This document shows, one piece after another, positions 1-64,000 of a DNA stretch of 64,000 bases. Below the pieces are notes generated by a model. It was not told the origin of the DNA. It ran no database searches and saw only the letters and a program-made list of their open reading frames with translations. The stretch spans positions 29,660,651-29,724,650 of the forward strand of contig OX387603.1 of NCBI GenBank assembly GCA_947568835.1, given 5' to 3'. Every line of letters starts with the position of its first letter. The first letter of the stretch is position 1. Source of the stretch: Protonemura montana (taxonomy: Eukaryota; Arthropoda; Insecta; Plecoptera; Nemouridae). The position numbers and the translations under genes were made by a program.

Positions 1-410
1 CCAGACGCTCCAGACACTCTGCCTTAGTAGCCAGACCCTCCAGATACTCTTTCTCGCTAGCCAGACGCTCCAGAAACTTTGCCTCGCTAGCCAGACGCCT
101 CAGACACTTTGCCTTGCTACCCAGTCGCTCCTGACACTCTGCCTCGCAAGCTGGGCTTTCCAGACACTCTGCCTCGCTAGCCAGGCACTCCAAACACTCT
201 TCCTTGCTAGCCAGTCGCTCCGGACACTGTGCCTCCGTAGTAACACGCTCCAGACCTTCTGCTTTGCTAGCTATGCGTTCCAGTCACTCTTACTTGCTGG
301 CCAGACGCTCCATTCACTCTGCCTCGCTAGCCAGACGCTCCAAACACTCTGCCTCGCAAACCGGGTGCTACAGACACTCTGCCTTGCTAGCCAGACGCTC
401 CAGACACTCT

Positions 411-1310
411 GCTCCGCTACCCAGACGCTCCAGACACTCTGCCTCTTAAGCCGGGCGCTCCAGACACTCTCCCTCGCGTGCCAGACGCTCCAGACACTCT
501 GCCTTAGTAGCCAGACCCTCCAGATACTCTTTCTCGCTAGCCAGACGCTCCAGAAACTTTGCCTCGCTAGCCAGACGCCTCAGACACTTTGCCTTGCTAC
601 CCAGTCGCTCCTGACACTCTGCCTCGCAAGCTGGGCTTTCCAGACACTCTGCGTCGCTAGCCAGGCACTCCAAACACTCTTCCTTGCTAGCCAGTCGCTC
701 CAGACACTCTTTCTCGCTAGCCAGACGCTCCAGACACTCTGCTTCGCTAGCAAAACGCTCCAGAAACTTTGCCTCGCTAGTCAGACGCCTCAGACACTTT
801 GCCTTGCCACCCAGTCGCTCCTGACAATCTGCCTCGCAAGCTGGGCTTTCCAGACACTCTGCGTCGCTAGCCAGGCACTCCAAACACTCTTCCTCGCTAG
901 CCAGACGCTCCAGACACGCTGCTTCGCAAGCCGGGCACTCCAGACTCTCTGCCTTGCTAGCCAGACGTTTCAGACACTGCCTAGCTACCAAGACGCTCCA
1001 GGCACTCTGCCATACTGGCCAGACGCCCTAGAAACTCTGCCCGCTACCCAGACGCTCGAGACACTCTTCCTCGCTAGCCAGACGCTCCAGACATTCTGCC
1101 TCGCTAGCAAGTCGCTCCAGAAACTCTGAATCGCTACACGGACGCTCTAGACACTCTTCCATGCTAGCCAGACGCACCAGACACTCTGCCAAGCTACCAA
1201 GACGCTCCAGACACGCTGCCTCGCAAGCCGGGCACTTCAGACTCTCTGCCTTGCTAGCCAGACACCCTTGACACTCTGCCTTCCTTCCCGGACGCTCCAG
1301 ACACTCTGCC
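411..1310. repeat. Old paralogue of 51,346-52,260 within the array
   Basis: The order of variant units matches 51,346 onward at an offset of about 50,935, changing to 50,965 after a one-unit (30 bp) difference. Shared rare variants include the gccttgccac unit near 800, the pair of phase deletions at 976 and 1,042, a gctcgagac variant (an XhoI-type site) near 1,052, and the ctgaatcgctacacgg unit near 1,128. The same block occurs again from about 55,660. It shows that the left part and the 51-56 kb region descend from one ancestral block. Confidence 0.75.
961..1050. repeat. Phase-shift module with paired -2 and -1 deletions
   Basis: Three units here span 87 bases instead of 90: a 28-bp unit (cagacactgcctag, two bases lost), a normal unit containing catactggcc, and a 29-bp unit (gcccgctac, one base lost). 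The same pair is at 51,940-52,030 and 55,950-56,040. At 63,430-63,530 the catactggcc unit and the 1-base loss are present, but the 2-base loss is not, so the two deletions arose separately. Confidence 0.85.
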
Positions 1311-1549
1311 TCGCAAGCTGGGCGCTCCAGACACTCTGCCTCGCAGGCCAGCGCTTCAGACACTCTGCCTAGCTACCAAGGCGCTCCAGGCACTCTGCCA
1401 TGCTAGCCAGTCGCTCCAGACATTCTGCCTCGCTAGCCAGACGCCCTAGACACTCTGACCCGCTACCCAGACGTTCCAGACACTCTGCCTCGCAAGCCGG
1501 GCGCTCCAGACACTCTGCCTCGCTAGCCAGACGCTCCAGACAATCTGCC

Positions 1550-2900
1550 TTAGTAGCCAGATGCTCCAGACACTCTTTCTCGCTAGCCAGACGCTCCAGA
1601 CACTCTGCTTCGCTAGCCAGACGCTCCAGATATTTTGCCTCGCTAGCCAGACTCCTCAGACACTCTGCCTTGCTACCCAGTCGCTCCGGACACTCTGCCT
1701 TGCTTCCCAGATACTCCATACACTCTGCCTCGTAAGCCAGACGCTTCAGACTCTCTGCATTAGCAGCCAGACGCTCCAGACACTCTGCCTAGCAAGCTGG
1801 GCACTCCAAACACTCTGCCTCGCAAGCTAGACGCCCCAGACACTTTGCCTTACTACCCAGACGCTCCAGACAATCTGACTCGCAAGCCAGACGCTCCAGT
1901 CACTCTGCCATGCTAGCCAATCGCTCCAGACACTCTGCCTCGCTAGCCAGTCGCTCCCGACACTCTGCCTAGCTACCAAGACGCACCAGACACGCTGCTT
2001 CGCAAATCGGGCACTCCAGACTCTCTGCTTTGCTAGCCAGACGCTTCAGACACTCTGCCTAGCTACCAAGACGCTCCAGGCACTTTGCCATGCTGGCCAG
2101 TCGCTCCGGACACCCTGCCTCGCCAGCCAGACGCCCTAGACACTCTGTTCCGTTACCCAGACGCTCCAGACACTCTGCCTTAGTAGCTAGACGCTCCAGA
2201 CACTCTGCTTCGCTAGCCAGACGCTCCAGAAACTTTGCCTGGCTAGCCAGACGCCCCAGACACTCTGCCTTGCTTCCCAGATGGTCCAGACACTCTGCCT
2301 CGCAAGCCAGACGCTCCAGATACTGCTTCGCTAGCCAGACGCTCCAGAAACTCTGCCTCGCTAGCCAGACGCCTCAGACACTCTGCCTCGCTACCCAGAC
2401 GCTCCAGACACTCTGCCTCGCAACCGGGCACTTCAGACACTCTGCTTAGCAAGCAAGATGCTCCAGGCACTCTGCCACGCTAGCTATGCGTTCCAGTCAC
2501 CTTTCCTAGCTGGCCAGACGCTCCATACACTCTGCCTCGCTAGCCAGACGCTCCAAACACTCTGCCTAGCTACCAAGACGCACCAGACACGCTGCTTCGC
2601 AAGCCGGGCACTCCAGACACTCTGCCTCGCTAGCCAGACGTTTCAGACACTCTTCCTAGCTACCAAACGCTCCAGACACTCTGCTTCGCTAGCCAGAAAC
2701 TCCAAAAACTTTACCTCGCCAGCTAGAAGCCTCAGACACTCTGCCTTGCTACCCAGTCGCTCTTGACACTCTGCCTCGCAAGCTGGGCTTTCCAGACACT
2801 CTGCCTCGCTAGCAAGGCACTCCAAACATTTTTCCTTGCTAGCTAGTCGCTCCGGACACTCCGCCTCGCTACTAGGTCGCTTCAGACACTCTGCCTGGCA
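1550..2900. repeat. Old paralogue of 49,311-50,700
   Basis: Unit order matches 49.3-50.7 kb at an offset of about 47.76-47.82 kb. Shared landmarks are the agatattttgcc unit (1,628; 49,390), the gcattagcagcc unit, the gttccgttaccc unit, the 28-bp gatactgcttcg unit, the gcaaccgggc 1-base deletion and the ccaaacgctcc 1-base deletion. The identity is visibly lower than between the recent duplications in the interior. Confidence 0.7.
2295..2430. repeat. Phase-shift module: 28-bp unit followed by 29-bp unit
   Basis: A 2-base loss (gatactgcttcg where the consensus has gacactctgc) near 2,323 is followed about 100 bases later by a 1-base loss (gcaaccgggc for gcaagccgggc). The module recurs near 41,310, 41,995, 50,088, 53,407 and 57,418. 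At about 46,530 the 28-bp unit has been lost as a whole while the 1-base deletion remains, so that copy is a deletion derivative. Confidence 0.85.
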
Positions 2901-3065
2901 AGCCGGGCACTCCCAACACTCTGCCTTGCTAGCTAGATGCCCCAGACCATTTGACTTGCTACCCAGACGCTCCAGGCACTCTCTAATGCTGGCCAGTCGC
3001 TCCAGACACTCTGCCTCGCTAGCCAGACAATCCAGCCACTGCCTCGCTAGCCAGAAACTCCAGAC
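2834..3065. repeat. Conserved ~230-bp module ending in a 28-bp unit (marker M1)
   Basis: The module starts ccttgctagct, runs through the distinctive cgctactaggtcgcttc unit and a gggcactcccaacac unit, and ends in a 28-bp unit (acaatccagccactgcc, two bases short). The start-to-deletion distance is 202 bases in the copies I measured. The ccactgcc marker occurs at 3,036, 5,043, 8,567, 11,911, 14,128, 24,194, 28,932, 31,150, 47,295, 54,182 and 58,193. Copies truncated before the marker start near 41,880 and 50,663; the copy near 42,566 instead ends in a different unit. It is the best landmark for ordering higher-order copies. Confidence 0.9.
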
Positions 3066-3920
3066 ACTCTGCCTAGCTACCAAGACGCTCCAGACACTCT
3101 GCCTTGCTTCCCGGACGTTCCAGACACTCTGCCTCGCAAGCCGGGCGCTCCAGACACTCTGCCTCGCGTGCCAGACGCTCCAGACACTCTGCCTTAGTAG
3201 CCAGACCCTCCAGATACTCTTTCTCGCTAGCCAGACGCTCCAGAAACTTTGCCTCGCTAGCCAGACGCCTCAGACACTCGGCCTTGCTACCCAGTCGCTC
3301 CTGACACTCTGCCTCGCAACTGGGCTTTCCAGACACTCTGCCTCGCTAGCCAGGCACTCCAAACACTCTACCTTGCTAGCCAGTCGCTCCGGACACTGTG
3401 CCTCCGTAGTAACACGCTCCAGACCTTCTGCTTTGCTAGCTATGCGTTCCAGTCACTCTTCCTTGCTGGCCAGACGCTCCATTTACTCTGCCTCACTAGC
3501 CAGACGCTCCAGACACCCTGCCTAGCTACCAAGACGCTCCAGAAACTCTGCCTTGCTACCCAGACGCTCCAGGCACTCTGCCATGCTGGCCAGTCGCTCC
3601 AGACACTCTGGCTCGCTAGCCAGTTGCTCCAGACGCTCTGCATAGCTACCAAGACGCTTCAGACACGCTGCCTCTTAAGCCAGGTACTCCAGACTCTCTG
3701 CCTCGCTAGCCAGACGCCCCAGACACTCTGCCTTGCTTCCCAGATGCTCCAGACACTCTGCCTCGCAAGCCAGACGCTCCAGACACTCTGCCTTAGTAGC
3801 CAGACTCTCCAGACACTCTGCTTCGCTAGCCAGTCGCTCCGGACACTCTGCCTCCGTAGTAACACGCTCCAGACCTTCTGCTTTGCTAGCTATGCGTGCC
3901 AGTCAATCTTCCTTGCTGCC

Positions 3921-4380
3921 CAGACGCTCCATTCACTCTGCCTCGCTAGCCAGACGCTCCAAACACTCTGCCTCGCAAGCCGGGTGCTCCAGACACTCTG
4001 CCTTGCTAGCCAGACGCTCCAGACACTCTGCCCCGCTACCCAGACGCTCCAGACACTCTGCCTCGCAAGCCGGGCTTTCCAGACACTCTGCGTCGCTAGC
4101 CAGGCACTCCAAACACTCTTCCTTGCTGGCCAGACGCTCCATTTACTCTGCCTCGCTAGCCAGACGCTCCAAACACTCTGCCTCGCAAGCCGGGTGCTCC
4201 AGACACTCTGCCTTGCTAGCCAGACGCTCCAGACACTCTGCCCCGCTACCCAGACGCTCCAGACACTCTGCCTCGCAAGCTGGGCTTTCCAGACACTCTG
4301 CGTCGCTAGCCAGGCACTCCAAACACTCTTCCTTGCTGGCCAGACGCTCCATTTACTCTGCCTCGCTAGCCAGACGCTCC
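3921..4380. repeat. 210-bp (7-unit) local tandem duplication
   Basis: The seven-unit block beginning with the ccagacgctccattcac variant at about 3,921 repeats at an offset of 210 (4,131), and its first 40 or so bases appear a third time from 4,341. Copies differ at single bases, for example gctgcc versus gctggcc near 3,916/4,126 and attcact versus atttact. It is a small in-register expansion inside the left segment. Confidence 0.85.
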
Positions 4381-6017
4381 AGACACCCTGCCTAGCTACC
4401 AAGACGCTCCAGAAACTCTGCCTTGCTACCCAGACGCTCCAGGCACTCTGCCATGCTGGCCAGTCGCTCCAGACACTCTGCCTCGCTAGCCAGTTGCTCC
4501 AGACGCTCTGCATAGCTACCAAGACGCTTCAGACACGCTGCCTCTTAAGCCAGGTACTCCAGACTCTCTGCCTCGCTAGCCAGACGCCCCAGACACTCTG
4601 CCTCGCAAGCCGGGCGCTCCAGACACTCTGCCTCGCTAGCCAGACGCTCCAGACACTCTTTCTCGCTAGCCAGACGCTCCAGACACTCTGCTTCGCTAGC
4701 CAGACGCTCCAGAAACTCTGTCTCGCTAGCCAGACGCCTCAGACACTCTGCCTTGCTACCCAGTCGCTCTTGACACTCTGCCTCGCAAGCTGGGCTTTCC
4801 AGACACTCTGCCTCGCTAGCAAGGCACTCCAAACACTTTTCCTTGCTAGCTAGTCGCTCCGGACACTCCGCCTCGCTACTAGGTCGCTTCAGACACTCTG
4901 CCTGGCAAGCCGGGCACTCCCAACACTCTGCCTCGCTAGCTTGACGCCCCAGACACTTTGCCTTGCTACCCAGACGCTCCAGGCACTCTGCCATGCTGGC
5001 CAGTCGCTCCAGACACTCTGCCTCGCTAGCCAGACAATCCAGCCACTGCCTCGCTAGCCAGAAACTCCAGACACTCTGCCACGCTAGCCAGTCGCTCCAG
5101 ACACTCTGCCTAGCTACCAAGACGCTCCAGACACTCTGCCTTGCTTCCCGGACGTTCCAGACACTCTGGCTCGCAAGCTGGGCACTCCAGACACTCTGCC
5201 TCGCAGGCCGGACGCTCCAGACACTCTGCCTCGCGTGCCAGACGCTCCAGACACTCTGCCTTAGTAGCCAGACCCTCCAGATACTCTTTCTCGCTAGCCA
5301 GACGCTCCAGAAACTTTGCCTCGCTAGCCAGACGCCTCAGACACTCGGCCTTGCTACCCAGTCGCTCCTGACACTCTGCCTCGCTAGCCAGGCACTCCAA
5401 ACACTCTTCCTTGCTAGCTAGTCGCTCCGGACACTGTGCCTCCGTAGTAACACGCTCCAGACCTTCTGCTTTGCTAGCTATGCGTTCCAGTCACTCTTCC
5501 TTGCTGGCCAGACGCTCCATTTACTCTGCATCGCTAGCCAGACGCTCCAGACACTCTGCCTTGCTTCCCAGATGCTCCAGACACTCTGCCTCGCAAGCCA
5601 GACGCTCCAGACACTCTGCCTTAGTAGCCAGACGCTCCAGACACTCTGCTTCGCTAGCCAGTCGCTCCGGACACTCTGCCTCCGTAGTAACACGCTCCAG
5701 ACCTTCTGCTTTGCTAGCTATGCGTTCCAGTCAATCTTCCTTGCTGCCCAGACGCTCCATTCACTCTGCCTCGCTAGTTAGACGCTCCAAACACTCTGCC
5801 TCGCAAGCCGGGTGCTCCAGACACTCTGCCTTGCTAGCCAGACGCTCCAGACACTCTGCTTCGCTAGCCAGACGCTCCAGATATTTTGCCTCGCTAGCCA
5901 GACTCCTCAGACACTCTGCCTTGCTACCCAATCGCTCCGGACACTCTGCCTTGCTTCTCAGATACTCTAGACACTCTGCCTCGTAAGCCAGACGCTTCAG
6001 ACTCTCTGCATTAGCTG

Positions 6018-6063
6018 CCAGACGCTCCAGACACTTTGCACTCCAGGCACTCTGCCATGCTGG
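6018..6063. repeat. 46-bp fused dimer (two units minus 14 bases; marker M2)
   Basis: Two units are fused by a 14-base deletion, giving the junction actttgcactccagg. The same junction is at 6,035, 9,559, 15,900, 18,826, 21,752 and 33,492. It accounts for the -14 term in the 2,926- and 3,524-bp HOR lengths. The 18,826 and 21,752 copies also share gaaactttgc, where the other four have gacactttgc, so those two are sisters. Confidence 0.9.
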
Positions 6064-6083
6064 CTAGTCGCTCCAGACACTCT

Positions 6084-6237
6084 GCTTCGCTAGCCAGTCG
6101 CTCCGGACACTCTGCCTCCGTAGTAACACGCTCCAGACCTTCTGCTTTGCTAGCTATGCGTTCCAGTCAATCTTCCTTGCTGCCCAGACGCTCCATTCAC
6201 TCTGCCTCGCTAGTTAGACGCTCCAAACACTCTGCCT
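6084..6237. repeat. 154-bp patch duplicated from 5,648-5,801
   Basis: Five units here, running from gcttcgctag through the gtagtaacac, ctatgcgttcc and gttagacgctcc variants, repeat 5,648-5,801 at an offset of 436 bases. At the corresponding place HOR-A copy 2 (about 9,605) instead has two different units (gccctagac and ccccgctac types), as do the copies near 15,950, 18,880 and 33,540. The patch is therefore specific to this copy and was probably inserted by conversion or unequal exchange. Confidence 0.8.
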
Positions 6238-8364
6238 AGCAAGCTGGGCACTCCAAACACTCTGCCTCGCTAGCTAGACGCCCCAGACACTTTGCCTTAC
6301 TACCCAGACGCTCCAGACAATCTGACTCGCAAGCCAGACTCTCCAGTCACTCTGCCATGCTGGCCAATCGCTCCAGACACCCTGCCTCGCCAGCCAGACG
6401 CCATAGACACTCTGTTCCGTTACTCAGACGCTCCAGATGCTCTGCCTTAGTAGCCAGACGCTCCAGACACTCTTCCTCGCTAGCCAGACACCTCAGACAC
6501 TCTGCCTTGCTACCCAGTCGCTCCTGACACTCTGCCTCGTAAGCTGGGCTTTCCAGACACTCTGCCTAGCTAGCCAGGCACTCCAAACACTCTTCCTTGC
6601 TAGCCAATCGCTCCGGACCCTATGCCTCCCTAGTAACACGCTCCAGACCTTCTGCTTTGCTAGCGAGTCGCTCCAGACAGTCTGCTTTGCTTGCCAGACG
6701 CCCCAGACATTCTGCCTCGCTAGCAAGACGCTCCAGAAACTCTTCTTCGCTACCCGGACGCTCTAGACACTCTTCCATGCTAGCCAGACGCTCCAGACAC
6801 TCTGCCTTGCTAGCCAGTCGCTCCAGACACTCTGCCAAGCTACCAAGACGCTCCAGACAGGCTGCCTCGCAAGCCGGGCACTTCAGACTCTCTTCCTTGC
6901 TAGCCAGACACCCTAGACACTCTGCCTTGCTTCCCGGACGCTCCAGACACTCTGGCTCGCAAGCCGGGCACTCCAGACACTCTGCCTCTCATGCCGGGCG
7001 CTCCAGACACTCTGCTTAGCAAGCAAGACGCTCCAGGCACTCTGCCATGCTAGCCAGTCGCTCCAGACACTCTGCCTCGCTAGCCAGAAGCCATAGACAC
7101 TCTGCCCCACTACCCAGACGCTCCAGACACTCTGCCTCGCTAGCCAGACGCTCCAAACACTCTGCCTCGCAAGCCGGGTGCTCCAGACACTCTGCCTTGC
7201 TAGCCAGACGCTCCAGACACTCTGCCCCGCTACCCAGACGCTCCAGACACTCTGCCTCGCAAGCCGGGTGCTCCAGACACTCTGCCTCGCGTGCCAGACG
7301 CTCCAGACACTCTGCCTTAGTAGCCAGACCCTCCAGATACTCTTTCTCGCTAGCCAGACGCTCCAGAAACTTTGCCTCGCTAGCCAGACGCCTCAGACAC
7401 TTTGCCTTGCTACCCAATCGCTCCTGACACTCTGCCTCGCAAGCTGGGCTTTCCAGACACTCTGCCTCGCTAGCCAGGCACTCCAAACACTCTTCCTTGC
7501 TAGCCAGTCGCTCCGGACACTGTGCCTCTGTAGTAACACATTCCAGACCTTCTGCTTTGCTAGCTATGCGTTCCAGTCACTCTTCCTTGCTGGCCAGACG
7601 CTCCATTCACTCTGCCTCGCTAGCCAGACGCTCCAGACACCCTGCCTAGCTACCAAGACGCTCCAGAAACTCTTCCTTGCTACCCAGACGCTCCAGGCAC
7701 TCTGCCATGCTGGCCAGTCGCTCCAGACACTCTGCCTTGCTACCCAGTCGCTCCTGACACTCTGCCTCGTAAGCTGGGCTTTCCAGACACTCTGCCTAGC
7801 TAGCCAGGCACTCCAAACACTCTTCCTTGCTAGCCAATCGCTCCGGACCCTATGCCTCCCTAGTAACACGCTCCAGACCTTCTGCTTTGCTAGCGAGTCG
7901 CTCCAGAAACTCTGCTTCGCTACCCGGACGCTCTTGACACTCTTCCATGCTAGCCAGACGCTACAGACACTCTGCCTTGCTAGCCAGTCGCTCCAGACAC
8001 TCTGCCAAGCTACCAAGACGCTCCAGACAGGCTGCCTCGCAAGCTGGGCACTTCAGACTCTCTGCCTTGCTAGCCAGACACCCTAGACACTCTGCCTTGC
8101 TTCCCGGACGCTCCAGACACTCTGGCTCGCAAGCCGGGCACTCCAGACACTCTGCCTCTCATGCCGGGCGCTCCAGACACTCTGTTTAGCAAGCAAGACG
8201 CTCCAGGCACTCTGCCATGCTAGCCAGTCGCTCCAGACACTCTGCCTCGCTAGCCAGAAGCCATAGACACTCTGCCCCACTACCCAGACGCTCCAGACAC
8301 TCTGCCTCGCTAGCCAGACGCTCCAAACACTCTGCCTCGCAAGCCGGGTGCTCCAGACACTCTG

Positions 8365-11300
8365 CCTTGCTAGCTAGTCGCTCCGGACACTCCGCCTCGC
8401 TACTAGGTCGCTTCAGACACTCTGCCTGGCAAGCCGGGCACTCCCAACACTCTGCCTCGCTAGCTTGACGCCCCAGACACTTTGCCTTGCTACCCAGACG
8501 CTCCAGGCACTCTGCCATGCTGGCCAGTCGCTCCAGACACTCTGCCTCGCTAGCCAGACAATCCAGCCACTGCCTCGCTAGCCAGAAACTCCAGACACTC
8601 TGCCACGCTAGCCAGTCGCTCCAGACACTCTGCCTAGCTACCAAGACGCTCCAGACACTCTGCCTTGCTTCCCGGACGTTCCAGACACTCTGGCTCGCAA
8701 GCCGGGCACTCCAGACACTCTGCCTCGCAGGCCGGGCGCTCCAGACACTCTGCCTCGCGTGCCAGACGCTCCAGACACTCTGCCTTAGTAACCAGACCCT
8801 CTAGATACTCTTTCTCGCTAGCCAGACGCTCCAGAAACTTTGCCTCGCTAGCCAGACGCCTCAGACACTCGGCCTTGCTACCCAGTCGCTCCTGACACTC
8901 TGCCTCGCTAGCCAGGCACTCCAAACACTCTTCCTTGCTAGCTAGTCGCTCCGGACACTGTGCCTCCGTAGTAACACGCTCCAGACCTTCTGCTTTGCTA
9001 GCTATGCGTTCCAGTCACTCTTCCTTGCTGGCCAGACGCTCCATTTACTCTGCCTCGCTAGCCAGACGCTCCAGACACTCTGCCTTGCTTCCCAGATGCT
9101 CCAGACACTCTGCCTCGCAAGCCAGACGCTCCAGACACTCTGCCTTAGTAGCCAGACGCTCCAGACACTCTGCTTCGCTAGCCAGTCGCTCCGGACACTC
9201 TGCCTCCGTAGTAACACGCTCCAGACCTTCTGCTTTGCTAGCTATGCGTTCCAGTCAATCTTTCTTGCTGCCCAGACGCTCCATTCACTCTGCCTCGCTA
9301 GTTAGACGCTCCAAACACTCTGCCTCGCAAGCCGGGTGCTCCAGACACTCTGCCTTGCTAGCCAGACGCTCCAGACACTCTGCTTCGCTAGCCAGGCGCT
9401 CCAGATATTTTGCCTCGCTAGCCAGACTCCTCAGACACTCTGCCTTGCTACCCAATCGCTCCGGACACTCTGCCTTGCTTCTCAGATACTCTAGACACTC
9501 TGCCTCGCAAGCCAGACGCTTCAGACTCTCTGCATTAGCTGCCAGACGCTCCAGACACTTTGCACTCCAGGCACTCTGCCATGCTGGCTAGTCGCTCCAG
9601 ACACTCTGCCTCGCTAGCCAGACGCCCTAGACACTCTGCCCCGCTACCCAGACGCTCCAGACACTCTGCCTAGCAAGCTGGGCACTCCAAACACTCTGCC
9701 TCGCTAGCTAGACGCCCCAGACACTTTGCCTTACTACCCAGACGCTCCAGACAATCTGACTCGCAAGCCAGACTCTCCAGTCACTCTGCCATGCTGGCCA
9801 ATCGCTCCAGACACCCTGGCTCGCCAGCCAGACGCCATAGACACTCTGTTCCGTTACTCAGACGCTCCAGATGCTCTGCCTTAGTAGCCAGACGCTCCAG
9901 ACACTCTTCCTCGCTAGCCAGACACCTCAGACACTCTGCCTTGCTACCCAGTCGCTCCTGACACTCTGCCTCGTAAGCTGGGCTTTCCAGACACTCTGCC
10001 TAGCTAGCCAGGCACTCCAAACACTCTTCCTTGCTAGCCAATCGCTCCGGACCCTATGCCTCCCTAGTAACACGCTCCAGACCTTCTGCTTTGCTAGCGA
10101 GTCGCTCCAGACACTCTGCTTTGCTTGCCAGACGCCCCAGACATTCTGACTCGCTAGCAAGACGCTCCAGAAACTCTTCTTCGCTACCCGGACGCTCTAG
10201 ACACTCTTCCATGCTAGCCAGACGCTCCAGACACTCTGCCTTGCTAGCCAGTCGCTCCAGACACTCTGCCAAGCTACCAAGACGCTCCAGACAGGCTGCC
10301 TCGCAAGCCGGGCACTTCAGACTCTCTTCCTTGCTAGCCAGACACCCTAGACACTCTGCCTTGCTTCCCGGACGCTCCAGACACTCTGGCTCGCAAGCCG
10401 GGCACTCCAGACACTCTGCCTCTCATGCCGGGCGCTCCAGACACTCTGCTTAGCAAGCAAGACGCTCCAGGCACTCTGCCATGCTAGCCAGTCGCTCCAG
10501 ACACTCTGCCTCGCTAGCCAGAAGCCATAGACACTCTGCCCCACTACCCAGACGCTCCAGACACTCTGCCTCGCTAGCCAGACGCTCCAAACACTCTGCC
10601 TCGCAAGCCGGGTGCTCCAGACACTCTGCATCGCGTGCCAGACGCTCCAGACACTCTGCCTTAGTAGCCAGACCCTCCAGATACTCTTTCTCGCTAGCCA
10701 GACGCTCCAGAAACTTTGCCTCGCTAGCCAGACGCCTCAGACACTTTGCCTTGCTACCCAGTCGCTCCTGACACTCTGCCTCGCAAGCTGGGCTTTCCAG
10801 ACACTCTGCCTCGCTAGCCAGGCACTCCAAACACTCTTCCTTGCTAGCCAGTCGCTCCAGACACTGTGCCTCTGTAGTAACACATTCCAGACCTTCTGCT
10901 TTGCTAGCTATGCGTTCCAGTCACTCTTCCTTGCTGGCCAGACGCTCCATTCACTCTGCCTCGCTAGCCAGACGCTCCAGACACCCTGCCTAGCTACCAA
11001 GACGCTCCAGAAACTCTTCCTTGCTACCCAGACGCTCCAGGCACTCTGCCATGCTGGCCAGTCGCTCCAGACACTCTGCCTTGCTACCCAGTCGCTCCTG
11101 ACACTCTGCCTCGTAAGCTGGGCTTTCCAGACACTCTGCCTAGCTAGCCAGGCACTCCAAACACTCTTCCTTGCTAGCCAATCGCTCCGGACCCTATGCC
11201 TCCCTAGTAACACGCTCCAGACCTTCTGCTTTGCTAGCGAGTCGCTCCAGAAACTCTGCTTCGCTACCCGGACGCTCTAGACACTCTTCCATGCTAGCCA

Positions 11301-11708
11301 GACGCTACAGACACTCTGCCTTGCTAGCCAGTCGCTCCAGACACTCTGCCAAGCTACCAAGACGCTCCAGACAGGCTGCCTCGCAAGCCGGGCACTTCAG
11401 ACTCTCTGCCTTGCTAGCCAGACACCCTAGACACTCTGCCTTGCTTCCCGGACGCTCCAGACACTCTGGCTCGCAAGCCGGGCACTCCAGACACTCTGCC
11501 TCTCATGCCGGGCGCTCCAGACACTCTGCTTAGCAAGCAAGACGCTCCAGGCACTCTGCCATGCTAGCCAGTCGCTCCAGACACTCTGCCTCGCTAGCCA
11601 GAAGCCATAGACACTCTGCCCCACTACCCAGACGCTCCAGACACTCTGCCTCGCTAGCCAGACGCTCCAAACACTCTGCCTCGCAAGCCGGGTGCTCCAG
11701 ACACTCTG
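8365..11708. repeat. HOR-A copy 2 (3,344 bp)
   Basis: It aligns with copy 1 at an offset of 3,524, changing to 3,434 after the copy-1-specific patch and to 3,344 after a 90-base loss near 10,620 (acactctgcatcgcg). Its left junction joins gggtgctccagacactctg to ccttgctagctag. The same recombinant junction is found at 11,709, 23,992 and 28,730. It contains markers M1 at 8,567 and M2 at 9,559. Confidence 0.88.
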
Positions 11709-12725
11709 CCTTGCTAGCTAGTCGCTCCGGACACTCCGCCTCGCTACAAGGTCGCTTCAGACACTCTGCCTGGCAAGCCGGGCACTCCCAACACTCTGCC
11801 TCGCTAGCTTGACGCCCCAGACACTTTGCCTTGCTACCCAGACGCTCCAGGCACTCTGCCATGCTGGCCAGTCGCTCCAGACACTCTGCCTCGCTAGCCA
11901 GACAATCCAGCCACTGCCTCGCTAGCCAGAAACTCCAGACACTCTGCCACGCTAGCCAGTCGCTCCAGACACCCGCCTAGCAACCAAGACGCTCCAGACA
12001 CTCTGCCTTGCTTCCCGGACGTTCCAGACACTCTGGCTCGCAAGCCGGGCACTCCAGACACTCTGCCTCGCAGGCCGGGCGCTCCAGACACTCTGCCTCG
12101 CGTGCCAGACGCTCCAGACACTCTGCCTTAGTAGCCAGACCCTCTAGATACTCTTTCTCGCTAGCCAGACGCTCCAGAAACTTTGCCTCGCTAGCCAGAC
12201 GCCTCAGACACTCGGCCTTGCTACCCAGTCGCTCCTGACACTCTGCCTCGCTAGCCAGGCACTCCAAACACTCTTCCTTGCTAGCTAGTCGCTCCGGACA
12301 CTGTGCCTCCGTAGTAACACGCTCCAGACCTTCTGCTTTGCTAGCTATGCGTTCCAGTCACTCTTCCTTGCTGGCCAGACGCTCCATTTACTCTGCCTCG
12401 CTAGCCAGACGCTCCAGACACTCTGCCTTGCTTCCCAGATGCTCCAGACACTCTGCCTCGCAAGCCAGACGCTCCAGACACTCTGCCTTAGTAGCCAGAC
12501 GCTCCAGACACTCTGCTTCGCTAGCCAGTCGCTCCGGACACTCTGCCTCCGTAGTAACACGCTCCAGACCTTCTGCTTTGCTAGCTATGCGTTCCAGTCA
12601 ATCTTCCTTGCTGCCCAGACGCTCCATTCACTCTGCCTCGCTAGTTAGACGCTCCAAACACTCTGCCTCGCAAGCCGGGTGCTCCAGACACTCTGCCTTG
12701 CTAGCCAGACGCTCCAGACACTCTG
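11709..12725. repeat. HOR-A copy 3, partial (about 1.0 kb)
   Basis: It follows copy 2 at an offset of 3,344, changing to 3,343 after a private 1-base deletion near 11,970 (acacccgcctagcaacc). Identity to copy 2 stops near 12,725, where a ccccgctaccc unit replaces gcttcgctag. From 12,278 onward it can also be aligned with 29,300 onward. Confidence 0.8.
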
Positions 12726-14450
12726 CCCCGCTACCCAGACGCTCCAGACACTCTGCCTCGCAAGCCGGGCGCTCCAGACACTCTGCCTTGCGTGCCAGAC
12801 GCTCCAGACACTCTGCCTTAGTAGCCAGACCCTCCAGATACTCGTTCTCGCAAGCCAGACGCTCCAGAAACTCTGCCTTGCTAGCCAGGCACTCTAAACA
12901 CTCTTCCTTGCTAGCCAGTCGCTCCGGACACTGTGCCTCCGTAGTAACACGCTCCAGACCTTCTGCTTTGCTAGCTTTGCGTTCCAGTCACTCTTTCTTG
13001 CTGGCCAGACGCTCCATTCACTCTGCCTCGCTAGCCAGACGCTCCAGACACCCTGCCTAGCTACCATGACGCTCCAGAAACTATGCCTTGCTACCCAGAC
13101 GCTCCAGGCACTCTGCCATGCTGGCCAGTCGCTCCAGACACTCTGCCTCGCTAGCCAGTTGCTCCAGACGCTATGCATAGCTACCAAGACCCTTCAGACA
13201 CGCTGCCTCTTAAGCCAGGTACTCCAGACTCTCTGCCTCGCTAGCCAGACGCCCCAGACACTCTGCCTTGCTTCCCAGATGCTCCAGACACTCTGCCTCG
13301 CAAGCCAGACGCACCAGACACTCTGCCTTAGTAGCCAGACGCTCCAGACACTCTGCTTCGCTAGCCAGTCGCTCCGGACACTCTGCCTCCGTAGAAACAC
13401 GCTCCAGACCTTCTGCTTTGCTAGCTATGCGTTCCAGTCAATCTTCCTTGCTGGCCAGACGCTCCATTCACTCTGCCTCGCTAGCCAGACGCTCCAAACA
13501 CTCTGCCTCGCAAGCCGGGTGCTCCAGACACTCTGCCTTTCTAGCCAGACGCTCCAGACACTCTGCCCCGCTACCCAGAAGCTCCAGACACTCTGCCTCG
13601 CGAACCGGGCGCTCCAGACACTCTGCCTTGCTAGCCAGACGCTCCAGACACTCTGCCCCGCTACCCAGACGCTCCAGACACTCTGCCTCGCAAGCCGGGC
13701 GCTCCAGACACTCTGCCTCGCTAGCCAGACGCTCCAGACACTCTTTCTCGCTAGCCAGACGCTCCAGACACTCTGCTTCGCTAGCCAGACGCTCCAGAAA
13801 CTCTGTCTCGCTAGCCAGACGCCTCAGACACTCTGCCTTGCTACCCAGTCGCTCTTGACACTCTGCCTCGCAAGCTGGGCTTTCCAGACACTCTGCCTCG
13901 CTAGCAAGGCACTCCAAACACTTTTCCTTGCTAGCTAGTCGCTCCGGACACTCCGCCTCGCTACTAGGTCGCTTCAGACACTCTGCCTGGCAAGCCGGGC
14001 ACTCCCAACACTCTGCCTCGCTAGCTTGACGCCCCAGACACTTTGCCTTGCTACCCAGACGCTCCAGGCACTCTGCCATGCTGGCCAGTCGCTCCAGACA
14101 CTCTGCCTCGCTAGCCAGACAATCCAGCCACTGCCTCGCTAGCCAGAAACTCCAGACACTCTGCCACGCTAGCCAGTCGCTCCAGACACTCTGCCTAGCT
14201 ACCAAGACGCTCCAGACACTCTGCCTTGCTTCCCGGACGTTCCAGACACTCTGGCTCGCAAGCCGGGCACTCCAGACACTCTGCCTCGCAGGCCGGGCGC
14301 TCCAGACACTCTGCCTCGCGTGCCAGACGCTCCAGACACTCTGCCTTAGTAGCCAGACCCTCCAGATACTCTTTCTCGCGTGCCAGACGCTCCAGACACT
14401 CTGCCTTAGTAGCCAGACCCTCCAGATACTCTTTCTCGCTAGCCAGGCAC
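12278..14450. repeat. Connector: long-range paralogue of 29,300-31,470
   Basis: Unit order matches 29.3-31.5 kb at a constant offset of 17,022 (for example 13,268/30,290, 14,048/31,070 and 14,226/31,248). Both include the rare ctaccatgacgctcc unit, the gtagaaacac variant (13,393; 30,415) and marker M1 (14,128; 31,150). The segment bridges HOR-A and the 2,926-bp domain. Confidence 0.8.
14317..14436. repeat. 60-bp (2-unit) tandem duplication
   Basis: The two-unit block starting cgcgtgccagacgc at 14,317 and including the gaccctccagatactc unit is repeated immediately from 14,377. Related positions at 5,230, 8,756, 12,100 and 24,382 have it once, so this is a local two-unit gain. Confidence 0.85.
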
Positions 14451-14680
14451 TCCAAACACTCTTCCTTGCTAGCTAGTCGCTCCGGACACTGTGCCTCCGT
14501 AGTAACACGCTCCAGACCTTCTGCTTTGCTAGCTATGCGTTCCAGTCACTCTTCCTTGCTGGCCAGACGCTCCATTTACTCTGCCTCGCTAGCCAGACGC
14601 TCCAGACACTCTGCCTTGCTTCCCAGATGCTCCAGACACTCTGCCTCGCAAGCCAGACGCTCCAGACACTCTGCCTTAGT

Positions 14681-17606
14681 AGCCAGACGCTCCAGACACT
14701 CTGCTTCGCTAGCCAGTCGCTCCGGACACTCTGCCTCCGTAGTTACACGCTCCAGACCTTCTGCTTTGCTAGCTATGCGTTCCAGTCAACCTTCCTTGCT
14801 GCCCAGACGCTCCATTCACTCTGCCTCGCTAGTTAGACGCTCCAAACACTCTGCCTCGCAAGCCGGGTGCTCCAGACACTCTGCCTTGCTAGCCAGACGC
14901 TCCAGACACTCTGCCCCGCTACCCAGACGCTCCAGACACTCAGCCTCGCAAGCCGGGCGCTCCAGACACTCTGCCTTGCGTGCCAGACGCTCCAGACACT
15001 CTGCCTTAGTAGCCAGACCCTCCAGATACTCGTTCTCGCAAGCCAGACGCTCCAGAAACTCTGCCTCGCTAGCCAGGCACTCTAACCACTCTTCCTTGCT
15101 AGCCAGTCGCTCCGGACACTGTGCCTCCGTAGTAACACGCTCCAGACCTTCTGCTTTGCTAGCTTTGCGTTCCAGTCACTCTGCCATGCTGGCCAGTCGC
15201 TCCAGACACTCTGCCTCGCTAGCCAGTTGCTCCAGACGCTCTGCATAGCTACCAAGACCCTTCAGACACGCTGCCTCTTAAGCCAGGTACTCCAGACTCT
15301 CTGCCTCGCTAGCCAGACGCCCCAGACACTCTGCCTTGCTTCCCAGATGCTCCAGACACTCTGCCTCGCAAGCCAGACGCTCCAGACACTCTGCCTTAGT
15401 AGCCAGACGCTCCAGACACTCTGCTTCGCTAGCCAGACGCCCCAGACACTCTGCCTTGCTTCCCAGATGCTCCAGACACTCTGCCTCGCAAGCCAGACGC
15501 TCCAGACACTCTGCCTTAGTAGCCAGACGCTCCAGACACTCTGCCTCGCTAGCCAGACGCCCCAGACACTCTGCCTTGCTTCCCAGATGCTCCAGACACT
15601 CTGCCTCGCAAGCCAGACGCTCCAGACACTCTGCCTCGCTAGCCAGACGCTCCAGACACTCTGCCTTAGTAGCCAGATGCTTTAGACACTCTTTCTCGCT
15701 AGCCAGACGCTCCAGACACTCTGCTTCGCTAGCCAGACGCTCCAGATATTTTGCCTCGCTAGCCAGACTCCTCAGACACTCTGCCTTGCTACCCAGTCGC
15801 TCCGGACACTCTGCCTTGCTTCTCAGATACTCTAGACACTCTGCCTCGCAAGCCAGACGCTTCAGACTCTCTGCATTAGCTGCCAGACGCTCCAGACACT
15901 TTGCACTCCAGGCACTCTGCCATGCTGGCTAGTCGCTCCAGACACTCTGCCTCGCTAGCCAGACGCCCTAGACACTCTGCCCCGCTACCCAGAAGCTCCA
16001 GACACTCTGCCTAGCAAGCTGGGCACTCCAAACACTCTGCCTCGCTAGCTAGACGCCCCAGACACTTTGCCTTACTACCCAGACGCTCCAGACAATCTGA
16101 CTCGCAAGCCAGACTCTCCAGTTACTCTGCCATGCTGGCCAATCGCTCCAGACACCCTGCCTTGCCAGCCAGACGCCATAGACACTCTGTTCCGTTACTC
16201 AGACGCTCCAGATGCTCTGCCTTAGTAGCCAGACGCTCCAGACACTCTTCCTCGCTAGCCAGACACCTCAGACACTCTGCCTTGCTACCTAGTCGCTCCT
16301 GACACTCTGCCTCGTAAGCTGGGCTTTCCAGACACTCTGCCTAGCTAGCCAGGCACTCCAAACACTCTTCCTTGCTAGCCAATCGCTCCGGACCCTATGC
16401 CTCCCTAGTAACACGCTCCAGACCTTCTGCTTTGCTAGCGAGTCGCTCCAGACACTCTGCTTTGCTTGCCAGACGCCCCAGACATTCTGCCTCGCTAGCA
16501 AGACGCTCCAGAAACTCTTCTTCGCTACCCGGACGCTCTAGACACTCTTCCATGCTAGCCAGACGCTCCAGACACTCTGCCTTGCTAGCCAGTCGCTCCA
16601 GACGCTCTGCCAAGCTACCAAGACGCTCCAGACAGGCTGCCTCGCAAGCCGGGCACTTCAGACTCTCTTCCTTGCTAGCCAGACACCCTAGACACTCTGC
16701 CTTGCTTCCCGGACGCTCCAGACACTCTGGCTCGCAAGCCGGGCACTCCAGACACTCTGCCTCTCATGCCGGGCGCTCCAGACACTCTGCTTAGCAAGCA
16801 AGACGCTCCAGGCACTCTGCCATGCTAGCCAGTCGCTCCAGACACTCTGCCTCGCTAGCCAGAAGCCATAGACACTCTGCCCCACTACCCAGACGCTCCA
16901 GACACTCTGCCTCGCTAGCCAGACGCTCCAAACACTCTGCCTCGCAAGCCGGGTGCTCCAGACACTCTGCCTTGCTAGCCAGACGCTCCAGATACTCTGC
17001 CCCGCTACCCAGACGCTCCAGACACTCTGCCTCGCAAGCCGGGTGCTCCAGACACTCTGCCTCGCGTGCCAGACGCTCCAGACACTCTGCCTTAGTAGCC
17101 AGACCCTCCACATACTCTTTCTCGCTAGCCAGACGCTCCAGAAACTTTGCCTCGCTAGCCAGACGCCTCAGACACTTTGCCTTGCTACCCAGTCGCTCCT
17201 GACACTCTGCCTCGCAAGCTGGGCTTTCCAGACACTCTGCCTCGCTAGCCAGGCACTCCAAACACTCTTCCTTGCTAGCCAGTCGCTCCGGACACTGTGC
17301 CTCTGTAGTAACACATTCCAGACCTTCTGCTTTGCTAGCTATGCGTTCCAGTCACTCTTCCTTGCTGGCCAGACGCTCCATTCACTCTGCCTCGCTAGCC
17401 AGACGCTCCAGACACCCTGCCTAGCTACCAAGACGCTCCAGAAACTCTGCCTTGCTACCCAGACGCTCCAGGCACTCTGCCATGCTGGCCAGTCGCTCCA
17501 GACACTCTGCCTTGCTACCCAGTCGCTCCTGACACTCTGCCTCGTAAGCTGGGCTTTCCAGACACTCTGCCTAGCTAGCCAGGCACTCCAAACACTCTTC
17601 CTTGCT
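14681..17606. repeat. HOR-B copy 1 (2,926 bp)
   Basis: First of three direct copies with an exact period of 2,926 = 98x30-14; the -14 is marker M2 at 15,900. It starts at the agccagacgctccagac that recurs at 17,607 and 20,533. It contains a 120-bp sub-repeat (15,301-15,660) and the gtagtaacac module. Private differences include gctttagac near 15,678, gatactctgcc near 16,991 and cacatactc near 17,108. Confidence 0.93.
15301..15660. repeat. 120-bp (4-unit) sub-repeat, three copies
   Basis: The same four-unit pattern (gccccagac unit, cttcccagatgctcc unit, gcaagccagac unit, then a gccttagtag unit) starts at 15,301, 15,421 and 15,541. The third copy ends differently. HOR-B carries the block to 18,227-18,586 and 21,153-21,512. 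At 32,863-33,252 the middle copy is 150 bp because the gccttagtag unit is doubled near 33,100. Confidence 0.88.
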
Positions 17607-20532
17607 AGCCAGACGCTCCAGACACTCTGCTTCGCTAGCCAGTCGCTCCGGACACTCTGCCTCCGTAGTAACACGCTCCAGACCTTCTGCTTTGCTAGCT
17701 ATGCGTTCCAGTCAACCTTCCTTGCTGCCCAGACGCTCCATTCACTCTGCCTCGCTAGTTAGACGCTCCAAACACTCTGCCTCGCAAGCCGGGTGCTCCA
17801 GACACTCTGCCTTGCTAGCCAGACGCTCCAGACACTCTGCCCCGCTACCCAGACGCTCCAGACACTCTGCCTCGCAAGCCGGGCGCTCCAGACACTCTGC
17901 CTTGCGTGCCAGACGCTCCAGACACTCTGCCTTAGTAGCCAGACCCTCCAGATACTCGTTCTCGCAAGCCAGACGCTCCAGAAACTCTGCCTCGCTAGCC
18001 AGGCACTCTAAACACTTTTCCTTGCTAGCCAGTCGCTCCGGACACTGTGCCTCCGTAGTAACACGCTCCAGACCTTCTGCTTTGCTAGCTTTGCGTTCCA
18101 GTCACTCTGCCATGCTGGCCAGTCGCTCCAGACACTCTGCCTCGCTAGCCAGTTGCTCCAGACGCTCTGCATAGCTACCAAGACCCTTCAGACACGCTGC
18201 CTCTTAAGCCAGGTACTCCAGACTCTCTGCCTCGCTAGCCAGACGCCCCAGACACTCTGCCTTGCTTCCCAGATGCTCCAGACACTCTGCCTCGCAAGCC
18301 AGACGCTCCAGACACTCTGCCTTAGTAGCCAGACGCTCCAGACACTCTGCTTCGCTAGCCAGACGCCCCAGACACTCTGCCTTGCTTCCCAGATGCTCCA
18401 GACACTCTGCCTCGCAAGCCAGACGCTCCAGACACTCTGCCTTAGTAGCCAGACGCTCCAGACACTCTGCCTCGCTAGCCAGACGCCCCAGACACTCTGC
18501 CTTGCTTCCCAGATGCTCCAGACACTCTGCCTCGCAAGCCAGACGCTCCAGACACTCTGCCTCGCTAGCCAGACGCTCCAGACACTCTGCCTTAGTAGCC
18601 AGATGCTCCAGACACTCTTTCTCGCTAGCCAGACGCTCCAGACACTCTGCTTCGCTAGCCAGACGCTCCAGATATTTTGCCTCGCTAGCCAGACTCCTCA
18701 GACACTCTGCCTTGCTACCCAGTCGCTCCGGACACTCTGCCTTGCTTCTCAGATACTCTAGACACTCTGCCTCGCAAGCCAGACGCTTCAGACTCTCTGC
18801 ATTAGCTGCCAGACGCTCCAGAAACTTTGCACTCCAGGCACTCTGCCATGCTGGCTAGTCGCTCCAGACACTCTGCCTCGCTAGCCAGACGCCCTAGACA
18901 CTCTGCCCCGCTACCCAGAAGCTCCAGACACTCTGCCTAGCAAGCTGGGCACTCCAAACACTCTGCCTCGCTAGCTAGACGCCCCAGACACTTTGCCTTA
19001 CTACCCAGACGCTCCAGACAATCTGACTCGCAAGCCAGACTCTCCAGTCACTCTGCCATGCTGGCCAATCGCTCCAGACACCCTGCCTCGCCAGCCAGAC
19101 GCCATAGACACTCTGTTCCGTTACTCAGACGCTCCGGATGCTCTGCCTTAGTAGCCAGACGCTCCAGACACTCTTCCTCGCTAGCCAGACACCTCAGACA
19201 CTCTGCCTTGCTACCTAGTCGCTCCTGACACTCTGCCTCGTAAGCTGGGCTTTCCAGACACTCTGCCTAGCTAGCCAGGCACTCCAAACACTCTTCCTTG
19301 CTAGCCAATCGCTCCGGACCCTATGCCTCCCTAGTAACACGCTCCAGACCTTCTGCTTTGCTAGCGAGTCGCTCCAGACACTCTGCTTTGCTTGCTAGAC
19401 GCCCCAGACATTCTGCCTCGCTAGCAAGACGCTCCAGAAACTCTTCTTCGCTACCCGGACGCTCTAGACACTCTTCCATGCTAGCCAGACGCTCCAGACA
19501 CTCTGCCTTGCTAGCCAGTCGCTCCAGACACTCTGCCAAGCTACCAAGACGCTCCAGACAGGCTGCCTCGCAAGCCGGGCACTTCAGACTCTCTTCCTTG
19601 CTAGCCAGACACCCTAGACACTCTGCCTTGCTTCCCGGACGCTCCAGACACTCTGGCTCGCAAGCCGGGCACTCCAGACACTCTGCCTCTCATGCCGGGC
19701 GCTCCAGACACTCTGCTTAGCAAGCAAGACGCTCCAGGCACTCTGCCATGCTAGCCAGTCGCTCCAGACACTCTGCCTCGCTAGCCAGAAGCCATAGACA
19801 CTCTGCCCCACTACCCAGACGCTCCAGACACTCTGCCTCGCTAGCCAGACGCTCCAAACACTCTGCCTCGCAAGCCGGGTGCTCCAGACACTCTGCCTTG
19901 CTAGCCAGACGCTCCAGACACTCTGCCCCGCTACCCAGACGCTCCAGACACTCTGCCTCGCAAGCCGGGTGCTCCAGACACTCTGCCTCGCGTGCCAGAC
20001 GCTCCAGACACTCTGCCTTAGTAGCCAGACCCTCCAGATACTCTTTCTCGCTAGCCAGACGCTCCAGAAACTTTGCCTCGCTAGCCAGACGCCTCAGACA
20101 CTTTGCCTTGCTACCCAGTCGCTCCTGACACTCTGCCTCGCAAGCTGGGCTTTCCAGACACTCTGCCTTGCTAGCCAGGCACTCCAAACACTCTTCCTTG
20201 CTAGCCAGTCGCTCCGGACACTGTGCCTCTGTAGTAACACATTCCAGACCTTCTGCTTTGCTAGCTATGCGTTCCAGTCACTCTTCCTTGCTGGCCAGAC
20301 GCTCCATTCACTCTGCCTCGCTAGCCAGACGCTCCAGACACCCTGCCTAGCTACCAAGACGCTCCAGAAACTCTGCCTTGCTACCCAGACGCTCCAGGCA
20401 CTCTGCCATGCTGGCCAGTCGCTCCAGACACTCTGCCTTGCTACCCAGTCGCTCCTGACACTCTGCCTCGTAAGCTGGGCTTTCCAGACACTCTGCCTAG
20501 CTAGCCAGGCACTCCAAACACTCTTCCTTGCT
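17607..20532. repeat. HOR-B copy 2 (2,926 bp)
   Basis: Direct repeat of 14,681-17,606 with only scattered single-base differences seen. The left junction fuses aacactcttccttgct to agccagacgctccagac. M2 lies at 18,826 with the gaaactttgc variant shared with copy 3. The period is not a multiple of three, so any reading frame changes register relative to the neighbouring copies. Confidence 0.93.
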
Positions 20533-23458
20533 AGCCAGACGCTCCAGACACTCTGCTTCGCTAGCCAGTCGCTCCGGACACTCTGCCTCCGTAGTAACAC
20601 GCTCCAGACCTTCTGCTTTGCTAGCTATGCGTTCCAGTCAACCTTCCTTGCTGCCCAGACGCTCCGTTCACTCTGCCTCGCTAGTTAGACGCTCCAAACA
20701 CTCTGCCTCGCAAGCCGGGTGCTCCTGACACTCTGCCTTGCTAGCCAGACGCTCCAGACACTCTGCCCCGCTACCCAGACGCTCCAGACACTCTGCCTCG
20801 CAAGCCGGGCGCTCCAGACACTCTGCCTTGCGTGCCAGACGCTCCAGACACTCTGCCTTAGTAGCCAGACCCTCCAGATACTCGTTCTCGCAAGCCAAAC
20901 GCTCCAGAAACTCTGCCTCGCTAGCCAGGCACTCTAAACACTCTTCCTTGCTAGCCAGTCGCTCCGGACACTGTGCCTCCGTAGTAACACGCTCCAGACC
21001 TTCTGCTTTGCTAGCTTTGCGTTCCAGTCACTCTGCCATGCTGGCCAGTCGCTCCAGACACTCTGCCTCGCTAGCCAGTTGCTCCAGACGCTCTGCATAG
21101 CTACCAAGACCCTTCAGACACGCTGCCTCTTAAGCCAGGTACTCCAGACTCTCTGCCTCGCTAGCCAGACGCCCCAGACACTCTGCCTTGCTTCCCAGAT
21201 GCTCCAGACACTCTGCCTCGCAAGCCAGACGCTCCAGACACTCTGCCTTAGTAGCCAGACGCTCCAGACACTCTGCTTCGCTAGCCAGACGCCCCAGACA
21301 CTCTGCCTTGCTTCCCAGATGCTCCAGACACTCTGCCTCGCAAGCCAGACGCTCCAGACACTCTGCCTTAGTAGCCAGACGCTCCAGACACTCTGCCTCG
21401 CTAGCCAGACGCCCCAGACACTCTGTCTTGCTTCCCAGATGCTCCAGACACTCTGCCTCGCAAGCTAGACGCTCCAGACACTCTGCCTCGCTAGCCAGAC
21501 GCTCCAGACACTCTGCCTTAGTAGCCAGATGCTCCAGACACTCTTTCTCGCTAGCCAGACGCTCCAGACACTCTGCTTCGCTAGCCAGACGCTCCAGATA
21601 TTTTGCCTCGCTAGCCAGACTCCTCAGACACTCTGCCTTGCTACCCAGTCGCTCCGGACACTCTGCCTTGCTTCTCAGATACTCTAGACACTCTGCCTCG
21701 CAAGCCAGACGCTTCAGACTCTCTGCATTAGCTGCCAGACGCTCCAGAAACTTTGCACTCCAGGCACTCTGCCATGCTGGCTAGTCGCTCCAGACACTCT
21801 GCCTCGCTAGCCAGACGCCCTAGACACTCTGCCCCGCTACCCAGAAGCTCCAGACACTCTGCCTTGCAAGCTGGGCACTCCAAACACTCTGCCTCGCTAG
21901 CTAGACGCCCCAGACACTTTGCCTTACTACCCAGACGCTCCAGACAATCTGACTCGCAAGCCAGACTCTCCAGTCACTCTGCCATGCTGGCCAATCGCTC
22001 CAGACACCCTGCCTCGCCAGCCAGACGCCATAGACACTCTGTTCCGTTACTCAGACGCTCCAGATGCTCTGCCTTAGTAGCCAGACGCTCCAGACACTCT
22101 TCCTCGCTAGCCAGACACCTCAGACACTCTGCCTTGCTACCTAGTCGCTCCTGACACTCTGCCTCGTAAGCTGGGCTTTCCAGACACTCTGCCTAGCTAG
22201 CCAGGCACTCCAAACACTCTTCCTTGCTAGCCAATCGCTCCGGACCCTATGCCTCCCTAGTAACACGCTCCAGACCTTCTGCTTTGCTAGCGAGTCGCTC
22301 CAGACACTCTGCTTTGCTTGCCAGACGCCCCAGACATTCTGCCTCGCTAGCAAGACGCTCCAGAAACTCTTCTTCACTATCCGGACGCTCTAGACACTCT
22401 TCCATGCTAGCCAGACGCTCCAGACACTCTGCCTTGCTAGCCAGTTGCTCCAGACACTCTGCCAAGCTACCAAGACGCTCCAGACAGGCTGCCTCGCAAG
22501 CCGGGCACTTCAGACTCTCTTCCTTGCTAGCCAGACACCCTAGACACTCTGCCTTGCTTCCCGGACGCTCCAGACACTCTGGCTCGCAAGCCGGGCACTC
22601 CAGACACTCTGCCTCTCATGCCGGGCGCTCCAGACACTCTGCTTAGCAAGCAAGACGCTCCAGGCACTCTGCCATGCTAGCCAGTCGCTCCAGACACTCT
22701 GCCTCGCTAGCCAGAAGCAATAGACACTCTGCCCCACTACCCAGACGCTCCAGACACTCTGCCTCGCTAGCCAGACGCTCCAAACACTCTGCCTCGCAAG
22801 CCGGGTGCTCCAGACACTCTGCCTTGCTAGCCAGACGCTCCAGACACTCTGCCCCGCTACCCAGACGCTCCAGACACTCTGCCTCGCAAGCCGGGTGCTC
22901 CAGACACTCTGCCTCGCGTGCCAGACGCTCCAGACACTCTGCTTTAGTAGCCAGACCCTCCAGATACTCTTTCTCGCTAGCCAGACGCTCCAGAAACTTT
23001 GCCTCGCTAGCCAGACGCCTCAGACACTTTGCCTTGCTACCCAGTCGCTCCTGACACTCTGCCTCGCAAGCTGGGCTTTCCAGACACTCTGCCTCGCTAG
23101 CCAGGCACTCCAAACACTCTTCCTTGCTAGCCAGTCGCTCCGGACACTGTGCCTCTGTAGTTACACATTCCAGACCTTCTGCTTTGCTAGCTATGCGTTC
23201 CAGTCACTCTTCCTTGCTGGCCAGACGCTCCATTCACTCTGCCTCGCTAGCCAGACGCTCCAGACACCCTGCCTAGCTACCAAGACGCTCCAGAAACTCT
23301 GCCTTGCTACCCAGACGCTCCAGGCACTCTGCCATGCTGGCCAGTCGCTCCAGACACTCTGCCTTGCTACCCAGTCGCTCCTGACACTCTGCCTCGTAAG
23401 CTGGGCTTTCCAGACACTCTGCCTAGCTAGCCAGGCACTCCAAACACTCTTCCTTGCT
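20533..23458. repeat. HOR-B copy 3 (2,926 bp)
   Basis: Third direct copy. It ends exactly one period after 20,533: at about 23,459 the sequence continues with ccaatcgctccggaccc instead of re-entering the HOR. That continuation is what the duplication junctions at 17,607 and 20,533 replaced. M2 is at 21,752. Private changes include gctcctgac near 20,721, gctccgttc near 20,662 and gccaaacgc near 20,894. Confidence 0.93.
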
Positions 23459-25836
23459 AGCCAATCGCTCCGGACCCTATGCCTCCCTAGTAACACGCTC
23501 CAGACCTTCTGCTTTGCTAGCGAGTCGCTCCAGAAACTCTGCTTCGCTACCCGGACGCTCTAGACACTCTTCCATGCTAGCCAGACGCTCCAGACACTCT
23601 GCCTTGCTAGCCAGTCGCTCCAGACACTCTGCCAAGCTACCAAGACGCTCCAGACAGGCTGCCTCGCAAGCCGGGCACTTCAGACTCTCTGCCTTGCTAG
23701 CCAGACACCCTAGACACTCTGCCTTGCTTCCCGGACGCTCCAGACACTCTGGCTCGCAAGCCGGGCACTCCAGACACTCTGCCTCTCATGCCGGGCGCTC
23801 CAGACACTCTGCTTAGCAAGCAAGACGCTCCAGGCACTCTGCCATGCTAGCCAGTCGCTCCAGACACTCTGCCTCGCTAGCCAGAAGCCATAGACACTCT
23901 GCCCCACTACCCAGACGCTCCAGACACTCTGCCTCGCTAGCCAGACGCTCCAAACACTCTGCCTCGCAAGCCGGGTGCTCCAGACACTCTGCCTTGCTAG
24001 CTAGTCGCTCCGGACACTCCGCCTCGCTACTAGGTCGCTTCAGACACTCTGCCTGGCAAGCCGGGCACTCCCAACACTCTGCCTCGCTAGCTTGATGCCC
24101 CAGACACTTTGCCTTGCTACCTAGACGCTCCAGGCACTCTGCCATGCTGGCCAGTCGCTCCAGACACTCTGCCTCGCTAGCCAGACAATCCAGCCACTGC
24201 CTCGCTAGCCAGAAACTCCAGACACTCTGCCACGCTAGCCAGTCGCTCCAGACACTCTGCCTAGCTACCAAGACGCTCCAGACACTCTGCCTTGCTTCCC
24301 GGACGTTCCAGACACTCTGGCTCGCAAGCCGGGCACTCCAGACACTCTGCCTCGCAGGCCGGGCGCTCCAGACACTCTGCCTCGCGTGCCAGACGCTCCA
24401 GACACTCTGCCTTAGTAGCCAGACCCTCCAGATACTCTTTCTCGCTAGCCAGACGCTCCAGAAACTTTGCCTCGCTAGCCAGACGCCTCAGACACTCGGC
24501 CTTGCTACCCAGTCGCTCCTGACACTCTGCCTCGCTAGCCAGGCACTCCAAACACTCTTCCTTGCTAGCTAGTCGCTCCGGACACTGTGCCACGGTAGTA
24601 ACACGCTCCAGACCTTCTGCTTTGCTAGCTATGCGTTCCAGTCAATCTTCCTTGCTGCCCAGACGCTCCATTCACTCTGCCTCGCTAGTTAGACGCTCCA
24701 AACACTCTGCCTCGCAAGCCGGGTGCTCCAGACACTCTGCCTTGCTAGCCAGACGCTCCAGACACTCTGCCCCGCTACCCAGACGCTCCAGACACTCTGC
24801 CTCGCAAGCCGGGCGCTCCAGACACTCTGCCTCGCGTGCCAGACGCTCCAGACACTCTGCCTTAGTAGCCAGACCCTCCAGATACTCGTTCTCGCAAGCC
24901 AGACGCTCCAGAAACTCTGCCTCGCTAGCCAGGCACTCTAAACACTCTTCCTTGCTAGCCAGTCGCTCCGGACACTGTGCCTCCGTAGTAACACGCTCCA
25001 GACCTTCTGCTTTGCTAGCTTTGCGTTCCAGTCACTCTTCCTTGCTGGCCAGACGCTCCATTCACTCTGCCTCGCTAGCCAGACGCTCCAGACACCCTGC
25101 CTAGCTACCATGACGCTCCAGAAACTCTGCCTTGCTACCCAGACGCTCCAGGCACTCTGCCATGCTGGCCAGTCGCTCCAGACACTCTGCCTCGCTAGCC
25201 AGTTGCTCCAGACGCTCTGCATAGCTACCAAGACCCTTCAGACACGCTGCCTCTTAAGCCGGGCACTTCAGACTCTCTTCCTTGCTAGCCAGACACCCTA
25301 GACACTCTGCCTTGCTTCCCGGACGCTCCAGACACTCTGGCTCGCAAGCCGGGCACTCCAGACACTCTGCCTCTCATGCCAGGTGCTCCAGACACTCTGC
25401 TTAGCAAGCAAGACGCTCCAGGCACTCTGCCATGCTAGCCAGTCGCTCCAGACACTCTGCCTCGCTAGCCAGAAGCCATAGACACTCTGCCCCACTACCC
25501 AGACGCTCCAGACACTCTGCCTCGCTAGCCAGACGCTCCAAACACTCTGCCTCGCAAGCCGGGTGCTCCAGACACTCTGCCTTGCTAGCCAGACGCTCCA
25601 GACACTCTGCCCCGCTACCCAGACGCTCCAGACACTCTGCCTCGCAAGCCGGGTGCTCCAGACACTCTGCCTCGCGTGCCAGACGCTCCAGACACTCTGC
25701 CTTAGTAGCCAGACCCTCCAGATACTCTTTCTCGCTAGCCAGACGCTCCAGAAACTTTGCCTCGCTAGCCAGACGCCTCAGACACTTTGCCTTGCTACCC
25801 AGTCGCTCATGACACTCTGCCACGCAAGCTGGGCTT
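23459..25836. repeat. Connector between HOR-B and the 3,118-bp domain
   Basis: Mosaic of 30-bp units. 23,992-24,560 is an M1-type module with the same recombinant junction as HOR-A copies 2 and 3. 24,560-25,250 resembles 26,480-27,110. 25,260-25,850 resembles 22,500-23,090 at an offset of about 2,758, with private changes gctcatgac and gccacgcaag near 25,808. Nothing but repeat units is present. Confidence 0.8.
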
Positions 25837-28800
25837 TCCAGACACTCTGCCACGCTAGCCAGTCGCTCCAGACACTCTGCCTAGCTACCAAGACGCTCCA
25901 GACACTCTGCCTTGCTTCCCGGACGTTCCAGACACTCTGGCTCGCAAGCCGGGCACTCCAGACACTCTGCCTCGCAGGCCGGGCGCTCCAGACACTCTGC
26001 CTCGCGTGCCAGACGCTCCAGACACTCTGCCTTAGTAGCCAGACCCTCCAGATACTCTCTCTCGCTAGCCAGACGCTCCAGAAACTTTGCCTCGCTAGCC
26101 AGACGCCTCAGACACTCGGCCTTGCTACCCAGTCGCTCCTGACACTCTGCCTCGCTAGCCAGGCACTCCAAACACTCTTCCTTGCTAGCTAGTCGCTCCG
26201 GACACTGTGCCTCCGTAGTAACACGCTCCAGACCTTCTGCTTTGCTAGCTATGCGTTCCAGTCACTCTTCCTTGCTGGCCAGACGCTCCATTTACTCTGC
26301 CTCGCTAGCCAGACGCTCCAGACACTCTGCCTTGCTTCCCAGATGCTCCAGACACTCTGCCTCGCAAGCCAGACGCTCCAGACACTCTGCCTTAGTAGCC
26401 AGACGCTCCAGACACTCTGCTTCGCTAGCCAGTCGCTCCGGACACTCTGCCTCCGTAGTAACACGCTCCAGGCCTTCTGCTTTGCTAGCTATGCGTTCCA
26501 GTCAATCTTCCTTGCTGCCCAGACGCTCCATTCACTCTGCCTCGCTAGTTAGACGCTCCAAACACTCTGCCTCGCAAGCCGGGTGCTCCAGACACTCTGC
26601 CTTGCTAGCCAGACGCTCCAGACACTCTGCCCCGCTACCCAGACGCTCCAGACACTCTGCCTCGCAAGCCGGGCGCTCCAGACACTCTGCCTCGCGTGCC
26701 AGACGCTCCAGACACTCTGCCTTAGTAGCCAGACCCTCCAGATACTCGTTCTCGCAAGCCAGACGCTCCAGAAACTCTGCCTCGCTAGCCAGGCACTCTA
26801 AACACTCTTCCTTGCTAGCCAGTCGCTCCGGACACTGTGCCTCCGTAGTAACACGCTCCAGACCTTCTGCTTTGCTAGCTTTGCGTTCCAGTCACTCTTT
26901 CTTGCTGGCCAGACGCTCCATTCACTCTGCCTCGCTAGCCAGACGCTCCAGACACCCTGCCTAGCTACCATGACGCTCCAGAAACTCTGCCTTGCTACCC
27001 AGACGCTTCAGGCACTCTGCCATGCTGGCCAGTCGCTCCAGACACTCTGCCTCGCTAGCCAGTTGCTCCAGACGCTCTGCATAGCTACCAAGACCCTTCA
27101 GACACGCTGCCTCTTAAGCCAGGTACTCCAGACTCTCTGCCTCGCTAGCAAGACGCCCCAGACACTCTGCCTTGCTTCCCAGATGCTCCAGACACTCTTC
27201 CTCGCAAGCCAGACGCTCCAGACACTCTGCCTTAGTAGCCAGACGCTCCAGACCTTCTGCTTTGCTAGATATGCGTTCCAGTCAATCTTCCTTGCTGGCC
27301 AGACGCTCCATTCACTCTGCCTCGCTAGCCAGACGCTCCAGACACTCTGCCTTGCGAACCGGGTGCTCCAGACACTCTGCCTTGCTAGCCAGACGCTCTA
27401 GACACTCTGCCCCGCTACCCAGACGCTCCAGACACTCTGCCTTGCTAGCCAGACGCTCCAGACACTCAGCCCCGCTACCCAGAAGCTCCAGACACTCTGC
27501 CTTGCGAACCGGGCGCTCCAGACACTCTGCCTTGCTAGCCAGACGCTCCAGACACTCTGCCCCGCTACCCAGACGCTCCAGACACTCTGCCCCGCTACCC
27601 AGACGCTCCAGACACTCTGCCTCGCAAGCCGGGTGCTCCAGACACTCTGCCTCGCGTGCCAGACGCTCCAGACACTCTGCCTTAGTAGCCAGACCCTCCA
27701 GATACTCTTTCTCGCTAGCCAGACGCTCCAGAAACTTTGCCTCGCTAGCCAGACGCCTCAGACACTTTGCCTTGCTACCCAGTCGCTCCTGACACTCTGC
27801 CTCGCAAGCTGGGCTTTCCAGACACTCTGCCTCGCTAGCCAGGCACTCCAAACACTCTTCCTTGCTAGCCAGTCGCTCCGGACACTGTGCCTCTGTAGTA
27901 ACACATTCCAGACCTTCTGCTTTGCTAGCTATGCGTTCCAGTCACTCTTCCTTGCTGGCCAGACGCTCCATTCACTCTGCCTCGCTAGCCAGACGCTCCA
28001 GACACCCTGCCTAGCTACCAAGACGCTCCAGAAACTCTGCCTTGCTACCCAGACGCTCCAGGCACTCTGCCATGCTGGCCAGTCGCTCCAGACACTCTGC
28101 CTTGCTACCCAGTCGCTCCTGACACTCTGCCTCGTAAGCTGGGCTTTCCAGACACTCTGCCTAGCTAGCCAGGCACTCCAAACACTCTTCCTTGCTAGCC
28201 AATCGCTCCGGACCCTATGCCTCCCTAGTAACACGCTCCGGACCTTCTGCTTTGCTAGCGAGTCGCTCCAGAAACTCTGCTTCGCTACCCGGACGCTCTA
28301 GACACTCTTCCATGCTAGCCAGACGCTCCAGACACACTGCCTTGCTAGCCAGTCGCTCCAGACACTCTGCCAAGCTACCAAGACGCTCCAGACAGGCTGC
28401 CTCGCAAACCGGGCACTTCAGACTCTCTGCCTTGCTAGCCAGACACCCTAGACACTCTGCCTTGCTTCCCGGACGCTCCAGACACTCTGGCTCGCAAGCC
28501 GGGCACTCCAGACACTCTGCCTCTCATGCCGGGCGCTCCAGACACTCTGCTTAGCAAGCAAGACGCTCCAGGCACTCTGCCATGCTAGCCAGTCGCTCCA
28601 GACACTCTGCCTCGCTAGCCAGAAGCCATAGACACTCTGCCCCACTACCCAGACGCTCCAGACACTCTGCCTCGCTAGCCAGACGCTCCAAACACTCTGC
28701 CTCGCAAGCCGGGTGCTCCAGACACTCTGCCTTGCTAGCTAGTCGCTCCGGACACTCCGTCTCGCTACTAGGTCGCTTCAGACACTCTGCCTGGCAAGCC

Positions 28801-28954
28801 GGGCACTCCCAACACTCTGCCTCGCTAGCTTGACGCCCCAGACACTTTGCCTTGCTACCCAGACGCTCCAGGCACTCTGCCATGCTGGCCAGTCGCTCCA
28901 GACACTCTGCCTCGCTAGCCAGACAATCCAGCCACTGCCTCGCTAGCCAGAAAC
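25837..28954. repeat. HOR-C copy 1 (3,118 bp)
   Basis: Aligns with 28,955 onward at an offset of 3,118 = 104x30-2, where the -2 is the M1 deletion at 28,932. It starts in a shared tccagacactctgccacg. Near 27,245 it lacks two units (60 bases) present in copy 2 near 30,365, so the offset becomes 3,178 downstream. 27,400-27,600 has extra ccccgctaccc units, and 27,633-28,730 resembles HOR-A. Confidence 0.85.
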
Positions 28955-30947
28955 TCCAGACACTCTGCCACGCTAGCCAGTCGCTCCAGACACTCTGCCT
29001 AGCTACCAAGACGCTCCAGACACTCTGCCTTGCTTCCCGGACGTTCCAGACACTCTGGCTCGCAAGCCGGGCACTCCAGACACTCTGCCTCGCAGGCCGG
29101 GCGCTCCAGACACTCTGCCTCGCGTGCCAGACGCTCCAGACACTCTGCCTTAGTAGCCAGACCCTCCAGATACTCTCTCTCGCTAGCCAGACGCTCCAGA
29201 AACTTTGCCTCGCTAGCCAGACGCCTCAGACACTCGGCCTTGCTACCCAGTCGCTCCTGACACTCTGCCTCGCTAGCCAGGCACTCCAAACACTCTTCCT
29301 TGCTAGCTAGTCGCTCCGGACACTGTGCCTCCGTAGTAACACGCTCCAGACCTTCTGCTTTGCTAGCTATGCGTTCCAGTCACTCTTCCTTGCTGGCCAG
29401 ACGCTCCATTTACTCTGCCTCGCTAGCCAGACGCTCCAGACACTCTGCCTTGCTTCCCAGATGCTCCAGACACTCTGCCTCGCAAGCCAGACGCTCCAGA
29501 CACTCTGCCTTAGTAGCCAGACGCTCCAGACACTCTGCTTCGCTAGCCAGTCGCTCCGGACACTCTGCCTCCGTAGTAACACGCTCCAGGCCTTCTGCTT
29601 TGCTAGCTATGCGTTCCAGTCAATCTTCCTTGCTGCCCAGACGCTCCATTCACTCTGCCTCGCTAGTTAGACGCTCCAAACACTCTGCCTCGCAAGCCGG
29701 GTGCTCCAGACACTCTGCCTTGCTAGCCAGACGCTCCAGACACTCTGCCCCGCTACCCAGACGCTCCAGACACTCTGCCTCGCAAGCCGGGCGCTTCAGA
29801 CACTCTGCCTCGCGTGCCAGACGCTCCAGACACTCTGCCTTAGTAGCCAGACCCTCCAGATACTCGTTCTCGCAAGCCAGACGCTCCAGAAACTCTGCCT
29901 CGCTAGCCAGGCACTCTAAACACTCTTCCTTGCTAGCCAGTCGCTCCGGACACTGTGCCTCCGTAGTAACACGCTCCAGACCTTCTGCTTTGCTAGCTTT
30001 GCGTTCCAGTCACTCTTCCTTGCTGGCCAGACGCTCCATTCACTCTGCCTCGCTAGCCAGACGCTCCAGACACCCTGCCTAGCTACCATGACGCTCCAGA
30101 AACTCTGCCTTGCTACCCAGACGCTCCAGGCACTCTGCCATGCTGGCCAGTCGCTCCAGACACTCTGCCTCGCTAGCCAGTTGCTCCAGACGCTCTGCAT
30201 AGCTACCAAGACCCTTCAGACACGCTGCCTCTTAAGCCAGGTACTCCAGACTCTCTGCCTCGCTAGCAAGACGCCCCAGACACTCTGCCTTGCTTCCCAG
30301 ATGCTCCAGACACTCTGCCTCGCAAGCCAGACGCTCCAGACACTCTGCCTTAGTAGCCAGACGCTCCAGACACTCTGCTTCGCTAGCCAGTCGCTCCGGA
30401 CACTCTGCCTCCGTAGAAACACGCTCCAGACCTTCTGCTTTGCTAGATATGCGTTCCAGTCAATCTTCCTTGCTGGCCAGACGCTCCATTCACTCTGCCT
30501 CGCTAGCCAGACGCTCCAAACACTCTGCCTCGCAAGCCGGGTGCTCCAGACACTCTGCCTTGCTAGCCAGACGCTCCAGACACTCTGCCCCGCTACCCAG
30601 AAGCTCCAGACACTCTGCCTTGCGAACCGGGCGCTCCAGACACTCTGCCTTGCTAGCCAGACACTCCAGACACTCTGCCCCGCTACCCAGACGCTCCAGA
30701 CACTCAGCCTCGCAAGCCGGGCGCTCCAGACACTCTGCCTCGCTAGCCAGACGCTCCAGACACTCTTTCTCGCTAGCCAGACGCTCCAGACACTCTGCTT
30801 CGCTAGCCAGACGCTCCAGAAACTCTGTCTCGCTAGCCAGACGCCTCAGACACTCTGCCTTGCTACCCAGTCGCTCTTGACACTCTGCCTCGCAAGCTGG
30901 GCTTTCCAGACACTCTGCCTCGCTAGCAAGGCACTCCAAACACTTTT
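28730..30947. repeat. 2,218-bp duplication, copy 1
   Basis: Matches 30,948 onward at an offset of 2,218 = 74x30-2. M1 markers sit at 28,932 and 31,150, and the shared start is ccttgctagctag. Upstream, 28,730 has the recombinant gggtgctcc junction while 30,948 has the older cacttttccttgct context. Confidence 0.83.
28955..30540. repeat. HOR-C copy 2 (partial, about 1.6 kb)
   Basis: Continues from HOR-C copy 1 at an offset of 3,118. Shared variants include gatactctctctcg (26,053; 29,171), caggccttctgc (26,470; 29,588) and ctaccatgacgctcc (26,966; 30,084). After about 30,540 unit order departs from 27,360 onward. The segment overlaps the 2,218-bp duplication because the two events are superimposed. 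Confidence 0.82.
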
Positions 30948-32098
30948 CCTTGCTAGCTAGTCGCTCCGGACACTCCGCCTCGCTACTAGGTCGCTTCAGA
31001 CACTCTGCCTGGCAAGCCGGGCACTCCCAACACTCTGCCTCGCTAGCTTGACGCCCCAGACACTTTGCCTTGCTACCCAGACGCTCCAGGCACTCTGCCA
31101 TGCTGGCCAGTCACTCCAGACACTCTGCCTCGCTAGCCAGACAATCCAGCCACTGCCTCGCTAGCCAGAAACTCCAGACACTCTGCCACGCTAGCCAGTC
31201 GCTCCAGACACTCTGCCTAGCTACCAAGACGCTCCAGACACTCTGCCTTGCTTCCCGGACGTTCCAGACACTCTGGCTCGCAAGCCGGGCACTCCAGACA
31301 CTCTGCCTCGCAGGCCGGGCGCACCAGACACTCTGCCTCGCGTGCCAGACGCTCCAGACACTCTGCCTTAGTAGCCAGACCCTCCAGATACTCTTTCTCG
31401 CTAGCCAGACGCTCCAGAAACTTTGCCTCGCTAGCCAGACGCCTCAGACACTCGGCCTTGCTACCCAGTCGCTCCTGACACTCTGCCTCGCTAGCCAGGC
31501 ACTCCAAACACTCTTCCTTGCTAGCTAGTCGCTCCGGACACTGTGCCTCCGTAGTAACACGCTCCAGACCTTTTGCTTTGCTAGCTATGCGTTCCAGTCA
31601 CTCTTCCTTGCTGGCCAGACGCTCCATTTACTCTGCCTCGCTAGCTAGACGCTCCAGACACTCTGCCTTGCTTCCCAGATGCTCCAGACACTCTGCCTCG
31701 CAAGCCAGACGCTCCAGACACTCTGCCTTAGTAGCCAGACGCTCCAGACACTCTGCTTCGCTAGCCAGTCGCTCCGGACACTCTGCCTCCGTAGTAACAC
31801 GCTCCAGACCTTCTGCTTTGCTAGCTATGCGTTCCAGTCAATCTTCCTTGCTGCCCAGACGCTCCATTCACTCTGCCTCGCTAGTTAGACGCTCCAAACA
31901 CTCTGCCTCGCAAGCCGGGTGCTCCAGACACTCTGCCTTGCTAGCCAGACGCTCCAGACACTCTGCCCCGCTACCCAGACGCTCCAGACACTCTGCCTCG
32001 CAAGCCGGGCGCTCCAGACACTCTGCCTTGCGTGCCAGACGCTCCAGACACTCTGCCTTAGTAGCCAGACCCTCCAGATACTCGTTCTCGCAAGCCAG
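30948..32098. repeat. 2,218-bp duplication, copy 2 (partial)
   Basis: Follows copy 1 until about 32,098-32,112, where gaaactttgcc replaces gaaactctgcc and the 690-bp duplication begins. Private changes include gtcactcc near 31,111 and gcgcaccag near 31,321. Confidence 0.83.
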
Positions 32099-32396
32099 AC
32101 GCTCCAGAAACTTTGCCTCGCTAGCCAGACGCCTCAGACACTCGGCCTTGCTACCCAGTCGCTCCTGACACTCTGCCTCGCTAGCCAGGCACTCCAAACA
32201 CTCTTCCTTGCTAGCTAGTCGCTCCGGACACTGTGCCTCCGTAGTAACACGCTCCAGACCTTCTGCTTTGCTAGCTATGCGTTCCAGTCACTCTTCCTTG
32301 CTGGCCAGACGCTCCATTTACTCTGCCTCGCTAGCCAGACGCTCCAGACACTCTGCCTTGCTTCCCAGATGCTCCAGACACTCTGCCTCGCAAGCC
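31409..32396. repeat. 690-bp (23-unit) tandem duplication, second copy truncated
   Basis: 31,409-31,706 repeats at 32,099-32,396 (offset 690), including the cactcggccttgc and gtagtaacac units. At 32,397 the second copy jumps ahead by 210 bases (7 units): the following sequence matches 31,917 onward at an offset of 480. The junction reads gcaagccgggtgctcc after the agatgctccagac unit. Confidence 0.82.
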
Positions 32397-35300
32397 GGGT
32401 GCTCCAGACACTCTGCCTTGCTAGCCAGACGCTCCAGACACTCTGCCCCGCTACCCAGACGCTCCAGACACTCTGCCTCGCAAGCCGGGCGCTCCAGACA
32501 CTCTGCCTTGCGTGCCAGACGCTCCAGACACTCTGCCTTAGTAGCCAGACCCTCCAGATACTCGTTCTCGCAAGCCAGACGCTCCAGAAACTCTGCCTCG
32601 CTAGCCAGGCACTCTAAACACTCTTCCTTGCTAGCCAGTCGCTCCGGACACTGTGCCTCCGTAGTAACACGCTCCAGACCTTCTGCTTTGCTAGCTTTGC
32701 GTTCCAGTCACTCATCCTTGCTGGCCAGACGCTCCATTCACTCTGCCTCGCTAGCCAGACGCTCCAGACACCCTGCCTAGCTACCATGACGCTCCAGAAA
32801 CTCTGCCTTGCTACCCAGACGCTCCAGGCACTCTGCCATGCTGGCCAGTCGCTCCAGACACTCTGCCTCGCTAGCCAGACGCCCCAGACACTCTGCCTTG
32901 CTTCCCAGATGCTGCAGACACTCTGCCTCGCAAGCCAGACGCTCCAGACACTCTGCCTTAGTAGCCAGACGCTCCAGACACTCTGCTTCGCTAGCCAGAC
33001 GCCCCAGACACTCTGCCTTGCTTCCCAGATGCTCCAGACACTCTGCCTCGCAAGCCAGACGCTCCAGACACTCTGCCTTAGTAGCCAGACGCTCCAGACA
33101 CTCTGCCTTAGTAGCCAGACGCTCCAGACACTCTGCCTCGCTAGCCAGACGCCCCAGACACTCTGCCTTGCTTCCCAGATGCTCCAGACACTCTGCCTCG
33201 CAAGCCAGACGCTCCAGACACTCTGCCTCGCTAGCCAGACGCTCCAGACACTCTGCCTTAGTAGCCAGATGCTCCAGACACTCTTTCTCGCTAGCCAGAC
33301 GCTCCAGACACTCTGCTTCGCTAGCCAGACGCTCCAGATATTTTGCCTCGCTAGCCAGACCCCTCAGACACTCTGCCTTGCTACCCAGTCGCTCCGGACA
33401 CTCTGCCTTGCTTCTCAGATACTCTAGACACTCTGCCTCGCAAGCCAGACGCTTCAGACTCTCTGCATTAGCTGCCAGACGCTCCAGACACTTTGCACTC
33501 CAGGCACTCTGCCATGCTGGCTAGTCGCTCCAGACACTCTGCCTCGCTAGCCAGACGCCCTAGACACTCTGCCCCGCTACCCAGACGCTCCAGACACTCT
33601 GCCTAGCAAGCTGGGCACTCCAAACACTCTGCCTCGCTAGCTAGACGCCCCAGACACTTTGCCTTACTACCCAGACGCTCCAGACAATCTGACTCGCAAG
33701 CCAGACTCTCCAGTCAATCTGCCATGCTGGCCAATCGCTCCAGACACCCTGCCTCGCCAGCCAGACGCCATAGACACTCTGTTCCGTTACTCAGACGCTC
33801 CAGATGCTCTGCCTTAGTAGCCAGACGCTCCAGACACTCTTCCTCGCTAGCTAGACACCTCAGACACTCTGCCTTGCTACCCAGTCGCTCCTGACACTCT
33901 GCCTCGTAAGCTGGGCTTTCCAGACACTCTGCCTAGCTAGCCAGGCACTCCAAACACTCTTCCTTGCTAGCCAATCGCTCCGGACCCTATGCCTCCCTAG
34001 TAACACGCTCCAGACCTTCTGCTTTGCTAGCGAGTCGCTCCAGAAACTCTGCTTCGCTACCCGGACGCTCTTGACACTCTTCCATGCTAGCCAGACGCTC
34101 CAGACACTCTGCCTTGCTAGCCAGTCGCTCCAGACACTCTGCCAAGCTACCAAGACGCTCCAGACAGGCTGCCTCGCAAGCCGGGCACTTCAGACTCTCT
34201 GCCTTGCTAGCCAGACACCCTAGACACTCTGCCTTGCTTCCCGGACGCTCCAGACACTCTGGCTCGCAAGCCGGGCACTCCAGACACTCTGCCTCTCATG
34301 CCGGGCGCTCCAGACACTCTGCTTAGCAAGCAAGACGCTCCAGGCACTCTGCCATGCTAGCCAGTCGCTCCAGACACTCTGCCTCGCTAGCCAGAAGCCA
34401 TAGACACTCTGCCCCACTACCCAGACGCTCCAGACACTCTGCCTCGCTAGCCAGACGCTCCAAACACTCTGCCTCGCAAGCCGGGTGCTCCAGACACTCT
34501 GCCTTGCTAGCCAGACGCTACAGACACTCTGCCCCGCTACCCAGACGCTCCAGACACTCTGCCTCGCAAGCCGGGCGCTCCAGACACTCTGCCTCGCGTG
34601 CCAGACGCTCCAGACACTCTGCCTTAGTAGCCAGACCCTCCAGATACTCTTTCTCGCTAGCCAGACGCTCCAGAAACTTTGCCTCGCTAGCAAGACGCCT
34701 CAGACACTTTGCCTTGCTACCCAGTCGCTCCTGACACTCTGCCTAGCAAGCTGGGCTTTCCAGACACTCTGCCTCGCTAGCCAGGCACTCCAAACACTCT
34801 TCCTTGCTAGCCAGTCGCTCCGGACACTGTGCCTCCGTAGTAACACGCTCCAGACCTTCTGCTTTGCTAGCTATGCGTTCCAGTCACTTTTCTTTGCTGG
34901 CCAGACGCTCCATTCACTCTGCCTCGCTAGCCAGACGCTCCAGACACCCTGCCTAACTACCAAGACGCTCCAGAAACTCTGCTTCGCTACCCGGACGCTC
35001 TAGACACTCTTTACTGCTAGCCAGACGCTCCAGACACTCTGCCTTGCTAGCCAGTCGCTCCAGACACTCTGCCAAGCTACCAAGACGCTCCAGACAGGCT
35101 GCCTCTTAAGCCAGGCACTCCAGACTCTCTGCCTCGCTAGCCTGACGCCCCAGACACTCTGCCTTGCTTCCCAGATGCTCCAGACACTCTGCCTCGCAAG
35201 CTGGGCTTTCCAGACACTCTGCCTAGCTAGCCAGGCACTCCAAACACTCTTCCTTGCTAGCCAATCGCTCCGGACCCTATGCCTCCCTAGTAACACGCTC

Positions 35301-36000
35301 CAGACCTTCTGCTTTGCTAGCGAGTCGCTCCAGACACTCTGCTTTGCTTGCCAGACGCTCCAGAAACTCTGCTTCGCTACCCGGACGCTCTAGACACTCT
35401 TCCATGCTAGCCAGACGCTCCAGACACTCTGCCTTGCTAGCCAGTCGCTCCAGACACTCTGCCAAGCTACCAAGACGCTCCAGACAGGCTGCCTCGCAAG
35501 CCGGGCACTTCAGACTCTCTGCCTTGCTAGCCAGACACCCTAGACACTCTGCCTTGCTTCTCGGACGCTCCAGACACTCTGGCTCGCAAGCCGGGCACTC
35601 CAGACACTCTGCCTCTCATGCCGGGCGCTCCAGACACTCTGCTTAGCAAGCAAGACGCTCCAGGCACTCTGCCATGCTAGCCAGTCGCTCCAGACACTCT
35701 GCCTCGCTAGCCAGAAGCCATAGACACTCTGCCCCACTACCCAGACGCTCCAGACACTCTGCCTCGCTAGCCAGACGCTCCAAACACTCTGCCTCGCAAG
35801 CTGGGTGCTTTAGACACTCTGCCTTGCTAGCCAGACGCTCCAGACACTCTGCCACGCTACCCAGACGCTCCAGACACTCTGCCTCGCAAGCCGGGCGCTC
35901 CAGACACTCTGCCTCGCGTGCCAGACGCTCCAGACACTCTGCCTAAGTAGCCAGACCCTCCAGATACTCTTTCTCGCTAGCCAGACGCTCCAGAAACTTT
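32397..36000. repeat. Connector: diverged HOR-B-type copy and early 1,320-bp-type units
   Basis: 32,863 to about 34,870 follows the order of 15,301-17,350 (offsets 17,562, 17,592 and 17,532), including the 120-bp sub-repeat and M2 at 33,492, so it is a fourth, older HOR-B relative. From about 34,000 the order gctagccag/gccaagctac/gacaggctgcc recurs at 35,404 (offset 1,320) and again at 36,064 (offset 660), foreshadowing the 1,320-bp HOR. A private cttactgctag unit lies near 35,011. Confidence 0.78.
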
Positions 36001-37320
36001 GCCTCGCTAGCAAGACGCTCCAGAAACTCTGCTTCGCTACCCGGACGCTCTAGACACTCTTCCATGCTAGCCAGACGCTCCAGACACTCTGCCTTGCTAG
36101 CCAGTCGCTCCAGACACTCTGCCAAGCTACCAAGACGCTCCAGACAGGCTGCCTCGCAAGCCGGGCACTGCAGACTCTCTGCCTTGCTAGCCAGACACCC
36201 TAGACACTCTGCCTTGCTTCCCGGACGCTCCAGACACTCTGGCTCGCAAGCCGGGCACTCCAGACACTCTGCCTCTCATGCCGGGCGCTCCAGACACTCT
36301 GCTTAGCAAGCAAGACGCTCCAGGCACTCTGCCATGCTAGCCAGTCGCTCCAGACACTCTGCCTCGCTAGCCAGAAGCCAAAGACACTCTGCCCCACTAC
36401 CCAGACGCTCCAGACACTCTGCCTCGCTAGCCAGACGCTCCAAACACTCTGCCTCGCAAGCCGGGTGCTCCAGACACTCTGCCTTGCTAGCCAGACGCTC
36501 CAGACACTCTGCCTCGCAAGCCGGGCGCTCCAGACACTCTGCCTCGCGTGCCAGACGCTCCAGACACTCTGCCTTAGTAGCCAGACCCTCCAGATACTCT
36601 TTCTCGCTAGCCAGACGCTCCAGAAACTTTGCCTCGCTAGCAAGACGCCTCAGACACTTTGCCTTGCTACCCAGTCGCTCCTGACACTCTGCCTCGCAAG
36701 CTGGGCTTTCCAGACACTCTGCCTCGCTAGCCAGGCACTCCAAACACTCTTCCTTGCTAGCCAGTCGCTCCGGACACTGTCCCTCCGTAGTAACACGCTC
36801 CAGACCTTCTGCTTTGCTAGCTATGCGTTCCAGTCACTCTTCCTTGCTGGCCAGACGCTCCATTCACTCTGCCTCGCTAGCCAGACGCTCCAGACACCCT
36901 GCCTAGCTACTTAGACGCTCCAGAAACTCTGCCTTGCTACCCAGACGCTCCAGGCACTCTGCCATGCTGGCCAGTCGCTCCAGACACTCTGCCTCGCTAG
37001 CCAGTTGCTCCAGACGCTCTGCATAGCTACCAAGACGCTTCAGACACGCTGCCTCTTAAGCCAGGCACTCCAGACTCTCTGCCTCGCTAGCCTGACGCCC
37101 CAGACACTCTGCCTTGCTTCCCAGATGCTCCAGACACTCTGCCTCGCAAGCTGGGCTTTCCAGACACTCTGCCTAGCTAGCCAGGCACTCCAAACACTCT
37201 TCCTTGCTAGCCAATCGCTCCGGACCCTATGCCTCCCTAGTAACACGCTCCAGACCTTCTGCTTTGCTAGCGAGTCGCTCCAGACACTCTGCTTTGCTTG
37301 CCAGACGCTCCAGACATTCT
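36001..37320. repeat. HOR-D copy 1 (1,320 bp, 44 units)
   Basis: First of three copies with a period of exactly 44 monomers. The left limit is clear: 35,941-36,000 does not match 37,261-37,320, but 36,001 onward matches 37,321 onward. I noted about seven base differences from copy 2, for example ctacttagacg at 36,910 versus ctaccaagacg, and gcctcgctag versus gccccgctag near 36,721. Confidence 0.93.
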
Positions 37321-38640
37321 GCCTCGCTAGCAAGACGCTCCAGAAACTCTGCTTCGCTACCCGGACGCTCTAGACACTCTTCCATGCTAGCCAGACGCTC
37401 CAGACACTCTGCCTTGCTAGCCAGTCGCTCCAGACACTCTGCCAAGCTACCAAGACGCTCCAGACAGGCTGCCTCGCAAGCCGGGCACTGCAGACTCTCT
37501 GCCTTGCTAGCCAGACACCCTAGACACTCTGCCTTGCTTCCCGGACGCTCCAGACACTCTGGCTCGCAAGCCGGGCACTCCAGACACTCTGCCTCTCATG
37601 CCGGGCGCTCCAGACACTCTGCTTAGCAAGCAAGACGCTCCAGGCACTCTGCCATGCTAGCCAGTCGCTCCAGACACTCTGCCTTGCTAGCCAGAAGCCA
37701 AAGACACTCTGCCCCACTACCCAGACGCTCCAGACACTCTGCCTCGCTAGCCAGACGCTCCAAACACTCTGCCTCGCAAGCCGGGTGCTCCAGACACTCT
37801 GCCTTGCTAGCCAGACGCTCCAGACACTCTGCCTCGCAAGCCGGGCGCTCCAGACACTCTGCCTCGCGTGCCAGACGCTCCAGTTACTCTGCCTTAGTAG
37901 CCAGACCCTCCAGATACTCTTTCTCGCTAGCCAGACGCTCCAGAAACTTTGCCTCGCTAGCAAGACGCCTCAGACACTTTGCCTTGCTACCCAGTCGCTC
38001 CTGACACTCTGCCTCGCAAGCTGGGCTTTCCAGACACTCTGCCCCGCTAGCCAGGCACTCCAAACACTCTTCCTTGCTAGCCAGTCGCTCCGGACACTGT
38101 CCCTCCGTAGTAACACGCTCCAGACCTTCTGCTTTGCTAGCTATGCGTTCCAGTCACTCTTCCTTGCTGGCCAGACGCTCCATTCACTCTGCCTCGCTAG
38201 CCAGACGCTCAAGACACCCTGCCTAGCTACCAAGACGCTCCAGAAACTCTGCCTTGCTACCCAGACGCTCCAGGCACTCTGCCATGCTGGCCAGTCGCTC
38301 CAGACACTCTGCCTCGCTAGCCAGTTGCTCCAGACGCTCTGCATAGCTACCAAGACGCTTCAGACACGCTGCCTCTTAAGCCAGGCACTCCAGACTCTCT
38401 GCCTCGCTAGCCTGACGCCCCAGACACTCTGCCTTGCTTCCCAGATGCTCCAGACACTCTGCCTCGCAAGCTGGGCTTTCCAGACACTCTGCCTAGCTAG
38501 CCAGGCACTCCAAACACTCTTCCTTGCTAGCCAATCGCTCCGGACCCTATGCCTCCCTAGTAACACGCTCCAGACCTTCTGCTTTGCTAGCGAGTCGCTC
38601 CAGACACTCTGCTTTGCTTGCCAGACGCTCCAGACATTCT
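37321..38640. repeat. HOR-D copy 2 (1,320 bp)
   Basis: Row-by-row comparison with 38,641 onward shows no difference. The identical stretch begins in copy 1 at 36,913 and runs to 38,733 (paired with 38,233-40,053), about 1,821 bases. Shared private variants are cagttactct near 37,882/39,202 and ctcaagacacc near 38,209/39,529. Confidence 0.95.
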
Positions 38641-40053
38641 GCCTCGCTAGCAAGACGCTCCAGAAACTCTGCTTCGCTACCCGGACGCTCTAGACACTCT
38701 TCCATGCTAGCCAGACGCTCCAGACACTCTGCCTTGCTAGCCAGTCGCTCCAGACACTCTGCCAAGCTACCAAGACGCTCCAGACAGGCTGCCTCGCAAG
38801 CCGGGCACTGCAGACTCTCTGCCTTGCTAGCCAGACACCCTAGACACTCTGCCTTGCTTCCCGGACGCTCCAGACACTCTGGCTCGCAAGCCGGGCACTC
38901 CAGACACTCTGCCTCTCATGCCGGGCGCTCCAGACACTCTGCTTAGCAAGCAAGACGCTCCAGGCACTCTGCCATGCTAGCCAGTCGCTCCAGACACTCT
39001 GCCTTGCTAGCCAGAAGCCAAAGACACTCTGCCCCACTACCCAGACGCTCCAGACACTCTGCCTCGCTAGCCAGACGCTCCAAACACTCTGCCTCGCAAG
39101 CCGGGTGCTCCAGACACTCTGCCTTGCTAGCCAGACGCTCCAGACACTCTGCCTCGCAAGCCGGGCGCTCCAGACACTCTGCCTCGCGTGCCAGACGCTC
39201 CAGTTACTCTGCCTTAGTAGCCAGACCCTCCAGATACTCTTTCTCGCTAGCCAGACGCTCCAGAAACTTTGCCTCGCTAGCAAGACGCCTCAGACACTTT
39301 GCCTTGCTACCCAGTCGCTCCTGACACTCTGCCTCGCAAGCTGGGCTTTCCAGACACTCTGCCCCGCTAGCCAGGCACTCCAAACACTCTTCCTTGCTAG
39401 CCAGTCGCTCCGGACACTGTCCCTCCGTAGTAACACGCTCCAGACCTTCTGCTTTGCTAGCTATGCGTTCCAGTCACTCTTCCTTGCTGGCCAGACGCTC
39501 CATTCACTCTGCCTCGCTAGCCAGACGCTCAAGACACCCTGCCTAGCTACCAAGACGCTCCAGAAACTCTGCCTTGCTACCCAGACGCTCCAGGCACTCT
39601 GCCATGCTGGCCAGTCGCTCCAGACACTCTGCCTCGCTAGCCAGTTGCTCCAGACGCTCTGCATAGCTACCAAGACGCTTCAGACACGCTGCCTCTTAAG
39701 CCAGGCACTCCAGACTCTCTGCCTCGCTAGCCTGACGCCCCAGACACTCTGCCTTGCTTCCCAGATGCTCCAGACACTCTGCCTCGCAAGCTGGGCTTTC
39801 CAGACACTCTGCCTAGCTAGCCAGGCACTCCAAACACTCTTCCTTGCTAGCCAATCGCTCCGGACCCTATGCCTCCCTAGTAACACGCTCCAGACCTTCT
39901 GCTTTGCTAGCGAGTCGCTCCAGACACTCTGCTTTGCTTGCCAGACGCTCCAGACATTCTGCCTCGCTAGCAAGACGCTCCAGAAACTCTGCTTCGCTAC
40001 CCGGACGCTCTAGACACTCTTCCATGCTAGCCAGACGCTCCAGACACTCTGCC
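38641..40053. repeat. HOR-D copy 3 plus 93 bases of the next period
   Basis: Identical by eye to copy 2 over its full length. The match breaks at 40,054, where one unit is missing (gccaagctac directly follows the first cagacactct after tccatgctag). Being identical to its neighbour over more than 1.3 kb, it is either a very recent duplication or an assembly artefact. Confidence 0.95.
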
Positions 40054-41109
40054 AAGCTACCAAGACGCTCCAGACAGGCTGCCTCGCAAGCCGGGCACTT
40101 CAGACTCTCTGCCTTGCTAGCCAGACACCCTAGACACTCTGCCTTGCTTCCCGGACGCTCCTGACACTCTGGCTCGCAAGCCGGGCACTCCAGACACTCT
40201 GCGTCTCATGCTGGGCGCTCCAGACACTCTGCTTAGCAAGCAAGACGCTCCAGGCACTCTGCCATGCTAGCCAGTCGCTCCAGACACTCTGCCTCGCTAG
40301 CCAGAAGCCATAGACCCTCTGCCCCACTACCCAGACGCTCCAGACACTCTGCCTCGCTAGCCAGACGCTCCAAACACTCTGCCTCGCAAGCTGGGTGCTC
40401 CAGACACTCTGCCTTGCTAGCCAGACGCTCCAGACACTCTGCCCCGCTACCCAGACGCTCCAGACACTCTGCCTCGCAAGCCGGGCGCTCCAGACACTCT
40501 GCCTCGCGTGCCAGACGCTCCAGACACTCTGCCTTAGTAGCCAGACCCTCCAGATACTCTTTCTCGCTCGCCAGACGCTCCAGAAACTTTGCCTCGCTAG
40601 CAAGACGCCTCAGACACTTTGCCTTGCTACCCAGTCGCTCCTGACACTCTGCCTCGCAAGCTGGGCTTTCCAGACACTCTGCCTCGCTAGCCAGGCACTC
40701 CAAACACTCTTCCTTGCTAGCCAGTCGCTCCGGACACTGTGCCTCCGTAGTAACACGCTCCAGACCTTCTGCTTTGCTAGCTATGCGTTCCAGTCACTTT
40801 TCCTTGATGGCCAGACGCTCCATTCACTCTGCCTCGCTAGCCAGACGCTCCAGACACCCTGCCTAGCTACCAAGACGCTCCAGAAACTCTGCCTTGCTAC
40901 CCAGACGCTCCAGGCACTCTGCCATGCTGGCCAGTCGCTCCAGACACTCTGCCTCGCTAGCCAGTTGCTCCAGACGCTCTGCATAGCTACCAAGACGCTT
41001 CAGACACGCTGCCTCTTAAGCCAGGCACTCCAGACTCTCTGCCTCGCTAGCCTGACGCCCCAGACACTCTGCCTTGCTTCCCAGATGCTCCAGACACTCT
41101 GCCTCGCAA
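40054..41109. repeat. HOR-D copy 4 (diverged, partial)
   Basis: It keeps the HOR-D unit order. One lost unit at 40,054 and one extra ccccgctaccc unit near 40,441 cancel, so the offset of 1,320 to copy 3 is restored (39,461/40,781). Divergence is clearly higher: gcgtctcatgctggg near 40,201, ctcgccagacg near 40,568 and ttgatggcc near 40,804. Unit order departs at 41,110. Confidence 0.85.
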
Positions 41110-41239
41110 GCCAGACGCTCCAGACACTCTGCCTTAGTAGCCAGATGCTCCAGACACTCTTTCTCGCTAGCCAGACGCTCCAGACACTCTGCTTCGCTAG
41201 CCAGACGCTCCAGAAACTTTGCCTCGCTAGCCAGACGCC

Positions 41240-42627
41240 CCAGACACTCTGCCTTGCTTCCCAGATGCTCCAGACACTCTGCCTCGCAAGCCAGACGCTC
41301 CAGATACTGCTTCGCTAGCCAGACGCTCCAGAAACTCTGCCTCGCTAGCCAGATCCCTCAGACACTCTGCCTCGCTACCCAGACGCTCCAGACACTCTGC
41401 CTCGCAACCGGGCGCTTCAGACACTCTGCTTAGCAAGCAAGACGCTCCAGGCACTCTGCCAGGCTGGCCAGTCGCTCCAGACACTCTGCCTTAGTAGCTA
41501 GACGCTCCAGGCACTCTGCCACGCTAGCTATGCGTTCCAGTCACCTTTCCTTGCTGGCCAGACGCTCCATACACTCTGCCTCGCTAGCAAGACGCTCCAA
41601 ACACTCTGCCTAGCTACCAAGACGCACCAGACACGCTGCTTCGCAAGCCGGGCACTCCAGACACTCTGCCTCGCTAGCCAGACGTTTCAGACACTCTTCC
41701 TAGCTACCAAACGCTCCAGACACTCTGCTTCGCTAGCCAGAAGTGCCAAAAACTTTACCTCGCCAGCTAGAAGCCTCAGACACTCTGCCTTGCTACCCAG
41801 TCGCTCTTGACACTCTGCCTCGCAAGCTGGGCTTTCCAGACACTCTGCCTCGCTAGCAAGGCACTCCAAACACTTTTCCTTGCTAGCTTGTCGCTCCGGA
41901 CACTCCGCCTCGCTACTAGGTCGCTTCAGACACTCTGCCTTGCTTCCCAGATGCTCCAGACACTCTGCCTCGCAAGCCAGACGCTCCAGATACTGCTTCG
42001 CTAGCCAGACGCTCCAGAAACTCTGCCTCGCTAGCCAGATCCCTCAGACACTCTGCCTCGCTACCCAGACGCTCCAGACACTCTGCCTCGCAACCGGGCG
42101 CTTCAGACACTCTGCTTAGCAAGCAAGACGCTCCAGGCACTCTGCCAGGCTGGCCAGTCGCTCCAGACACTCTGCCTTAGTAGCTAGACGCTCCAGGCAC
42201 TCTGCCACGCTAGCTATGCGTTCCAGTCACCTTTCCTTGCTGGCCAGACGCTCCATACACTCTGCCTCGCTAGCAAGACGCTCCAAACACTCTGCCTAGC
42301 TACCAAGACGCACCAGACACGCTGCTTCGCAAGCCGGGCACTCCAGACACTCTGCTTCGCTAGCCAGACGTTTCAGACACTCTTCCTAGCTACCAAACGC
42401 TCCAGACACTCTGCTTCGCTAGCCAGAAGTTCCAAAAACTTTACCTCGCCAGCTAGAAGCCTCAGACACTCTGCCTTGCTACCCAGTCGCTCTTGACACT
42501 CTGCCTCGCAAGCTGGGCTTTCCAGACACTCTGCCTCGCTAGCAAAGCACTCCAAACACTTTTCCTTGCTAGCTTGTCGCTCCGGACACTCCGCCTCGCT
42601 ACTAGGTCGCTTCAGACACTCTGCCTG
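41240..42627. repeat. 686-bp tandem duplication, two copies
   Basis: About 41,240-41,925 repeats at 41,926-42,627 with an offset of 686 = 23x30-4. The -4 is the sum of the gatactgcttcg (-2), gcaaccggg (-1) and ccaaacgctcc (-1) deletions inside it. Copies differ at cagaagtgcc/cagaagttcc (41,751; 42,437), gcctcg/gcttcg and gcaaggc/gcaaagc. The boundary is blurred because the junction lies in a shared cagacactctgcct. Confidence 0.85.
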
Positions 42628-44339
42628 GCAAGCCGGGCACTCCCAATACTCTGCTTCGCTAGCCAGACGCTCCAGAAACTTTGCCTCGCTAGCCAGAAAC
42701 TCCAGACACTCTGCCACGCTAGCCAGTCGCTCCAGACACTCTGCCTAGCTACCAAGACGCTCCAGACACTCTGCCTTGCTTCCCGGACGTTCCAGACACG
42801 CTGCCTCTTAAGCCAGGCACTCCAGACTCTCTGCCTCGCTAGCCTGACGCCCCAGACACTCTGCCTTGCTTCCCAGATGCTCCAGACACTCTGCCTCGCA
42901 AGCTGGGCTTTCCAGACACTCTGCCTTGCTAGCCAGGCACTCCAAACACTCTTCCTTGCTAGCCAATCGCTCCGGACCCTATGCCTCCCTAGTAACACGC
43001 TCCAGACCTTCTGCTTTGCTAGCGAGTCGCTCCAGACACTCTGCTTTGCTTGCCAGACGCTCCAGACATTCTGCCTCGCTAGCAAGACGCTCCAGAAACT
43101 CTGCTTCGCTACCCGGACGCTCTAGACACTCTTCCATGCTAGCCAGACGCTCCAGACACTCTGCCTTGCTAGCCAGTCGCTCCAGACACTCTGCCAAGCT
43201 ACCAAGACGCTCCAGACAGGCTGCCTCGCAAGCCGGGCACTTCAGACTCTCTGCCTTGCTAGCCAGACACCCTAGACACTCTGCCTTGCTTCCCGGACGC
43301 TCCAGACACTCTGGCTCGCAAGCCGGGCACTCCAGACACTCTGCCTCTCATGCCGGGCGCTCCAGACACTCTGCTTAGCAAGCAAGACGCTCCAGGCACT
43401 CTGCCATGCTAGCCAGTCGCTCCAGACACTCTGCCTCGCTAGCCAGAAGCCATAGACACTCTGCCCCACTACCCAGACGCTCCAGACACTCTGCCTCGCT
43501 AGCCAGACGCTCCAAACACTCTGCCTTGCAAGCCGGGTGCTCCAGACACTCTGCCTTGCTAGCCAGACGCTCCAGACACTTTGCCTTAGTAGCCAGATGC
43601 TCCAGACACTCTTTCGCGCTAGCCAGACGCTCCAGACACTCTGCTTCGCTAGCCAGACGCTCCAGATATTTTGCCTCGCTAGCCAGACTCTTCAGACACT
43701 CTGCCTTGCTACCCAGTCGCTCCGGACACTCTGCCTTGCTTGCCAGATACTCCAGACACTCTGCCTCGCAAGCCAGACGCTTCAGACTCTCTGCATTAGC
43801 AGCCAGACGCTCCAGACACTCTGCCTAGCAAGCTGGGCACTCCAAACACTCTGCCTCGCTAGCTCGACGCCCCAGACACTTTGCCTTACTACCCAGACGC
43901 TCCAGACAATCTGACTTGCAAGCCAGACGCTCCAGTCACTCTGCCATGCTGGCCAATCGCTCCAGACACTCTGCCTCGCTAGCCATTCGCTCCAGACACT
44001 CTGCCTAGCTACCAAGACGCACCAGACACGCTGCTTCGCAAATCGGGCACTCCAGACTCTCTGCTTTGCTAGCCAGACGCTTCAGACACTCTGCCTAGCT
44101 ACCAAGACGCTCCAGGCACTTTGCCATGCTGGCCAGTCGCTCCAGACACCCTGCCTCGCCAGCCAGACGCCCTAGACACTCTGTTCCGTTACCCAGACGC
44201 TGCAGACACTCTGCCTTAGTAGCCAGACGCTCCAGACACTCTGCTTCGCTAGCCAGACGCTCCAGAAACTTTGCCTCGCTAGCCAGACGCCCCAGACACT
44301 CTGCCTCGCTAGCCAGACGCTCCAAACACTCTGCCTCGC
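42628..44339. repeat. Mosaic connector
   Basis: 42,720-43,560 matches 47,337-48,180 at an offset of 4,617. 43,570-44,300 matches 49,297-50,027 at an offset of 5,727 and shares the ctttcgcgctag unit (43,611; 49,338) and the gctcgacgcccc unit. Only repeat units are seen. Confidence 0.75.
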
Positions 44340-45890
44340 AAGCCGGGTGCTCCAGACTCTCTGCCTTGCTAGCCAGACGCTCCAGACACTCTGCCTCGCA
44401 AGCCGGGCGCTCCAGACACTCTGCCGCGCGTGCCAGACGCTCCAGACAGTCTGCCTTAGTAGCCAGACCCTCCAGATTCTTTTTCTCGCTAGCCAGACGC
44501 TCCAGAAACTTTGCCTCGCTAGCAAGACGCCTCAGGCACTTTGCCTTGCTACCCAGTCGCTCCTGACACTCTGCCTCGCAAGCTGGGCTTTCCAGACACT
44601 CTGCCTCGCTAGCCAGGCACTCCAAACAATCTTCCTTGCTAGCCAGTCGCTCCGGACACTGTCCCTCCGTAGTAACACGCTCCAGACCTTCTGCTTTGCT
44701 AGCTATGTGTTCCAGTCACTCTTCCTTGCTGGCCAGACGCTCCATTCACTCTGCCTCGCTAGCCAGACGCTCCAGACACCCTGCCTAGCTACCAAGACGC
44801 TCCAGAAACTCTGCCTTGCTACCCAGACGCTCCAGGCACTCTGCCATGCTGGCCAGTCGCTCCAGACACTCTGCCTCGCTAGCCAGTTGCTCCAGACGCT
44901 CTGCATAGCTACCAAGACGCTTCAGACACGCTGCCTCTTAAGCCAGGCACTCCAGACTCTCTGCCTCGCTAGCCTGACGCCCCAGACACTCTGCCTTGCT
45001 TCCCAGATGCTCCAGACACTCTGCCTCGCAAGCTGGGCTTTCCAGACACTCTGCCTAGCTAGCCAGGCACTCCAAACACTCTTCCTTGCTAGCCAATCGC
45101 TCCGGACCCTATGCCTCCCTAGTAACACGCTCCAGACCTTCTGCTTTGCTAGCGAGTTTGCTCCAGACACTCTGCTTTGCTTGCCAGACGCTCCATACAT
45201 TCTGCCTCGCTAGCAAGACGCTCCAGAAACTCTGCTTCGCTACCCGGACGCTCTAGACACTCTTCCATGCTAGCCAGACGCTCCAGACACTCTGCCAAGC
45301 TACCAAGACGCTCCAGACAGGCTGCCTCGCAAGCCGGGCACTTCAGACTCTCTGCCTTGCTAGCCAGACACCCTAGACACTCTGCCTTGCTTCCCGGACG
45401 CTCCAGACACTCTGGCTCGCAAGCCGGGCACTCCAGACACTCTGCGTCTCATGCCGGGCGCTCCAGACACTCTGCTTAGCAAGCAAGACGCTCCAGGCAC
45501 TCTTCCATGCTAGCCAGTCGCTCCAGACACTCTGCCTCGCTAGCCAGAAGCCAAAGACACTCTGCCCCACTACCCAGACGCTCCAGACACTCTGCCTCGC
45601 TAGCCAGACGCTCCAAACACTCTGCCTCGCAAGCCGGGTGCTCCAGACACTCTGCCTTGCTAGCCAGACGCTCCAGACACTCTGCCCCGCTACCCAGACG
45701 CTCCAGACACTCTGCCTCGCAAGCCGGGCGCTCCAGACACTCTGCCTCGCGTGCCAGACGCTCCAGACACTCTGCCTTAGTAGCCAGACCCTCCAGATAC
45801 TCTTTCTCGCTAGCCAGACGCTCCAGAAACTTTGCCTCGCTAGCAAGACGCCTCAGACACTTTGCCTTGCTACCCAGTCGCTCCTGACAC
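44340..45890. repeat. Long-range paralogue of 59,045-60,595
   Basis: The offset is a constant 14,705 (44,347/59,052; 45,177/59,882; 45,507/60,212). Both carry the same rare 1-base insertion making a 31-bp unit (gcgagtttgctcc at 45,151 and about 59,857), which is strong evidence of common descent. Confidence 0.83.
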
Positions 45891-48210
45891 TCTGCCTCGC
45901 AAGCTAGGCTTTCCAGACACTCTGCCTCGCTAGCCAGCCACTCCAAACACTCTTCCTTGCTAGCCAGTCGCTCCGGACACTGTGCCTCCGTAGTAACACG
46001 CTCCAGACCTTCTGCTTTGCTAGCTATGCGTTCCAGTCACTCTTCCTTGCTGGCCAGACGCTCCATTCACTCTGCCTCGCTAGCCAGACGCTCCAGACAC
46101 CCTGCCTAGCTACCAAGACGCTCCAGAAACTCTGCCTTGCTACCCAGACGCTCCAGGCACTCTGCCATGCTGGCCAGTCGCTCCAGACACTCTGCCTCGC
46201 TAGCCAGTTGCTCCAGACGCTCTGCATAGCTACCAAGACGCTTCAGACACACTGCCTCTTAAGCCAGGCACTCCAGACTCTCTGCCTCGCTAGCCTGACG
46301 CCCCAGACACTCTGCCTTGCTTCCCAGATGCTCCAGACACTCTGCCTCGCAAGCCAGACGCTCCAGACACTCTGCCTTAGTAGCCAGATGCTCCAGACAC
46401 TCTTTCTCGCTAGCCAGACGCTCCAGACACTCTGCTTCGCTAGCCAGACGCTCCAGAAACTTTGCCTCGCTAGCCAGACGCCCCAGACACTCTGCCTTGC
46501 TTCCCAGATGCTCCAGACACTCTGCCTCGCTAGCCAGACGCTCCAGAAACTCTGCCTCGCTAGCCAGATCCCTCAGACACTCTGCCTCGCTACCCAGACG
46601 CTCCAGACACTCTGCCTCGCAACCGGGCGCTTCAGACACTCTGCTTAGCAAGCAAGACGCTCCAGGCACTCTGCCAGGCTGGCCAGTCGCTCCAGACACT
46701 CTGCCTTAGTAGCTAGACGCAACAGGCACTCTGCCACGCTAGCTATGCGTTCCAGTCACCTTTCCTTGCTGGCCAGACGCTCCATACACTCTGCCTCGCT
46801 AGCAAGACGCTCCAAACTCTCTGCCTAGCTACCAAGACGCACCAGACACGCTGCTTCGCAAGCCGGGCACTCCAGACACTCTGCCTCGCTAGCCAGACGT
46901 TTCAGACACTCTTCCTAGCTACCAAACGCTCCAGACACTCTGCTTCGCTAGCCAGAAGTTCCAAAAACTTTACCTCGCCAGCTAGAAGCCTCAGACACTC
47001 TGCCTTGCTACCCAGTCGCTCTTGACACTCTGCCTCGCAAGCTGGGCTTTCCAGACACTCTGCCTCGCTAGCAAGGCACTCCAAACACTTTTCCTTGCTA
47101 GCTTGTCGCTCCGGACACTCCGCCTCGCTACAAGGTCGCTTCAGACACTCTGCCTGGCAAGCCGGGCACTCCCAATACTCTGCCTCGCTAGCTAGACGCC
47201 CCAGACACTTTGCCTTGCTACCCAGACGCTCCAGGCACTCTGCCATGCTGGCCAGTCGCTCCAGACACTCTGCCTCGCTAGCCAGACAATCCAGCCACTG
47301 CCTCGCTAGCCATAAACTCCAGACACTCTGCCACGCTAGCCAGTCGCTCCAGACACTCTGCCTAGCTACCAAGACGCTCCAGACACTCTGCCTTGCTTCC
47401 CGGACGTTCCAGACACGCTGCCTCTTAAGCCAGGCACTCCAGACTCTCTGCCTCGCTAGCCTGACGCCCCAGACACTCTGCCTTGCTTCCCAGATGCTCC
47501 AGACACTCTGCCTCGCAAGCTGGGCTTTCCAGACACTCTGCCTTGCTAGCCAGGCACTCCAAACACTCTTCCTTGCTAGCCAATCGCTCCGGACCCTATG
47601 CCTCCCTAGTAACACGCTCCTGACCTTCTGCTTTGCTAGCGAGTCGCTCCAGACACTCTGCTTTGCTTGCCAGACGCTCCAGACATTCTGCCTCGCTAGC
47701 AAGACGCTCCAGAAACTCTGCTTCGCTACCCGGACGCTCTAGACACTTTTCCATGCTAGCCAGACGCTCCAGACACTCTGCCTTGCTAGCCAGTCGCTCC
47801 AGACACTCTGCCAAGCTACCAAGACGCTCCAGACAGGCTGCCTCGCAAGCCGGGCACTTCAGACTCTCTGCCTTGCTAGCCAGACACCCTAGACACTCTG
47901 CCTTGCTTCCCGGACGCTCCAGACACTCTGGCTCGCAAGCCGGGCACTCCAGACACTCTGCCTCTCATGCCGGGCGCTCCAGACACTCTGCTTAGCAAGC
48001 AAGACGCTCCAGGCACTCTGCCATGCTAGCCAGTCGCTCCAGACACTCTGCCTCGCTAGCCAGAAGCCATAGACACTCTGCCCCACTACCCAGACGCTCC
48101 AGACACTCTGCCTCGCTAGCCAGACGCTCCAAACACTCTGCCTCGCAAGCCGGGTGCTCCAGACACTCTGCCTTGCTAGCCAGACGCTCCAGACACTCTG
48201 CCTCGCAAGC
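45290..48210. repeat. Long-range paralogue of 52,150-55,100 and 56,160-59,110
   Basis: The offset to 52.1-55.1 kb is 6,859 up to about 46,520 and 6,887 afterwards. The change of 28 bases is the loss here of one 28-bp gatactgcttcg unit. After that the two run in step (46,902/53,789; 47,095/53,982; 47,597/54,484). A private ctagacgcaacaggc change sits near 46,715. Confidence 0.83.
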
Positions 48211-48939
48211 CGGGTGCTCCAGACACTCTTTCTCGCTAGCCAGACGCTCCAGACACTCTGCCCCGCTACCCAGACGCTCCAGACACTCTGCCTCGCAAGC
48301 CGGGCGCTCCAGACACTCTGCCTCGCGTGCCAGACGCTCCAGACACTCTGCCTTAGTAGCCAGACCCTCCAGATACTCTTTCTCGCTAGCCAGACGTTCC
48401 AGAAACTTTGCCTCGCTAGCAAGACGCCTCAGACACTTTGCCTTGCTACCCAGTCGCTCCTGACACTCTGCCTCGCAAGCTGGGCTTTCCAGACACTCTG
48501 CCTCGCTAGCCAGGCACTCCAAACACTCTTCCTTGCTAGCCAGTCGCTCCGGACACTGTGCCTCCGTAGTAACACGCTCCAGACCTTCTGCTTTGCTAGC
48601 TATGCGTTCCAGTCACTCTTCCTTGCTGGCCAGACGCTCCATTCACTCTGCCTCGCTAGCCAGACGCTCCAGACACCCTGCCTAGCTACCAAGACGCTCC
48701 AGAAACTCTGCCTTGCTACCCAGACGCTCCAGGCACTCTGCCATGCTGGCCAGTCGCTCCAGACACTCTGCCTCGCTAGCCAGTTGCTCCAGACGCTCTG
48801 CATAGCTACCAAGACGCTTCAGACACGCTGCCTCTTAAGCCAGGCACTCCAGACTCTCTGCCTCGCTAGCCTGACGCCCCAGACACTCTGCCTTGCTTCC
48901 CAGATGCTCCAGACACTCTGCCTCGCAAGCCAGACGCTC

Positions 48940-49552
48940 CAGACACTCTGCCTTAGTAGCCAGATGCTCCAGACACTCTTTCTCGCTAGCCAGACGCTCC
49001 AGACACTCTGCTTCGCTAGCCAGACGCTCCAGATATTTTGCCTCGCTAGCCAGACTCCTCAGACACTCTGCCTTGCTACCCAGTCGCTCCGGACACTCTG
49101 CCTTGCTTCCCAGATACTCCAGACACTCTGCCTCGCAAGCCAGACGCTTCAGACTCTCTGCATTAGCAGCCAGACGCTCCAGACACTCTGCCTCGCTAGC
49201 TGGACGCCCCAGACACTTTGCCTTACTACCCAGTCGCTCCCAACAATCTGCCTCGCAAGCCGGGCGCTGCAGACACTCTGCCTCGCTAGCCAGACGCTCC
49301 AGACACTTTGCCTTAGTAGCCAGATGCTCCAGACACTCTTTCGCGCTAGCCAGACGCTCCAGACACTCTGCTTCGCTAGCCAGACGCTCCAGATATTTTG
49401 CCTCGCTAGCCAGACTCTTCAGACACTCTGCCTTGCTACCCAGTCGCTCCGGACACTCTGCCTTGCTTGCCAGATACTCCAGACACTCTGCCTCGCAAGC
49501 CAGACGCTTCAGACTCTCTGCATTAGCAGCCAGACGCTCCAGACACTCTGCC
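48940..49552. repeat. 360-bp (12-unit) offset duplication
   Basis: 48,951-49,192 repeats at 49,311-49,552 (offset 360): agatgctccag, cttcgctag, agatattttgcc, cctcagac, agatactcc and gcattagcagcc units in the same order. The second copy has ctttcgcgc for ctttctcgc and cttcagac for cctcagac. The longest open frame of the window (48,154-49,563) spans this duplication. Confidence 0.83.
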
Positions 49553-51632
49553 TAGCAAGCTAGGCACTCCAAACACTCTGCCTCGCTAGCTCGACGCCCC
49601 AGACACTTTGCCTTACTACCCAGACGCTCCAGACAATCTGTCTTGCAAGCCAGACGCTCCAGTCACTCTGCCATGCTGGCCAATCGCTCCAGACACTCTG
49701 CCTCGCTAGCCATTCGCTCCAGACACTCTGCCTAGCTACCAAGACGCACCAGACACGCTGCTTCGCAACTCGGGCACTCCAGACTCTCTGCTTTGCTAGC
49801 CAGACGCTTCAGACACTCTGCCTAGCTACCAAGACGCTCCAAGCACTTTGCCATGCTGGCCAGTCGCTCCAGACACCCTGCCTCGCCAGCCAGACGCCCT
49901 AGACACTCTGTTCCGTTACCCAGACGCTGCAGACACTCTGCCTTAGTAGCCAGACGCTCCAGACACTCTGCTTCGCTAGCCAGACGCTCCAGAAACTTTG
50001 CCTCGCTAGCCAGACGCCCCAGACACTCTGCCTTGCTTCCCAGATGCTCCAGACACTCTGCCTCGCAAGCCAGACGCTCCAGATACTGCTTCGCTAGCCA
50101 GACGCTCCAGAAACTCTGCCTCGCTAGCCAGATCCCTCAGACACTCCGCCCTTCTACCCAGACGCTCCAGACACTCTGCCTCGCAACCGGGCGCTTCAGA
50201 CACTCTGCTTAGCAAGCAAGACGCTCCAGGCACTCTGCCAGGCTGGCCAGTCGCTCCAGACACTCTGCCTTAGTAGCTAGACGCTCCAGGCACTCTGCCA
50301 CGCTAGCTATGCGTTCCAGTCACCTTTCCTTGCTGGCCAGACGCTCCATACACTCTGCCTCGCTAGCCAGACGCTCCAAACACTCTGCCTAGCTACCAAG
50401 ACGCACCAGACACGCTGCTTCGCAAGCCGGGCACTCCAGACACTCTGCCTCGCTAGCCAGACGTTTCAGACACTCTTCCTAGCTACCAAACGCTCCAGAC
50501 ACTCTGCTTCGCTAGCCAGAAGTTCCAAAAACTTTACCTCGCCAGCTAGAAGCCTCAGACACTCTGCCTTGCTACCCAGTCGCTCTTGACACTCTGCCTC
50601 GCAAGCTGGGCTTTCCAGACACTCTGCCTCGCTAGCAAGGCACTCCAAACACTTTTCCTTGCTAGCTAGTCGCTCCGGACACTCCGCCTCGCTACTAGGT
50701 CGCTTCAGACACTCTGCCTCGCTAGCCAGACGCCCTAGACACTCTGCCCCGCTACCCAGACGCTCCAGACACTCTGCCTAACAAGCTGGGCACTCCAAAC
50801 ACTCTGCCTCGTTAGCTAGACGCCCCAGACACTTTGCCTTACTACCCAGACGCTCCAGACAATCTGACTCGCAAGCCAGACTCTCCAGTCACTCTGCCAT
50901 GCTGGCCAATCGCTCCAGACACCCTGCCTCGCCAGCCAGACGCCCTAGACACTCTGTTCCGTTACCCAGACGCTCCAGACGCTCTGCCTTAGTAGCCAGA
51001 CGCTCCAGACACTCTTCCTCGCTAGCCAGACGCCTCAGACACTCTGCCTTGCTACCCAGTCGCTCCTGACACTCTGCTTCGTAAGCTGGGCTTTCCAGAC
51101 ACTCTGCCTAGCTAGCCAGGCACTCCAAACACTCTTTCTTGCTAGCCAATCGCTCAGGACCCTATGCCTCCCTAGTAACACGCTCCAGACCTTCTGCTTT
51201 GCTAGCGAGTCGCTCCAGACACTCTGCTTTGCTTGCCAGACGCTCCAGACATTCTGCCTCGCTAGCAAGACGCTCCAGAAACTCTGCTTCGCTACCCGGA
51301 CGCTCTAGACACTCTTCCATGCTAGCCAGACGCTCCAGACACTCTGCTCCGCTACCCAGACGCTCCAGACACTCTGCCTCGCAAGCCGGGCGCTCCAGAC
51401 ACTCTGCCTCGCGTGCCAGACGCTCCAGACACTCTGCCTTAGTAGCCAGACACTCCAGATACTCTTTCTCGCTACCCAGACGCTCCAGAAACTTTGCCTC
51501 GCTAGCCAGACGCCTCAGACACTTTGCCTTGCTACCCAGTCGCTCCTGACACTCTGCCTCGCAAGCTGGGCTTTCCAGACACTCTGCGTCGCTAGCCAGG
51601 CACTCCAAACACTCTTCCTTGCTAGCCAGTCG
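49553..51632. repeat. Mosaic connector before the 4,011-bp duplication
   Basis: 50,040-50,700 repeats the 41,250-41,930 type block (28-bp unit near 50,088, then a private cgcccttctac variant near 50,149). 50,700-51,340 resembles 9,600-10,240. From 51,346 it resembles 411 onward. Two private changes are ctaacaagctg near 50,789 and gttagctag near 50,812. Nothing but repeat units is present. Confidence 0.75.
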
Positions 51633-54600
51633 CTCTAGACACTCTTTCTCGCTAGCCAGACGCTCCAGACACTCTGCTTCGCTAGCCAGACGCTCCAGAA
51701 ACTTTGCCTCGCTAGTCAGACGCCTCAGACACTTTGCCTTGCCACCCAGTCGCTCCTGACAATCTGCCTCGCAAGCTGGGCTTTTCAGACACTCTGCGTC
51801 GCTAGCCAGGCACTCCAAACACTCTTCCTCGCTAGCCAGACGCTCCAGACACTCTGCCTAGCTACCAAGACGCACCAGACACGCTGCTTCGCAAGCCGGG
51901 CACTCCAGACTCTCTGCCTCGCTAGCCAGACGTTTCAGACACTGCCTAGCTACCAAGACGCTCCAGGCACTCTGCCATACTGGCCAGACGCCCTAGAAAC
52001 TCTGCCCGCTACCCAGACGCTCGAGACACTCTCCCTCGCTAGCCAGACGCTCCAGACATTCTGCCTCGCTAGCAAGTCGCTCCAGAAACTCTGAATCGCT
52101 ACACGGACGCTCTTGACACTCTTCCATGCTAGCCAGACGCACCAGACACTCTGCCAAGCTACCAAGACGCTCCAGACACGCTGCCTCGCAAGCCGGGCAC
52201 TTCAGACTCTCTGCCTTGCTAGCCAGACACCCTAGACACTCTGCCTTGCTTCCCGGACGCTCCAGACACTCTGGCTCGCAAGCCGGGCACTCCAGACACT
52301 CTGCGTCTCATGCCGGGCGCTCCAGACACTCTGCTTAGCAAGCAAGACGCTCCAGGCACTCTGCCATGCTAGCCAGTCGCTCCAGACACTCTGCCTCGCT
52401 AGCCAGAAGCCAAAGACACTCTGCCCCACTACCCAGACGCTCCAGACACTCTGCCTCGCTAGCCAGACGCTCCAAACACTCTGCCTCGCAAGCCGGGTGC
52501 TCCAGACACTCTGCCTTGCTAGCCAGACGCTCCAGACACTCTGCCCCGCTACCCAGACGCTCCAGACACTCTGCCTCGCAAGCTTGGCGCTCCAGACACT
52601 CTGCCTCGCGTGCCAGACGCTCCAGACACTCTGCCTTAGTAGCCAGACCCTCCAGATACTCTTTCTCGCTAGCCAGACGCTCCAGAAACTTTGCCTCGCT
52701 AGCAAGACGCCTCAGACACTTTGCCTTGCTACCCAGTCGCTCCTGACACTCTGCCTCGCAAGCTGGGCTTTCCAGACACTCTGCCTCGCTAGCCAGGCAC
52801 TCCAAACACTCTTCCTTGCTAGCCAGTCGCTCCGGACACTGTGCCTCCGTAGTAACACGCTCCAGACCTTCTGCTTTGCTAGCTATGCGTTCCAGTCACT
52901 CTTCCTTGCTGGCCAGACGCTCCATTCACTCTGCCTCGCTAGCCAGACGCTCCAGACACCCTGCCTAGCTACCAAGACGCTCCAGAAACTCTGCCTTGCT
53001 ACCCAGATGCTCCAGGCACTCTGCCATGCTGGCCAGTCGCTCCAGACACTCTGCCTCGCTAGCCAGTTGCTCCAGACGCTCTGCATAGCTACCAAGACGC
53101 TTCAGACACACTGCCTCTTAAGCCAGGCACTCCAGACTCTCTGCCTCGCTAGCCTGACGCCCCAGACACTCTGCCTTGCTTCCCAGATGCTCCAGACACT
53201 CTGCCTCGCAAGCCAGACGCTCCAGACACTCTGCCTTAGTAGCCAGATGCTCCAGACACTCTTTCTCGCTAGCCAGACGCTCCAGACACTCTGCTTCGCT
53301 AGCCAGACGCTCCAGAAACTTTGCCTCGCTAGCCAGACGCCCCAGACACTCTGCCTTGCTTCCCAGATGCTCCAGACACTCTGCCTCGCAAGCCAGACGC
53401 TCCAGATACTGCTTCGCTAGCCAGACGCTCCAGAAACTCTGCCTCGCTAGCCAGATCCCTCAGACACTCTGCCTCGCTACCCAGACGCTCCAGACACTCT
53501 GCCTCGCAACCGGGCGCTTCAGACACTCTGCTTAGCAAGCAAGACGCTCCAGGCACTCTGCCAGGCTGGCCAGTCGCTCCAGACACTCTGCCTTAGTAGC
53601 TAGACGCTCCAGGCACTCTGCCACGCTAGCTATGCGTTCCAGTCACCTTTCCTTGCTGGCCAGACGCTCCATACACTCTGCCTCGCTAGCAAGACGCTCC
53701 AAACACTCTGCCTAGCTACCAAGACGCACCAGACACGCTGCTTCGCAAGCCGGGCACTCCAGACACTCTGCCTCGCTAGCCAGACGTTTCAGACACTCTT
53801 CCTAGCTACCAAACGCTCCAGACACTCTGCTTCGCTAGCCAGAAGTTCCAAAAACTTTACCTCGCCAGCTAGAAGCCTCAGACACTCTGCCTTGCTACCC
53901 AGTCGCTCTTGACACTCTGCCTCGCAAGCTGGGCTTTCCAGACACTCTGCCTCGCTAGCAAGGCACTCCAAACACTTTTCCTTGCTAGCTTGTCGCTCCG
54001 GACACTCCGCCTCGCTACTAGGTCGCTTCAGACACTCTGCCTGGCAAGCCGGGCACTCCCAATACTCTGCCTCGCTAGCTAGACGCCCCAGACACTTTGC
54101 CTTGCTACCCAGACGCTCCAGGCACTCTGCCATGCTGGCCAGTCGCTCCAGACACTCTGCCTCGCTAGCCAGACAATCCAGCCACTGCCTCGCTAGCCAT
54201 AAACTCCAGACACTCTGCCACGCTAGCCAGTCGCTCCAGACACTCTGCCTAGCTACCAAGACGATCCAGACACTCTGCCTTGCTTCCCGGACGTTCCAGA
54301 CACGCTGCCTCTTAAGCCAGGCACTCCAGACTCTCTGCCTCGCTAGCCTGACGCCCCAGACACTCTGCCTTGCTTCCCAGATGCTCCAGACACTCTGCCT
54401 CGCAAGCTGGGCTTTCCAGACACTCTGCCTTGCTAGCCAGGCACTCCAAACACTCTTCCTTGCTAGCCAATCGCTCCGGACCCTATGCCTCCCTAGTAAC
54501 ACGCTCCAGACCTTCTGCTTTGCTAGCGAGTCGCTCCAGACACTCTGCTTTGCTTGCCAGACGCTCCAGACATTCTGCCTCGCTAGCAAGACGCTCCAGA

Positions 54601-55643
54601 AACTCTGCTTCGCTACCCGGACGCTCTAGACACTCTTCCATGCTAGCCAGACGCTCCAGACACTCTGCCTTGCTAGCCAGTCGCTCCAGACACTCTGCCA
54701 AGCTACCAAGACGCTCCAGACAGGCTGCCTCGCAAGCCGGGCACTTCAGACTCTCTGCCTTGCTAGCCAGACACCCTAGACACTCTGCCTTGCTTCCCGG
54801 ACGCTCCAGACACTCTGGCTCGCAAGCCGGGCACTCCAGACACTCTGCCTCTCATGCCGGGCGCTCCAGACACTCTGCTTAGCAAGCAAGACGCTCCAGG
54901 CACTCTGCCATGCTAGCCAGTCGCTCCAGACACTCTGCCTCGCTAGCCAGAAGCCATAGACACTCTGCCCCACTACCCAGACGCTCCAGACACTCTGCCT
55001 CGCTAGCCAGACGCTCCAAACACTCTGCCTCGCAAGCCGGGTGCTCCAGACACTCTGCCTTGCTAGCCAGACGCTCCAGACACTCTGCCTCGCAAGCCGG
55101 GTGCTCCAGACACTCTTCCGCGCGTGCCAGACGCTCCAGACACTCTGCCTTAGTAGCCAGACCCTCCAGATACTCTTTCTCGCTAGCCAGACGCTCCAGA
55201 AACTTTGCCTCGCTAGCAAGACGCCTCAGGCACTTTGCCTTGCTACCCAGTCGCTCCTGACACTCTGCCTCGCAAGCTGGGCTTTCCAGACACTCTGCCT
55301 CGCTAGCCAGGCACTCCAAACAATCTTCCTTGCTAGCCAGTCGCTCCGGACACTGTCCCTCCGTAGTAACACGCTCCAGACCTTCTGCTTTGCTAGCTAT
55401 GCGTTCCAGTCACTCTTCCTTGCTGGCCAGACGCTCCATTCACTCTGCCTCGCTAGCCAGACGCTCCAGACACCCTGCCTAGCTACCAAGACGCTCCAGA
55501 AACTCTGCCTTGCTACCCAGACGCTCCAGGCACTCTGCCATGCTGGCCAGTCGCTCCAGACACTCTGCCTCGCTAGCCAGTTGCTCCAGACGCTCTGCAT
55601 AGCTACCAAGACGCTTCAAACACGCTGCCTCTTAAGCCAGGCA
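51633..55643. repeat. 4,011-bp tandem duplication, copy 1
   Basis: Starts at ctctagacactctttctcg (51,633), which recurs at 55,644; the base before it differs (g versus a). Length 4,011 = 134x30-9. Differences from copy 2 are few, roughly ten noticed: agcttggcg near 52,583, cagatgctccagg near 53,006, gacgatcc near 54,263, cttccgcgcg near 55,117 and cttcaaacacg near 55,616. Both copies carry the M1 module. Confidence 0.94.
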
Positions 55644-58600
55644 CTCTAGACACTCTTTCTCGCTAGCCAGACGCTCCAGACACTCTGCTTCGCTAGCCAG
55701 ACGCTCCAGAAACTTTGCCTCGCTAGTCAGACGCCTCAGACACTTTGCCTTGCCACTCAGTCGCTCCTGACAATCTGCCTCGCAAGCTGGGCTTTTCAGA
55801 CACTCTGCGTCGCTAGCCAGGCACTCCAAACACTCTTCCTCGCTAGCCAGACGCTCCAGACACTCTGCCTAGCTACCAAGACGCACCAGACACGCTGCTT
55901 CGCAAGCCGGGCACTCCAGACTCTCTGCCTCGCTAGCCAGACGTTTCAGACACTGCCTAGCTACCAGGACGCTCCAGGCACTCTGCCATACTGGCCAGAC
56001 GCCCTAGAAACTCTGCCCGCTACCCAGACGCTCGAGACACTCTCCCTCGCTAGCCAGACGCTCCAGACATTCTGCCTCGCTAGCAAGTCGCTCCAGAAAC
56101 TCTGAATCGCTACACGGACGCTCTTGACACTCTTCCATGCTAGCCAGACGCACCAGACACTCTGCCAAGCTACCAAGACGCTCCAGACACGCTGCCTCGC
56201 AAGCCGGGCACTTCAGACTCTCTGCCTTGCTAGCCAGACACCCTAGACACTCTGCCTTGCTTCCCGGACGCTCCAGACACTCTGGCTCGCAAGCCGGGCA
56301 CTCCAGACACTCTGCGTCTCATGCCGGGCGCTCCAGACACTCTGCTTAGCAAGCAAGACGCTCCAGGCACTCTGCCATGCTAGCCAGTCGCTCCAGACAC
56401 TCTGCCTCGCTAGCCAGAAGCCAAAGACACTCTGCCCCACTACCCAGACGCTCCAGACACTCTGCCTCGCTAGCCAGACGCTCCAAACACTCTGCCTCGC
56501 AAGCCGGGTGCTCCAGACACTCTGCCTTGCTAGCCAGACGCTCCAGACACTCTGCCCCGCTACCCAGACGCTCCAGACACTCTGCCTCGCAAGCCGGGCG
56601 CTCCAGACACTCTGCCTCGCGTGCCAGACGCTCCAGACACTCTGCCTTAGTAGCCAGACCCTCCAGATACTCTTTCTCGCTAGCCAGACGCTCCAGAAAC
56701 TTTGCCTCGCTAGCAAGACGCCTCAGACACTTTGCCTTGCTACCCAGTCGCTCCTGACACTCTGCCTCGCAAGCTGGGCTTTCCAGACACTCTGCCTCGC
56801 TAGCCAGGCACTCCAAACACTCTTCCTTGCTAGCCAGTCGCTCCGGACACTGTGCCTCCGTAGTAACACGCTCCAGACCTTCTGCTTTGCTAGCTATGCG
56901 TTCCAGTCACTCTTCCTTGCTGGCCAGACGCTCCATTCACTCTGCCTCGCTAGCCAGACGCTCCAGACACCCTGCCTAGCTACCAAGACGCTCCAGAAAC
57001 TCTGCCTTGCTACCCAGACGCTCCAGGCACTCTGCCATGCTGGCCAGTCGCTCCAGACACTCTGCCTCGCTAGCCAGTTGCTCCAGACGCTCTGCATAGC
57101 TACCAAGACGCTTCAGACACACTGACTCTTAAGCCAGGCACTCCAGACTCTCTGCCTCGCTAGCCTGACGCCCCAGACACTCTGCCTTGCTTCCCAGATG
57201 CTCCAGACACTCTGCCTCGCAAGCCAGACGCTCCAGACACTCTGCCTTAGTAGCCAGATGCTCCAGACACTCTTTCTCGCTAGCCAGACGCTCCAGACAC
57301 TCTGCTTCGCTAGCCAGACGCTCCAGAAACTTTGCCTCGCTAGCCAGACGCCCCAGACACTCTGCCTTGCTTCCCAGATGCTCCAGACACTCTGCCTCGC
57401 AAGCCAGACGCTCCAGATACTGCTTCGCTAGCCAGACGCTCCAGAAACTCTGCCTCGCTAGCCAGATCCCTCAGACACTCTGCCTCGCTACCCAGACGCT
57501 CCAGACACTCTGCCTCGCAACCGGGCGCTTCAGACACTCTGCTTAGCAAGCAAGACGCTCCAGGCACTCTGCCAGGCTGGCCAGTCGCTCCAGACACTCT
57601 GCCTTAGTAGCTAGACGCTCCAGGCACTCTGCCACGCTAGCTATGCGTTCCAGTCACCTTTCCTTGCTGGCCAGACGCTCCATACACTCTGCCTCGCTAG
57701 CAAGACGCTCCAAACACTCTGCCTAGCTACCAAGACGCACCAGACACGCTGCTTCGCAAGCCGGGCACTCCAGACACTCTGCCTCGCTAGCCAGACGTTT
57801 CAGACACTCTTCCTAGCTACCAAACGCTCCAGACACTCTGCTTCGCTAGCCAGAAGTTCCAAAAACTTTACCTCGCCAGCTAGAAGCCTCAGACACTCTG
57901 CCTTGCTACCCAGTCGCTCTTGACACTCTGCCTCGCAAGCTGGGCTTTCCAGACACTCTGCCTCGCTAGCAAGGCACTCCAAACACTTTTCCTTGCTAGC
58001 TTGTCGCTCCGGACACTCCGCCTCGCTACTAGGTCGCTTCAGACACTCTGCCTGGCAAGCCGGGCACTCCCAATACTCTGCCTCGCTAGCTAGACGCCCC
58101 AGACACTTTGCCTTGCTACCCAGACGCTCCAGGCACTCTGCCATGCTGGCCAGTCGCTCCAGACACTCTGCCTCGCTAGCCAGACAATCCAGCCACTGCC
58201 TCGCTAGCCATAAACTCCAGACACTCTGCCACGCTAGCCAGTCGCTCCAGACACTCTGCCTAGCTACCAAGACGCTCCAGACACTCTGCCTTGCTTCCCG
58301 GACGTTCCAGACACGCTGCCTCTTAAGCCAGGCACTCCAGACTCTCTGCCTCGCTAGCCTGACGCCCCAGACACTCTGCCTTGCTTCCCAGATGCTCCAG
58401 ACACTCTGCCTCGCAAGCTGGGCTTTCCAGACACTCTGCCTTGCTAGCCAGGCACTCCAAACACTCTTCCTTGCTAGCCAATCGCTCCGGACCCTATGCC
58501 TCCCTAGTAACACGCTCCAGACCTTCTGCTTTGCTAGCGAGTCGCTCCAGACACTCTGCTTTGCTTGCCAGACGCTCCAGACATTCTGCCTCGCTAGCAA

Positions 58601-59654
58601 GACGCTCCAGAAACTCTGCTTCGCTACCCGGACGCTCTAGACACTCTTCCATGCTAGCCAGACGCTCCAGACACTCTGCCTTGCTAGCCAGTCGCTCCAG
58701 ACACTCTGCCAAGCTACCAAGACGCTCCAGACAGGCTGCCTCGCAAGCCGGGCACTTCAGACTCTCTGCCTTGCTAGCCAGACACCCTAGACACTCTGCC
58801 TTGCTTCCCGGACGCTCCAGACACTCTGGCTCGCAAGCCGGGCACTCCAGACACTCTGCCTCTCATGCCGGGCGCTCCAGACACTCTGCTTAGCAAGCAA
58901 GACGCTCCAGGCACTCTGCCATGCTAGCCAGTCGCTCCAGACACTCTGCCTCGCTAGCCAGAAGCCATAGACACTCTGCCCCACTACCCAGACGCTCCAG
59001 ACACTCTGCCTCGCTAGCCAGACGCTCCAAACACTCTGCCTCGCAAGCCGGGTGCTCCAGACACTCTGCCTTGCTAGCCAGACGCTCCAGACACTCTGCC
59101 TCGCAAGCCGGGTGCTCCAGACACTCTGCCGCGCGTGCCAGACGCTCCAGACACTCTGCCTTAGTAGCCAGACCCTCCAGATACTCTTTCTCGCTAGCCA
59201 GACGCTCCAGAAACTTTGCCTCGCTAGCAAGACGCCTCAGGCACTTTGCCTTGCTACCCAGTCGCTCCTGACACTCTGCCTCGCAAGCTGGGCTTTCCAG
59301 ACACTCTGCCTCGCTAGCCAGGCACTCCAAACAATCTTCCTTGCTAGCCAGTCGCTCCGGACACTGTCCCTCCGTAGTAACACGCTCCAGACCTTCTGCT
59401 TTGCTAGCTATGCGTTCCAGTCACTCTTCCTTGCTGGCCAGACGCTCCATTCACTCTGCCTCGCTAGCCAGACGCTCCAGACACCCTGCCTAGCTACCAA
59501 GACGCTCCAGAAACTCTGCCTTGCTACCCAGACGCTCCAGGCACTCTGCCATGCTGGCCAGTCGCTCCAGACACTCTGCCTCGCTAGCCAGTTGCTCCAG
59601 ACGCTCTGCATAGCTACCAAGACGCTTCAGACACGCTGCCTCTTAAGCCAGGCA
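55644..59654. repeat. 4,011-bp tandem duplication, copy 2
   Basis: The junction at 55,643/55,644 fuses ttaagccaggca (the sequence that ends each copy, also at 59,643-59,654) to ctctagacactc (the sequence that starts copy 1). This is the breakpoint expected from one unequal exchange within a 30-bp unit. Private changes are ccaggacgctcc near 55,967, gccactcagtcg near 55,752 and cactgactctt near 57,121. Confidence 0.94.
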
Positions 59655-60595
59655 CTCCAGACTCTCTGCCTCGCTAGCCTGACGCCCCAGACACTCTGCC
59701 TTGCTTCCCAGATGCTCCAGACACTCTGCCTCGCAAGCTGGGCTTTCCAGACACTCTGCCTAGCTAGCCAGGCACTCCAAACACTCTTCCTTGCTAGCCA
59801 ATCGCTCCGGACCCTATGCCTCCCTAGTAACACGCTCCAGACCTTCTGCTTTGCTAGCGAGTTTGCTCCAGACACTCTGCTATGCTTGCCAGACGCTCCA
59901 GACATTCTGCCTCGCTAGCAAGACGCTCCAGAAACTCTGCTTCGCTACCCGGACGCTCTAGACACTCTTCCATGCTAGCCAGACGCTCCAGACACTCTGC
60001 CAAGCTACCAAGACGCTCCAGACAGGCTGCCTCGCAAGCCGGGCACTTCAGACTCTCTGCCTTGCTAGCCAGACACCCTAGACACTCTGCCTTGCTTCCC
60101 GGACGCTCCAGACACTCTGGCTCGCAAGCCGGGCACTCCAGACACTCTGCGTCTCATGCCGGGAGCTCCAGACACTCTGCTTAGCAAGCAAGACGCTCCA
60201 GGCACTCTGCCATGCTAGCCAGTCGCTCCAGACACTCTGCCTCGCTAGCCAGAAGCCAAAGACACTCTGCCCCACTACCCAGACGCTCCAGACACTCTGC
60301 CTCGCTAGCCAGACGCTCCAAACACTCTGCCTCGCAAGCCGGGTGCTCCAGACACTCTGCCTTGCTAGCCAGACGCTCCAGACACTCTGCCCCGCTACCC
60401 AGACGCTCCAGACACTCTGCCTCGCAAGCCGGGCGCTCCAGACACTCTGCCTCGCGTGCCAGACGCTCCAGACACTCTGCCTTAGTAGCCAGACCCTCCA
60501 GATACTCTTTCTCGCTAGCCAGACGCTCCAGAAACTTTGCCTCGCTAGCAAGACGCCTCAGACACTTTGCCTTGCTACCCAGTCGCTCCAGACAC
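59655..60595. repeat. Segment after the 4,011-bp duplication; end of the 59,045-60,595 paralogue
   Basis: Continues in step with 44,950-45,890 (offset 14,705), including the 31-bp unit at about 59,857. The match ends near 60,595, where gctccagacactcttcc follows instead of gctcctgacactctgcc. That point marks the border between sequence shared with the interior and the diverged right end. Confidence 0.82.
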
Positions 60596-63500
60596 TCTTC
60601 CTCGCTAGCCAGACGCTCCAGACACTCTGCTTCGCTAGCCAGACGCCTCAGACACTCTGCCTTAATACCCAGTCGCTCCTGAAACTCTGTCTGGCAAGCT
60701 GGGCTTTCCAGACACTCTGCCTCGCTAGCCAGGCACTCCAAACACTTTTCCTTGCTAGCCAGTCGCACCGGACACTCTGCCTAGCTACCAGGACGCTCCA
60801 GACACTCTGCCTCCCAAGCCGGGTGCTCCAGACACTCTGCCACGCTAGCCAGGCGTTCCAGTCACTCTTCTCGCTGGCCAGACGCTACATACACTCTCCG
60901 TTAATAGCAAGACGCTTCAGACACTCTCCCTCGGTACCAAGACGCAACACGCTGCCTGGCAAGCCGGGCACTCCAAACACTCTGTCTCGCTAGCCAGACG
61001 CCCCAGACACTTTGCCTTGCTACCCAGACGCTCCAGACAATCTGCCTCGCAAGTGAGACGCTCCAGTCACTCTGCCATGCTAACCATTCGCTCCAGACAC
61101 TCTGTCCCGCTACCCAGACTCTCCAGACACTCTGCCTCGCAAGCCGGGCGCTCCAGACACTCTGCCTTGCTAGCCTGTCGCTCCGGACACTCTGCCTCCG
61201 TACTAACACGCTCCAGACCTTCTGCTTTGCTAGCTTTGAGTTCCAGGCACTCTTCCTAGCTACCAAGACGCTCCAGGCACTCTGCCATGCTGGCCAGACG
61301 CCCTAGACACTCTGTCCCGCTACCCAGACGCTCCAGACACTCTTCCTCGCTAGCCAGACTCTCCAGACACTCTGCTTCGCTAGCCAGACGCTCCAGAAAC
61401 TTTGCCTCGCTAGCCAGACGCTTCAGACACTCTTCCTAGCTACCAAGACGCTCCAGGCACTTTGCCATGCTGGCCAGTCGCTCCAGACACCCTGCCTCGC
61501 CAGTTAGACGCCCTAGACACTCTGTTCCGATACCCAGACGCTCCAGACACTCTGCCTTAGTAGCCAGACGCTCCATACACTCTTCCTCGCTAGCCAGACG
61601 CTCCAGACACTCTGCTTCGCTAGCCAGACGCTCCAGAAACTTTTCCTGACTAGCCAGACGCCTCTGACTCTCTGCCTTGCTACCCAGTCGCTCCTGACAC
61701 TCTGCCTCGTAAGCTGGGCTTTCCAGACAATCTGCCTCGCTAGCCAGGCACCCCAAACACTCTTCCTTGCTAGCCAGTCGCTCCGGACACTATGCCTCCG
61801 AAGTAACTCGCTCCAGATCTTCTGCTTTGCTAGCGAGTCGCTAAAGACACTCTGCCTCGCTTGCCAGACGCTCCAGAAACTCTGCCTTGCTACCCAGACG
61901 CTCCAGGCACTCTGCCATGCTGGCCAGTCGCTCCAGACACTCTGCCTCGCTAGCCAGTCGCTTCAGACACTATGCATAGCTACCAAGACGCTTTAGACAC
62001 GCTGCCTCTTAAGCCAGGCACTCCGGACTCTCTGCCACGCTAGCCGGGCGCTCCAGACACTGTGCTTAGCTAGCAAGACGCTCCAGGAACTCTGCCATGC
62101 TGGCCAGTCGCTCCAGACACTCTGCCCGGCTACCCAGACGCTCCAGACAATCTGCCTCGCAAGCCGGGCGCTCCAGACACTCTGCCTCGCTAGCCAGACG
62201 CTCCAGACACCCTGACTCCCTAGCCAGAAACTCCAGACACTCTGCCACGCTAGCCAGTCGCTCCAGACACTCTGCCTAGCTACCAAGACGTTCCAGGCAC
62301 TCTGCCATGCTAGTTAGTCGCTCCAGACACTCTGCCTCGCTAGCCAGAAGCCCTAGATACTCTGCCCCGCTACCCAGACGCTCCAGACACTCTGCCTCGC
62401 AAGCCGGGCGCACCAGACACTCTACCTCGCTAGCCAGACGCTCCAGAAACTTTGCCTCGCTAGCAGGACGCCTCAGACACTCTGCCTTGTTACCCAGTCC
62501 CTCCTGACACTCTGCCTCGCTAGCCAGGCACTCCAAACACTGTTCCTTGCTAGCCAGTCCCTCCGGACACTCTGCCTCCGTAGTAACAAGTTCCAGACCT
62601 TTTGCTTTGCTAGCGAGTCGCTCCAGACACTCTGCTTTGCTAGCTATGCGTTCCAGTCACTCTGCCTTGTTACCCAGTCGCTCCGGACACTCTGCCTCCG
62701 AAGTTACACGCTCCAGACCTTCTGCTTTGCTAGCTATGCGTTCCAGTCACTCTTCCTTGCTAGCCAGACGCTCCATACACTCTGCCTCGCTAGCCAGACG
62801 CTCCAGACACTCTGCCTGCCAAGCCGGGTTCTGCAAAAACTCTGCCTCTATAGCCAGACGCTCCAGACACTCTTCCCCGCTACCCAGACTCTCCAGACAC
62901 TCTGCCTCGCAAGCCGGGCGCTCCAGACACTCTTCCTTGCTGGCCAGACGCTCCAGACACTCTTTCTCGCTAGCCAGACGCTGCAGACACTATGCTTCGC
63001 TAGCCAGACGCTCCAGAAACTTTACCTTGCTAGCCAGTCGCTCCGGACACTCTGCCTCCATAGTAACACGCTCCAGAACTTCTGCTTTGCTAGCTTTGAG
63101 TTCCAGACACTCTGCCCCGCTACCCAGACTCTCCAGACACTCTGCCTCGCAAGCCGGGCCCTCCAGACACTCTGTCCCGCTACCCAGACGCTCCAGACAC
63201 TCTTCCTCGCTAGCCAGACGCTCCAGACACTCTGCTTCGCTAGCCAGTCGCTACAGACACTCTGGCTAGCTACCAAAACGCACCGGACACGCTGCTTCGG
63301 AAATCGGGCACTCCAGACTCTCTGCTTTGCTAGCCAGTCGCTCCGGACACTCTGCCTAGCTACCAAGACGCACCAGACACGCTGCTTCGCAAGCCGGGCA
63401 CTCCAGACTTTCTGCCTCGCTAGCCAGACGTTTCAGACACTCTGCCTAGCTACCAAGACGCTCCAGGCACTCTGCCATACTGGCCAGACGCCCTAGACAC

Positions 63501-64000
63501 TCTGCCCGCTACCCAGACGCTCGAGACACTCTTCCTCTCTAGCCAGACGCTCCAGACACTCTGCTTCGCTAGCCAGACGCTCCAGAAACTTTGCCTCGCT
63601 TGCCAGACGCCTCAGACACTCTGCTTTGCTACCCAGTCGCTCCAGGCTTTCTGCCTCGCTAGCCAGGCACTCCAAACACTCTGCCTCGCTAGCAAGACGC
63701 CCCAGACACTTTTCCTTACTTCCCAGACGCTCCAGACAATCTGACTAGCAAGCCAGACGCTCCAGTCACTCTGCCATGCTGGCCAATCGCTCCAGACACT
63801 CTGCTTTGCTAGCCAGACGCCCTAGACAATCTGTTCCGCTACCCAGACGCTCCAGACACTCTTTTTCGCTAGCCAGACGCTCCAGACACTCTGCTTCGCT
63901 AGCCAGACGCTCCAGAAACTTTGCCTCGCTAGCCAGACGCTTCAGACACTCTTCCTAGCTACCAAGACGCTCCAGGCACTTTGCCATGCTGGCCAGTCGC
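60596..64000. repeat. Right segment: diverged, weakly homogenised units
   Basis: Still 30-bp units, but with many singletons: ctccgttaatagc near 60,897, gacgcaacacg near 60,952 (about 4 bases lost), cttctcgctggcc near 60,868 (1 base lost), gcctgccaagccgggttctgc near 62,815 and gcctctatag near 62,846. I found no large exact duplication inside it. A catactggcc module with only its 1-base deletion lies at 63,430-63,530. The window ends inside a unit, so the array goes on. Confidence 0.85.

Follow-up and report, generated by a model that had tools for sequence, protein, structure and literature searches.

What kind of chromosomal block does a 64-kb stretch of DNA belong to when it consists of nothing but a 30-bp repeat? 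The stretch analysed here in full (64,000 nucleotides of Protonemura montana, C2:29,660,651-29,724,650 in a 258.48-Mb genome of 34 contigs), which we call the window, consists of tandem satellite DNA and contains no open gene; it lies in a terminal block of contig C2 that contains at least one transposon island. Below, we describe the array and its surroundings, and then weigh whether the block marks a centromere, a subtelomere or a product of assembly.

A diverged 30-bp array built of larger duplications

The window is occupied throughout (1..64000, strand as written) by approximately 2,133 copies of the unit CCAGACGCTCCAGACACTCTGCCTCGCTAG, and the array runs past both window edges. The tandem-repeat finder TRF returned a single row for positions 1-64000 with a period of 30, 2,138.3 copies, 75% match and 0% indel, the remaining eight rows being short, longer-period readings of the same DNA. 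Alignment to the consensus placed 2,133 unit starts at 85.7% identity, and identity at lag 30 was 0.744, as compared to at most 0.284 at any lag from 2 to 199 across 20 base shuffles. These figures bear out the original prediction of about 2,130 consecutive 30-bp units. Its further claims of a single orientation and of no insert within the window also hold, with 207 forward and 0 reverse occurrences of the core 23-mer, and a consensus identity that never falls below 0.70 in any 60-bp interval or 0.79 in any 300-bp interval. The description of the repeat as pure was only half right: one 30-bp array does fill the window, but it comprises 468 distinct units among 2,132 and carries higher-order duplications. 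Unit length is 30 bp in 2,040 of the 2,132 cases and deviates in 92.

50-mers present more than once cover 94.5% of the window, and duplications, selected as runs by a 97% threshold in 600-bp windows, occur at spacings including 1,320, 2,926, 4,011, 15,627 and 17,022 bp with 96-99% identity. Three of these are tandem, all on the + strand: 35937..40108 (spacing 1,320 bp, 98.5% identical, first copies at 35937-38788), 14623..23515 (2,926 bp, 99.0%) and 51574..59742 (4,011 bp, 99.0%, first copies at 51574-55731). The first copies of the 2,926-bp duplication span 14623-20589, which indicates approximately three copies, and it is also visible as TRF rows at 15829, 18755 and 21681. Two further + strand segments have displaced copies downstream, 6175..9145 at 15,627 bp (98.4% identical) and 11958..14447 at 17,022 bp (98.0%). 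Finally, a seven-unit, 211-bp segment that starts one base before the window (1..210, +) has at least 40 copies of 99-100% identity on C2:29.508-29.717 Mb (40 of 2,325 candidates scored); all 89 matches listed for it are on C2, and four copies follow in a row at a spacing of 6,819 bp (three repeats) at C2:29.543-29.564 Mb. As adjacent units are only ~74% alike and yet these multi-kb blocks are 96-99% alike, we read the duplications as recent segmental amplification.

A long head-to-tail array of one unit, local homogenisation (concerted evolution) and the absence of coding capacity, with 517-827 stops in each of the six frames, together identify the window as satellite DNA. Minisatellites (VNTRs) have units of roughly 10-100 bp in arrays of at most some tens of kb, and are usually dispersed; a 30-bp unit agrees with this class in size, but the 64-kb window and the ~0.65-Mb block on C2 exceed its arrays. 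Nor is the 30-bp unit a telomere repeat, that is, a short G-rich unit at a chromosome end.

Several other candidates were tried and rejected. Bacterial or viral contamination was dismissed with 0 exact matches of the core 23-mer in prokaryote and viral contig collections, and a known RNA with no Rfam match in the window, the single match among the ten sources searched being a 5S rRNA outside it. Single-strand structure fared no better, one 300-base stretch folding worse than 199 of 200 shuffles. Promoters at the array edge were also set aside: 4 sites were found as compared to 2.2 expected, using a consensus that is bacterial and unsuited to an animal.

The terminal block on C2

C2 measures 29,805,332 bp, and the window stops 80.7 kb short of its end. 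The block that contains it is ~0.65 Mb long, from an inner edge near C2:29,156,740 to the contig end, and every sample between this edge and 29.785 Mb is array. Beyond the window, the array switches orientation and carries inserts. The orientation flip lies near C2:29,204,665, with the array forward again by 29.230 Mb; no inverted match across this switch (C2:29.2047 Mb) exceeds 91% identity, which makes a fold-back read unlikely. Non-array DNA is found at 29.792 Mb and from 29.797 to ~29.802 Mb, after which array resumes to the contig end, and the block is broken at least once by transposon DNA. This island encodes a 531-residue frame that matches HTH_psq and DDE_1 and runs off the locus edge, as well as a 653-residue frame with Exo_endo_phos_2 above the cut-off and RVT_1 slightly under it. 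Beside the block are other satellites, with units of 27, 36, 91 and 148 bp, and a 5S rRNA gene that an Rfam search placed ~5 kb from the array. The opposite (left) end of C2 is a telomere-type repeat.

Likeness to the window drops with distance on the inner side of the block. Units with an identical counterpart in the window account for a fraction of 0.74 beside the window, 0.69 at 29.50 Mb, 0.44 at 29.30 Mb, 0.45 at 29.20 Mb and 0.05 at the inner edge; it is 0.30 at the contig end. The longest exact match to the window, in samples that differ in length, falls likewise from 498 bp in the adjacent 10 kb to 258 at 29.50 Mb, 141 at 29.30 Mb, 107 at 29.20 Mb and 50 at the inner edge, and on the outer side reaches only 87 at 29.77 Mb and 82 at the contig end.

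The same satellite on other contigs

Genome-wide, 8,528 forward and 851 reverse occurrences of the core 23-mer were counted. At the window density of 207 per 64 kb, these counts would correspond to ~2.9 Mb of satellite, or ~1% of the assembly, and to less if contig C6 is a second haplotype. Among the core and dimer matches listed, C1 is absent; C3 and C4 are also absent among the listed matches to the near-consensus 53-mer (dimer), which reach C5.

On C5, samples at 19.432, 19.80, 20.00, 20.15, 20.30 and 20.60 Mb are array. No array was found in six samples from 19.00-19.42 Mb, in the last 4 kb or at 20.45, 20.75, 20.90 and 20.93 Mb; at 20.85 Mb there is weak periodicity (lag-30 identity 0.44) without unit words. 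A 1,123-residue open frame that carries Helitron and PIF1 domains lies in the last 4 kb and extends past the locus edge, and transposon-type frames are hence found within or beside the array on both C2 and C5. At the opposite end of C5, no telomere repeat was found within the first 400 bases. Elsewhere, in a sparse sampling of other contigs, array was seen on scaffold C6 (0.05, 0.50 and 1.05 Mb) and scaffold C9 (0.05 Mb), in both cases with first 400 bases that are not array, and in the first 400 bases of scaffold C8, which is not array at 0.20 and 0.50 Mb. It was not found in four samples of C7 or two of C10. The last 100 bases of C13 are array, and the opposite end of this contig is a telomere-type repeat.

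Variant words divide the array into zones. For the near-consensus 53-mer, the first 100 of 129 matches comprise 44 on C2 and 56 on C5:19.43-19.76 Mb. The first 100 of 185 matches to a second variant word fall on C5:20.02-20.21 Mb (53), C5 at ~20.73 Mb (2) and C6:0.19-0.37 Mb (45), whilst the first 100 of 583 matches to a third are all on C5:20.25-20.43 Mb. At C5:19.43 Mb, 40% of units (n = 100) have an identical counterpart in the window, as compared to 2% at 20.30 Mb (n = 99) and 0% in four small C5 samples from 19.80-20.60 Mb (n = 36). On C6, the value is 1% at 0.50 Mb (n = 99) and 17% across two small samples (n = 18); C9 gives 3% (n = 99) and the start of C8 8% (n = 12), whilst neither of the 2 units on C13 is shared with the window. 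When compared to the C5 interior set (n = 135), C6 shares 56% and C9 46%. Identity at lag 30 is 0.73 in the outer C5 sample versus 0.80-0.81 in the inner C5, C6 and C9 samples. Taken together, unit sharing and lag-30 identity show outer C5 to be of the C2 type and less homogeneous, whereas variants of its own and greater homogeneity mark inner C5. The zone order of C5 is repeated on C6, with a C2-like stretch at 0.05 Mb (89% match), the second variant at 0.19-0.37 Mb and the inner type at 0.50 Mb, and the first listed spacing of the second variant is 1,798 bp on both; C6 may represent the C5 block in its other haplotype.

The contig ends yielded side observations of their own. TTTGG- or TTAGG-type repeats are present at ends of C1, C2, C11, C12, C13 and C16, such that chromosome ends in this assembly carry two telomere-type motifs, TTTGG and TTAGG, which may matter more than the satellite itself. 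The shared repeat that flanks the telomere repeats at C1-right and C2-left recurs as the final 100 bases of C4 and of C15. A 10-kb stretch of contig C34 is mitochondrial, with a tRNA and gene order that we take to be like the hexapod/pancrustacean ground pattern.

Centromere, subtelomere or assembly

The original prediction had left a choice between heterochromatic, centromeric, subtelomeric and B- or sex-chromosome blocks. The evidence agrees with a long, heterochromatin-type satellite block, and its place is now narrowed to terminal blocks on the chromosome-scale contigs C2 and C5 and the last 100 bases of C13. No sign of a B or sex chromosome was seen for the window, C2 being the second longest of the 34 contigs. 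We favour, with a probability of roughly 0.6, a reading in which the block is non-coding satellite in centromeric or pericentromeric heterochromatin of one-armed (acrocentric or telocentric) chromosomes, homogenised by unequal exchange. This is suggested by sequence features, namely a terminal block opposite a telomere-type end (C2, C13), transposon islands, other satellites and the nearby 5S rRNA gene. Two observations on C5 count against a centromere: its opposite end lacks telomere repeat within the first 400 bases, and its own last 4 kb are not array. Both strands of the window were searched for the CENP-B box, with 0 matches when one mismatch at most was allowed; this box is frequent in the centromeric satellites of some mammals and is not required.

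Under the (peri)centromeric reading, unequal exchange and segmental amplification would recopy blocks of units (1.3, 2.9, 4.0 and 6.8 kb) within the array. Such copying would keep neighbouring stretches alike, leave older units toward the edge and give inner zones their own variants, with some C2-C5 exchange seen in the outer zone. The satellite itself would serve silent chromatin, and perhaps the kinetochore, as a platform, without an encoded product. A more specific version, which we regard as tentative and rather doubtful, is a layered centromere in which the younger, more homogeneous zone at C5:20.25-20.43 Mb and its C6 counterpart would be active, flanked by older shared zones (C5:19.43-19.76 Mb and the C2 window). 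If true, this would repeat the layered growth of the primate type with a unit about one fifth of nucleosome length. The array marks a place in the assembly to look for a centromere.

Less likely is that the blocks are subtelomeric or terminal-knob heterochromatin lying just inside unassembled right telomeres of C2, C5 and C13 and unrelated to the centromere. Insect chromosomes commonly carry long terminal satellite blocks, the blocks here are terminal, and no contig shows sequence beyond them on C2 or C13. That both of these contigs end inside the array leaves this reading some probability; however, the two assembled telomere flanks that were read (C1 right, C2 left) consist of a different, shared repeat.

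We consider it improbable that the block is mostly an assembly product, that is, a real satellite whose block length, displaced copies and C2/C5/C13 joins are artefactual, with C6 as a second C5 haplotype. The round lengths of several scaffolds (C6, 1,103,000; C7, 925,000; C8, 890,000; C10, 108,000) suggest cutting by hand, and the zone order and 1,798-bp spacing common to C5 and C6 also speak for this reading. The evidence for C13 consists of its 100 terminal bases, 81 of which equal a stretch at C5:20.15 Mb, making a scaffolding error possible there. Nevertheless, a join cannot make an array of diverged units with an island of other DNA, and the orientation switch on C2 does not behave as a fold-back read.

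That the array is, or belongs to, a repeat-rich protein-coding gene with a 10-residue repeat can be dismissed. In its favour, the unit length is divisible by 3, the consensus has one open reverse frame, and synonymous changes outnumber the base-matched expectation in three cyclic frames out of six (+1, 2,934 versus 2,344; -0, 2,460 versus 1,958; -2, 2,818 versus 2,609; raw counts without a significance test). The other three, however, show fewer than expected, all six frames of the window are closed by the stops given above, with a longest open stretch of 530 codons, and the reading frame is shifted by units 28, 29 or 31 bp long. A long coding gene is thus ruled out by stops and frame shifts, and the closed frames give no sign that the window lies inside a gene, a finding that would have overturned the original prediction.

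In the literature text searched, two 19-base stretches of the unit had no match, and of four stretches compared, one 13-base stretch occurred in unrelated work and the others were unmatched; a search by topic found no work on this repeat. A match to a named satellite family, the other result that would have gone against the original prediction, did not turn up in these searches. The unit sequence thus appears new, in the sense that it was not found in this text or in prokaryote and viral contigs. As a class, such DNA is well known: higher-order structure and concerted evolution in satellite arrays are described, with units usually of nucleosome length or of 5-10 bp and intermediate lengths also known (PMC8122249). 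A 30-bp unit lies between the two usual classes, and given the known intermediates the family itself is no surprise.

Three systems described there offer comparisons. The 60- and 79-bp satellites of Mus caroli are short-to-medium units at telocentric ends, as here, but differ in unit length and sequence, and the 79-bp unit has a CENP-B box variant whilst none was found in the window (PMC8122249). The 72-bp satellite of Palorus subdepressus and the Chrysolina repeats are arthropod, pericentric and species-specific and form long arrays as here; unit length and sequence are other, and their position is cytological whereas ours is inferred from an assembly (PMC8122249). Human alpha satellite differs in sequence, in its ~171-bp unit and in its one regular higher-order repeat, as compared to 30 bp and irregular block lengths here, and its centromere role has only a candidate counterpart in our array, where no CENP-B box was found in the window (PMC8122249). 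It nonetheless resembles the array in combining diverged units (~70% alike there, ~74% here) with more-alike higher-order blocks, and in its chromosome-linked variants and megabase-scale arrays (PMC8122249). The stonefly array offers a test case for how a very short unit builds higher-order, zoned arrays.

A 91-bp satellite and the 5S rRNA gene

A satellite with a 91-bp unit is present near the terminal 30-bp satellite block of C2, the contig carrying the window, and also at the right end of C14. It is similar to part of a 5S rRNA gene located at C2:29.1513 Mb, with 90% identity over 78 aligned bases between L091 and the 5S rRNA gene stretch (satellite and gene together: L011:3671-4222, L012:1-1764, L013:3315-3435 and L091). 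The 91-bp satellite is thus likely derived from 5S sequence.

Transposon frames in terminal DNA

This terminal DNA contains two long open transposon frames, each running past the edge of its locus. The one at the end of C5 (L042:3-3374) encodes 1,123 residues of a Helitron helicase, and the one at C2:29.797 Mb (L018:3-1595) encodes 531 residues of an HTH_psq/DDE_1 transposase. Since these long frames are open, the elements were perhaps recently active.

Telomere-type motifs and other sequence at contig ends

The contig ends of this single assembly carry two different telomere-type motifs. Four of them have (TTTGG)n, namely C1 right (L020:5752-8000), C2 left (L010:2501-4265), C11 right (L088) and C13 left (L032), and two have (TTAGG)n, C12 right (L089) and C16 left (L035). 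Seven-unit words of the TTTGG and TTAGG types gave 1,747 and 11,123 matches, respectively; for TTAGG, the first 100 among the matches listed are interstitial on C1.

On C1 and C2, a subtelomeric repeat adjoins the TTTGG repeat (L020:4276-5600 and L010:4477-6135). It is seen again, at 97-100% identity, in the terminal 100 bases of both C4 and C15 (L087 and L092). The left end of C1 opens within another satellite (L009:1-6202), in which a unit of 98 bp is repeated 63 times with a 99% match. Among the stretches extracted, N runs mark the left ends of C2 (L010:1-2500, outside the telomere repeat), C12 (L031) and C15 (L034).

The presence of both TTTGG and TTAGG points either to a recent motif switch or to contigs of mixed origin. 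TTTGG is reportedly also found in Lachnaia leaf beetles, as claimed in the title of a study.
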